Assembly: GCA_017443345.1 (NCBI GenBank)
Contig: JAFSNR010000142.1
Span: forward strand, 1 to 44,458
Reading direction: 5' to 3'
Length of the DNA stretch: 44,458 nt
Origin: Prevotella sp.
Lineage (GTDB): Bacteria > Bacteroidota > Bacteroidia > Bacteroidales > Bacteroidaceae
A model generated the notes under the pieces. It was not told where the DNA came from, ran no database searches, and saw only the letters and a program-made list of their open reading frames with translations. The position numbers and the translations under genes were made by a program. Position 1 is the first letter of the stretch. Each line of letters opens with the position of its first letter. Positions 1 through 44,458 of this stretch are shown one piece after another.

Positions 1-3000
1 CAAACCAAAGTTACTGGTACTGTATTCTCGCAGGAAGACGGTCAGCCGATCATCGGTGCAGCCGTTAAGGTCGTAGGAACAAGTACTGGTATGTTGACTG
101 ACGTAAATGGTAAATTCACTTTGACTCTGCCTCAGGGAAAGAATCAGCTCGAGATTACCTATCTGGGCTATGAGTCTAAGACCGTGAATGCCAAGAACGG
201 CATCCGCATCTTCCTGAAATCCGATGCCAAGACTCTCGACGAAGTCGTGGTAACCGCCATGGGTATCAGCCGCGACAAGAAAGCCCTGGGTTATGCTTCT
301 CAGGAGCTCAACGCCGAGGATCTGAACATTGCTGGTACAAGCTCACTGGCAAGTGCCATGCAGGGTAAGCTGACTGGTGTCAGCATTCGTCCGTCATCAG
401 GTGCTCCTGGTGCTTCTGCACAGATCGTGATCCGTGGTGCCCGTTCATTCGACGGCAACAACGCTCCACTCTATGTAGTCGACGGTATGCCTATCAGTTC
501 TACACCTGACTTCTCGACAGGTAACTCAGTAACAAATGCCGACTTCACCAACCGTAGTATTGATATCAACCCCGAGGACATCGAGAGCATCAACGTCCTG
601 AAGGGTCAGGCTGCATCCGCACTTTATGGTATCCGTGCTTCTAACGGTGTGATCGTCATCACCACCAAGCGTGGCAGCAAGTACACAGCCAAGCCTGTGA
701 TCACTGTCTCTACCGACATCAGTGCCCAGACCCTGACTCGCAAGTACAAGCACCAGGATGTCTATGCACAGGGTAGCAGCCCCAGCGCTTACAACCCCAG
801 CTCTTCTTCTACATGGGGACCCAAGATCAGCGAGCTGCCCAACGACCCCAGGTACGGAGGCAACACTGACAACGCCTATACACAGGCTGACGGCATGCAC
901 AATGGCATGTACTACAATCCGAAGTATGCCAGTGCAGGTCTTAGCGGATGGGCTACTCCCACCACTCACGACAACGTGAGCGACTTCTTTAAGACCGGTA
1001 TCACTCAGAACGCTACGCTGAACATTTCACAGCGCGTCAACAACATGAGTTACTCATTCGGTATCAGCGACACTTATCAGCAAGGCGTCATTCCTTCTAC
1101 GGGCATGATGCGTACTGGTGCTCGCGGTGCTGTCGACTGGGAGATCAACAAGCAGTGGAAGACTGGTTTCTCTGCTAACTACAGTTCTACCAGAATCAAG
1201 TCTGCACCTGGTGCAAACAATGGTGTGGTAAACGTCGTTTACGGTGCTGCTGCCGAGTACGACCTGAAGGGCACTCCTACACACGTTCCTGGCGACCCCA
1301 CCAAGCAGATCTCTTATCGTGCCACCAACTTCAACAACCCATACTGGTGGGCAGACAACGATCAGTTCAAGCAGCACACCAACCGTGTGTTCGGTAATGC
1401 ATACGTAGAGTTCTCTCCTGACTTCGGTTGGGGTGAGGATTACAAGCTGACCTTCCGTGAGCAGGCCGGTCTTGATGTCTACACGACTGATAACATGACG
1501 ATTGCAGAAGTAGGTTCTGCCTATAACACGAAGGGTGAGGTTGACGACTTCGGCGTACAGCATAATATCTTCAACAACCTGTTCACCATCAACTTCATGG
1601 CTAAGTTTGGTGCAAATAAGGAGTGGGATCTGGGTGTTATGCTCGGAAACGAGTTCAACCACGACTACGAGCGTCGTTGGGAATACGATGCATCTTCACT
1701 CTCTTGGTATGGCCAGCCCGTCATCGAGAATGCCGCAAGCATGGACTACTGGAGCATGTACCACACTCAGGAGCGTACAATCGGTTTCTTCGGACAGCTG
1801 ACAGCCAGCTGGAAGAACATGCTCTACCTGACTGTTACAGGCCGTAACGACAAGGTGTCTACGATGCCTCGCAACAACCGCTCGTTCTTCTATCCCTCTG
1901 TATCAGTGGGCTGGATCTTCACAGAGCTTCCCGGTCTGAAGGATAAGGACTTCCTCTCTTATGGTAAGCTGCGCGCCTCTTACGCTCAGGTAGGTCAGGC
2001 TGGTACTTATCGCGACAACTACTACTATACACCTTCTTATGGAAGCGGTATGTATGTCTACACGCCAATCAGCTACCCGATGGGCGGTGCAAAGAGCTAC
2101 GTTCCCTACTATGTAGCATTCGACCCCAACCTGAAGCCTCAGAACACGACCAACTATGAGTTTGGTATCGACCTGAACTTCTTCAAGAACCGCCTGCGTC
2201 TGGAGTATACCGCCAGCTATCAGGACGTAAAGGACCAGATCTTCGACGTTCCTACAGCAGGTTCTACAGGTTATCAGTATCTGCGTACCAATGCCGGACG
2301 CATGACCACATGGGCTCATGAGCTTGCTCTGAATGGCGACATTCTCCAGCACAGAGACTACAACCTCTCACTCGGCGTGAACTTCACGAAGATCAAGAAC
2401 AAGGTTAAGGAGCTGGCTCCCGGCGTTGAGAGCATTATGCTCGGTGGATTCGTTGAGCCTCAGGTTCGCGCACAGGCTGGTTACACCTATCCTAACATCT
2501 ACGGTGTTGCCTTCAAGCGCACAGAGGACGGCCAGCTGCTGCTCGCCGACGGTCTGCCCCAGGGATCAAGCTCAAGTGAGAACATCGGTGAGTGTGCTCC
2601 AGACTTCAACATGGGCTTCAACCTGAAGGCCAACTACAAGAACCTGTCACTCTCTGCAACTGTTGACTGGCAGAAGGGTGGTAAGATGTACAGCGGTACC
2701 ATCGGAACCATGAACTGGTTCGGTGCTTCTATGGAGTCACTCGACTACCGTGAGGGCACCATGATCGGTGAGGGTATCGACGAGGCTACAGGCCAGAAGA
2801 ATACCATCGAGGTCAGCAAGCAGGATTGGTACATGGCTTACAACGACATTACCGAGGCTATGATCTTCGACACCAGCTTCTGGAAGCTCCGTGACGTGAC
2901 GCTCGGCTATCAGATCCCCAGATTCCTTGGTATCGACATCAACGTCTTTGCATTCGCACGCAACGTACTGCTCTGGGCTAAGATGCCAGACCTCGATCCT

Positions 3001-3099
3001 GAAAACTCTCAGGGTAACGGTAACATGAGTGGTTACTTCGAGCGTTTCTCTGTACCTAGCACATCAAGCTTTGGTGGTGGTCTGAAGATCACATTCTAA
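1..3099 (+). CDS. SusC/RagA-family TonB-dependent outer membrane receptor (5' end cut by window)
   Basis: The frame is open from base 1, so the start codon and signal peptide lie outside the window; 1032 residues remain. The visible protein begins in a carboxypeptidase-regulatory-like domain (about residues 1-75), followed by the TonB-box-like DEVVVTAMG at about residues 80-88, a plug domain with YVVDGMPI and a SINVLKGQAASALYG segment, then a long beta-barrel ending in a terminal phenylalanine (GGGLKITF), as outer membrane proteins do. SusC proteins form the barrel through which a glycan or peptide captured by SusD is imported with energy from TonB-ExbB-ExbD. The SusD partner follows 43 bases downstream. 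No glycosidase, protease or sensor is in view, so the substrate cannot be named. Confidence 0.96.
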   Translation, partial: QTKVTGTVFSQEDGQPIIGAAVKVVGTSTGMLTDVNGKFTLTLPQGKNQLEITYLGYESKTVNAKNGIRIFLKSDAKTLDEVVVTAMGISRDKKALGYASQELNAEDLNIAGTSSLASAMQGKLTGVSIRPSSGAPGASAQIVIRGARSFDGNNAPLYVVDGMPISSTPDFSTGNSVTNADFTNRSIDINPEDIESINVLKGQAASALYGIRASNGVIVITTKRGSKYTAKPVITVSTDISAQTLTRKYKHQDVYAQGSSPSAYNPSSSSTWGPKISELPNDPRYGGNTDNAYTQADGMHNGMYYNPKYASAGLSGWATPTTHDNVSDFFKTGITQNATLNISQRVNNMSYSFGISDTYQQGVIPSTGMMRTGARGAVDWEINKQWKTGFSANYSSTRIKSAPGANNGVVNVVYGAAAEYDLKGTPTHVPGDPTKQISYRATNFNNPYWWADNDQFKQHTNRVFGNAYVEFSPDFGWGEDYKLTFREQAGLDVYTTDNMTIAEVGSAYNTKGEVDDFGVQHNIFNNLFTINFMAKFGANKEWDLGVMLGNEFNHDYERRWEYDASSLSWYGQPVIENAASMDYWSMYHTQERTIGFFGQLTASWKNMLYLTVTGRNDKVSTMPRNNRSFFYPSVSVGWIFTELPGLKDKDFLSYGKLRASYAQVGQAGTYRDNYYYTPSYGSGMYVYTPISYPMGGAKSYVPYYVAFDPNLKPQNTTNYEFGIDLNFFKNRLRLEYTASYQDVKDQIFDVPTAGSTGYQYLRTNAGRMTTWAHELALNGDILQHRDYNLSLGVNFTKIKNKVKELAPGVESIMLGGFVEPQVRAQAGYTYPNIYGVAFKRTEDGQLLLADGLPQGSSSSENIGECAPDFNMGFNLKANYKNLSLSATVDWQKGGKMYSGTIGTMNWFGASMESLDYREGTMIGEGIDEATGQKNTIEVSKQDWYMAYNDITEAMIFDTSFWKLRDVTLGYQIPRFLGIDINVFAFARNVLLWAKMPDLDPENSQGNGNMSGYFERFSVPSTSSFGGGLKITF

Positions 3100-3142
3100 T
3101 CCGAGGATGAATTAAGAGTATCAATCAGAAAAAAAGAAGAAT

Positions 3143-4621
3143 ATGAAAATAAAATATTTGTTTGGTATTGCGTTGGCCACGATGCTGATTAGTTCTTGTT
3201 CTGAGGACATGATGGACTCCATCAACAGGGATGAGACCAGCAAGACCGCCGATAAAGTAGGAGCAAAGTTCCAGCTCACAGACGCAGAGGTGGCTACTGC
3301 CTATTCAGTAGTGAACGGCGCATACGCCTGGTATGTGTCTTCTTACACAGAGCAGCTCTTCGGTACAGGTAACAACCAGCTGCTCAAGATTGAGCAACGT
3401 ACCGTTTCTGAGGTTTCAGGTGCTACCACCTTCAACAACGAGTGGAATGCCACCTACTCAAACTTGATGAACCTGACTCAGATGATCCAGAAGTGCTCTG
3501 CCGGTGGTATCGACGAGGGCAAGTACGACCTCCTCGGTATGGCTCAGCTTCTGGCAGCCATCAACTGGGGTGTACTGACCGACCTTCACGGAGACATTCC
3601 TTTCAGCGAGTGCTTCACAGGCAACTCTGCCCCGAAGATCGACTCTCAGGAGAGCATCTACACCGCTATCCTCCAGTTTATCAACGACGGTATTGCCAAC
3701 CTTGAGAAGGGTGGCAGCAATGCTGGCGAGCAGGATATCATCTACGGTGGCGACACCAGCAAGTGGATTGCCCTGGGACACGCCCTCAAGGCCCGTTACC
3801 TGCTCCACACCTATGGACGCAACAAGAGCGTCATCAGCCAGGTTGAGAGCGAGGCAGAGGCAGCTATCGCCGCAGGCTTTGCAGGATTCTACCTCGATAT
3901 GTTCAACGGTGTGACAGCCGACAACGCATGGTCAGCCTACCAGTGGAGCCGCTACTACATCGGTTCGAGCAAGACTGTCGACGACCTGATGCTCGAGCGT
4001 GAGGACCCACGTGAGCCTTACTACAACTTCGACGCCCTCGGTGGCGACGTGGTTGGTATTCCTGGTAACACAGAGCTGGCATCACTCACTGAGACTGTCA
4101 ACGAGCCTATCTGGCTGGAGAACGGTGCAGCTAACCTCGCCATCATGAGCGAGTCAGAGCTCTACTTCATCCTCGCCGAGGCACAGGCCATCCAGGGCAA
4201 GGACGCTCAGGAGGCCTTCGAGGCAGCTGTAAGAAGCAACATTGCTGAGTACTTCGCTATCTGCGGCGACGAGATCGACGATGCTGATATCGATGCCTAT
4301 ATCGAGAATATCGCTCCCCTCTTCGAGGCTGACGCCCTGAAGGAGATCCGCATCCAGAAGTACCTCGCTCAGACACGTGGTGAGATGATCGAGACTTACA
4401 ACGATATGCGTCGTATCATGTACACCGATGGTTCATATCCTGTAACGATGACCAATCCCAACAACATGAGCGGCACAGGTAACCGCTGGCCGCTCCGTCT
4501 GCCTTATGGTGACAGCGACGTCGTATCTAACCCCAACGTTGCAGCAGCCTTCGGTTCAGGTAACGAGGCAGGTATGTACATCTTCACAGAGAACGTATGG
4601 TGGGCAGGTGGTTCTAAGTAA
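3143..4621 (+). CDS. SusD/RagB-family nutrient-binding outer membrane lipoprotein
   Basis: 492 residues. The N-terminus is a lipoprotein signal peptide with the lipobox LISSC (Cys19), followed by acidic residues SEDMMD, which resembles the Bacteroidota signal for export to the cell surface. The body has the helical TPR-like character of SusD proteins, including DLHGDIPFSE near residue 150 and the late segment ESELYFILAEAQAIQG. The DLHGDIPF form is closer to the SusD-like_2 subgroup than to classical starch-binding SusD; that is a judgement from motif, not a search. SusD acts as the lid of the SusC barrel and captures ligand. It is the last gene of this transcription unit, followed by a strong hairpin terminator. 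Ligand unknown. Confidence 0.95.
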   Translation: MKIKYLFGIALATMLISSCSEDMMDSINRDETSKTADKVGAKFQLTDAEVATAYSVVNGAYAWYVSSYTEQLFGTGNNQLLKIEQRTVSEVSGATTFNNEWNATYSNLMNLTQMIQKCSAGGIDEGKYDLLGMAQLLAAINWGVLTDLHGDIPFSECFTGNSAPKIDSQESIYTAILQFINDGIANLEKGGSNAGEQDIIYGGDTSKWIALGHALKARYLLHTYGRNKSVISQVESEAEAAIAAGFAGFYLDMFNGVTADNAWSAYQWSRYYIGSSKTVDDLMLEREDPREPYYNFDALGGDVVGIPGNTELASLTETVNEPIWLENGAANLAIMSESELYFILAEAQAIQGKDAQEAFEAAVRSNIAEYFAICGDEIDDADIDAYIENIAPLFEADALKEIRIQKYLAQTRGEMIETYNDMRRIMYTDGSYPVTMTNPNNMSGTGNRWPLRLPYGDSDVVSNPNVAAAFGSGNEAGMYIFTENVWWAGGSK

Positions 4622-4651
4622 TCAGAACCTCTGAAAAACCAATCTCATACA

Positions 4652-4706
4652 AACCGGCTCCTCTACCCTCTCGTAGAAGAGCCGGTTCTCGTTTTTTTTA
4701 TTTTTT
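4652..4706 (+). terminator. Rho-independent terminator after susD
   Basis: A 13-base arm starting AACCGGCTCCTCT (4652) pairs with AGAAGAGCCGGTT (ending 4687) with a single G-T type mismatch, and is followed within a few bases by a T-rich run to about 4706. It ends the SusC/SusD transcript. Confidence 0.9.
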
Positions 4707-4750
4707 CAGTAGCAGTTCAGATTTTTTCATTAACTTACAAGAAATAAAGT

Positions 4751-4905
4751 CTTAACTGGTTTTATTATTTCTCTTAACAAATTTTAAAGAAAGTCTTTAC
4801 AAAAAAGAATTTTCCAGTTAAGAGTTTTTGATTTTCCAGTTAAGTGTTTTCGATTTTTTAGTTAAGAGTTTTTAAATTTCTGGTTAAGAGATTTTTTCTT
4901 TTTAC
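4751..4905. repeat. AT-rich GTTAAGAG repeats with inverted copies between convergent units
   Basis: Four degenerate tandem copies of about 22 bases, each opening with CCAGTTAAG or a close variant and followed by a T-rich run, start near 4814, 4836, 4859 and 4880. The reverse complement CTTAACTGG lies at 4751-4759 and CTCTTAAC at 4771-4778, so the left part can pair with the right. The block fills the space between the susD terminator and the convergent exbD gene (4910). No gene is visible in it. Confidence 0.75.
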
Positions 4906-4909
4906 CGGG

Positions 4910-5368
4910 CTATTTCTTGATTTCAGTAGCGCTGTAGTTGATGCGGAGGGCGTAAGAACGCTGGAGGGTGCGCTTCACCTGATTGATAATGCGCATGGGG
5001 GCCTTGCGATCGGCACGGAAACTGATGGTCAGGTGCTCGGCATTCTCAGGAGCCATTCCACTGCGGATCTGTTCGATGCGGGACGTGATGTCCTCAGGGC
5101 GCACGATGTCGCCATTGACCTGCACCTGCCACTGGCCGTCGAGCTGGCCTATGTAGACATTGACGACGGAGGGACGGTTGGCGAGCTTCTGAACCTCAGT
5201 GGCCTGAGGCACCTGGAGGCGCACCTTCACCTCGTCGGAGCGCATGTGGGTGACAATCATGAAGAAGAAGAGGACGGTGAAGATGAGGTCGGGCATCGAC
5301 GCCATATTCAGCGAAGGGACTCCCTTGTCGCGCGTCGAGGAACGAAACATACTCTGCATCGGCTTCAT
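4910..5368 (-). CDS. exbD: ExbD/TolR-family biopolymer transport protein (second copy)
   Basis: 152 residues: a short cytoplasmic N-terminus, one membrane helix at about residues 26-43 and a periplasmic domain. The helix carries the conserved proton-relaying aspartate in the motif SMPDLIFTVLFFFMIV. ExbD sits in the ExbB channel and couples proton flow to TonB. Its start codon overlaps the stop of the upstream exbD by 4 bases (ATGA), which implies translational coupling. It is the last gene of the exbB unit. Bacteroidota commonly carry two non-identical exbD genes side by side. Confidence 0.93.
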   Translation of the reverse strand: MKPMQSMFRSSTRDKGVPSLNMASMPDLIFTVLFFFMIVTHMRSDEVKVRLQVPQATEVQKLANRPSVVNVYIGQLDGQWQVQVNGDIVRPEDITSRIEQIRSGMAPENAEHLTISFRADRKAPMRIINQVKRTLQRSYALRINYSATEIKK

Positions 5369-5886
5369 GGGCGACCTCCTTCCTCCGCCAGCGACTCGCT
5401 GATGCGCTGGGGATAATAATCGTTAGCAGCGGCTCGTTCTTCACTCGAGCAACGGGCATAGTCGCGTCCATAGTGCTTGAGTGTGTACTGGCTGCGCAAG
5501 GTGTGATAGGCGCCTGCAATGGCATCCTGCATCTGGAAATAGGTCTCATAGGTGGAGGCTGGATCGGCCTCGATGGAGATGACGTGCTCCTCGCGGTTGA
5601 CTGAGGCGAGAGCGATCACCTTCTCAGCGAGCTGCTGGGACGTGACGGCCTCATCGTCGCACAACAATTGGTTGTCGGCATTGATGGTGACACGCATGAC
5701 GAGATCCTTCTGCACATCCATCGGCTGCTCGTGCTCCAGGGGAGGTGGTGCCATCTGGCGCATCAGTCCCTTGTCCGTGTCCATCGATGATGTCACGAGA
5801 AAGAAGATGAGCAGCATGAACGAGATGTCGGCTGTCGACGTGGTGTTCAGCTCCGGAATCTGCCTATGATTGCGCTTACGAAACAT
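5365..5886 (-). CDS. exbD: ExbD/TolR-family biopolymer transport protein (first copy)
   Basis: 173 residues. The N-terminus RKRNHRQIPELNTTSTADISFMLLIFFLV is split here by description only: a basic cytoplasmic tail, then one membrane helix at about residues 19-35 with the conserved Asp20 in TADISF. The rest is a periplasmic domain with a longer, polar C-terminal tail than the second copy. Its start lies inside the end of the upstream small membrane protein gene (40-base overlap in another frame), and its stop overlaps the next exbD start, so the three genes are tightly coupled. Start chosen because ExbD proteins of this group begin with this basic segment. Confidence 0.93.
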   Translation of the reverse strand: MFRKRNHRQIPELNTTSTADISFMLLIFFLVTSSMDTDKGLMRQMAPPPLEHEQPMDVQKDLVMRVTINADNQLLCDDEAVTSQQLAEKVIALASVNREEHVISIEADPASTYETYFQMQDAIAGAYHTLRSQYTLKHYGRDYARCSSEERAAANDYYPQRISESLAEEGGRP

Positions 5887-6206
5887 CCGATGAGCAGGAG
5901 GATTGAGGTGTAGATAAACATATCGGTGGCCTTGAGCCAGAAGACATCCGCGAATCGTTCACCATTGGTGACGACGGGATCGGACGACCCCAGAAGGAAG
6001 GTGACAAGCAGACAGAGGACAAAGCCCACGGCCACACACCAGCCGATGCGGCCTGCCGGAACACCATTGATGATATCGTCGCCCTTACGACGGTTGCGCA
6101 GTCCATGCCACACACTATAGGCCGTCACCAGGATGGCAATAGCCAACACGATGTACATCAGCCAAAGCATCAGGTCGGCAAAGAAAGGCGTTACGATACT
6201 GTTCAT
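5847..6206 (-). CDS. Small membrane protein of the exbB-exbD cluster
   Basis: 119 residues with three likely membrane helices at about residues 9-30, 52-72 and 93-113, separated by a basic loop (RNRRKGDD) and a polar loop. I do not recognise a named family from the sequence. Genes for small membrane proteins in this position, between exbB and exbD, are usual in Bacteroidota, so an accessory role in the ExbB/ExbD proton channel is a reasonable inference but not shown. It starts 20 bases after the exbB stop, and that spacer is made of 7-base words. It overlaps the following exbD by 40 bases. Confidence 0.85.
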   Translation of the reverse strand: MNSIVTPFFADLMLWLMYIVLAIAILVTAYSVWHGLRNRRKGDDIINGVPAGRIGWCVAVGFVLCLLVTFLLGSSDPVVTNGERFADVFWLKATDMFIYTSILLLIGCFVSAIIGRFRS

Positions 6207-6209
6207 TTT

Positions 6210-6243
6210 CTGTTTACTGTTACAGTTTACGGTTTACAGTTTT
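6210..6243 (-). repeat. 7-base word array across the exbB stop codon
   Basis: Reading the minus strand, ACTGTAA, ACCGTAA and ACTGTAA follow one another at 7-base spacing, then a diverged CAGTAAA. The array supplies the last exbB codons (C-K-P-stop) and most of the 20-base spacer to the next gene. Relative to transcription the word orientation is opposite to the arrays at 8902, 15010 and 35180. Confidence 0.7.
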
Positions 6244-6985
6244 CTCCTCTCAGTTTATAAGCTGTAATGAGATCGAGGAGGGTGATGGCGCTCTCTTCCA
6301 TCTGGGAGGTGAGACGCTCGATCTTTGAGAGGATATAACTGTAGAACAGCTGCAGGATAAGGGCAACCACGATACCGAAAATGGTCGTGATCAGCGCAAC
6401 CTTCATACCTTGGGCCACGATGGTGGGACCAATATCACCTGCCTGTTGGATCTGGTCGAAGGCCATCACCATACCAATGACAGTTCCCAAGAATCCCAGT
6501 GAGGGGGCCATGGCGATGAAGAGCTTGATCCACGAGCAACCTTTCTCGAGATTGGCCGCTTGCAGACCTCCGTAGTTGGCAATGCTGCGCTCGATGGCGT
6601 CCATGGGTTGGTGGATATGGAGCAGTCCCTGATAACAGACACTGGCCACTGGACCTCGCGTGTTGCGGCAGAGGGTCTTCGCACCCTCCACATCGTCGGC
6701 CTTCAAGCGACCTTCGATATCCTCCATCAACTTGTGGGCCTTGATCTCGGAGAGTGTCAGATAGATGATACGCTCGATACAGAAGGCGAGTCCCAGCACC
6801 AAGGCGAGGGCCACGAGCGACATAAAGCCTGCGTTGCCATCGATAAACTTGGTCTTAAGCTGTTTGTGGAATCCACCCTCCTCGTCAACGAGTTCTACGT
6901 CTTGTGGAGTGACGTCTTGCGCATGGATGGTTTGCGTAATACTGAGCAAACCAATCAGTGAAAACAGAATAATTAGTCTTCTCAT
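6227..6985 (-). CDS. exbB: ExbB/TolQ/MotA-family proton channel protein
   Basis: 252 residues. An N-terminal signal-like helix ending in IHAQ (about residues 1-22) is followed by a membrane helix at about 54-76, a cytoplasmic domain, and the two C-terminal helices typical of the family: APSLGFLGTVIGMVMAF at about 160-176 and the ALITTIFGIVVALILQLFY segment at about 197-215. ExbB forms the pentameric inner-membrane channel that drives TonB. It heads the run exbB, membrane protein, exbD, exbD. It starts 20 bases after the mature tRNA-Ser end, so it may share that transcript. The last codons (GENCKP) fall in a 7-base word array, so the tail may vary between strains. Confidence 0.95.
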   Translation of the reverse strand: MRRLIILFSLIGLLSITQTIHAQDVTPQDVELVDEEGGFHKQLKTKFIDGNAGFMSLVALALVLGLAFCIERIIYLTLSEIKAHKLMEDIEGRLKADDVEGAKTLCRNTRGPVASVCYQGLLHIHQPMDAIERSIANYGGLQAANLEKGCSWIKLFIAMAPSLGFLGTVIGMVMAFDQIQQAGDIGPTIVAQGMKVALITTIFGIVVALILQLFYSYILSKIERLTSQMEESAITLLDLITAYKLRGENCKP

Positions 6986-7005
6986 AATTTTGTTTTACCG
7001 CTTAG

Positions 7006-7093
7006 CGGAGAGAACAGGATTCGAACCTGCGAGCCAGTTTTGCCGGCTACACGCTTTCCAGGCGTGCCTCTTCAACCACTCGAGCACCTCTCC
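7006..7093 (-). tRNA. tRNA-Ser (anticodon GGA)
   Basis: The minus strand folds as a type II tRNA of 88 bases. The acceptor GGAGAGG pairs with TCTCTCC, the discriminator is G, the anticodon stem-loop is CACGC-CTGGAAA-GCGTG with anticodon GGA, there is a long variable arm (GTAGCCGGC...GCTCGC region), and the T loop is GGTTCGAATCC. CCA is not encoded. A TACCTTTG promoter lies just upstream. Confidence 0.97.
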
Positions 7094-7112
7094 ATTTTGC
7101 GTTAGGCGGATG

Positions 7113-7120
7113 CAAAGGTA
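7113..7120 (-). promoter_or_regulatory. TAnnTTTG promoter element for tRNA-Ser
   Basis: TACCTTTG on the minus strand, 20 bases upstream of the tRNA 5' end, matches the Bacteroidota -7 consensus TAnnTTTG. A transcript from here could also supply the exbB unit. Confidence 0.7.
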
Positions 7121-7128
7121 ATACTTTT

Positions 7129-7152
7129 AAGTGAAAAGTGAAAAGTGAAAAA
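7129..7152. repeat. AGTGAAA 7-base tandem array
   Basis: Three exact AGTGAAA words plus a partial fourth lie between the tatD stop codon and the tRNA promoter. The same word is found inside the helicase and macroglobulin-like reading frames. Confidence 0.85.
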
Positions 7153-7162
7153 TTAATATTCT

Positions 7163-7930
7163 TTATAACTTTATGCCGAATACGCGAGCCACATTGGCAT
7201 TGGTGGCGGCAGAAACCTCCTCCTCACTGACACCATAGACCTCTGCCAGACGGCGACGCACATGGGCCACGAAGGCTGGCTCATTGCGCTGGCCACGCAT
7301 GGGAACGGGCGCCATATAGGGGGCATCGGTCTCGAGCACGATACGGCTGAGGGGAACGGCCTGGGCGAGTGTCTCAGGGAGCTTGGACTTCTTGAAAGTC
7401 AATACGCCACCAATGCCCAGGACGAAACGGTCGAAACTGAGCAGCTCGCGCGCCTCGATCTCATTACCCGTGAAACAGTGGAACACGCCTCCTGGCAGAT
7501 CGTCCTTATACCTTTTTAATATATATAAGAGTTCGTTCTGGGCTTTTCGACAGTGAATCATCAGGGGCAGCTGCAGCTCTACCGACCAGCGTACCTGCTC
7601 CTCAAAGGCCTCAAGCTGCTCGTGCTCAAACTCACGGCTCCAGTAGAAATCGAGACCCACCTCACCGATGGCAATACACCCTTGCAATGAGGGATAGATT
7701 GCCTTTAGGACCTCGCGCCAATCGCTGCGGACTTCTTCAGGATGTAGACCAAGCATCGGATAGCAGTAGCCCGGATATTGACTGCAAAGCGCAGGTATTG
7801 TCTCGCAGGACTTCAGGTCGATACCTGGCACGCCAATGGCCACTACCCCAGCCTCACGGGCACGGGCAATCACGGCCTCGAGATCCTCGCGGAACTCTTC
7901 ACCGTCCAGATGGCAATGGGTGTCAATCAT
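7163..7930 (-). CDS. tatD: TatD-family metal-dependent hydrolase / DNase
   Basis: 255 residues, the usual family length. Metal-binding motifs of the TatD TIM barrel are all present: MIDTHCHLD at the N-terminus (His5, His7), GEVGLDFYW with its metal-binding glutamate near residue 95, MIHCRKA, GVFHCFTG and ETDAPY near the end. TatD proteins are 3'-5' exonucleases linked to DNA repair and also act on D-aminoacyl-tRNA in some species; the exact substrate here is unknown. The start codon overlaps the stop of the upstream polyprenyl synthase gene by 4 bases (ATGA), so the two are translated together. Confidence 0.95.
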   Translation of the reverse strand: MIDTHCHLDGEEFREDLEAVIARAREAGVVAIGVPGIDLKSCETIPALCSQYPGYCYPMLGLHPEEVRSDWREVLKAIYPSLQGCIAIGEVGLDFYWSREFEHEQLEAFEEQVRWSVELQLPLMIHCRKAQNELLYILKRYKDDLPGGVFHCFTGNEIEARELLSFDRFVLGIGGVLTFKKSKLPETLAQAVPLSRIVLETDAPYMAPVPMRGQRNEPAFVAHVRRRLAEVYGVSEEEVSAATNANVARVFGIKL

Positions 7931-8901
7931 GACTGGCGATTCATCAAATCGGCAGCGTAGGCCTTCAACTCAGCCTTGCGCTCCTCAGCCACACTGACCT
8001 TCGACAAATAGCCAAGGGCCTTGACGTAGCACTCTTCCATCTTCTGCTCGCAGAGTGCACGGATACCGATCTCGTCGTACAGACGCGTCACAGCTGCCAC
8101 CTTCTCCTCACGATTGAACTCCGTGGCAGTAGTCCACTTCAGCAGTTCTGCACGCTGAGTCTCGTTGGCACGATTAAAGGCATTGATGAGCATATAGGTC
8201 TTCTTGTTGGACGTGATGTCGCCACCGATGTTCTTGCCAAACACCTTAGGATCACCATAGACATCGAGGAGGTCGTCCTGCAACTGGAAGGCGAGACCGA
8301 TTTGCTCACCAAAACGATAGATATTCTCCTGATCCTCGTCAGAGGCACCAGCAAGGATAGCGCCCAACTTCACGGCACACGCCAGCAGCACACTCGTCTT
8401 CAGTCGGATCATCTCGATATACTCCTCTTCGCGCACATCGTTACGGGTCTCAAACTCCACATCGAGCTGCTGACCCTCACCAATCTCGAGAGTGGTTACC
8501 AAAAAGGTGCGGAAGACCTTGTTCAACTTGTCGTTGTCGCAGTCGAGCACACGCTCGAAAGCCTGCAACAACATGGTGTCGCCCGAGAGAATGGCCTGAT
8601 TGGCATCCCACTTCTTATGCACGGTCTCATGTCCACGGCGCATATCGGCATGATCCATCAGGTCATCGTGCAACAGGGTGAAGTTGTGGTAGGTCTCCAG
8701 ACCGATGGCAGGCATCATGATACGCAAAGGATCGTCCTGATAGAGGTTGTAGGCGAGTAGCATCAGTACAGGTCGCACGCGCTTGCCTCCTATCGAGAGC
8801 ACGTACTTGATGGGTTCATACAGGGTAAAGGGCGTGCGGTCGTAAGCTAGCGAATCGAGCGCCTCGTTGACCTTCTTCAATAATTCGTCGGATGTATACA
8901 T
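7927..8901 (-). CDS. Polyprenyl diphosphate synthase (isoprenoid chain elongation)
   Basis: 324 residues. Motifs of trans-isoprenyl diphosphate synthases are clear: GGKRVRP (38-44), first Asp-rich motif DDLMD (79-83) within LLHDDLMDHADMRRG, and second Asp-rich motif FQLQDDLLD (205-213). The enzyme condenses isopentenyl diphosphate with an allylic diphosphate to make precursors of menaquinone side chains or other isoprenoids. The first motif lacks the two-residue insertion of typical bacterial farnesyl synthases, and Phe74 lies five residues before it, so chain length cannot be assigned safely. It starts 51 bases after the tonB stop, and that spacer is a pure 7-base word array. Confidence 0.93.
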   Translation of the reverse strand: MYTSDELLKKVNEALDSLAYDRTPFTLYEPIKYVLSIGGKRVRPVLMLLAYNLYQDDPLRIMMPAIGLETYHNFTLLHDDLMDHADMRRGHETVHKKWDANQAILSGDTMLLQAFERVLDCDNDKLNKVFRTFLVTTLEIGEGQQLDVEFETRNDVREEEYIEMIRLKTSVLLACAVKLGAILAGASDEDQENIYRFGEQIGLAFQLQDDLLDVYGDPKVFGKNIGGDITSNKKTYMLINAFNRANETQRAELLKWTTATEFNREEKVAAVTRLYDEIGIRALCEQKMEECYVKALGYLSKVSVAEERKAELKAYAADLMNRQS

Positions 8902-8955
8902 ATCTATAAACTTTAAACTCTAAACCGTAATCTGTAAACTGTAAACCGTAAACTA
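8902..8955 (-). repeat. Stop-to-start heptad linker, tonB to polyprenyl synthase
   Basis: On the minus strand the tonB stop TAG is followed by seven 7-base words (TTTACGG, TTTACAG, TTTACAG, ATTACGG, TTTAGAG, TTTAAAG, TTTATAG), then AT and the ATG of the next gene. There is no other sequence in the spacer (51 = 7x7+2). The last 14 bases, AGTTTATAGATATG, recur at 23815-23828 and before queF. Confidence 0.92.
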
Positions 8956-9642
8956 CATATTAAACACAATCGGAATGCAGACTTTCGTCCTGCACGGTTT
9001 GGCATTCATCACGCCAGCCTGCCACTTGGGCATCATACGGAGCACACGCAGTACCTCACGGTCGCAGGCGGCATCGAGATGCTCCACTAGCTCAAGGTCG
9101 GACACGCTGCCATCGGTATTGACGATAAACTGTGCCACCACCTTACCCTTCACCTTCTGGTGCTGGGAAGTGGCTGGATACTTCAGATTCTTCGTAAGCC
9201 ACTTCATGAACTCGGCAGCGCCACCAGGGAATTGAGGCAGATCCTCGACCACACGGAAGTCCACAGGCTCGTCGTACATATCGACCACCTCGGGCTTCTC
9301 CTCCTCCGCCAGCTTCTCGGGCTCCTCCACTTCCTGAGGCACCAAGGCTTCAGGCGGTAGTTCCACCTCATTCTCCACCAAATGGAGTTCTTCGCTCTGC
9401 TTCTTCTCCACCTTTTGCTCCTGAGGCAGCATCATGGGTATCTGATCAGGTTCGCGCTTCAGCGGCGAGAGTTCCATCTCGGCATCGAGGTCGTCGTCAT
9501 CGTCAAAGAATGTCCAGCTACTTTCACTGCTGTTCCACTCCAAAGCCACGAAACAGGCCGCGAGCACCACAATCAGTCCCAGAAGGAACCCCTGCACACG
9601 CCGCTGCTCCAAATCTGCCTCACGACTCTTCTTGACTTCCAT
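8953..9642 (-). CDS. tonB: TonB-family energy transducer
   Basis: 229 residues. A short basic cytoplasmic segment EVKKSREADLEQRR (typical of Bacteroidota TonB) precedes one membrane helix at about residues 19-35. A long Glu/Pro-rich spacer spans the periplasm (about 60-125), and the C-terminal domain has the family pattern LPQFPGGAAEFMKWL, NLKYP, GKVVAQFIV and a final VCIPIVFNM. TonB carries proton-motive energy to SusC-type receptors. It is the first gene of the minus-strand run that ends in the exbB-exbD cluster, so the complete energising system is in the window. The stop codon TAG is the first three bases of a heptad array. Confidence 0.94.
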   Translation of the reverse strand: MEVKKSREADLEQRRVQGFLLGLIVVLAACFVALEWNSSESSWTFFDDDDDLDAEMELSPLKREPDQIPMMLPQEQKVEKKQSEELHLVENEVELPPEALVPQEVEEPEKLAEEEKPEVVDMYDEPVDFRVVEDLPQFPGGAAEFMKWLTKNLKYPATSQHQKVKGKVVAQFIVNTDGSVSDLELVEHLDAACDREVLRVLRMMPKWQAGVMNAKPCRTKVCIPIVFNM

Positions 9643-9689
9643 ACTATAATAAAAACGCTTTTTTGACGTTATTTACTTATAAGTGAGCA

Positions 9690-9697
9690 CAAAGGTA
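9690..9697 (-). promoter_or_regulatory. TAnnTTTG promoter element for tonB
   Basis: TACCTTTG on the minus strand, 48 bases upstream of the tonB ATG, matches the Bacteroidota -7 consensus. Confidence 0.72.
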
Positions 9698-9710
9698 CAA
9701 AAAATATAAA

Positions 9711-9740
9711 AGGTAAAAGAGTAAAAAGGTAAAAAGGTCA
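9711..9740. repeat. Short GTAAAAAG 8-base array
   Basis: Approximate 8-base words (GTAAAAGA, GTAAAAAG, GTAAAAAG, GTCAATAA) fill the gap between the divergent tonB and porQ promoters. Confidence 0.55.
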
Positions 9741-9760
9741 ATAAATTAAGAATTATTTCG

Positions 9761-9768
9761 TAATTTTG
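9761..9768 (+). promoter_or_regulatory. TAnnTTTG promoter element for porQ-cmk
   Basis: TAATTTTG lies 17 bases before the chosen porQ ATG, giving a very short leader. It matches the Bacteroidota -7 consensus. Confidence 0.65.
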
Positions 9769-9785
9769 CGCCGAATTTGGAAAAA

Positions 9786-10793
9786 ATGGGAAGGGAAAAG
9801 AATAAAAACGTTTCTAACGATTGTCAACAGGGGGCATCAGTCATGTCCCTTCTGTTCCTTTTATCTTCCCTTTTTCTTCCTTTTAACTTCCTTTCCATTT
9901 CCGCCCAAGAGAGCCAAACAGCCTACAACTTCCTGAGGCTGCCTGTCAGTGCACACGTGGCTGCCGTGGGAGGCGACAACATCACCCTCACGGACGACGA
10001 TGCCACCCTCATCTTCCACAATCCTGCCCTCATCAACGGCGTGAGTGACAAAACCATCAACCTGAACTTCATGACCTACATGCAGGGAGCCAAGACGGCC
10101 AGTGCTGCTTTCGTGAAAGGTGCAGGCGATCGTGCCACATGGGGCGTGACTGCCCAGTACATGGATTACGGTACGATGAAGCAGACCACCAGCAACAATG
10201 AGGACCTAGGCACCTTCTCTGCCCGTGACATCGCAGTGGGAGGAACGTTTGCATATGCACTCACCAACAGCCTCAGCGGTGGTATCACTGCGAAATTCAT
10301 TTCCTCGCATATCGCAGGTTACAACTCCATGGCCGTAGGCGTAGACCTCGGACTGAACTATTACGACGAAGAGCGCTACTGGAGTCTCTCTGCCGTCGCC
10401 CGTAACCTGGGAGGACAAGTAAAGGCTTACGATGACGAGTTCGAACGAATCCCCCTCGACTTGCAGGTGGGCATCAGTAAACGTCTGATGGCTGCTCCTC
10501 TTCGCTTCCATGTCACACTGAGTCGACTGACGGAGTGGGATCAGGGCATAGGACGTCACTTCGCCATCGGTGCCGACCTGTTGCTGGGGCAGAGCATCTA
10601 CCTCGCGGCAGGCTATAACTTCCGCAGGGCATCCGAGATGAAGATCAGCGACTCGGATGGCTCCTCAGCCCACGGTGCAGGCTTGTCGCTAGGAGCCGGA
10701 CTACAACTGGAGCGATTCAAGCTCCATATCGGCTACGGCAAGTATCATGTCAGTGCCTCATCAATATTGATTAACATATCATACGCATTATGA
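9786..10793 (+). CDS. porQ: Type IX secretion system protein PorQ
   Basis: About 335 residues. After a basic N-terminus comes a hydrophobic signal peptide ending near ISAQES; the mature protein starts with [21 protein letters not shown], which is characteristic of PorQ/PorV beta-barrels (shown in part), followed by an outer-membrane barrel of the FadL/PorV type with NPAL near residue 80 and a terminal hydrophobic strand. PorQ is an accessory outer-membrane protein of the type IX secretion system, whose substrates carry C-terminal sorting domains; none is in this window. The ATG at 9786 is preferred over a TTG at 9777; an ATG at 9843 would leave an uncharged signal peptide. The stop overlaps the cmk start by 4 bases. 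Confidence 0.85.
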
Positions 10794-11479
10794 AAAAAAT
10801 AACGATTGCCATCGATGGTCACAGTTCGTGCGGAAAGAGCACGATGGCCAAGGATCTGGCCCGCGAAGTGGGCTACGTCTATGTCGACACGGGTGCGATG
10901 TACCGCAGTGTCACCCTCTATGCCCTGCGCAAGGGTCTGTTCAACGATGACGGTAGCGTGCGCGAGGCAGAGCTCCAGGCGGAAATGCCCAATATCCGCA
11001 TCAGCTTTAAGTTCAATGCCGAGACTGGGCGCCCTGACACCTACCTCAACGATGAGTGCGTGGAGCAGGAGATCCGCTCACTCGAAGTATCTAACCACGT
11101 CAGTCCTGTTGCTGCCATCGCCTTTGTGCGTGCAGCCATGGTGGCTCAGCAGCAACAGATGGGTAAGGACAAGGGGGTGGTCATGGACGGACGCGACATT
11201 GGCACCACCGTCTTCCCTGATGCCGAACTGAAGATCTTCGTCACTGCCTCAGCACAAGTACGCGCCCAGCGCCGCTTCGACGAGCTCAAGGCCAAGGGTA
11301 TGCCTGCCGATTTCGACGATATCCTGAAAAACGTTGAGGAGCGCGACTATATCGACTCCCACCGTGAGGTGTCACCCCTGCGTAAGGCTGATGACGCCAT
11401 CGAGCTCGATAACTCGCACATGACCATCGCTGAGCAGAAGCAATGGCTGCTGGAACGCTTCAAAGAGCGTACAGCGTAA
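10790..11479 (+). CDS. cmk: Cytidylate kinase
   Basis: 229 residues, the normal bacterial length. It has the P-loop GHSSCGKS (residues 10-17), the CMP-binding region [16 protein letters not shown], the segment [19 protein letters not shown], and the lid region RAQRRFDEL. It phosphorylates CMP and dCMP to the diphosphates. The ATG overlaps the porQ stop (ATGA). Pairing with porQ is a usual Bacteroidota arrangement, where ispH often follows on the same strand; here a FadL gene intervenes and ispH is on the other strand. Confidence 0.97.
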
Positions 11480-11541
11480 AGAATTTTGTTCCGTTTACGT
11501 GATTTTCTCGTCATTTTTTCGGTTTTCTGCAGTTTTATTAC

Positions 11542-11549
11542 TACCTTTG
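11542..11549 (+). promoter_or_regulatory. TAnnTTTG promoter element for the FadL-type gene
   Basis: TACCTTTG lies 27 bases upstream of the ATG at 11577 and matches the Bacteroidota -7 consensus. Confidence 0.75.
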
Positions 11550-11576
11550 CACCCTGAAACTGTTAGAATCGAATAA

Positions 11577-13031
11577 ATGATGAGAAAATTATTATTTTCA
11601 GCGCTCTGCGCCATGACTTTCGCCACCACCGTCCAGGCTGGTGGACTGATGACCAACACGAACTATCACATCGCCTTCGACCGCATGTTTGCACGAGGTG
11701 CCACTACAGAAATCGATGCTGCCTACAGCAACCCCGCTGGTCTCGCATGGGGCCACGAAGGTTTTCAACTCTCTCTTAACTTCCAGAAGCCCTGGCAGAA
11801 CCGTGATATCGAAACGACCATTCCCAACTTTCTGGCTAATCCACAACTGGGGTATAATGGCTACGATATCAACCAGAAGTTCAATGGCAAGGCCTCTGCC
11901 CCCATTGTGCCCGCATTTTTTGCATCGTATAAAAGGGATAAGTGGGTATTCTCTACGATGATCGGTATCGTCGGTAGTGGTGGCTTCGTCAAGTATGAAG
12001 AGGGTATTCCCATGTTCAATGTGATGACAATGGGCAAGATCTATGAGAAGTCTGTCGCTGCCTACATGGCCAATCCCCAGAGCCCTATCATCACCCCAGA
12101 GATGTATGCCATTAACTCAGAAGTAAAGGGTAAGCAGTATATCTACGGCGGACAGATCAATATCACCCGCAAGATCGGCGACTATTTCTCAGCAGCCATC
12201 GGACTGCGTGCTAACTACTACGACGGCTACAACCGTGGCTACGTCAATGCCACCACTCATCAGCAGTTAGGTGGTCAGCAGCTGATGGATCTGCAGCTCG
12301 ACGTCACCCAGCGCGCATGGGGTTTTGCACCTATTGTCAGCTTCGACTACCACCAAGGTCCCCTCACCATCGCAGCCCGTTATGAGTTCCGTGCGAAGAT
12401 CAACACGAAAAACGATACCAAGGCTCTGAGTGTTTCGATGATGGGACAGACGACTGACATCAAGGCGATGGCAGAGCAGATGGGCAATGAAGCCACACTG
12501 AAGGCACTGGCTACAGCGATGGGCGACCAGATGGCAGACAAGATCAAGAACTACATGCCCGATGAGCACGTGCGTTATGATATGCCCTCACTCTTCGTCG
12601 TAGCAGCAGGTTATGAGTTTACTCCGAAACTGCGTGCAGCCCTGGAGTATCACTTTTTTGACGACAAACACGCCATGATGGCCGATGACCGTCAGAAGAC
12701 CTTGGATCACGGCACACACGAGATCCTCGCAGGTATTGAGTATGATATCAATGACAAATTCACTATCAGCTGCGGTGGACAGCGTACCGACTATGGAATT
12801 ACCGATGAGTATCAGCAGAACACCTCTTTCGCCTGCGACAGCTATTCTGTAGGCCTTGGTGGTGCGTGGAACATCAACAAGAAAATGCGCCTCAACTTCA
12901 GCTATTTCTGCTCACTCTATAGCGACTATAAGCACAACCAGAAGAACTATCTCGGTACCCCCTACCCTGGTCAGGATATCTACAGCCGCACAAACCATGT
13001 GATCGGCGTCGGTCTCGACTACAAGTTCTGA
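11577..13031 (+). CDS. OmpP1/FadL-family outer membrane transport protein
   Basis: 484 residues. A signal peptide ends near TTVQAGG (about residue 22). The mature N-terminus GGLMTNTNYHIAFDRMFARGA, described here by its ends, leads into the FadL-type hatch region with AAYSNPAGLAW, and the rest alternates as beta strands to a terminal VGLDYKF. FadL-type barrels take up hydrophobic compounds such as long-chain fatty acids; the ligand here is unknown. It has its own promoter. Its last 13 bases overlap the 3' end of the convergent ispH gene. Two ATGs in a row begin the gene; either could be used. Confidence 0.92.
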   Translation: MMRKLLFSALCAMTFATTVQAGGLMTNTNYHIAFDRMFARGATTEIDAAYSNPAGLAWGHEGFQLSLNFQKPWQNRDIETTIPNFLANPQLGYNGYDINQKFNGKASAPIVPAFFASYKRDKWVFSTMIGIVGSGGFVKYEEGIPMFNVMTMGKIYEKSVAAYMANPQSPIITPEMYAINSEVKGKQYIYGGQINITRKIGDYFSAAIGLRANYYDGYNRGYVNATTHQQLGGQQLMDLQLDVTQRAWGFAPIVSFDYHQGPLTIAARYEFRAKINTKNDTKALSVSMMGQTTDIKAMAEQMGNEATLKALATAMGDQMADKIKNYMPDEHVRYDMPSLFVVAAGYEFTPKLRAALEYHFFDDKHAMMADDRQKTLDHGTHEILAGIEYDINDKFTISCGGQRTDYGITDEYQQNTSFACDSYSVGLGGAWNINKKMRLNFSYFCSLYSDYKHNQKNYLGTPYPGQDIYSRTNHVIGVGLDYKF

Positions 13032-13903
13032 ATGGCCTCGCTGCATTGTTCCATAAGCCAGCGGGGGGTGGAGGTGGCACCGCAGATGCCGACAGTCTGG
13101 ATGCCTTCGAGCCACTCTTTCTGGATCTCCTGAGGATCCTCGACGAGGTGGGTATTGGGGTTCACGCGCAGACACTCGTTGAAAAGCACCTTACCATTCG
13201 AGCTCTTGCGGCCACAGACGAAGAGGATAAGATCGTGCTTCGTAGCGAATTGCGAGATATTAGGCATACGATTGGCTACAGAGCGACAAATGGTATCAAA
13301 GCTCTTGAACGTGGCATCGGGGGCGATGTGCGACTGGATATAGTCGATGATGCGGTGGAACTCGTCGAGCGACTTCGTAGTCTGCGAATAGAGGTAGATG
13401 TCGCGCGAGAAGTCGAGACGCGTGACCTCATCGAAATTCTCGATGACAATCGCCTTTGATTCGGTCTGTCCCACCAGTCCTAACACCTCTGCATGACCTT
13501 TTTTGCCGAAGATGACAATTTGAGGACTGTTCTCACTCCACGCTCCACACTCTTCACTCCTCGATTCATCGTACTGCTTCTTGATGCGCTTCTGGAGCTG
13601 AAGCACCACAGGGCAGGTGGCGTCGATAATCTCGATGTTGTTACGACGGGCGAGTTCATAAGTCTCGGGGGGCTCACCATGGGCGCGCAGCAGCACCTTC
13701 ACATCGTGGAGCTCGCGCATCTCATCATGATTGATGGTGATGAGTCCCATCTCGCGCAGACGGTCGCACTCCATGCCATTGTGTACGATATCACCCAGAC
13801 AGTAGAGGGGGCGTCCCTGCGCCAGCTCTTCCTCGGCTTTCTTAATGGCGGTGGTCACTCCAAAACAGAAACCACTGCCTTCATCGATCTCGATTTGAAT
13901 CAT
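13019..13903 (-). CDS. ispH: 4-hydroxy-3-methylbut-2-enyl diphosphate reductase
   Basis: 294 residues. IspH makes isopentenyl and dimethylallyl diphosphate in the last step of the MEP pathway, using an iron-sulfur cluster. The three cluster cysteines are visible in GFCFGV (Cys13), IDATCPVV (Cys97) and SFDTICRS (near residue 190). The conserved AHGEP and KKGHAEV motifs are present. Residues about 113-126 (ESRSEECGAWSENS) form an insert encoded by 7-base words, an unusual feature; it lies on a surface stretch between Cys97 and GKKGHAE. It starts 8 bases after the meaB stop, as the last gene of this unit, and overlaps the convergent FadL-type gene by 13 bases. Confidence 0.96.
   Translation of the reverse strand: MIQIEIDEGSGFCFGVTTAIKKAEEELAQGRPLYCLGDIVHNGMECDRLREMGLITINHDEMRELHDVKVLLRAHGEPPETYELARRNNIEIIDATCPVVLQLQKRIKKQYDESRSEECGAWSENSPQIVIFGKKGHAEVLGLVGQTESKAIVIENFDEVTRLDFSRDIYLYSQTTKSLDEFHRIIDYIQSHIAPDATFKSFDTICRSVANRMPNISQFATKHDLILFVCGRKSSNGKVLFNECLRVNPNTHLVEDPQEIQKEWLEGIQTVGICGATSTPRWLMEQCSEAIQNL
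13528..13563 (-). repeat. 7-base word array inside ispH
   Basis: On the coding strand AGTGAAG, AGTGTGG, AGCGTGG and AGTGAGA follow one another at exact 7-base spacing, in frame, encoding residues about 113-126 of IspH. Confidence 0.8.
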
Positions 13904-13911
13904 CTAAACAA

Positions 13912-15012
13912 TCAACTTTTTAATAACGTAAAATATTCATCGAGTAGATCCTGGGCGGCAACGAAACTCGTCTTATGCCCTTCGAGGACAGTGCGCTCTG
14001 CAGCGGAGAGTTGCGCCTTGATGGCGGGGTTGTTGTAGAAGTTAAGCCGCAGGTGCTCGTTAATACTCTCGTACATCCAATATTTCGACTGTTCGTTGCG
14101 ACGGTAGTCGAAGTAGCCGTTGGCTTTCACGAAGTCGATATACTGGTAAATCATATCCCACACCTCCTTCACGCCAGTGCCGTAGAAACCGCTGTAGCAG
14201 AGCACCTTCGGTGTCCATCCGCTCTCGGGCATGGGGAAGAAGTGGAGGGCATTGCGGAAGTTCGTGGCGGCCATCTGACAACGGTCGACATTATCGCCAT
14301 CGCACTTGTTGATAACAATACCATCACTAATCTCCATAATACCACGTTTAATACCCTGCAATTCGTCGCCTGTACCTGCCACCTGAATAAGGAGGAAGAA
14401 GTCGACCATCGAGTGACAAGCTGTCTCGCTCTGTCCGACACCAACGGTCTCGACGAAGATCTTGTCAAAGCCTGCGGCCTCACAAAGAATGATGGTCTCA
14501 CGCGTCTTACGGGCCACACCTCCCAGAGAGCCTGCGGAAGGACTAGGACGGATGAAGGAGTCAGGATGCTGAGCGAGCTTCTCCATACGAGTCTTGTCAC
14601 CAAGGATAGAGCCCTTCGTACGTTCACTGGAGGGGTCGATGGCGAGGACGGCCAACCGTCCCCCCTTCTCACGGAGCACATGGACGCCGAACTCATCAAT
14701 AGAGGTGGACTTGCCTGCACCTGGCACACCACTAATGCCCACGCGCACAGAGTTACCGCTATAGGGCAGACACTTGTTAATCACTTCCTGTGCACGAGCC
14801 TGATGATCAGGATTGACACTCTCGATGAGGGTCACGGCCTGCGAGAGCACGGTGACATCGCCCTTGAGGATGCCTTCAACCATCTCGCCTGCCGTGAGCT
14901 CACGACGACGAAAACGGCTGCGCTTCATATAGGGGTTGATGATGGAAGGTTGTTCCACGCCACTGTTCACCTGTAGTCCTGCATATTCTGAGCTATTCTC
15001 GGGATGTTCCAT
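13912..15012 (-). CDS. meaB: Methylmalonyl-CoA mutase-associated GTPase MeaB
   Basis: 366 residues. It has the G3E-type P-loop GISGVPGAGKS (92-102), the AIDPSSERTKGSILGD segment, the switch region ETVGVGQSE and the nucleotide-specificity motif VINKCDGD. MeaB guards methylmalonyl-CoA mutase and gates loading of its B12 cofactor, which fits the succinate-propionate metabolism of Prevotella and Bacteroides. The mutase genes are not in this window. The ATG forms the end of a short heptad linker that starts at the stop codon of the upstream DUF1573 gene. Confidence 0.96.
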   Translation of the reverse strand: MEHPENSSEYAGLQVNSGVEQPSIINPYMKRSRFRRRELTAGEMVEGILKGDVTVLSQAVTLIESVNPDHQARAQEVINKCLPYSGNSVRVGISGVPGAGKSTSIDEFGVHVLREKGGRLAVLAIDPSSERTKGSILGDKTRMEKLAQHPDSFIRPSPSAGSLGGVARKTRETIILCEAAGFDKIFVETVGVGQSETACHSMVDFFLLIQVAGTGDELQGIKRGIMEISDGIVINKCDGDNVDRCQMAATNFRNALHFFPMPESGWTPKVLCYSGFYGTGVKEVWDMIYQYIDFVKANGYFDYRRNEQSKYWMYESINEHLRLNFYNNPAIKAQLSAAERTVLEGHKTSFVAAQDLLDEYFTLLKS

Positions 15013-15032
15013 AAACCGTAAACTGTAAACTA
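15010..15032 (-). repeat. Stop-to-start heptad linker, DUF1573 to meaB
   Basis: On the minus strand: TAG (stop), TTTACAG, TTTACGG, TTT, ATG (start). All 17 spacer bases belong to the 7-base words, and both the stop and the start complete words. Confidence 0.88.
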
Positions 15033-16085
15033 TTTATTAATATTAATAACCACCTTGGAGTGATCGGGGTCATTGGTAATCATGAGGATACGAGGACGTT
15101 TGCGCACCTTTTGGAGATCGGAGGCGATACCCGTGATCTTCAGTGTGGTGGTCTGTCCCGGATCGATCTCACGCGATTTAAGGGTTAGCTTCAGACCGCT
15201 GGTAAACATCTGCAGCGATGAGATGACGAGCGGAGAGTGACCCGTGTTCGTCAACGTCACTTCGACCGTCTTCTTCGATTTATTGTCAAAATTGGTAAAG
15301 TCGATGTCCGTCGAGGAGATCTGTAACTGTGGTGCCTGATCCTTGTTCACATTGGCGAAAGCCGAGAGATCGGGCAGGAGAATAGCTGAGACTGGCACCT
15401 CGATATCGGCATTGACCTTATCACCCAGATGCTTGCCCAGATAGACATTGGTCTGCGTCAGTCCATAGTCGCGCAACTTCTCAGAATGGAGGGTGACTGT
15501 AATGGTGGCTCCATGTCCTGGCGAGATGGTCTCGGGCACAACCTGAGCCGTCAGATATGGTGGCAGGTGCATCAGGTTGGGCTGCATCACGTCAGAGCCA
15601 TTGTTATAGACATGGATCTCCTGAATGATTTCATCACCTTTGTTCACATCGTCAAACTCGAGTTCATTCTTATCGAGCAACATGGTACCCATCGACAACG
15701 GATAGTTGCCTGCATAGTCGAGCACCTCAGCGAGTACCACACCCTTCATCGTCAGGTAGAGGGGCTGCTCGGAGGCATTGCTCTTGATGGCTGCCATCTT
15801 GTGGAAATGGCCAAGCTGACGAGCATCATAGGTCATCTTGATGGTAAACTTATCGCCTGCGCCCACCTCCTTGGGGAAGTCTACGGCCGTACAGCCGCAA
15901 TCGGTCCTGACGCTCTCGATCAGGAGTCGGCGTTTGCCTTTGTTCTGGAGTTCATACGTAGCGGTAACGGGCTGTTCATAGCCTACACGTCCGCAGTCGA
16001 TCGTAGTGTTGGTGACAACGATGCGCTGAGCCGATGCAGGGAGCATCATCAGCGCCATCAGGGGTGTTATAATCAGTCGTTTCAT
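15030..16085 (-). CDS. DUF1573 domain protein (periplasmic, immunoglobulin-like)
   Basis: 351 residues with a signal peptide ending near PASAQ (about residue 19). The segment IDCGRVGYEQPVTATYELQNKG and the following RTDCGCTAVDFP are described here by their cores, CGRVGYEQP and DCGCTAVDFP, which are hallmarks of DUF1573. At least two further similar domains follow (FDDVNKGDEIIQEIHVYNNG region near 140; TDIDFTNFDNKSKKTVEVTLTNTG region near 250). Such ASH-like folds are common in secreted Bacteroidota proteins, and no enzyme activity is known. The start overlaps the stop of the upstream macroglobulin-like gene by 4 bases, so the two products are probably made together and act in the same compartment. 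Confidence 0.9.
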   Translation of the reverse strand: MKRLIITPLMALMMLPASAQRIVVTNTTIDCGRVGYEQPVTATYELQNKGKRRLLIESVRTDCGCTAVDFPKEVGAGDKFTIKMTYDARQLGHFHKMAAIKSNASEQPLYLTMKGVVLAEVLDYAGNYPLSMGTMLLDKNELEFDDVNKGDEIIQEIHVYNNGSDVMQPNLMHLPPYLTAQVVPETISPGHGATITVTLHSEKLRDYGLTQTNVYLGKHLGDKVNADIEVPVSAILLPDLSAFANVNKDQAPQLQISSTDIDFTNFDNKSKKTVEVTLTNTGHSPLVISSLQMFTSGLKLTLKSREIDPGQTTTLKITGIASDLQKVRKRPRILMITNDPDHSKVVININK

Positions 16086-19000
16086 TGTTTGATGTTAAGT
16101 ATTTGCGAATGGGTGACAGCACGGAACTCAGGTGCATAAGCGCACTCTACGACACAGCTGCCCGTGGCGTAGGTTCCTGAGCGGTCGATGAAATATTCGT
16201 TCTCTATGACATGCTGGCCTTTCGACAGGAAGTCGAAATAATAGTTCGTCGAGTAATCCTTCGGAGTACAGTAGGAACCATTGTGCCAGCCACTGAGCTG
16301 ACGGACAGGTTCCAGACAGGCAGCACGCTTGTCGAGCACCTGTACGAAGTCGTAGTCGCGATCAGCGGTGATAGTGATACGGATGCGGATACGATCGCCG
16401 ACCTTGAGGCTAGGAGTACTAGAATTACTAGAATTACTAGAATTACTAGTATTACCAGCTTTGACAGGAACAAGTTCACGCTTCACGGTGATGCCGCTGC
16501 CGGTATCTGCAATGTTCTTCGACGATTGAGTGAACTGTGCGTAAACAGCGCCCCAGGAAGTGCCCTCGGAGGTCTTCTCGATAGCAATCTCCTTACTTTC
16601 TGGAGAGACAGGAGTCTTCACGTAGCCCAGACCTGCGGTGGCCTTGGGTAGCTCCATAGGCTTACCGTCAACCTTCACGGTAGCGTTCTCTGCGGAGAGT
16701 GAGAACTTTTCACTTTTCACGACTCCCTTTTCGCCTCCACAGAGGAATGCATAGACTGCATTGACGCTGTTAATGGGAGTATCCCAGGCCTGTGTGCGCT
16801 TCTCTTGAAGCAGCCAGCGTTGCATCTCCTCAATAGTCTGCTGGTCGTTGGGTGTCAGACGCTGCAAGGCCTCGATGGCCACAGTCTGTGTGGGTATCTT
16901 ATAGTCGTACCAACTATAGCCGGCACGTGGGGTGTCGTAGTAACGGCCCATGTCCTCGCGATAAACGGTGTACTCCTTCAACGACTGGGCATATTCGAGG
17001 GCACGTTTAGGCTCAGGCGTCGAGAGAATGACAGCTGTGAGAGCCTTCTCATAGATGCTCTGGTTCTTGATGTCCTTCTTGAGCAACTTCAACAGGTATC
17101 TGTTGGCCTCCTGCACATCACCCGGGAGCTCGCGCCCGTCGAGCGTGCATAGGTAGAGCCACTCAAGAGCCTTGAAACTGGGGAAGCTGGGCTCAATACC
17201 GTATTCTTTTGCCTGACGTTTGATCTCCTTCACCTCCTCAATGATCTCTTGTCCCATAAAACTGAAGGCACTTGTAAGCATATTACGAGTCTCGGACTGT
17301 TCACCAGCCATCGCATTGAGACGAACAAACATCTCACTGATGGCCACCGTCATATAGAACGAGCCGGGCATATCAGGCCACCATGACCATGATCCATCGG
17401 CACTCTGAAGACGGTTAAGTTTCGAGATGGCATCATCGAGGCGACGCTGCATGAGGTTCTCGTCGAAGAAGTCACCCATGCGCTGTTTCTGCTCTGTCTC
17501 ACGCTCGGCATCCATCACCCAAGGGGTCTCGTTGAGCACGAGGTCTTTCAGATCTTGATTCTTCGCGAGCGCACTGGTCAGCGAGTTGCCGTCTGCCTCC
17601 TGTTTCCAGAGTTCGAAGGCTGTCTTGGCCTGTGGATTCCGAGCAAGGATATAACGACCCAAAGAGTTGGCATAGAACGAGGCGGCCTGTGAGATGGCAT
17701 TGTCATCGCAAGGCGTTCCAACTGTTGGCAGAGCCTGTACCATCAGCCATGCAGGCTGGTTGGTGTATTCGAAGACGAGTTTGCTGTTCTTTGCATCGGC
17801 AGGTATGAGCTTCTGCACATCAACGGTCTGTATACCAGGTTGATGCTGTGTGAGGGGAACAGTCACAGTGACACGCTCCGTACAGGGCAGGATGGGCAGA
17901 TAATGCTGCTCACCATCCGAGAAGCCCTTGCCACTGACGGTCATCTGACAAATGAGCAGGCTACTTTCCACATGGGTCATGTCTACAGGGAACGTAACAG
18001 CAGCAGTGCCTCCTGCCTTCAGACTGACGGGCTGCGACTGTTCGAGGACAATAGCATCCGTCTCGGGATCGATGAGTTTCAGACGAGCCTGACCCGTGAG
18101 GGTCTTTTCTGCGGTACTGAAGATACGGGCAGAGATGGTGGCCTCGTCACCATGACGCAGGAAACGAGGTACATTGGGCTGTATCATCACGTCCTTCTGG
18201 GCCACGGTAGTACCCTCAATGCGACCGTAATGCATATCGCGCGTATGAGCGACACCCATGAAACGCCAGGTCGTCAGACTCTCAGGCAATGTGAACTTCA
18301 GGGCAATCACGCCCTGCTCGTTGGTCGTCAGCTGGGGATAGAAGAAAGCTGTCTCGTTGAGGTTCTCGCGCACCTGTACATCCTCGGTGCCCTGTTGCTC
18401 CTCAACGACTGAGCCTTCAGCCTCATCAGTATCGTTGGCGACAGCGGCCTTCGACATCATCACCTCCTGATTTGCCATCATCGGAGCTTCTTCCATTACC
18501 ATCATATCGTCCATGACGCCACGACTCAAGCCCTTGCCTGCCATGACAGCGCCACGTCCGAAACCATGAAAACTACGATAGTAATAAGATGGATAGATGC
18601 TATGGTCGAAGCGACTGAACACGAGGTCCTTGACGCTGAGCGGCGCCCAACTTCTGGAGCCTGAATCCCTCAGACGATGATGACTGAGGAAACGCCAGTT
18701 GTTGCTGGGCAAAGGCAGGTAGACGTAGGGCGAGAGACTCCACTGGTGAGGCACGATCATATCGAGACTCTGATCATAGAGAGTTGCCATCAGTTGGGCA
18801 TCTACTGGCTTACCCTCTGCATCGCGCACCGTAAGGGTCCACTCCTCCTGCTGTCCTGGTTTCAGACGGTCGCGGAAGGTGCCCCATTCCAAAGTGAGAT
18901 GCTTATCAGGCAAGGGACGACGGATGGTGGCCGTATGGGTATAGCACTGGCCGTTCTTCACCCAGGCAAAGTTGAGCAACAGCCCATTGCCGTAACTCTC

Positions 19001-21586
19001 CTCGTAGGTGATCTTCAGGTTCAACAACTCGTTGCTCTTGTCAGCGGTGCCTCGTTGAATCAAACGATTATCAGCGAAGATACTGTAGACCATATGGACG
19101 TCCTTGGCAGAAGAACCTACCTGGATCGTCACAGGACCACCATCGCGTGGAAAGTCGGAGGCCGACTGATAGAACCAGTCTTCGGTCTCTGTAGCTGGTG
19201 TGGTATCATCGAGCGAGAAGAGCACGAACTCACGTTTCACCGTGTCGCCTTCACAGATACCCTCCAACGTATGCTTACCACTCTTCAACTGATAGTCGGC
19301 AATGGCGATAGGGGCATTGGTCTTGGTCTTTTTCCAGACTCCTTCATCGATACGATAATTCAGCTCGGCATCAAGCTTCTGACCTGCGGCATTCGTCAGA
19401 TGGAAGGTAGCCGTTGGCTTATCGTCGAGCAACATTTTCTCTGCCAGTTCCACACTGAGCGCCTGCTTACGGTTACCCAAGGGCAATGACAGCAGGCCGT
19501 TATGCGTCTCTCCTGCACCATCCGTCACATCAGCAGATACCTCGAAGTGGTAGAACATCGGATGATCGGTCTCAGGCATCTCCAATGGCATGATGACCTC
19601 AAACGTACCATCATCGCCCGTGGTGGCATCACCTCTGTAGACCTCGACACCATCACTGCGGTAGTTCAGCGCTCCCGTGTCCCAGTAGCGACTGTAGGAC
19701 CACCACCAGAAGGCTGTGCGACGTACCACCTTATAGCTAACCTTGGCACCCTGTACAGGTACGCCTGCGAAGCTCTTGGCCTCACCCTTTACCGTCAGCG
19801 TATCACCTGCCGCATAGGCTTGCTTTACCTCTGGGAAGTCGACATGGAACGTGGGGCGTTTGTATTCCTCCACACGGATATGATGACGCTGACCGTCTAC
19901 CGCGATGGTGAAAACACCCGTCAAACCTGATTCGGGCAAGGTAAACTCCATGGCAGCGACACCATAGGCATCGCTTTTAACATTTTCCTCAGCGACCACT
20001 TTACTGTTGGCATCACGCAGCATGAAGTGCACGTAACGCCCGTCAACCACCTGGTGGTCCAGGCCATTCGTCACCTGATAGAGGAGCGCTGAGGCAAAGA
20101 CCTTTTGTCCTGGACGGTAGATGGCACGATCGGTGTAGATACAGATCCGCGTACCGTCGTCAGGATGATTGGGCGAGCCGTAGCGAGAGTTATCACTCAA
20201 GGGCTCACAGAAGTTATCCGTATCGGTATAGGCCCAGGTTTCCAGTCGATGCAAGGTACCTTCGTGTTCGAAGATATACTCACCCTTCGCGTCGGTCTCG
20301 ACCTGAAAATCCTTATAATCCTTATAGGTATGATACACCCTGATACGCAGATGGGCACCAGCGATGGGCTGTCCCGTCGTGGCACTGACCACCACGTAGC
20401 GCATGCGCTCATTCCCAGGCTGTGGCTCAGCGATGGTAAACACGTCCGTCACGTGCAACAGACTGCGCGAGAATCCCGTGCTCTTGTCTGTCTGGAACTC
20501 CACCATATAGATGCCCACAGGCAGGCCTTCGAGCGTCATCGCGTCCTCGAAGATCTCGTAGGGTGCCTTACCTGTGTAGGTATGTGTCTGTTCGCTGATC
20601 ACTTCTCTCAGATGGGGTTTCACCTGTGCATAGCCCTTGGGATAGTTGGGCGTTTCACGGAAGTCGCCGTCGAGCGTGGTACGATACACACGCATGGTCA
20701 GCGATCCGATGTTGCGCAACTCCGTCAGTTTCACCTCCTGCGACTGCTGGGGAATGACCCGCTGACGCTCGTAGGCGACACTAAACTGGGGATTAGTCAT
20801 ACGTATTTCCTCATTCTCAAAGGTGTGTTTCATGCGTTTCCAAGAACTCCACTTACCCATAGCCTCGTGGATATAGGCCAGTCGGGCACCTTTTTCGAGA
20901 TAAGAGATCTTCTGGTATCTCAGCATAGCCAACTCTCCAGCCTCCGGCAGATCCTCATAGACCTTAATCACGGAGTCGAGTTCCTCCGCCGTAGCGTATT
21001 CGTACACTTCTCTGGCGGTGATACAGGCAGCCCTACGGTTACCCACCTTATTATAATAGGCATGGATATTCTTGAAGTCGCGGTCGAGCTCATAACCCAC
21101 CACACTCAACAGATCATTGTCGAAGATATCCGCGTTGATACCTTTCACGATAAAGGGCGCGTAGGCCTTGTCCTTCACCTGGGCCAGCTGTTCACAGAGC
21201 TCAGGCGTCAGTTCTGGTGCCTCTATCCCGAGCTCCAGCATGCGATTCTGCAGGCCGACTCGGTAGAGCACAGTCTGATACACGGTCTTGAGCACCACGT
21301 CATCAGTGTTCTCATAGCGTTCGATGATGCGCTCCATGGCTGGTTTCAATGAGTCTGGAGAGATCCCGGCCATCACCTGGGCACCCTGCAGTTCAGCCTT
21401 CATCAGCTGACCGTAGTCCTTGTCCTTCGCGGCCTTCTCCACAATCCGCTGCAAAACCTCATACTCGGTCTTGGGCAGATCCTTCTTCTGAGCCTCTGCC
21501 ACTTTCTTCCATAAGGAAGCATACGACTGTCCGAAAATAAACAATGGCATCATCAATGCGAAAAATAAGGTGGTACTTTTTTTCAT
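16082..21586 (-). CDS. Alpha-2-macroglobulin-like protein without thioester motif
   Basis: 1834 residues. A signal peptide (MKKSTTLFFALMMPLFIFGQ) is followed by a helical N-terminal part, an MG2-type domain around residues 490-580 (DRAIYRPGQKVFASALLY), further Ig-like domains, and an A2M domain starting near residue 1110 (TLPESLTTWRFMGVAHTRD). The C-terminal alpha-toroid region has the segment PTVGTPCDDNAISQAASFY where other family members can carry CxEQ; no thioester motif is visible. Two in-frame short-repeat stretches lie near the C-terminus (VKSEKFS and a Ser/Asn run). The family includes periplasmic protease inhibitors, but lack of a thioester leaves its mechanism open. It heads a unit with the DUF1573 gene. 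Confidence 0.92.
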   Translation of the reverse strand: MKKSTTLFFALMMPLFIFGQSYASLWKKVAEAQKKDLPKTEYEVLQRIVEKAAKDKDYGQLMKAELQGAQVMAGISPDSLKPAMERIIERYENTDDVVLKTVYQTVLYRVGLQNRMLELGIEAPELTPELCEQLAQVKDKAYAPFIVKGINADIFDNDLLSVVGYELDRDFKNIHAYYNKVGNRRAACITAREVYEYATAEELDSVIKVYEDLPEAGELAMLRYQKISYLEKGARLAYIHEAMGKWSSWKRMKHTFENEEIRMTNPQFSVAYERQRVIPQQSQEVKLTELRNIGSLTMRVYRTTLDGDFRETPNYPKGYAQVKPHLREVISEQTHTYTGKAPYEIFEDAMTLEGLPVGIYMVEFQTDKSTGFSRSLLHVTDVFTIAEPQPGNERMRYVVVSATTGQPIAGAHLRIRVYHTYKDYKDFQVETDAKGEYIFEHEGTLHRLETWAYTDTDNFCEPLSDNSRYGSPNHPDDGTRICIYTDRAIYRPGQKVFASALLYQVTNGLDHQVVDGRYVHFMLRDANSKVVAEENVKSDAYGVAAMEFTLPESGLTGVFTIAVDGQRHHIRVEEYKRPTFHVDFPEVKQAYAAGDTLTVKGEAKSFAGVPVQGAKVSYKVVRRTAFWWWSYSRYWDTGALNYRSDGVEVYRGDATTGDDGTFEVIMPLEMPETDHPMFYHFEVSADVTDGAGETHNGLLSLPLGNRKQALSVELAEKMLLDDKPTATFHLTNAAGQKLDAELNYRIDEGVWKKTKTNAPIAIADYQLKSGKHTLEGICEGDTVKREFVLFSLDDTTPATETEDWFYQSASDFPRDGGPVTIQVGSSAKDVHMVYSIFADNRLIQRGTADKSNELLNLKITYEESYGNGLLLNFAWVKNGQCYTHTATIRRPLPDKHLTLEWGTFRDRLKPGQQEEWTLTVRDAEGKPVDAQLMATLYDQSLDMIVPHQWSLSPYVYLPLPSNNWRFLSHHRLRDSGSRSWAPLSVKDLVFSRFDHSIYPSYYYRSFHGFGRGAVMAGKGLSRGVMDDMMVMEEAPMMANQEVMMSKAAVANDTDEAEGSVVEEQQGTEDVQVRENLNETAFFYPQLTTNEQGVIALKFTLPESLTTWRFMGVAHTRDMHYGRIEGTTVAQKDVMIQPNVPRFLRHGDEATISARIFSTAEKTLTGQARLKLIDPETDAIVLEQSQPVSLKAGGTAAVTFPVDMTHVESSLLICQMTVSGKGFSDGEQHYLPILPCTERVTVTVPLTQHQPGIQTVDVQKLIPADAKNSKLVFEYTNQPAWLMVQALPTVGTPCDDNAISQAASFYANSLGRYILARNPQAKTAFELWKQEADGNSLTSALAKNQDLKDLVLNETPWVMDAERETEQKQRMGDFFDENLMQRRLDDAISKLNRLQSADGSWSWWPDMPGSFYMTVAISEMFVRLNAMAGEQSETRNMLTSAFSFMGQEIIEEVKEIKRQAKEYGIEPSFPSFKALEWLYLCTLDGRELPGDVQEANRYLLKLLKKDIKNQSIYEKALTAVILSTPEPKRALEYAQSLKEYTVYREDMGRYYDTPRAGYSWYDYKIPTQTVAIEALQRLTPNDQQTIEEMQRWLLQEKRTQAWDTPINSVNAVYAFLCGGEKGVVKSEKFSLSAENATVKVDGKPMELPKATAGLGYVKTPVSPESKEIAIEKTSEGTSWGAVYAQFTQSSKNIADTGSGITVKRELVPVKAGNTSNSSNSSNSSTPSLKVGDRIRIRITITADRDYDFVQVLDKRAACLEPVRQLSGWHNGSYCTPKDYSTNYYFDFLSKGQHVIENEYFIDRSGTYATGSCVVECAYAPEFRAVTHSQILNIKQ
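16420..16455 (-). repeat. 9-base in-frame tandem repeat in the macroglobulin-like gene
   Basis: Three exact AGTAATTCT units on the coding strand, flanked by near copies, encode a short Ser/Asn run (SNSSNSSNSS). Being a multiple of three bases, copy changes would keep the frame. Confidence 0.88.
16697..16729 (-). repeat. AGTGAAA-type words inside the macroglobulin-like gene
   Basis: The coding strand carries GTGAAAAGTGAAAAGTTC, giving residues VKSEKF. The same DNA word yields VKSEK in the helicase gene at 44251-44281. With only about two words, chance cannot be excluded. Confidence 0.55.
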
Positions 21587-21616
21587 TTTTTACCCACTTA
21601 AATGGTTTTTACTATG

Positions 21617-21624
21617 CAAAGGTA
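21617..21624 (-). promoter_or_regulatory. TAnnTTTG promoter element for the macroglobulin-like gene
   Basis: TACCTTTG on the minus strand, 31 bases upstream of the ATG at 21586, in the 95-base divergent spacer. Confidence 0.78.
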
Positions 21625-21644
21625 GTATTTTTTCTTGAAAAACC

Positions 21645-21676
21645 TTTGGAATTTATAATTTATTATATTATCTTTG
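21645..21676 (+). promoter_or_regulatory. Full Bacteroidota promoter for the acyl-CoA synthetase gene
   Basis: A -33 element TTTG (21645-21648) and a -7 element TATCTTTG (21669-21676) are separated by 20 bases. The -7 box ends 5 bases before the ATG at 21682, so the transcript should start at or next to the start codon and be nearly leaderless. Confidence 0.78.
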
Positions 21677-21681
21677 CATCC

Positions 21682-23772
21682 ATGATTAACCAACAACTAT
21701 TAAATCCTAAGAGCATCGTCGTCGTTGGCGGCTCTAACAATGTGCACAAACCAGGTGGTTCCATTGTGCGCAACATCATCAGCGGAGACTTCAGCGGTCC
21801 CCTGCATATCGTGAATCCCAAAGAGGACGAAGTACAAGGCATCAAGGCCGTACACGACGTAAAGGACATCCCTCAGACGGATCTCGCCGTTCTCGTGGTG
21901 GCTGCTAAGTTCTGTCCCGACTATGTCGATTACCTTTGTGCAGAGAAGGGGGTACGCGCCTTTGTCATCATCTCTGCCGGATTCGGAGAAGAGACAAAAG
22001 AGGGCGCGGTGCTTGAACAGCGTATCCTCGATACCTGCGAGAAGTTTGGCGCTGCCTTGATTGGTCCCAACTGCATCGGTCTACTCAACCGCAACCACCA
22101 CAGTGTGTTCACCCTACCCATCCCCCAACTCAATCCTCAGGGCGTCGACTTCATCAGTGGTTCTGGTGCCACAGCGGTCTTCATCCTCGAGAGTGCCGTC
22201 ATCAAGGGTCTCCAGTTCAATTCTGTCTGGAGCATTGGCAACGGCAAGCAGATTGGCATCGAGGATGTACTCATGTATATGGACGAGCATTTCAACCCCG
22301 AGACCGACTCGAAGGTGAAACTGCTCTATATCGAGAATATCTCCGACCCCGACAAGTTACTGTTCCATGCCTGCAGCCTGATCCGTAAGGGCTGTCGCAT
22401 CGCGGCCATCAAGGCGGGATCGAGCGAGAGTGGTTCGCGCGCGGCGTCTTCCCATACAGGTGCCATCGCCTCCAGTGACTCAGCTGTCGAGGCTCTTTTC
22501 CGCAAGGCGGGCATCGTGCGCTGTTTCTCACGCGAGGAACTGACCACCGTGGGGTGTATCTTTACCCTACCGCCGTTGAAAGGGCGCAACTTCGCCATCG
22601 TCACTCATGCGGGTGGCCCTGGTGTCATGCTGACGGATGCACTCTCGAAGGGGGGACTCAACGTGCCACACATCGAAGGGCCCTTGGCAGAGGAGTTGAA
22701 AACGAAACTCTTCCCGGGTTCCTCAGTAGCCAACCCCATCGACTTCCTCGCAACAGGAACCCCCGAGCAACTGGGTACCGTCATCGACTACTGCGAGAAC
22801 ATGTTTGATCATATCGACGCCATCGCTGTCATCTACGGCACACCGGGACTCACCCAACTCTACGAGGCCTACGATGTGCTCGACAAGAAGATCCGTGAGT
22901 GCAAGAAGCCTATCTTCCCCATACTGCCGAGTCTTCACACCGCTGGCCCTGAGGTCGAGGAGTTCCTCAAGAAGGGGCATGTGAACTTCAGTGACGAGGT
23001 AACACTGGCCACGGCTCTCTCACAGGTCATGAACACGCCACCGCCTGCACCACCTGAGGTTCAGCTTTATGGCATCGATATCCCCCGACTCAACAAGATC
23101 ATCTTCCGCGAGACCAACCGTCTGAAGTTCGAAGGTCTTCAGAGCGGCTACCTCGCCCCCGACACAGTGCGCGAGATACTCACTTGTGCAGGCATCCCCC
23201 TCGTGCCCGAGATGGTATCCACCTCGAAGGACGAGTTGACGGCCTTTGCACAAAAAGTGGGATTCCCCGTCGTAGCCAAGGTCGTAGGGCCTGTCCATAA
23301 GAGCGATGTGGGTGGCGTGACGCTCAATATCCGCACACCTGAGCATCTTGCCCTCGAGTTCGACCGGATGATGCAGATCCAGGATGCCACGGGTGTCATG
23401 GTACAGAAGATGCTCAAGGGCACCGAACTCTTCATCGGTGCAAAATACGAGGAGCGTTTCGGGCATGTGGTACTCTGCGGACTGGGCGGCATCTTCGTCG
23501 AGGTTCTCAAGGATGTGTCGTCTGGATTGGCTCCCCTCTCCTACGACGAGGCTTATTCGATGATCCGTTCGCTCAGAGGCTATAAGATATTAAAAGGTAC
23601 GCGCGGTCAACGGGGCATCAACGAACAGAAGTATGCCGAGATTATCGTGCGTCTCTCCACCCTCCTGCGCTTCGCCACGGAGATCAAGGAGATGGATCTC
23701 AATCCGCTACTTGCCAACGAGAACGACATCGTCGCCGTCGACGCACGTATCCTCATCGAGAGGGAGGATTAG
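21682..23772 (+). CDS. ADP-forming acyl-CoA synthetase (acetyl-CoA synthetase family)
   Basis: 696 residues from the ATG at 21682; this start fits the promoter and begins MINQQLLNPKSIVVVGGSNN. Domains in order: CoA-binding Rossmann domain (to about 130), a succinyl-CoA-ligase-like domain, and a C-terminal ATP-grasp domain (from about 470, with VAKVVGPVHKSDVGGV). The phosphohistidine motif ASSHTGAIASSD is near residue 260. Such enzymes convert acyl-CoA, ADP and phosphate to the acid, CoA and ATP, usually with acetate or branched acids. The alpha and beta parts are fused. The downstream cellobiose phosphorylase gene follows after a heptad linker; both yield energy-conserving steps in fermentation, which is an inference about their pairing. 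Confidence 0.94.
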   Translation: MINQQLLNPKSIVVVGGSNNVHKPGGSIVRNIISGDFSGPLHIVNPKEDEVQGIKAVHDVKDIPQTDLAVLVVAAKFCPDYVDYLCAEKGVRAFVIISAGFGEETKEGAVLEQRILDTCEKFGAALIGPNCIGLLNRNHHSVFTLPIPQLNPQGVDFISGSGATAVFILESAVIKGLQFNSVWSIGNGKQIGIEDVLMYMDEHFNPETDSKVKLLYIENISDPDKLLFHACSLIRKGCRIAAIKAGSSESGSRAASSHTGAIASSDSAVEALFRKAGIVRCFSREELTTVGCIFTLPPLKGRNFAIVTHAGGPGVMLTDALSKGGLNVPHIEGPLAEELKTKLFPGSSVANPIDFLATGTPEQLGTVIDYCENMFDHIDAIAVIYGTPGLTQLYEAYDVLDKKIRECKKPIFPILPSLHTAGPEVEEFLKKGHVNFSDEVTLATALSQVMNTPPPAPPEVQLYGIDIPRLNKIIFRETNRLKFEGLQSGYLAPDTVREILTCAGIPLVPEMVSTSKDELTAFAQKVGFPVVAKVVGPVHKSDVGGVTLNIRTPEHLALEFDRMMQIQDATGVMVQKMLKGTELFIGAKYEERFGHVVLCGLGGIFVEVLKDVSSGLAPLSYDEAYSMIRSLRGYKILKGTRGQRGINEQKYAEIIVRLSTLLRFATEIKEMDLNPLLANENDIVAVDARILIERED

Positions 23773-23828
23773 GGCTGAGAGTTGAAAGTTGAAAGTTGAG
23801 AGTTTAAAGTTTATAGTTTATAGATATG
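23770..23828 (+). repeat. Stop-to-start heptad linker, acyl-CoA synthetase to cellobiose phosphorylase
   Basis: TAG (stop) is followed by GGCTGAG, AGTTGAA, AGTTGAA, AGTTGAG, AGTTTAA, AGTTTAT, AGTTTAT, then AGAT and ATG: 53 = 7x7+4 bases with no unrelated sequence. The last 14 bases AGTTTATAGATATG match those before the polyprenyl synthase and queF genes. Confidence 0.93.
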
Positions 23829-26354
23829 GAACAACAAAAACGTTACGGTCATTTTGATGACCAGCATCGCGAGTATGTCATTACAGACCCGCAGACACCT
23901 TGGCCTTGGATTAACTATCTGGGCAACGAGGATTTCTTCTCACTGATTTCCAACACCGCTGGCGGCTACTCTTTCTACAAGGATGCCAAGTTCCGCCGCA
24001 TCACCCGCTATCGTTACAACAACGTACCGATGGACAATGGTGGTCGCTACTTCTACATCAAGGATGGCAACACCGTCTGGAATCCGGGATGGAAACCCTG
24101 TAAGACGCCGCTCGACTTCTACGAGTGCCGTCATGGTATGAGCTATACGCGCATCACGGGGCGTAAGAACGGTGTAGAGGCCTCTGTACTCTTCTTCGTA
24201 CCCTTGAAAAAATGGTGCGAGGTACAGAAACTGACGCTGAAGAACGAATCTCAGGAGACTAAGACACTGAAACTCTTCTCGTTCGAGGAGTGGTGTCTCT
24301 GGAATGCCGCTACCGATATGGAGAACTTCCAACGCAACTTCTCAACGGGTGAGGTGGAAGTCGAGGTGCCGAATCTCGGCATCTCAACTTCGAACAATAG
24401 TTCGAAGATTGAGGGTAGCACCATCTACCACAAGACGGAGTATCGCGAGCGTCGTAACCACTACGCTTTCTATCATGTGAACGCTGAGATTCAGGGCTTT
24501 GATACCGACCGCGAGACCTTCGTTGGCCTCTACAACTCATTTGCCGATCCTCAGGCTGTCCTCGAGGGTAAGCCCCGCAACAGCCACGCCCATGGCTGGA
24601 GCCCCATCGCTTCTCACTACATCGAGGTCACCCTCGCTCCAGGCGAGTCGAAGGACTTCATCTTCCTCCTCGGCTATATCGAGAACGAGCAGGACGATAA
24701 GTGGGAGAGCCTCCAAGTCATCAACAAGAAGAAGGCTCATGCTCTTATCGCTGAGCTCGATACCACTGAGAAGGTCGACAAGGCCTTTGCAGAACTCTGC
24801 CAGCTCTGGGATGCTCTCCTTAATATATATAAGGTAAAGACAGGCAACGACAAACTCGACCGCATGGTCAATATCTGGAACCAGTACCAGTGTATGGTGA
24901 CGTTCAACTTCTCGCGAAGTGCCAGCTTCTTCGAGAGTGGCGTAGGTCGTGGCATGGGTTTCCGCGATTCGAATCAGGACCTCGTGGGCTTTGTTCATCA
25001 GATTCCCCCACGTGCACGTCAGCGCATCATCGACATCGCCTCGACGCAGTTCCCTGATGGTGGCTGCTATCACCAGTATCAGCCCCTCACCAAGCGCGGC
25101 AACAACGACATTGGTGGTGGATTCAATGATGACCCATGCTGGCTCATCTTTGGTACCGTAGCTTATATCAAGGAGACGGGCGACTTCTCGATTCTCGACG
25201 AGATGGTGCCCTTCGATAACCAGCCTGGCTCTGAGGTCACCCTGTTCGAGCACCTGAAGGTGTCGATGGATCATGTCATCAAGAACCTCGGTCCCCACAT
25301 GCTGCCACTCATCGGACGTGCCGACTGGAACGACTGTTTGAACCTCAACTGCTTCTCTTGGGATCCCAACGAGAGCTTCCAGACCACAGAGAACGTCTCT
25401 GAAGGCACCAAGGCAGAGTCGCTCATGATCGCAGGTCTCTTCGTGGTTACTGGCAAAGATTATGTAAATCTTTGCCGGAGGTTAGAGGTTAGAGCCACTA
25501 ACCCCTCACCACTAACCCCTGCATTCTTTGCTGCAGAAGCAGCAAGAATGCAGAAGGCTGTCGACGCTATGATAGAGGCTGTGAAGAAGCATGGCTGGGA
25601 TGGCGAGTGGTACCTCCGCGCCTACGACTTCTATGGTAACAAGATTGGTTCTAACGAGTGCGATGAAGCCAAGATCTTCATCGAGTCTCAGGGCTGGTGC
25701 ACCATGGCTGAGATTGGTGCTGAAGATGGTATGGTAGCCAAGTCGCTCGATTCTTGTAAGAAGTACCTCGAATGCGAACATGGTATGGTACTCAACAACC
25801 CTGCCTTCTCGAAATACATCTACGAATATGGTGAGATCTCCTCTTATCCCGAGGGCTACAAGGAGAACGCCGGTATCTTCTGCCACAACAATCCTTGGGT
25901 CATCATTGGAGAGTGTCTCGCAGGTCGCGGTAACGATGCCTGGAGCCATTACGCCAAGATCCTCCCATCATACGTTGAAGAGAAATACCAGACCCTCCAT
26001 AAGGTGGAGCCTTATGTGAACTGTCAGATGGTAGCTGGTAAGGACGCCTTCAAGCCTGGCGAGGGTAAGAACTCATGGCTCACAGGTACCGCCGCCTGGA
26101 TGTGGTACACTGTTTCTGAGTTCATCCTCGGTATCAAGCCTGACTATGATGGTATCCGTATCGATCCTTGTCTGCCTGAGACAGCTACTGACTATACCGT
26201 TCAGCGTAAGTTCCGTGATGCCGACTACGATATCACTATCCATCCGAACGGACAGCAGAAGGGAGTGAAGAAGATTGTCCTCGACGGACAGCCCATCGAA
26301 GGCACTGTCATCCCCTACTCTGCCGGCAAGCACACTGTAGAGGTGACAATGTAA
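23826..26354 (+). CDS. Cellobiose phosphorylase-like GH94 enzyme
   Basis: 842 residues. The N-terminus [17 protein letters not shown] and [15 protein letters not shown], followed by [20 protein letters not shown], are described here by fragments typical of GH94 cellobiose phosphorylases. The (alpha/alpha)6 domain carries [13 protein letters not shown] with the catalytic aspartate near residue 497, and the C-terminal part has [16 protein letters not shown]. The enzyme cleaves cellobiose with phosphate to glucose 1-phosphate and glucose, saving ATP. There is no signal peptide, so it acts in the cytoplasm. Residues about 550-570 ([20 protein letters not shown]) are a likely insert encoded by 7-base words between two hairpins; comparison with memory of the family suggests the loop is normally much shorter. 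Specificity for cellobiose over related disaccharides is likely, not certain. Confidence 0.92.
25452..25553 (+). repeat. In-frame insert of three successive inverted repeats with heptad words
   Basis: Hairpin 1: GGCAAAGATT/AATCTTTGCC (25452-25476, loop 5). Middle: GTTAGAG words followed by inverted ACTAACC words (25480-25520). Hairpin 2: CTGCATTCTTTGCTGC with GCAGCAAGAATGCAG (25519-25553, loop 4, one bulge). All lie inside the cellobiose phosphorylase frame. Confidence 0.82.
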
Positions 26355-26382
26355 GCACATAAAATCAATCACTCTATGATTC

Positions 26383-26427
26383 AAATGACGCGCCGACGCA
26401 CCTTAACGTCGACGCGTCATTTTTGTT
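26383..26427. terminator. Bidirectional terminator between convergent genes
   Basis: A 16-base arm AAATGACGCGCCGACG pairs with CGTCGACGCGTCATTT with one wobble; A- and T-rich flanks on both sides let it serve the phosphorylase gene (plus) and the antiporter gene (minus). Confidence 0.88.
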
Positions 26428-26430
26428 TGT

Positions 26431-28689
26431 TTAGCAACTCATAAGGGCGTCGAGGGACTCTTGCTCACCTACGACCCAAATGATGTCGCCAGGCTGGAAC
26501 TTGCGCGTGGGGACATAACGGGAGAGGCTCTCCTTGCCTTCTTCGAGGCCAACGACCATACAGCTGTAAAGGTCTCGGATGCCACTCTCTATGAGGCTCT
26601 TGCCAACAAAGGGGCTGTCCTCACCGATGACGAGTTGACGGAGCTTCATCTCTCGGTTCTCCCAGTCGTAGTCCTCGCCAAGCACTTCCTTCTCGAGGGC
26701 TTCGCGGAAGGCGGTGAACTGCTCATCAGAACCGATGACCTGAAGCACATCATAGGGGAAGATGACATAGTCGCCATCAGGGATGTTAATACGCATGCCA
26801 CCTCGCATGATGCTGCTGATATGGACACCGTACTTGCGGCCAAGGTCGAGCTGCTTCAACGTAGAACCCATCCACATGGAGTTAAAGGGCACTTGGAAAT
26901 CAGCGATGTGGATATCGCGGTCTAACAGACGACCCTCGTAGAGAGGGCGCTTCTTGCCATGCACCTGGGCTTCGATATCGCGCGAACGGAGGTTCTGGAC
27001 GAACAGGCGTTCGAGGGTGATGCTGCGACGCTTCACTGCGCGCGAGACGACAATCAGGGCCACGACGATGACACCGATGGTGATCATCAGGGCATTGGTG
27101 AAGTGGCTGAGTTTATGACAGATATAGAAGATAAAGGCGATGGCGATGACGGCACGCACGATAATAGTGAAGATGAGGGGCAGACGGTTGCGATTGCTCT
27201 CTGCCCAAAGGGCGCGCCACTCCTCGCTGCGGTTCTTCTTCATGACCATCGCGCGCAAGAATGGTGCGATGATGATGACCGTGACGATTCCCACGATGGC
27301 ATTGGCATAGAGGTTGTCGCCTGCACCTGCCAGCAGCTCGCGCATGAAGGGCAGGAAGAAGGTGAACATGACGGCGATGGCGGCCATGGAGAGGATGGAG
27401 TAAATGAGCGTGTTGACACCCATCTGCATAAGCAGTTTCTTCCACTTGCTCTGCTCATGGGTGGGAGCGTTACTCATCGACAGGCGGTTCAACGACTGGA
27501 TGAGACGCTTGGGCAGATGGCGCTCAAGACGACTGTAAACCGGGGTGGCAAGCCGTATCATGTAAGGTGTGAGGAATGTGGTTATAACGGATACAGCCAC
27601 CACCACCGGATAGAGGAAATCACTGATGACGCCTAGCGAGAGACCCAGCGAAGCGATGATGAAGGAGAACTCACCAATCTGAGCCATGGAGAAACCGCAG
27701 CGCATGGCCGACTTGAGCGACTCACCACCGAGCATGAAGGAGAAGGTGCCAAAGACTGCCTGACCCACGAGGATGGTCAGCACAAGCAGGGCGATGGGTC
27801 CTGCATAGTCGACGAGAATCTTGGGATCGACGAGCATACCGACTGACACGAAGAATACAGCTCCGAAAAGGTTCTTCACGGGCTCGACGAGTTTCTCGAT
27901 CTTCTCAGCCTCGATGGTCTCAGCCAGGATGCTACCCATGATGAAGGCACCGAAAGCAGAGCTGAAGCCTACCTTCGTCGAGAAGACGGCCATGGCACAA
28001 CAGAGGCCCAGCGACACGACAAGCAGCACCTCGTTGTTGATGAGCTTACGCACCTGCTTCAGGAACAGGGGAACGGCGAAGATGCCCACAATGAGCCAGA
28101 GGATGAGGAAGAAACCGATCTTCATGATGGAGCCGAGCATCTGACCGCCATCGGGGTTGTTGCCACTGGCAATAGCACTCAGCATCACCATCATGACGAT
28201 GGCCAGGATATCCTCGAGAATCAGCACGGACATGACGAGACCAGCAAATTGCTGCTGACGTAGTCCCAAGTCGTCGAAAGCCTTATAGATAATGGTGGTC
28301 GACGACATGGCGAGCATACCGCCTAGGAAGATGCAGTCCATCTTGCTCCATCCGAAAGAGTAGCCCACGAGCACACCCAGCATCGACATACAGAAGATGA
28401 TGGTACACGTGGAGATGACAGGCGAGGCGCCCATCTTCAGGATCTTCTTGAACGAGAAGTCGAGACCCAGCGAGAACAGGAGGAACATCACACCGATATC
28501 AGCCCAGAGATGGACACCCTCATGGTCGACGACGGAGGCCGTATAGGGCATGTTGGGACTGACGAGGAAGCCTGCCACGATGTAGCCCAGCACCAGCGGC
28601 TGTTTGAGTTTCTTGAAAATCAGGGTCACAATACCTGCCACAACCAGCATCAGCGCCAGGTCCTGAATCATTGAAGGAAGTTCTGCCAT
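26431..28689 (-). CDS. Cation/proton antiporter with RCK_C (TrkA-C) domains
   Basis: 752 residues. The N-terminal half is a CPA2 exchanger of about 12 membrane helices, with the segments LGYIVAGFLVSP, LFSLGLDFSFKKI and SSAFGAFIMGSILAET. After about residue 420 come further membrane helices, then a cytoplasmic tail with two domains resembling TrkA-C: one near residues 610-680 (STLKQLDLGRKYGVHISSI, IPDGDYVIFPYDVLQVIG) and one near 690-750 (SPFVGKSLIESGIR, FQPGDIIWVVGEQ). It resembles KefB/RosB-type K+ or Na+/H+ antiporters; the ion cannot be fixed from sequence. No RCK_N NAD-binding domain is seen. It follows lptD by a heptad-rich spacer. Confidence 0.9.
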   Translation of the reverse strand: MAELPSMIQDLALMLVVAGIVTLIFKKLKQPLVLGYIVAGFLVSPNMPYTASVVDHEGVHLWADIGVMFLLFSLGLDFSFKKILKMGASPVISTCTIIFCMSMLGVLVGYSFGWSKMDCIFLGGMLAMSSTTIIYKAFDDLGLRQQQFAGLVMSVLILEDILAIVMMVMLSAIASGNNPDGGQMLGSIMKIGFFLILWLIVGIFAVPLFLKQVRKLINNEVLLVVSLGLCCAMAVFSTKVGFSSAFGAFIMGSILAETIEAEKIEKLVEPVKNLFGAVFFVSVGMLVDPKILVDYAGPIALLVLTILVGQAVFGTFSFMLGGESLKSAMRCGFSMAQIGEFSFIIASLGLSLGVISDFLYPVVVAVSVITTFLTPYMIRLATPVYSRLERHLPKRLIQSLNRLSMSNAPTHEQSKWKKLLMQMGVNTLIYSILSMAAIAVMFTFFLPFMRELLAGAGDNLYANAIVGIVTVIIIAPFLRAMVMKKNRSEEWRALWAESNRNRLPLIFTIIVRAVIAIAFIFYICHKLSHFTNALMITIGVIVVALIVVSRAVKRRSITLERLFVQNLRSRDIEAQVHGKKRPLYEGRLLDRDIHIADFQVPFNSMWMGSTLKQLDLGRKYGVHISSIMRGGMRINIPDGDYVIFPYDVLQVIGSDEQFTAFREALEKEVLGEDYDWENREMKLRQLVIGEDSPFVGKSLIESGIRDLYSCMVVGLEEGKESLSRYVPTRKFQPGDIIWVVGEQESLDALMSC

Positions 28690-28746
28690 AGTTTATTGGT
28701 TTTTGATTATATCTTAATTCTTAATTCTTCATTCTCAACTCCCCTA
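28690..28746 (-). repeat. Stop-to-start heptad linker, lptD to antiporter
   Basis: On the minus strand TAG (lptD stop) is followed by GGG and the words AGTTGAG, AATGAAG, AATTAAG, AATTAAG, ATATAAT; the last 16 or so bases before the ATG are diverged. Confidence 0.8.
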
Positions 28747-31602
28747 GTACCACTGTACGGCATTGGAGTAGCTGGAACGCTTGTCATACTTCAAGGCATC
28801 AGCCAACGTGGAGGCATTACACCTGAACGAGAAGTTGTAGCTGGTGTAGGGAGCGAGCACCACCGAACACGACATGTTGAAGCAGTGGAGGTCGCGACTG
28901 AGCGAGGCGGTGGTCATGGAGATCTGCTTCGTCTCGAAGTCGTAACCTGAGGAGAAGTTGATGTCCCAACCGTCACTGATGCGGATATTACCGCTGAAGT
29001 TCAGACCTTGCGTGATCTTATAGGGATAACGCATCGTGTCGTAGTTGAACCTGCTGACATCGGTATTCTCACGTACACTGATGTTATAGCCAATGCTGAG
29101 GTTCCAGGGTATCTTGAAGGCCAGATAGCCGTCTTCATCGGTCTCAGCCTTGTCACCACTACCCTTGCGGCTGCCGCGTTTGGCCTTCTCCATCTCCTTG
29201 TCAATGTTGGAGTCGCGACCATTGTCCCACTCGTCGTCTTCTTCCTCTTCCTGCTTCTTGCGTTTCTTCTGCTTGTCGTCATCGACATCTTCACCACGCA
29301 GACGTTTGATCCAGTTGCTGATCTTCTCGTTGCTGAGGTTATAAGAGAGATTCTGCGAGAGACCCGTAAAACGCCCGAACTTGCCCTTCTGCCAATAGGT
29401 AGTGTGGTCGCTGACCTGTGGACGTCCCAGGCTGTCGAGCTCGTAGACGTAAGAGGCGAAGGTGGTACTGAGGTTCAGGGTATAACTCTTCGAGAGCTTC
29501 AGGCGCAGGGTGGTCTGGAGGTCACTCAAGGGACGACGATCAGCCACGAGGTCATAACTCATACCAAGGCGCAACTCATCGATCAGGCTGATCTTCTTGA
29601 AGCCTGTGGAGTCTTTATCTGACTTGACCTTCATCTCGACATTGTTGGAGAGGTCGAAGTTGATGCGGCCTGAGCGTTCACCAGGTATGGAGTAGCCGCG
29701 ATTGGCGTAGGGCGAGTAGCGCACCATCTCGACACTACCGTCAGCATTCGTGCGCTGGTAGGAGTCGTAGTAGCCATAGCGATCGGACGTAAAGTCGGGC
29801 TGATAAGAGAAGCTGACAGACGGTGTGAGCACGTGACGGATGGCCTGGACTTTATCACCGAAGAGCTTGCGGTTGGGGATAAAGAATCCGTAGAGCGTCG
29901 TCGAGGCACTCATGTTGAGATTCCAACTGTACATATTGTAGAATCCGCTGATCGTATCAGAGACCTCACACTGGTTCTTTTCATCCCACGATTTCTTGGT
30001 CTTGCTGAGCAACATGACGTCGGTAAAGTTGAAACTGGGCGTCAGCGTCAGGTAGTCGAAGAGGGTAAAGTTGGCCTGGATGGGTATCTTGTGGTCCATA
30101 CCGTTAGACCAGTCACGTGCCATGTTCGAGTGGAGCACCTTGTCCTCCTTCGTACTGATCTCGTTCTTCAGGTGACCCGTATAGCTCATCGAGATCTTCT
30201 CGTACCAGCGTTCGGAGCCAACGGCCTTCTTACGTTTGAAGGGGTAGAAGCGCGAGATACTGAAGTTGACATCGGGCAGTTTCAGTGTGAGGGTGGAGTC
30301 GCGCATGTTCTGATCGACACTCGTGGTGGAGGTGATGTTCAGTCCGATACTCGAGAAATTGACGTTATAGGTCACTGAAGAGGTACGGGTGGTCTGTGTC
30401 AAGGCCTGGGGGTTATACATCGAGTTTAGGTTGTCGCTCTCGTAACTCGACGAAGCGAAATTCACGCTGGCAGTAAGCGAGTGGAAGGGATTGGCCTTCT
30501 GGTCCTGACGATGGCTCCAGGTCAGCTTGTAACTGGTCTGACGATGGTAGTCGGGCAGTCCCTTATCGCCTGAGCGTGCATCCTGATAGCTGAAGAAGAA
30601 CGAACCACTGTAACGATAGCGCTTCTTATAGTTCGACGTGGCTGAGATACCCCACGAACCCTTGGTGTAGATCTCGCCCAGGAGCTTAAGGTCCATCTTG
30701 TCACTGATGGCGAAGTAGTAACCACCATCGCGAAGGTAGAAGCCTTTCTCGGTCTCGTCACCATAGGTAGGCATGATGATACCACTGGAATAGCTCTTCG
30801 TAAAGGGGAAGAAACCATAGGGCACCGCGAGGGGAAGGGGCACATCAGCCACCACGAGGTAGGCTGGTCCGAACACCACATCCTTACCTGGGCGCACCTT
30901 CGCACGCGAGAGAGCGAGGTAGAAGTCGGGATGGGGATCGTCACAGGTGGTATAGCGGCCATGCTCGAGGAACATCTCACCATTGGCACCTCGCTTGGAG
31001 ACCTGACTCGTCAGGAAACCTTCGTCCTGCTGGGTATAGACCTCGGTGATAAGTCCTTTCTTCGTCTTGAAGTTGAAGGCCATCGTGTCACTCTCGTATT
31101 CGTCGTTACCCATCTTGAAGACAGGGGTACCCACGAGCTGCTGGGTGGAGTCGATCTTACCTGTGGCATGCACAAGGTTACTGTCGAGACTCATGTAGAT
31201 CTGCTCACTCTGGAGGTCCATATTCTGGTATTTCACCTTCGACTCTCCATAGAGATGGGCCAGTCCCGTGGCGGCCTCGTAGGTCAACGAGTCGTTGGCG
31301 GAATATTCCACGGGCGAATCGATACCGTTCTTACGACTGCGGTTGATACTGTCGAGTGCCAACGAGTCGTCAACGGCCTTGTTATGCTTATAGATAGCGA
31401 GTTCGATGGAGTCCATCGTCGTCGTGTCGCGCTTGATCTTGATCGAGGATTCGGGAAGTGCTTCAGGAATAATGGTATCTGCAGCGATGCTGTCATTATC
31501 CTTCTGGGCCCGACGGGCTTCAGAAACAAACGACACAGGCACCTCTGCCATCACCAGAAGGATGACAAACAGCATCAGTATAATGGCTGATTTCCTTTTC
31601 AC
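28744..31602 (-). CDS. lptD: LptD-like LPS assembly outer membrane protein
   Basis: 952 residues from a GTG start (31602), giving MKRKSAIILMLFVILL as signal anchor; the next ATG would remove the basic residues. An OstA-like beta-jellyroll lies at about residues 95-260 (GLAHLYGESKVKYQN, DSNLVHATGKID, YTTCDDPHPDFYLA), and the rest is a large barrel with YGFFPFTKSYSSGI, ending in VQWY. LptD delivers lipopolysaccharide to the outer leaflet. The protein is longer than E. coli LptD, and a charged Lys/Glu/Asp-rich stretch (about residues 770-815) interrupts the barrel, probably a loop. It has its own promoter. The last residue is aromatic, as expected for an outer membrane barrel. Confidence 0.92.
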   Translation of the reverse strand: MKRKSAIILMLFVILLVMAEVPVSFVSEARRAQKDNDSIAADTIIPEALPESSIKIKRDTTTMDSIELAIYKHNKAVDDSLALDSINRSRKNGIDSPVEYSANDSLTYEAATGLAHLYGESKVKYQNMDLQSEQIYMSLDSNLVHATGKIDSTQQLVGTPVFKMGNDEYESDTMAFNFKTKKGLITEVYTQQDEGFLTSQVSKRGANGEMFLEHGRYTTCDDPHPDFYLALSRAKVRPGKDVVFGPAYLVVADVPLPLAVPYGFFPFTKSYSSGIIMPTYGDETEKGFYLRDGGYYFAISDKMDLKLLGEIYTKGSWGISATSNYKKRYRYSGSFFFSYQDARSGDKGLPDYHRQTSYKLTWSHRQDQKANPFHSLTASVNFASSSYESDNLNSMYNPQALTQTTRTSSVTYNVNFSSIGLNITSTTSVDQNMRDSTLTLKLPDVNFSISRFYPFKRKKAVGSERWYEKISMSYTGHLKNEISTKEDKVLHSNMARDWSNGMDHKIPIQANFTLFDYLTLTPSFNFTDVMLLSKTKKSWDEKNQCEVSDTISGFYNMYSWNLNMSASTTLYGFFIPNRKLFGDKVQAIRHVLTPSVSFSYQPDFTSDRYGYYDSYQRTNADGSVEMVRYSPYANRGYSIPGERSGRINFDLSNNVEMKVKSDKDSTGFKKISLIDELRLGMSYDLVADRRPLSDLQTTLRLKLSKSYTLNLSTTFASYVYELDSLGRPQVSDHTTYWQKGKFGRFTGLSQNLSYNLSNEKISNWIKRLRGEDVDDDKQKKRKKQEEEEDDEWDNGRDSNIDKEMEKAKRGSRKGSGDKAETDEDGYLAFKIPWNLSIGYNISVRENTDVSRFNYDTMRYPYKITQGLNFSGNIRISDGWDINFSSGYDFETKQISMTTASLSRDLHCFNMSCSVVLAPYTSYNFSFRCNASTLADALKYDKRSSYSNAVQWY

Positions 31603-31628
31603 ACCTGCAAGTTTTACTATTGCGACTG

Positions 31629-31636
31629 CAAAATTA
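31629..31636 (-). promoter_or_regulatory. TAnnTTTG promoter element for lptD
   Basis: TAATTTTG on the minus strand, 27 bases upstream of the GTG start of lptD, matches the Bacteroidota -7 consensus. Confidence 0.68.
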
Positions 31637-31683
31637 CAACAAAATAGGGGAATTACAAAATTCCCCTCCTGTTTTTTTACTTT

Positions 31684-31797
31684 ATTTAGACATATTTGTC
31701 CTTATGTTCTTCTGTCTAAAATATGGTTATTCTGTTACTCTGTCTTAAAAAGGTTATTCTGTTACTCTGTCTTAATACGTTATTCTGTCTAATACTA
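31684..31797 (-). repeat. 8-base word array after the HD gene
   Basis: On the minus strand the HD-gene stop TAG is followed at once by words of the type TTAAGACAGAGTAAC and AGAATAACC, repeated three times with decay, and the block ends with an inverted pair TTTAGACA/TGTCTAAA (31684-31720). The words are the reverse complement of those at 39911-40060 relative to transcription. Confidence 0.88.
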
Positions 31798-32355
31798 TTC
31801 GAACATTTCAACCCATTTCAGGAACTTTCTAACGCCCTCGGGACCGAACTTCTCAAGACTCTGTGCCGTCTGTACCACAGAACGTTCGAGCGACAGGTCG
31901 GACTTGGAATAGAACTTATCAGCATAGCAGATGACCTGCTCCTCGAGCGACTCTGGCACGTAACTGACATCCACTGGCAGCGGGAGCTGCTGGGCCTCAA
32001 TCTGCTCACGCGTGATACCTGTACCTGTATGACGCTCACACACGAGGGCGCAGCGTTCCAACTCATAGTTGGCATGTCCTTCATTCAACGAACGGAGCAT
32101 CCGTGCTCCTATGAGTCCGTGACAGATATAGGGTTCGGTACCAAAGCACTGGATACTGGGGGCGTGACACCCGATGATACCGATATCATGAAGCATCGAG
32201 GCATTCTCCAGAAAATCGTCATCAAGCTTCAGCTCAGGATGGGCCTTGACGATCTTGTGACAACGATCAGCCACCTGACGGCTGTGCACAAGCAATATCC
32301 GCCGGAGTTCATTCTCCGACGGATAAAACTGATCTATGATTTTACTATATTCCAT
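31795..32355 (-). CDS. HD-domain phosphohydrolase
   Basis: 186 residues. The HD metal-binding pattern is visible: His24 in LLVHSRQVADRC, His-Asp in MLHDIGIIG (residues about 55-60), a further His in ERHTGTG, and a late Asp in VICYADKFYSKS. The HDIG form and small size match uncharacterised HD proteins of Bacteroidota; the substrate is unknown. The ATG lies one base after the stop of the upstream carboxyltransferase gene, so they are cotranscribed. The stop codon TAG starts an 8-base word array. Confidence 0.9.
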   Translation of the reverse strand: MEYSKIIDQFYPSENELRRILLVHSRQVADRCHKIVKAHPELKLDDDFLENASMLHDIGIIGCHAPSIQCFGTEPYICHGLIGARMLRSLNEGHANYELERCALVCERHTGTGITREQIEAQQLPLPVDVSYVPESLEEQVICYADKFYSKSDLSLERSVVQTAQSLEKFGPEGVRKFLKWVEMFE

Positions 32356-32356
32356 A

Positions 32357-34138
32357 TCAGGCTTCGCGCTCTATCCAAGCAATGGTATCGCCCTGGCGGA
32401 TCTTCTGTCCTGGCTTCACAGTGATATCTACCAACTTGCCTCCGAGGGCAGCAGGGATCTCGACGATCTCACCCCACTTCGTCTGCAGATAGCAGAAGAT
32501 ATCGCCTTCCTTGTACTTCTGGCCAATGAATGGTTCGATGCAGGAAGCGGGAACACCCTCACCACCAAAGCTCCAGATGAGCTGACCATCCAATGGACTC
32601 TTCACGGCATCAGCCTTGGCATGCTTCAGGGCATCAATCTCCTCTTGAGAGATCTTCTGACCACCACCGAGCTTCGCATCCTTGGCCTTCTGGATATCAG
32701 CGAGGAGCTGTTTCTTGGCCTGACCGCTCTTGAAGGGACGGTACTGCTCGGGGTGCATAGCCAACTCGAAGAGTTCCTCATCGTCGGGACCATACTCCCA
32801 ACCGTTCTCATCCATCTCCTTGCGGAAGCCGTCGAGGGCATTCTCGAGGAGGGTGTGAGGATCAGCATCCGTAAACTTGAGATTTTTCTTCTCAGCCAGT
32901 TCGATGAGCTCAGGAGCGATGGTGCCAGGCACCTTACCACTCTTACCGAGAATCATACCCCAGATGGCGTCGTCCATCATCACGTAACGCCCCTTGCCCT
33001 GCTCCATCGTGAGGAGGTTCATCAGGGCGATGTTCTTCGTGTACTGTGAGAATGGGGTTACCAATGGGGGATAACCGACCTTTGGCCATACATATTCAAC
33101 CTCGTTGAAGAGCTTCACGAGCATATCATCCATCGTCAACGCGGATTCGCCCTTCTTCTCGCGCTCCTTGTTGATCATCTTCTGGATAGGACCAAGATCA
33201 GCCATCATCGAACCCATCATACCACCAGGCAGACCACTGCCAAGCAGCAGTGAAGACATGTGCTTATTGGCAGGATTGATGAAGTAGCCAAGCCAGTCGT
33301 CAATGAACTCCTGGGTCAGCGTACGAGCCTGCATATAGGCGTTCATATTCAGATCAGCCACCTCGAAGCCCTCGTTCTTCAGCATCGACTGTACAGAGAT
33401 GATATCTGGATGAACCTTTCCCCAAGACAACGGTTCGATGGCGGTATCAATCACATCAGCGCCATTGTTACATACCTCGAGGATAGAAGCCATCGAGAGA
33501 CCTGGGCCTGAGTGGCCATGATACTGTACGATGATATCGGGGTGCTTGGTCTTGATGGCCTTCGTCAGAGCTCCCAACATGGCGGGCTGTCCGATACCAG
33601 CCATATCCTTCAGACAGATTTCCTCAGCACCCGCAGCAATCACCTCTTCAGCAATCCTTGAGTAGTACTCAACGGTATGAACAGGTGAGGTGGTGATACA
33701 CAACGTAGCCTGTGGGGTCATGCCACCTTCCTTGGCCCACTTGATACTGGGGATGATATTACGCGTGTCGTTCAGGCCACAGAAGATACGGGTGATATCG
33801 ACACCCTGAGCATGCTTCACCTTATACATCAATGCGCGCACGTCGTCAGGCACAGGATACATACGGAGGGCGTTCAGACCACGATCGAGCATGTGGGTCT
33901 TGATACCTACCTCGTTAAAAGGCTTACAGAACGCACGGACAGCGAGGTTAGGGTTCTCACCAGCCATCAGGTTCACCTGCTCAAAGGCACCACCATTGGT
34001 TTCTACTCGGGCGAAACAGCCCATATCAATAATGGCAGGGGCAATGCGCTCCAACTGGTCCTTACGGGGTTGAAACTTGCCTGAAGACTGCCACATGTCT
34101 CTGTAAACGAGACTGAATTGGATTCTCTTTTTTGCCAT
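32357..34138 (-). CDS. Carboxyltransferase with C-terminal biotinyl-like domain (oxaloacetate decarboxylase alpha/PycB type)
   Basis: 593 residues. The N-terminal TIM barrel resembles the carboxyltransferase of oxaloacetate decarboxylase and pyruvate carboxylase: metal ligands are visible as Asp in SLVYRDMWQSSGK, the lysine in EICLKDMAG and two histidines in QYHGHSGPG. A conserved helical region follows (NEVEYVWPKVGYPPLVTPFSQ, shown in part). The C-terminal part from about residue 515 has a biotinyl fold (SPLDGQLIW, VKPGQKIRQGDTIAW), but the usual EAMKM attachment site is replaced by QTKWGE. The lysine is kept, so biotinylation remains possible. Partner subunits are not in the window, so the reaction is uncertain. 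Confidence 0.88.
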   Translation of the reverse strand: MAKKRIQFSLVYRDMWQSSGKFQPRKDQLERIAPAIIDMGCFARVETNGGAFEQVNLMAGENPNLAVRAFCKPFNEVGIKTHMLDRGLNALRMYPVPDDVRALMYKVKHAQGVDITRIFCGLNDTRNIIPSIKWAKEGGMTPQATLCITTSPVHTVEYYSRIAEEVIAAGAEEICLKDMAGIGQPAMLGALTKAIKTKHPDIIVQYHGHSGPGLSMASILEVCNNGADVIDTAIEPLSWGKVHPDIISVQSMLKNEGFEVADLNMNAYMQARTLTQEFIDDWLGYFINPANKHMSSLLLGSGLPGGMMGSMMADLGPIQKMINKEREKKGESALTMDDMLVKLFNEVEYVWPKVGYPPLVTPFSQYTKNIALMNLLTMEQGKGRYVMMDDAIWGMILGKSGKVPGTIAPELIELAEKKNLKFTDADPHTLLENALDGFRKEMDENGWEYGPDDEELFELAMHPEQYRPFKSGQAKKQLLADIQKAKDAKLGGGQKISQEEIDALKHAKADAVKSPLDGQLIWSFGGEGVPASCIEPFIGQKYKEGDIFCYLQTKWGEIVEIPAALGGKLVDITVKPGQKIRQGDTIAWIEREA

Positions 34139-34167
34139 ATTTTAGTCAACAATAGTAATATTGACTG

Positions 34168-34175
34168 CAAATATA
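34168..34175 (-). promoter_or_regulatory. TAnnTTTG promoter element for the carboxyltransferase gene
   Basis: TATATTTG on the minus strand, 30 bases upstream of the ATG, matches the Bacteroidota -7 consensus. Confidence 0.68.
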
Positions 34176-34239
34176 GCACTTTTTTTGCAAAGTCCTACAA
34201 AACAAAGAATCTTTTTTATATTTTTATCTTTTTTATGCA

Positions 34240-34500
34240 GGTTTATGTAGGGGGACGCCCCAACGTGTTCTAGCTGTTCATTCTCTGGCGCAGAGAATGA
34301 ACCAAGAGACATCCACCTATCCTAAATCCTTCCCTATATGGAAGGACTTAATTGATTCCGGGCAGAGACCGCCCTCCATCAAGGACTTCTTGTATGGCTC
34401 GCAGAGCCTGTGCCCCTTCGGGGGCGAGCCATGGTTCTTGACATCCCTGCTGTCGCCGCCCCTTGAAAAGGGGCTCAGGTAGAAATATCGAGGCATATAG
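34240..34500. repeat. Hairpin-rich non-coding block
   Basis: This is the first half of a 582-base stretch without a convincing gene. It holds successive inverted repeats: GTTCATTCTCT/AGAGAATGAAC (34276-34302, loop 5), CCTTCC/GGAAGG (34328-34345), GGGC/GCCC (34360-34374), ATGGCTCGC/GCGAGCCAT with an inner CCCC-TTC-GGGG (34394-34432), and GCCCCTT/AAGGGGC (34458-34474). Short overlapping minus-strand frames cross it but have no start context or recognisable domain. It looks like a dispersed structured repeat or an RNA rather than a protein gene. Confidence 0.7.
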
Positions 34501-34511
34501 GTAACTATAGA

Positions 34512-34715
34512 AAAATAAAGTAATCCGAAAAACATTCCGCACGAAGAGGTCTTTAGAGGATGTACTATTATCGGAATCTTCTTCGATTCTTGTATCGCAA
34601 AGCGAGACAAGCAAATCGACATGAAATGCTGTTTGAGCGAAGCGAGTTCATTGAATGATTCCGATAATCGGACATCCGGCCTCTGAGCCAGGACGTTTTC
34701 GGATTACTTTATTTT
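34512..34715. repeat. 204-base nested inverted-repeat element
   Basis: The ends are a perfect 20-base inverted repeat, AAAATAAAGTAATCCGAAAA at 34512-34531 and its reverse complement at 34696-34715. Inside is a second pair, ATTATCGGAATC (34567-34578) and GATTCCGATAAT (34657-34668), with GGATGT/ACATCC and CTTGTxTCGC/GCGAxACAAG pairs nested between. The ends resemble the terminal repeats of a small non-autonomous element, but no target duplication is obvious. It ends 5 bases before the queF stop codon. Confidence 0.8.
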
Positions 34716-34720
34716 CCTAA

Positions 34721-35179
34721 CTATTGGAATGAATGCCCCATCAGACGTTCTTGGGCCAATTGCTCATATTTGGTCCCAGGACGTCCATAGTTGGCATAGG
34801 GATAGATACTGATGCCACCTCGAGGGGTGAAGATACCGACAACCTCAATGTATTTAGGATCCATGAGACGGACCAGATCCTTCATGATGATGTTAATACA
34901 GTCCTCATGAAAATCCCCATGGTTACGGAAAGAAAAGAGATAAAGCTTCAAACTCTTCGACTCCACCATCTTTTCACCTGGAATATACATAATCTTGATC
35001 TCAGCGAAATCAGGCTGACCCGTAATCGGACAAAGCGACGTAAACTCGGGACAGTTGAACTGTACCCAATAGTCATTCTCAGGATGTTTGTTCTGGAACG
35101 TCTCCAATACCTCAGGAGCATAATCCATCTTATATTCTGTCTTCCGTCCCAATGCCTGCAAACCCTCTTGTTCTCTCAT
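34721..35179 (-). CDS. queF: NADPH-dependent 7-cyano-7-deazaguanine reductase (preQ0 reductase)
   Basis: 152 residues, the short unimodular QueF type. The nucleophilic Cys50 lies in [13 protein letters not shown] with the proton donor Asp57, and the family motif ESKSLKLYL is at 73-81. QueF reduces preQ0 to preQ1 on the path to queuosine in tRNA. It lies downstream of the queuosine-precursor transporter yhhQ, with a 102-base heptad array as spacer. The ATG is preceded by AGTTTATAGAT, as in two unrelated genes of this window. No ribosome binding site of the AGGAGG type is seen. Confidence 0.97.
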
Positions 35180-35284
35180 ATCTATAAACTCTAAACTATA
35201 AACTCAAATCTCTAACCACTAACCCCTAACCACTAACCCCTAACCACTAACCACTAACCCCTAACCACTAACCCCTAACCACTA
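35180..35284 (-). repeat. Stop-to-start heptad linker, yhhQ to queF (14 words)
   Basis: On the minus strand the yhhQ stop TAG is followed by ten words of the form TGGTTAG or GGGTTAG, then AGATTTG, AGTTTAT, AGTTTAG, AGTTTAT, AGAT and ATG: 102 = 14x7+4 bases with no unrelated sequence. The word type changes once, within the array. Confidence 0.95.
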
Positions 35285-35977
35285 TATATCCTTCACCTTA
35301 AATACATTATAATTCATGTCCAAATCAAACACATCCTCATGGTCGTGCGCCTTCGTGAAAGCTACCACACGGATGGTGACAGGGAGTACGACAATCTCAT
35401 ACAGCGTCTTCAGAGTGACCTGTGTGATCACCAATGAAGGCATCTCCTCCCAGGGAATAACACCTCCCAAAGCCAGAGGGAAGAAGATGATAGAGTCTGT
35501 GAGCTCACCAAAAACCGTACTCAGTACAGCTCGTTTGGAGAAATTGCGACCTGCTGACGAGAGTTTCATACGACTCATCACATAAGCATTCATAAACGAT
35601 CCGCAGAGGAAGGCCAGGAACGAGGCACCTGCGATACGTGGAGCCAGTCCGAAGATCTGATGGAAGCCCTCTTCACCATCCCAATAGGAGGCACCTGGGA
35701 TCCAGTCAGCCACAGCCCCGAAGAACACGAAGAGGAAGTTCATCGCAAATCCCATCCAGATGAGCAGACGGGTACGACCATACCCCCACACCTCACACAC
35801 CACATCGTTGATGATGTAACTGACGGGGAACACGATCAGTCCTGCCGTCATGTTCGCAGGACCAAAGGAGATCTGTTTGGTCTCCAATACGTTTGCCGTA
35901 ATCAGGCAGACGCAGAACAGTATGCCGTAGAACATAAACAGCACACTGATTTTCTGATTGTCTTTTGTTTTTTCCAT
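35282..35977 (-). CDS. yhhQ: Queuosine precursor transporter (YhhQ/DUF165 family)
   Basis: 231 residues with about six membrane helices. Characteristic segments are TANVLETKQISFG, the conserved VFPVSYIINDVVCEVWGYGRTR shown by its core SYIINDVVCEVWG, and FGELTDSIIFFPLA. The family imports preQ0, preQ1 or queuine for tRNA modification. It is preceded by a preQ1-I riboswitch ending 3 bases before the ATG, and followed by queF, so the pair forms a small salvage and synthesis unit. The stop TAG begins a heptad array. Confidence 0.95.
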   Translation of the reverse strand: MEKTKDNQKISVLFMFYGILFCVCLITANVLETKQISFGPANMTAGLIVFPVSYIINDVVCEVWGYGRTRLLIWMGFAMNFLFVFFGAVADWIPGASYWDGEEGFHQIFGLAPRIAGASFLAFLCGSFMNAYVMSRMKLSSAGRNFSKRAVLSTVFGELTDSIIFFPLALGGVIPWEEMPSLVITQVTLKTLYEIVVLPVTIRVVAFTKAHDHEDVFDLDMNYNVFKVKDI

Positions 35978-35980
35978 TGT

Positions 35981-36015
35981 CTTGTTTTGTTAAAGGGGGT
36001 ATTCATCGACCCCTG
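35981..36015 (-). promoter_or_regulatory. preQ1-I riboswitch upstream of yhhQ
   Basis: On the minus strand stem P1 is AGGGG pairing with CCCCT, with loop TCGATGAATA followed by an extra C at the position of the ligand-reading cytosine, then the A-rich tail TTTAACAAAACAAG. The tail AACAAAACAAG, the stem and the loop start TCG match the well-known Thermoanaerobacter tengcongensis preQ1-I aptamer almost base for base. The tail ends 3 bases before the yhhQ ATG, so ligand binding should hide the start region and block translation. It begins 6 bases after the antiporter stop codon. Confidence 0.9.
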
Positions 36016-36021
36016 TGTTTT

Positions 36022-37011
36022 TTATAAGAGGTAGAGCAACCAGGCCATATAACCCAGGAACCCAAGGATGAGGACAAAGCCCTCGCGCCTGGAGACGGAG
36101 AACTTCGTGAAAGCGAAAAGCCAGAGCAGACCCACACTGACGAGCATCATCATCAAGTCAACGATGGTAATACCCATGATGCGCAAGGGCTGAACAACGG
36201 CCGTAGCACCCAAAATCAGCAGAATATTGAACACATTCGAGCCAATGACATTGCCCAGTGCCAAAGCCGAGCGACCTTTATAGGCAGCAACCACACTCGT
36301 AGCCAATTCTGGCAGAGAGGTACCACCGGCCACGATGGTCAGTCCGATGATACTCTGACGAATCCCAAAGCGATGGGCGATATACGAGGCGGCATCGACA
36401 AAGAGATGACTGCCAATAATCAGACAGGCCAGTCCCAGCACGATAAAACTCAAGTGACGCCACATGTGGGAGAAGTCTCTCGGTTCCACCTCTTCCTCTA
36501 CACCCAGCACTTCCTCATGCTTGGGCAACAGTCCGTCCTTACGGGCCATCTGGAAGGTATAGAGCATAAAGGCCGCAAAACCGATAAGCAGGATGATACC
36601 ATCACTACGACTGATCTCATTACCCCAGAGGTGGGGGGAGTCCATATCGTCGAAACAGAGCATGAACAGCAACAGCGAGGCACCCACTGCGAAGGGGATA
36701 TCCTTACGCACTGTCGACCACGACACCTTGATAGGAGCCACCACTGCTGAACAGCCCACAATAAGCATGACATTGAAGATATTCGACCCGATGACGTTTC
36801 CCACTGCCAGATCAGCTGTGCCCTTCAAGGCTGATGTCAGACTGACAAAGAGTTCTGGAGCGGATGTACCCGCAGCCACGATGGTCAGACCAATGATAAT
36901 CTCAGGCACACGCATGTCGCGAGCCAACTGAGAAGCGGCCCCTGTCAGACGGTCAGCTCCCCAAAGCACCAGGGCAACACCCACAATGATGTATACAATA
37001 TTCAGCAGCAT
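36022..37011 (-). CDS. Calcium/sodium antiporter (CaCA family, YrbG-like)
   Basis: 329 residues with ten likely membrane helices in two inverted halves. Each half carries the alpha-repeat: GTSAPELFVSLTSALKG with NVIGSNIFNVMLIVG, and GGTSLPELATSVVAAYKG with NVIGSNVFNILLILG. The acidic residues of GTSxPEL bind the cation. The protein exchanges Ca2+ for Na+ or H+ across the inner membrane. A cytoplasmic loop (about residues 165-185, rich in Glu) separates the halves. It lies between the S4 gene (21 bases upstream) and the riboswitch-yhhQ pair, on the same strand. Confidence 0.95.
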   Translation of the reverse strand: MLLNIVYIIVGVALVLWGADRLTGAASQLARDMRVPEIIIGLTIVAAGTSAPELFVSLTSALKGTADLAVGNVIGSNIFNVMLIVGCSAVVAPIKVSWSTVRKDIPFAVGASLLLFMLCFDDMDSPHLWGNEISRSDGIILLIGFAAFMLYTFQMARKDGLLPKHEEVLGVEEEVEPRDFSHMWRHLSFIVLGLACLIIGSHLFVDAASYIAHRFGIRQSIIGLTIVAGGTSLPELATSVVAAYKGRSALALGNVIGSNVFNILLILGATAVVQPLRIMGITIVDLMMMLVSVGLLWLFAFTKFSVSRREGFVLILGFLGYMAWLLYLL

Positions 37012-37031
37012 ATCTTAAACCTTATTACTTT

Positions 37032-37409
37032 TCACTCCTCATTTAGGAACGCGTCCATGGCACGACGGTCTTTCTTCGTAGGACGTCCTGTACCACGAGC
37101 ACGATCCACGAAACCGCTGATACGGTTCATCTCCAACAACTCGTACTGGTCTGCAGGCGTCACATTCTCATAGATCTCAGGCAGCAGCTTCGCCCCTACC
37201 CTCTGTTCAATAGTCTTCAGAATACGGAAGGAGTAGGTCACAGGCGGCTTACGTACTGAGACAGTCTCACCTACCTTCACATTGCGCGAAGGTTTCACGT
37301 TGACGCCGTCGATAGTGACACGACCATTCTTGATCGCATCCACAGCAATAGATCTCGTCTTGAAAATCCTCGCCGCCCACAGCCACTTATCAATCCTTGC
37401 CTCTTCCAT
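37032..37409 (-). CDS. S4-domain RNA-binding protein (Hsp15/HslR-like)
   Basis: 125 residues. The S4 RNA-binding motif is clear at the N-terminus: RIDKWLWAARIFKTRSIAVDAI, shown in part as DKWLWAARIFKTRS, then GRVTIDGVNVKPSRNVKVGE. The tail is basic and includes GRPTKKDRRAMD. Hsp15 homologues rescue stalled 50S subunits carrying peptidyl-tRNA, which fits its place next to pth. The ATG follows directly on a heptad array running from the pth stop. Confidence 0.94.
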   Translation of the reverse strand: MEEARIDKWLWAARIFKTRSIAVDAIKNGRVTIDGVNVKPSRNVKVGETVSVRKPPVTYSFRILKTIEQRVGAKLLPEIYENVTPADQYELLEMNRISGFVDRARGTGRPTKKDRRAMDAFLNEE

Positions 37410-37490
37410 CTCTAACCACTAACCACTAACCTCTAACCACTAACCACTAACCTCTAACCACTAACCACTAACCTCTAACCCCTAACCTCT
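37410..37490 (-). repeat. Heptad linker, pth to S4 gene, with 21-base higher order
   Basis: On the minus strand the words begin in the last pth codons (AGGTTAG, GGGTTAG, AGGTTAG), then TGGTTAG, TGGTTAG, AGGTTAG repeat as a 21-base unit through the spacer, ending AG and ATG. The 58-base spacer is 8x7+2 bases with no unrelated sequence. Confidence 0.95.
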
Positions 37491-38049
37491 TCTTATTAAA
37501 CTGATTCATCGTGACATCAATACCCGCCAGGACAAAACTCTTGATGATCTCCACCGCAGTGTCGATACTGGGTTGGAGAGTCTTCAATTCTTCCTCATCA
37601 TACTTGCCAAGTACCCAGTCCACCTGCATACCTCGAGGGAAATCGTTGCCGATACCCATCCTCAGACGTGCAAAGTTCTGTCCGATGAGCTGTTGGATAT
37701 GTCCCAGACCGTTATGACCACCATGAGAACCACCTGCCTTCAGACGGAAGGCGCCCAACGGCAAGGCCACATCATCACTCACAACGAGCAGACGGCTCTG
37801 GTCGATATTCTCCTTGTTCAACCAATAACGCACGGCATTGCCACTGAGATTCATAAACGTCGAGGGCTTCAGCAGGATCACCTTACGTCCCTTCAACGAG
37901 GTCTCGGCCACGAAGCCATAGCGTCGATCGTCAAAAACAATATTGGATGCCTTTGCAAAAGCATCCAATACCATAAAACCTGTATTGTGGCGGGTCATCT
38001 CGTACTCGTCGCCGACATTTCCCAAACCTACAACCAAGTATTTGTCCAT
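37468..38049 (-). CDS. pth: Peptidyl-tRNA hydrolase
   Basis: 193 residues. Catalytic and binding residues of bacterial Pth are present: [18 protein letters not shown] with His21 in the core TRHNTGF, the Asn in STFMNLSG, and the Asp in [24 protein letters not shown] and RLRMGIG follow. Pth releases peptides from drop-off peptidyl-tRNA. The last codons (RLGVRG-stop) are 7-base words, so the true ancestral C-terminus is uncertain. It follows rplY by 11 bases; rplY-pth-S4 is a usual order in Bacteroidota. Confidence 0.97.
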
Positions 38050-38060
38050 CAGCTTTCGAG

Positions 38061-38660
38061 TTACTCAGCGGCTTCAGCAGCAGCTGCAGAACGTGATGCA
38101 CGTGTAGCCTTCACAGAGCATACAACCACCTGTGCGGGAGTGGCGATCTCCAGACCATCGAACTGCAGGTCAGCCACCTTGATGGCCTTACCCAACTTCA
38201 GCTCGGTAACGTCGATATCAAGTGTCTCAGGAATCTGCTTGTAGGGAGCGGTAACGTTCAGTGAACGTACAGCCTGACTCAGACGACCACCATCACGAAC
38301 ACCCTGAGCATGACCATTCAGCTTCACGGGGATACCGATAGTGATAGGCTTGGTCTCGTTGACCTCATAGAAGTCGATGTGCACCAGGGCATCAGTTGTG
38401 GGGTGGAACTGAAGTTCCTTCATCACAGCCTTGTGAGCCTCACCGTCGATAGTCAGGTTGACAACGTACACATGAGGAGTGTAAACCACCTTGCGGAGCT
38501 GGGTTGCGGGGATGGCGAATGCCAGAGCCTCGGGCAGACCATTCTCACCTTTCTTCTCACCATAAAGGTTACAGGGAACCAAACCCTCCTTGCGGAGTTC
38601 CTTTGCGGCTTTCTTGCCGGTAGTGGCACGCTTCTGGCCACTGACGCTAATTTCTTTCAT
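38061..38660 (-). CDS. rplY: 50S ribosomal protein L25/general stress protein Ctc
   Basis: 199 residues: an N-terminal L25 domain that binds 5S rRNA (about 1-95) and a C-terminal TL5 domain (about 100-185), followed by an Ala/Ser-rich tail [11 protein letters not shown]. Typical segments are [13 protein letters not shown] near residue 25 and [13 protein letters not shown] near 95. It is the first gene of the rplY-pth-S4 unit and has its own promoter. Confidence 0.96.
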
Positions 38661-38751
38661 AACTGTGTTACTCTAAATTAAGTTGTTAAAACAATCGTTG
38701 CTTAATTCGCCATCACACGAAAAATCGTTGTGCCTTTGAGAAAAGCGGGTG

Positions 38752-38759
38752 CAAAAATA
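38752..38759 (-). promoter_or_regulatory. TAnnTTTG promoter element for rplY
   Basis: TATTTTTG on the minus strand, about 92 bases upstream of the rplY ATG, leaving a leader of roughly 85 bases in the 237-base divergent spacer. The leader contains a weak inverted repeat (CACACGA/TCGTTGTG); autoregulation is possible but not shown. Confidence 0.6.
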
Positions 38760-38843
38760 CACCTTTTTTTTGAAATAGAAAAATGAAATGATGAAAAAAT
38801 GAAAAAAAAGAGTGTATTTCTTGCTCAATTCACAGAAAATACC

Positions 38844-38851
38844 TACCTTTG
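38844..38851 (+). promoter_or_regulatory. TAnnTTTG promoter element for nusB
   Basis: TACCTTTG, 46 bases upstream of the nusB ATG, matches the Bacteroidota -7 consensus. Confidence 0.75.
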
Positions 38852-38897
38852 CCACGTCAATTTGTAGATATTTGTAGAATTAAAAGCATCAAGTGAG

Positions 38898-39893
38898 ATG
38901 ATTAACAGAGAAATTATCAGAATCAAGATTGTTCAGTTAACCTACGCCTACTATCAAAACGGTAACAAGAACATCGACACGGCTGAGAAGGAGCTCTTCT
39001 TCAGCTTGTCAAAGGCTTATGACCTTTACAACTATTTATTGAGCCTCATCACGGCAGTTACCAAGGAGGCACAGCGCCGTCTTGAAGTGGCTCAGGCACG
39101 TGCAAAGAGAGAGGGCACCGAGGAGCCTTCACCCAAATTCGTCTATAACCGCTTCGCCCTGCAACTCGCAGAGAACAAACAGCTCAATGATTTCCTGAGC
39201 ACCCAGAAACTGTCGTGGGATGATTCCGACGTCTTCATCGGACAGCTCTTTGAGAAGATCGAGCAGAGCGACATCTATCAGGAGTACATGAACAATGCGG
39301 AGGACAACTACGAACTCGACCGTGAGTTGTGGCGCAAGCTATACAAGACCTTCATCCAGACAAACGAAGACTTGGATTCGATCCTCGAGGACCAGAGCCT
39401 CTATTGGAACGACGACAAGGAGATTGTCGACACCTTCGTCATCAAGACCATCAAACGTTTCAACGAGCAGGAGGGTGCCAAACAGGAGCTGCTGCCCGAA
39501 TGGGACAGTGAAGAGGAGAAGGATTTTGCCCGCAAGCTCTTCCGCTCTGCCATCCTCAATGCCGACGAGTATCAGCACTATATGAGTGAGGCATCACGCA
39601 ACTGGGATTTCTCGCGCCTGGCATATATGGACATTATCCTCATGCAGATTGCCATTGCAGAGATGATGACCCTGCCCAACGTGCCCATCAACGTCACCAT
39701 CAACGAGTACGTGGAGATTGCCAAGTTCTACTCGACCTCTAAGAGCGGTGGCTACATCAATGGCATGCTCGATGCCATCGCCCGTAACCTCGTGGATACA
39801 GGACGTCTGATGAAGCACATCGACCCCCTGAAGTCAAAACCCAAGAGCATCCCGGTCGAGAAACCCTCCCGTCGCCCCCGCATCAAAAAATAA
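38898..39893 (+). CDS. nusB: Transcription antitermination factor NusB (long form)
   Basis: 331 residues, more than twice the E. coli protein. The NusB fold is in the C-terminal half, with RKLFRSAILNADEY near 210, FSRLAYMDIILMQIAIAEM near 240 and the closing NVTINEYVEIAKFYSTSKSGGYINGMLD shown in part as EYVEIAKFYSTSKSG. The N-terminal 190 residues are helical and charged, as in other Bacteroidota NusB proteins; their role is unknown. A basic tail (KPSRRPRIKK) ends the protein. NusB acts with NusE in rRNA antitermination. It heads the nusB-yajC-ybbR-coaE-DUF5606 unit. Confidence 0.95.
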   Translation: MINREIIRIKIVQLTYAYYQNGNKNIDTAEKELFFSLSKAYDLYNYLLSLITAVTKEAQRRLEVAQARAKREGTEEPSPKFVYNRFALQLAENKQLNDFLSTQKLSWDDSDVFIGQLFEKIEQSDIYQEYMNNAEDNYELDRELWRKLYKTFIQTNEDLDSILEDQSLYWNDDKEIVDTFVIKTIKRFNEQEGAKQELLPEWDSEEEKDFARKLFRSAILNADEYQHYMSEASRNWDFSRLAYMDIILMQIAIAEMMTLPNVPINVTINEYVEIAKFYSTSKSGGYINGMLDAIARNLVDTGRLMKHIDPLKSKPKSIPVEKPSRRPRIKK

Positions 39894-39910
39894 TCAAGCG
39901 CATTTAAATG

Positions 39911-40060
39911 TTATTTTGTTACTCTGTCTTTAAAAAGATACTCTGTCTTAAGAATATACGTTATTCTGTTACTCTGTCTTTAAAAAGATACTCTGTCTTA
40001 AGAATATACGTTATTCTGTTACTCTGTCTTTAAATAGTTATTCTGTCTAAATTTATAATA
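39911..40060 (+). repeat. 50-base tandem repeat built of 8-base words, nusB to yajC
   Basis: Bases 39911-39960 and 39961-40010 are identical except for one T/C change, and a third partial copy follows to 40045. Within each unit are the words TTATTCTG, TTACTCTG and TCTTTAAA. The last words run into the yajC start region. Confidence 0.95.
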
Positions 40061-40062
40061 AT

Positions 40063-40383
40063 ATGTATAACCAAGTATTAATTGCACAATCAGCCCAAGG
40101 AGGCGGCATGAGCATGATTATCATGATGGTAGCTATCTTCGCCATCATGTGGTTCTTCATGATCAAGCCCCAGCAGAAAAAGCAGAAAGAGATCCAGAAA
40201 TTCCAGAACGAACTGACTGAAGGTACGCAGGTCATCACGGGTGGTGGCATCTACGGCACCGTCAAGAGCATCGATCTGGCCAAGAACACCGTTGACGTGA
40301 AGATTGCCAAGGACGTCGTTGTCACCGTCGACAAGAGCTACGTCTTCAAGGATCCCGCCAGCACCCCCACTGCCCAGAAATAA
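40063..40383 (+). CDS. yajC: Preprotein translocase accessory subunit YajC
   Basis: 106 residues. A short periplasmic N-terminus rich in Gln/Gly is followed by one membrane helix (about 18-36, IIMMVAIFAIMWFFMI) and the family signature KPQQKKQKE, then a small cytoplasmic domain with GTQVITGGGIYGTV. YajC associates with SecDF at the Sec translocon. It sits between two 8-base word arrays, both running from stop to start codon. Confidence 0.96.
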   Translation: MYNQVLIAQSAQGGGMSMIIMMVAIFAIMWFFMIKPQQKKQKEIQKFQNELTEGTQVITGGGIYGTVKSIDLAKNTVDVKIAKDVVVTVDKSYVFKDPASTPTAQK

Positions 40384-40509
40384 AACGTTATTCTGTTACT
40401 CTGTCTAAAGAACAGTGTTATTCTGTTACTCTGTCTTTAAAGAGATACTCTGTCTGAATACACGTTATTCTGTTACTCTGTCTTTAAATAGTTACTCTGT
40501 CTTTAAATA
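40384..40509 (+). repeat. Stop-to-start 8-base word array, yajC to ybbR
   Basis: The 126-base spacer is filled by TTATTCTG, TTACTCTG and TCTTTAAA words, beginning 2-3 bases after the yajC stop TAA and ending TCTTTAAATA directly before the ATG. Confidence 0.95.
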
Positions 40510-41490
40510 ATGATAACGAAGTTCTGTAAAATGGTGAGGGAGTTCTTTTTTAGCAAGGCTAATAAAGAATTGCTGCTCTTTCTCTTCTTCCTGGCACTCG
40601 CGGGCGTTTTCTGGTTAATCACCACGCTCAACGAGACCTACGAGAAGGAGTTCGCCATCCCTGTGTCCATCTCGGGCATACCCAAGAATGCGGTACTGAC
40701 GTCCGACGATACAGACACCATCAAGGTCACCATCCGCGACAAAGGCTTCGCGCTCTTCTCCTATCAGTTTGGCGACGTGCTCAAGACGGTACGCCCGTCT
40801 TTCCGTACCTATTCACGTAACAACGGGATGGGTGTCATACCGTCATCCGATCTGAAGAAGCTCGTGGCCCAACAGCTCAGCAGCACTTCCGTGATCACTG
40901 CCGTCAAACCCGAGCGTCTTGAGTTCTACTATAACTATGGTAACAAGAAACGGGTACCCGTCAGGTGGAGTGGACGTGTCATCCCCGAGGAACTCTATTA
41001 TATCTCACGCGTGGAATACGTGCCCGACAGTGTCACCATCTACGCCTCTGATGAGAAGCTCGACAGCATCAGTATGCTCTACACCGAACCCCTCAACTAT
41101 GCCAACTTCCGCGACACGCTGGTGGCCCAGTGCGAGGTTGCCAAGATCAAGGGCGTCAAGGTGGTGCCCGACCATGTGAAGGTCACCTTCATCACCGACC
41201 TGCTCACTGAAGAGCGTATCGAGGGTATCCCCATCCGAGGGCTGAACATGCCTGAGGGTAAGGTGCTGCGTACCTTCCCCGCCAAGGTAGCGGTAAAGTT
41301 CGTCACAGGTGCCAGCGTCTATCGTTCCCTGCGCCCGGAGGATTTCACGGTCTATGCCGACTATGAGGAAATCAAGAAGCACCCCACCGAGAAGTGCCGC
41401 ATCTTCATCAAGGATGTACCGCGAGGCATCTCGCGCGCACGCCTCGAAGTGACGCTGGTTGACTATCTCATCGAATCAGAAGAGCCATGA
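40510..41490 (+). CDS. YbbR-like (CdaR-type) domain membrane protein
   Basis: 326 residues. One N-terminal membrane helix at about 20-39 (ELLLFLFFLALAGVFWLI) is followed by an extracytoplasmic part with repeated YbbR-like domains (for example KEFAIPVSISGIPKNAVL near 48 and VPVRWSGRVIPEELYYI near 160). In Firmicutes such proteins regulate the diadenylate cyclase CdaA; no cyclase gene is adjacent here, so the role in this organism is unknown. The stop overlaps the coaE start (ATGA). Confidence 0.9.
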   Translation: MITKFCKMVREFFFSKANKELLLFLFFLALAGVFWLITTLNETYEKEFAIPVSISGIPKNAVLTSDDTDTIKVTIRDKGFALFSYQFGDVLKTVRPSFRTYSRNNGMGVIPSSDLKKLVAQQLSSTSVITAVKPERLEFYYNYGNKKRVPVRWSGRVIPEELYYISRVEYVPDSVTIYASDEKLDSISMLYTEPLNYANFRDTLVAQCEVAKIKGVKVVPDHVKVTFITDLLTEERIEGIPIRGLNMPEGKVLRTFPAKVAVKFVTGASVYRSLRPEDFTVYADYEEIKKHPTEKCRIFIKDVPRGISRARLEVTLVDYLIESEEP

Positions 41491-42056
41491 AGATAGGTAT
41501 TGCAGGAGGAATCGGTAGCGGAAAGAGCTACGTCTGTCGGAGTCTGCGTGCCCTCGGCCATGAGGTCTACGACTGCGATGCAGCCGCCAAGCGCCTCATC
41601 CGTACCTCACCAGACATCCGCCGTAAGCTCACAGACCTCATAGGTCCTGAGACCTACGATGCTGAGACAGGCGAACTCAACAAACCCGTTGTCGCCCGTT
41701 TCCTGCTCGCTTCAGAAGCCAACGCCCAGGCCATCGATGCCATCGTACACCCGGCTGTGTTCCGCGACTTCCAGGAAAGCGGACTCGACTGGCTCGAGAG
41801 TGCGATTATGTTTGAGTCGGGCATCAACCGGCTCATGGACGTCGTCATTGCCGTGGTCGCCCCCATGGAGGTGCGCATCCAACGTGTCATGGACCGCGAC
41901 CATATCTCGCGCGAGAAAGTGCTCGAGTGGATGTCACGGCAATACCCCCAGCGCGAGGTCATCCGGAGGGCTGATTTCGTACTTGTCAACGATGGCAAGG
42001 CCAATATTGAACATCAATTAATCAAAATCATAGAACAATGCAACAGACAATTTTAG
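41487..42056 (+). CDS. coaE: Dephospho-CoA kinase
   Basis: 189 residues. It has the P-loop GGIGSGKS (7-14), the substrate-binding segment VYDCDAAAKRL, HPAVFRDF and RVMDRDHIS. It phosphorylates dephospho-CoA to coenzyme A, the last step of CoA synthesis. The start overlaps the ybbR stop by 4 bases, and its end overlaps the DUF5606 start by 19 bases. Confidence 0.97.
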   Translation: MKIGIAGGIGSGKSYVCRSLRALGHEVYDCDAAAKRLIRTSPDIRRKLTDLIGPETYDAETGELNKPVVARFLLASEANAQAIDAIVHPAVFRDFQESGLDWLESAIMFESGINRLMDVVIAVVAPMEVRIQRVMDRDHISREKVLEWMSRQYPQREVIRRADFVLVNDGKANIEHQLIKIIEQCNRQF

Positions 42057-42454
42057 CAATCGCCGGAAAGCCCGGCCTCTATAAGCTCGTTTCACGAGGC
42101 AACAACAATCTCATCGTCGAGGCACTCGACGCCACCCACAAGCGCATGCCCGCTTTCGCCACAGACCGCATCACGTCGCTCTCAGATATCGCTATGTTCA
42201 CTGAGACCGACGATGTACCCCTGATGGACGTCCTGGAGAACCTGAAGAACCTCGAGGGCGGCAAGAAGGCCAGCATCAACGAGAAGAAAGCCTCAGGCGA
42301 CGAGCTCCGTGCCTACTTCAGCAAAGTCCTCCCCGAGTGGGATCAGGACCGTGTCCAGAACAGCCACATCAAAAAACTCATCACCTGGTACAACATCCTC
42401 ATCGAAGCCGGCATCACCGACTTCAAGGATCCCGAACCAGAGTCCGCAGATTAA
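42038..42454 (+). CDS. DUF5606 family protein
   Basis: 138 residues. The N-terminus MQQTILAIAGKPGLYKLVSR and the later NNLIVEALDATHKRMPAF are typical of a small cytoplasmic family found throughout Bacteroidota next to coaE. A C-terminal segment LPEWDQDRVQNSHIKKLITWY follows, shown in part as DQDRVQNSHIKKLI. Function unknown. The stop codon TAA lies in the left arm of the terminator palindrome at 42444-42490. Confidence 0.92.
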   Translation: MQQTILAIAGKPGLYKLVSRGNNNLIVEALDATHKRMPAFATDRITSLSDIAMFTETDDVPLMDVLENLKNLEGGKKASINEKKASGDELRAYFSKVLPEWDQDRVQNSHIKKLITWYNILIEAGITDFKDPEPESAD

Positions 42455-42490
42455 AAAACCCCGCGTCACGCGGGGTTTTTTAATCTGCGG
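42444..42490. terminator. 47-base perfect palindromic bidirectional terminator
   Basis: A 22-base arm starting CCGCAGATTAAAAAACCCCG pairs perfectly with its reverse complement around the 3-base loop TCA. A-run and T-run flanks make it a terminator in both directions. The stop codon of DUF5606 (42452-42454) lies in the left arm, and the helicase stop codon (42466-42468, minus) is the loop itself. Confidence 0.95.
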
Positions 42491-44415
42491 AGCCCAAGTC
42501 TCCTAACATCCGGATACGGCTTCATCCCCTCCGGCAACTGGTTCCTCCTACTGACGAAATCCCCATACCGGCTGATTTCACCGAAACGATACCCCTTGAC
42601 TTCATCACTCTCCACATAGATAAAGCCCGCCTGATACCCACGGATCCGGTACGTCTGCCGGATATCGTTCTCAACAATCAACAGGTTCCCCATGATAGTC
42701 AGGTGATCACCCAGATACACATTCTCCTGTCGGAACGGCCGCTCAAAGCCCTTCAGACTTTTCCTGAGGAACATCTCGTGACCTGCCTTCGCCACTTCGA
42801 AGCGCTGGATGCGCTCAAACTGAGGCATGATGTCATACATGCGTCCGCCCTTGGCATCCCAGTAGACCGTCCTGCCGTTCAGAGCCGTCCCTACGAAGAT
42901 GTCACCTTCCTGCTCCACCTTACCATACAGCCCGGGCTTCAGGTCACGACCGTTCTGATCGATCACCGCCACCTTATTATTATATAGAGCGTAAGGATAG
43001 GTACCCATCACGAAATACGGCGCCTGGAGCCACTTGATATGCTCGAACTCCGCCGGACAGGTCACCTTTCCGTCCTTCATCACGCCGTACTTGCCGTGGC
43101 GCATAAACACCTCCAGACCCTCGTGACGCTCCCCACGTCGCTTGATCCTCACCATCTCCAGGTTCACCAGCTTCTTCGTCATCTCCGACTGCAGGTCCGT
43201 TGGCTTCACGAAGATAGGCATCTCCTCCCCCGTCTGCCCCTTCCCCGCCATCTGACCATGGAACATCTGTCGCCAGTCCCGACGATCCGTTGGCAACCCG
43301 AACGTCTGGTACAGTCCCACGTTGTCCAGGATCAACACACAGTCCTTTCCTTCCGACACACGCATACCCCTTCCCACCTGCTGCAGATACTTGCACAAAC
43401 TCAACGTCGGTCTCGCCAACTGTATAAACTCCACCTCCGGACAGTCAAACCCCTCACTGAAAATATCCACATTCACCAGAACGTCTATTTGGTTGAGGCG
43501 ATAGGCCTCGACAAAATAAGAACGTTCTTCCTTCGGTGTTTTCGCATCAATGACCGCACATCTCACGCCCTTACTCTGATAATACCCCGCAATATGCTGC
43601 GCATGCGCCCGATCGATTGCATACACAATCCCCTTCTTCCCCCAGGCAAACGCCTCATAACTCTCATACAGATGCGCGATACTCTCCGGCACATCCATCA
43701 CCGTCACCATCTCCTTCGTCTGATAGTCCCCGTCAACCCCACGTTTCCGCAGCCCACCGATCTGGTGCATCATCAGACTGTCCGGCCGGGCACTCACATA
43801 CTCAAAGTCCGAGAGCCACTTCTGGTCGATAAACCACTGGATGTCCTCCCCCTGCAACAGCACGTCGAAGAGGTCCTCAAACCCCTCCCCACTCAGCCTG
43901 CAAGGCGTCGCCGTCAGTCCCAAGAACTTAGCCTCCGGCCATCTCTCCCACAGCTCCCTATACGTCCTAGCCAGCGCATGATGCGCCTCATCAACTATAA
44001 TCAAAGACGGATTGATAGAAATCTCCTCGATATTTCTATAAATCGTCTGTATACTCTCAACTACTACAATCTGTTCCTTTGTTACTCTGTCTTTACTAAA
44101 TACTCTGTCTGTATCATGTTCCTCTGTTACTCTGTCTTCATTATGTTCCTCTGTTACTCTGTCTTTATTAAATACTCTGTCTTTATCAAATACTCTGTCT
44201 TTAATCTGTTCAATCAACTCCCTCCTATGCGCCACCACAAGCACGGAACACTTTTCACTTTTCACTTTTCGTTTTTCACTCTTGATGACTTCGGTCATCA
44301 GAACCGTCTTCCCCGTTCCCGTCGGCATCTGCACCATCACACTCCGGCATGACTTCCACGCCTCATTGATCCTCCCCAGCATCTCCCGCTGGTAGTCCCT
44401 CAACATATCTCCCAT
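42466..44415 (-). CDS. DEAD/DEAH-box helicase with WG-repeat-like C-terminal domain
   Basis: About 649 residues from the ATG at 44415 (an ATG at 44406, before LRDYQREML, is also possible; a GTG at 44439 is less likely, and the frame is open to the window edge). SF2 motifs are complete: PTGTGKT (I), VLVVAHRRELI (Ia), VDEAHH (II), LTATP (III) and QQVGRGMR (VI). The C-terminal third has repeats such as GKYGVMKDGKVTCPAEFEHI and NNKVAVIDQNGRDL, like WG beta-repeats. Two inserts in the N-terminal domain, KSEKRKVKSEKC and a 43-residue run of KDRV/TEE units, are encoded by short DNA words. Substrate unknown. Confidence 0.9.
   Translation of the reverse strand: MGDMLRDYQREMLGRINEAWKSCRSVMVQMPTGTGKTVLMTEVIKSEKRKVKSEKCSVLVVAHRRELIEQIKDRVFDKDRVFNKDRVTEEHNEDRVTEEHDTDRVFSKDRVTKEQIVVVESIQTIYRNIEEISINPSLIIVDEAHHALARTYRELWERWPEAKFLGLTATPCRLSGEGFEDLFDVLLQGEDIQWFIDQKWLSDFEYVSARPDSLMMHQIGGLRKRGVDGDYQTKEMVTVMDVPESIAHLYESYEAFAWGKKGIVYAIDRAHAQHIAGYYQSKGVRCAVIDAKTPKEERSYFVEAYRLNQIDVLVNVDIFSEGFDCPEVEFIQLARPTLSLCKYLQQVGRGMRVSEGKDCVLILDNVGLYQTFGLPTDRRDWRQMFHGQMAGKGQTGEEMPIFVKPTDLQSEMTKKLVNLEMVRIKRRGERHEGLEVFMRHGKYGVMKDGKVTCPAEFEHIKWLQAPYFVMGTYPYALYNNKVAVIDQNGRDLKPGLYGKVEQEGDIFVGTALNGRTVYWDAKGGRMYDIMPQFERIQRFEVAKAGHEMFLRKSLKGFERPFRQENVYLGDHLTIMGNLLIVENDIRQTYRIRGYQAGFIYVESDEVKGYRFGEISRYGDFVSRRNQLPEGMKPYPDVRRLGLRRLKNPA
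44079..44213 (-). repeat. 8-base word array inside the helicase gene
   Basis: On the coding strand AAAGACAGAGTAACA and close variants occur about seven times, in frame, encoding DRVFDK, DRVFNK, DRVTEE and similar units at residues 72-114 from the ATG at 44415. The words are the reverse complement of those between nusB, yajC and ybbR. Confidence 0.95.
44251..44281 (-). repeat. AGTGAAA 7-base word array inside the helicase gene
   Basis: On the coding strand AGTGAAA, AACGAAA, AGTGAAA, AGTGAAA follow at exact 7-base spacing, in frame, encoding KSEKRKVKSEK between motifs I and Ia. Confidence 0.92.
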
Positions 44416-44458
44416 AAGTCTAAACGCTAAAAGGGTCACATCGTTCCCGATGCAACCA

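Follow-up and report, generated by a model that had tools for sequence, protein, structure and literature searches.

The window, a 44,458-nucleotide stretch of a rumen Prevotella MAG, raises the question of why several spacers between adjacent genes are built of tandem 7-base words that run from the stop codon of one gene to the start codon of the next. To our knowledge, heptanucleotides are an oddly over-represented class of simple repeat in bacteria, and no cause of the excess is generally accepted. The arrays of the window are as follows.

7129..7156, plus strand: AAGTGAA heptad array just upstream of a tRNA-Ser gene (7005-7093, minus strand)
8902..8952 (51 nt), minus strand: TonB / polyprenyl synthase spacer, occupied throughout by a GTTTA-family heptad array (direct reading, Pfam gene families)
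15013..15029 (17 nt), minus strand: DUF1573 / MeaB spacer, occupied throughout by a short GTTTA-family heptad array (direct reading, Pfam gene families)
23773..23825 (53 nt), plus strand: acyl-CoA synthetase / GH94 spacer, occupied throughout by a heptad array (AGTTGAA, AGTTTAT) (direct reading, Pfam gene families)
25477..25520, no strand assigned: inverted pair of short GGTTAG arms within the GH94 gene, giving an in-frame 16-residue peptide
28690..28743, minus strand: partly heptad spacer of the AATTAAG family, lptD / antiporter
35180..35281 (102 nt), minus strand: YhhQ / QueF spacer, occupied throughout by a heptad array of first GGTTAG-family and then GTTTA-family units (direct reading, orthologous junctions)
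37410..37490, minus strand: GGTTAG-family heptad array that occupies the whole Pth / S4 spacer (37410-37467, 58 nt) and runs into pth
44249..44277, no strand assigned: AAGTGAA-family heptad array close to the window end

Five of the six spacers named in a preliminary description of this DNA are indeed filled with 7-base words from stop to start, heptads and 2–4 leftover bases making up their whole content on direct reading, and Pfam backs all ten gene names of these pairs. The Pth array begins 23 bases inside pth rather than at its stop codon, the TAG being part of the repeat unit. The sixth spacer, lptD–antiporter, had been called mostly heptad and proved only partly so on direct reading; its gene names are those of the preliminary description, the Pfam check having covered the five filled pairs. 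Three window arrays share the ending AGTTTATAGAT before the ATG, and the AAGTGAA array at 7129..7156 lies beyond the coordinates named earlier. At a self-match of at least 80% over 35 bases, the window contains four regions at lag 7 and one at lag 9, with none at other lags from 4 to 12. No inverted partner lies within 150 bases of any window spacer array, in contrast to the in-gene GH94 arms, and a search of the window for an S23 (PF05635) gene gave none. Folding of the RNAs of the four longer spacers is not better than that of shuffled sequences (z +0.75 to +1.69).

Analysis of the wider genome (G000) establishes that the 7-base arrays are genuine and far above chance. Specifically, in 688,418 bases with the window included, 88 arrays have lag 7 and 26 have lag 8, and none of the remaining lags from 4 to 13 exceeds 11. 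This density is biased upwards because contigs with known GGTTAG arrays contributed to the second part of the sample; without the window, the first 20 contigs hold 20 lag-7 arrays in 243,960 bases versus 5 at lag 8. Genes and starts were called by a simple custom script, and with 6 of the 88 arrays set aside at locus edges, 82 were placed, 64 of them intergenic and 18 in predicted genes. Both codons of a same-strand pair are contacted by 22 of the 64 intergenic arrays, compared with a null mean of 1.1 and a maximum of 5 in 1000 random placements. The earlier claim that arrays touch both codons thus withstood the test of whether they are no likelier at codons than elsewhere. In 28 of the 64, no more than 12 nt separate the array end from the downstream start codon (null mean 4.5), and stops are approached more often still (40/64). 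With their head-to-tail 7-base excess, mostly intergenic position and frequent nearness to start codons, the arrays class as heptanucleotide tandem repeats; their units vary among loci and species, and the conserved one-family palindrome of an RPE-like element is not seen.

Confinement to stop-to-start spacers, as first described, did not hold: the 18 in-gene arrays among 82 here are matched by 25 of 67 in a second genome, G008, whose sample came partly from contigs picked for holding matches and is therefore biased upwards in density, and arrays also occur in convergent spacers. Sixteen of the 18 in-gene arrays are antisense, and the in-gene arrays yield in-frame peptides such as LTPNPSPLT, an openness that is no evidence alone, since location in a predicted ORF was the selection criterion; for the same reason the GGTGAG excess in genes (24:20 versus 65:3) is partly an artefact. 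All ten close array pairs in this genome are inverted, but only 7 of 18 in G008, and strict inverted pairing was dropped as a general rule. After GGTTAG arrays the subterminal motif is loose, 31 of 44 starting with AGA and 19 of 44 fitting a fuller motif.

Comparison of orthologous junctions indicates turnover. The pth–S4 genes overlap or lie within 5 nt of each other at 71 of 109 orthologous loci, and four other pth–S4 loci bear arrays built of different words; with most orthologues lacking a spacer and four carrying other-word arrays, arrays evidently come and go. The yhhQ–queF junction overlaps or spans at most 5 nt in 24 of 35 cases. More generally, the same junction carries different repeat units in different species, and at locus L059 the array unit GGAATGA resembles that locus's own junction. 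The junction read as ychF/lgt holds an S23 element in G012, a solo heptad array in G044 and neither in G045. The names ychF/lgt, sdhA/sdhB, leuC/leuD, LigA, MetH, PrmA, RsgA and purF are presumed ones, based on a reading of the sequences.

Within genes, MetH and an FAD oxidoreductase carry in-frame inserts missing from most aligned relatives, an RPE-like trait in that a conserved gene holds an in-frame insert that its relatives do not have. In both, two inverted arms enclose native protein sequence, so a simple arm-core-arm insertion does not explain the pattern. The LigA array replaces a linker of like length and is not an insert. Additionally, a core of ~22 bases recurs at several loci here and in G018, G014, G083 and RUG571 with different heptads, and the arm-core-arm unit forms a hairpin on folding (z −7.6). 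A known RNA family was rejected, as the Rfam matches in six loci all fell below gathering scores; G-quadruplexes as a general cause were set aside by reasoning, the GTTTA family having no GG runs.

Inverted arms also occur around S23 genes. PF05635 genes (S23, 23S rRNA intervening-sequence protein) are located between same-strand genes, including the junctions read as sdhA/sdhB and leuC/leuD, and inside inverted short-tandem-repeat arms. With a threshold of 3 or more score units over the highest of 20 shuffles, inverted arms are present at 23 of 28 usable S23 loci versus 1 of 137 other ORFs of the same loci, the 28 being the best-scoring loci and non-independent, since 12 or 13 of them sit at one junction; counted as distinct junctions, 9 of 12 have such arms. 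Both neighbours are same-strand in all 26 armed S23 loci versus 57% for random genes, and in 15 of the 26 both outer arm ends lie within 15 nt of the neighbours. At the sdhA/sdhB-read junction, sampled in 13 species, the arms vary from species to species, but the left and right arms of one species match each other (mean score 17.8 versus 10.0, permutation p 1e-4). In the genome of the window, an S23 gene at C146:15936-16247 is flanked by GGTTAG arms, as found in the window, and the same insertion occurs in G025. A PF05635 ORF inside the element is accordingly a feature of related elements in this genome and genus and is absent from the window linkers. The unit TCGTTTRGTCGTTTRG, derived from the arms that flank S23 in G008 and G034, is present in 14 of 100 genomes, among which G008 (56) and G034 (36) rank second and third by count.

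The coupling between arrays and S23 genes is loose. Although GTTTA is a main family in this genome, none of the S23 genes found there has GTTTA arms; the 90%-complete MAG G018 gives 103 matches to GTTTA but none to PF05635; and the rank correlation of GTTTA and PF05635 counts over 100 genomes is only 0.27. Among the 13 genomes without a PF05635 match, nine have no GTTTA match and four have 103, 5, 1 and 1. S23 as a required factor is a weak proposition, G018 being array-rich without such a match.

As sequence evidence, these patterns lean towards reading the window linkers as solo arms of S23-type small selfish elements, tolerated at stop–start junctions. The array statistics, the inverted pairs, the in-frame inserts with insert-free relatives and the armed S23 genes are direct observations. 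From them we infer that solo arms derive from such elements and that S23 proteins may have some part in arm spread. In a full element, two inverted tandem-repeat arms of short units, often 7 or 8 bases, would enclose the gene of a four-helix-bundle protein of S23 type (PF05635), the whole being sited between two same-strand genes; shorter relatives would keep two arms with a non-coding core, or a single arm. An arm would be tolerated at a stop–start junction because it brings stop codons that close the upstream reading frame and leaves the downstream ATG intact; within a gene, an arm would persist only where it is read in frame. Of the options offered at the outset, a replicating linker element comes near to this reading. 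Should the linkers prove to be S23-element arms, a protein family whose function is obscure and a repeat class whose origin is obscure would explain each other, and operon junctions would be a place where selfish DNA dwells unseen.

Other origins were weighed against the same data. Polymerase slippage, by which heptads would expand and shrink in 7-base slips, survive where coding allows and so fill stop–start gaps, is possible but doubtful. It is consistent with the dominance of lag 7 in array-rich genomes, with the different units at one junction in different species and with the L059 unit that resembles its own junction, and the idea of 7-base slips is relayed in passages of PMC4679880 and PMC4692102. 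However, unrelated loci of one genome use the same units, a 64-base GGTTAG query matching 45 places within one genome and a GTTTA triplet giving 190 matches against 0 for the reversed pattern; slippage alone, acting locally, also does not predict inverted pairs, a core common to loci and species, or the agreement of left and right arms. Rather improbable is a MITE-like origin, in which arm-core-arm units would be mobilized by an unseen, repeat-binding DNA transposase and S23 genes would be passengers: the recurrent ~22-base core with different heptads and the hairpin fold would suit it, but arms so diverse in sequence and period would require many transposases.

A translation device, in which the array would act as a leader that loads ribosomes or aids reinitiation where Shine-Dalgarno sites are few, is not supported and is very unlikely. 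The excess of array ends near starts, the sense orientation in this genome (37 sense, 11 antisense), the unremarkable folding of the longer spacer RNAs and a like role proposed for TAACTGA repeats in a passage of PMC4679880 speak for it. Against it, the sense bias failed as a general rule in G008, where orientation is 11:23; moreover, stops are approached more often than starts, close relatives do without arrays at the same pth–S4 and yhhQ–queF junctions, and arrays also lie in genes and convergent spacers. The ribosome loading or reinitiation proposed at first is thus not supported.

Returning to solo arms of S23-type elements, one of the nearest known systems is the Coxiella burnetii 23S rRNA intervening sequence, in which, as described in part of PMC4990558, an S23-family ORF lies within inverted terminal repeats, as in the S23 elements here, and heptameric repeats before the S23 start codon vary in number between strains. 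In contrast to 23S rRNA intervening sequences, which are inserted in a helix of that rRNA and excised by RNase III, the S23 elements here (26 placed loci) are located between protein genes and not in 23S rRNA, their arms are tandem repeats with units that vary between species, and the window linkers are without an S23 gene. Arrays of the heptamer TAACTGA just upstream of starts occur in Beggiatoaceae, Cyanobacteria and a few Bacteroidetes and, like those here, are tandem, mostly intergenic, mostly forward and near starts, and in some cases extend into the end of the preceding gene; they consist of one fixed heptamer, whereas many are used here, BOGUAY has one inverted repeat only, and no S23 link is reported in the passages searched (PMC4679880). 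Heptamer arrays near start codons are hence already published, as are those of Xanthomonas (PMC4692102, in part), contrary to the initial statement that no description was known. The reading of the window linkers as solo S23-type arms in operon junctions is made with moderate confidence, and no description of tandem-repeat arms around operon S23 genes was found in the open-access papers searched. A wider proposal, that S23 proteins and arms form an RNA-level selfish element of operon junctions that places copies of its arms in further transcripts and rewrites its two arms jointly, possibly by telomerase-like repeat-adding reverse transcription, and that the heptamer arrays of Beggiatoaceae, Cyanobacteria and Xanthomonas are arms of the same kind, is improbable as a whole.

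Two further systems share single traits. Rickettsia palindromic elements, as presented in passages of PMC10969869, are likewise small palindromic repeats in frame within protein genes, but measure ~150 bp with conserved peptides, compared with tandem heptads mostly in spacers here. The Xanthomonas GGGAATC repeats resemble the present arrays as dispersed heptamers, mostly of about four units and with many convergent pairs, and differ in their G-quadruplex sequence and in lying nearer the upstream gene, with no S23 link found in the portions of PMC4692102 consulted. A solved S23 protein (2gsc, XCC0516) and published heptamer arrays, the latter described in the same source, are both available for X. 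campestris.

The preliminary description held that the operon spacers of the window consist of tandem 7-base words running from the upstream stop codon to the downstream ATG, and direct reading bears this out for five of the six named spacers (TonB/polyprenyl synthase, DUF1573/MeaB, acyl-CoA synthetase/GH94, YhhQ/QueF and Pth/S4), the lptD/antiporter spacer being only partly filled. Gene names of the five filled pairs (ten genes) are consistent with Pfam. In self-comparison of 35-base stretches at offsets (lags) of 4 to 12, lag 7 yields four strong regions and lag 9 one, with none at the other lags, and TRF reports 55 rows with period 7 or its multiples across the window, 10 of them on or near the named spacers. 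The four longer spacer arrays fold no better than shuffled sequences. The window corresponds to contig C106 of a MAG (G000) that totals 4.16 Mb in 204 contigs, and its Pth protein matches entries from rumen Prevotella and Xylanibacter ruminicola, with identities of up to 97%.

Across 688,418 bases of G000, 88 lag-7 and 26 lag-8 arrays are found, with no other lag from 4 to 13 exceeding 11. The first 20 contigs, a blind sample of 243,960 bases, contribute 20 and 5, respectively; a later 400,000 bases, drawn in part from contigs with known hits, contribute 61 and 19. Among the 82 placeable lag-7 arrays, 64 are intergenic and 18 lie inside predicted genes. Taking 12 nt as the cut-off, 22 of the 64 intergenic arrays are close to both the stop and the start of a same-strand pair (mean 1.1 and maximum 5 in 1000 random placements), 40 are close to a stop and 28 to a start (random mean 4.5 for each). 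The proposal that arrays favour codons over other positions therefore stands in this genome, with the limits that approach to a stop is commoner than approach to a start and that about one-fifth of the arrays lie in genes. Same-strand spacers have the G-rich strand on the coding side in 37 cases and on the opposite side in 11; inside genes the corresponding counts are 2 and 16.

The in-gene arrays read as peptides such as LTPNPSPLT, LSPLTPHPSPLT and LSTLNSQLST. Their open frame results from the criterion by which an array was counted as in-gene, so the in-gene argument rests on alignments with up to 29 relatives. In these, a MetH-like protein carries array inserts missing from most relatives, and a LigA-like protein has an array in place of an equal-length linker. 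Additionally, an FAD oxidoreductase contains two inserts in inverted DNA orientation with a native segment between them; both are common to G025, G059 and G033, three genomes of the genus, and are longer in G059.

Arrays are gained and lost at orthologous junctions. At 109 orthologous pth-S4 loci, the genes overlap in 48 and are 0–5 nt apart in 23, and lag-7 arrays fill the spacer in the window's copy and four other loci, whose words differ from the window's (GGAATGA, AAAGGTG, AAAGTGAT and GTTGAATGAT). The 35 yhhQ-queF loci include 23 overlaps, one gap of 0–5 nt and three arrays, again with different words; some species are counted twice, via two collections. Pth ends in FNKLGKK in array-less relatives and terminates within the repeat in the window. 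Because such repeats bring their own stops, no special device is required for the fit to the stop codon. The pth-S4 junction of one relative, roughly 89% identical, holds a different palindromic repeat, CCCACCCCCAACCCCTCCCC ... GGGAGGGGGTGGG.

Distribution across the genus is patchy. G008, a second array-rich genome, yielded 67 lag-7 arrays from 199,811 bases selected in part around hits; 16 of its 42 intergenic arrays lie near a stop, 9 near a start (random mean 1.7 for each) and 2 near both (random mean 0.2). Its in-gene arrays (6 sense, 19 antisense) run in the same direction as those of G000, and its same-strand spacers (11 sense, 23 antisense) oppose the G000 trend. Densities per 100 kb elsewhere are 13.3 in G098 (based on 60 kb), 6.0 in G045, 1.0 in G016, 0.5 in G024 and 0 in G010. 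The pattern GTTTANNGTTTANNGTTTA, of the GTTTA array family, is present in 53 of 100 genus genomes, with 190 matches in G000, where the same pattern read backwards gives none. G047 may carry a family with another unit, since there the backward control (38 matches) exceeds the pattern itself (4).

A gene matching PF05635, the 23S rRNA intervening-sequence (S23) protein, is enclosed in G000 by an inverted array pair 434 bases apart (124.9 bits; cut-off 33.8), and its product is related to the solved structure 2gsc (E 6.5e-23). Of 100 genus genomes, 87 have at least one PF05635 match. We fetched 32 loci, the best-scoring 30 and two further from G000, 28 of which were long enough. In 23 of these 28, the two gene flanks are inverted repeats of each other, with a score that exceeds the highest of 20 shuffled controls by 3 or more, versus 1 of 137 other ORFs of the same loci; the loci are non-independent, representing 12 junctions, 9 of which have such arms. 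The arms are themselves tandem repeats: GGTTAG heptads in G000 and G025, GGTGAG in G088, 8-base units, for example TTTAGTCG in G008 and G034 and AGTTGACA in G044, and a 10-mer in G089. All 26 placed armed loci sit between two co-directional genes (57% for random genes), and in 15 each outer arm end is no more than 15 nt from the adjacent gene, the same niche as that of the window's linkers. At an S23 junction common to thirteen species, which we take to be sdhA/sdhB, the arms vary between species and left matches right within each (mean score 17.8 within species versus 10.0; permutation p 1e-4). A further junction, presumably ychF/lgt, holds an S23 element in G012, a solo heptad array in G044 and neither in G045, the downstream proteins being only 36–49% alike.

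In G000, all 10 array pairs less than 150 bases apart place the G-rich array first and the C-rich second, with weak arm-to-arm likeness in two; 7 of 18 close pairs in G008 show this order, and the reverse was not found in the sampled genomes. Moreover, a core about 22 bases long, GATTACCTTGCAAGCCATTCTG, is present at no fewer than four loci of G000; G018, G014, G083 and the named MAG RUG571 have it too, flanked by heptads that differ. Arm, core and arm together fold into a hairpin (z -7.6). Slippage surely contributes to array length, but on its own it leaves unexplained the repeat words shared between loci, the inverted pairing and the concerted arms. With moderate confidence, we read the linkers as most likely being solo arms of putative S23-type selfish elements, arms that would be tolerated where stop meets start. 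Against the solo-arm reading, G018 is rich in arrays and yielded no PF05635 match, GTTTA and PF05635 counts show a rank correlation of just 0.27 over 100 genomes, no S23 gene with GTTTA arms was found in G000, and paired in-gene arms enclose native sequence.

Heptamers close to start codons (PMC4679880), convergent heptamer pairs (PMC4692102), rRNA intervening sequences with S23 ORFs, including Coxiella heptamers that precede the S23 start (PMC4990558), and palindromic elements within proteins (PMC10969869) are already described; searches of an open-access library turned up no description uniting the four.

Further repeats were observed in G000. Its 81-kb contig C146 is the richest in GGTTAG arrays (13 of 45 places among the matches listed) and also bears the GGTTAG-armed S23 element. 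The window itself contains the following:
4809-4896: 22-base tandem repeat ATTTTCCAGTTAAGAGTTTTTG, four copies
7005-7156 region, minus strand: tRNA-Ser (gga), with an AAGTGAA heptad array immediately upstream
31711-31795, 39910-40048, 40397-40509 and 44101-44203: tandem copies of a second repeat family, TACTCTGTCTTTAAAAAGA / GTTATTCTGTTACTCTGTC, with periods of 18-50
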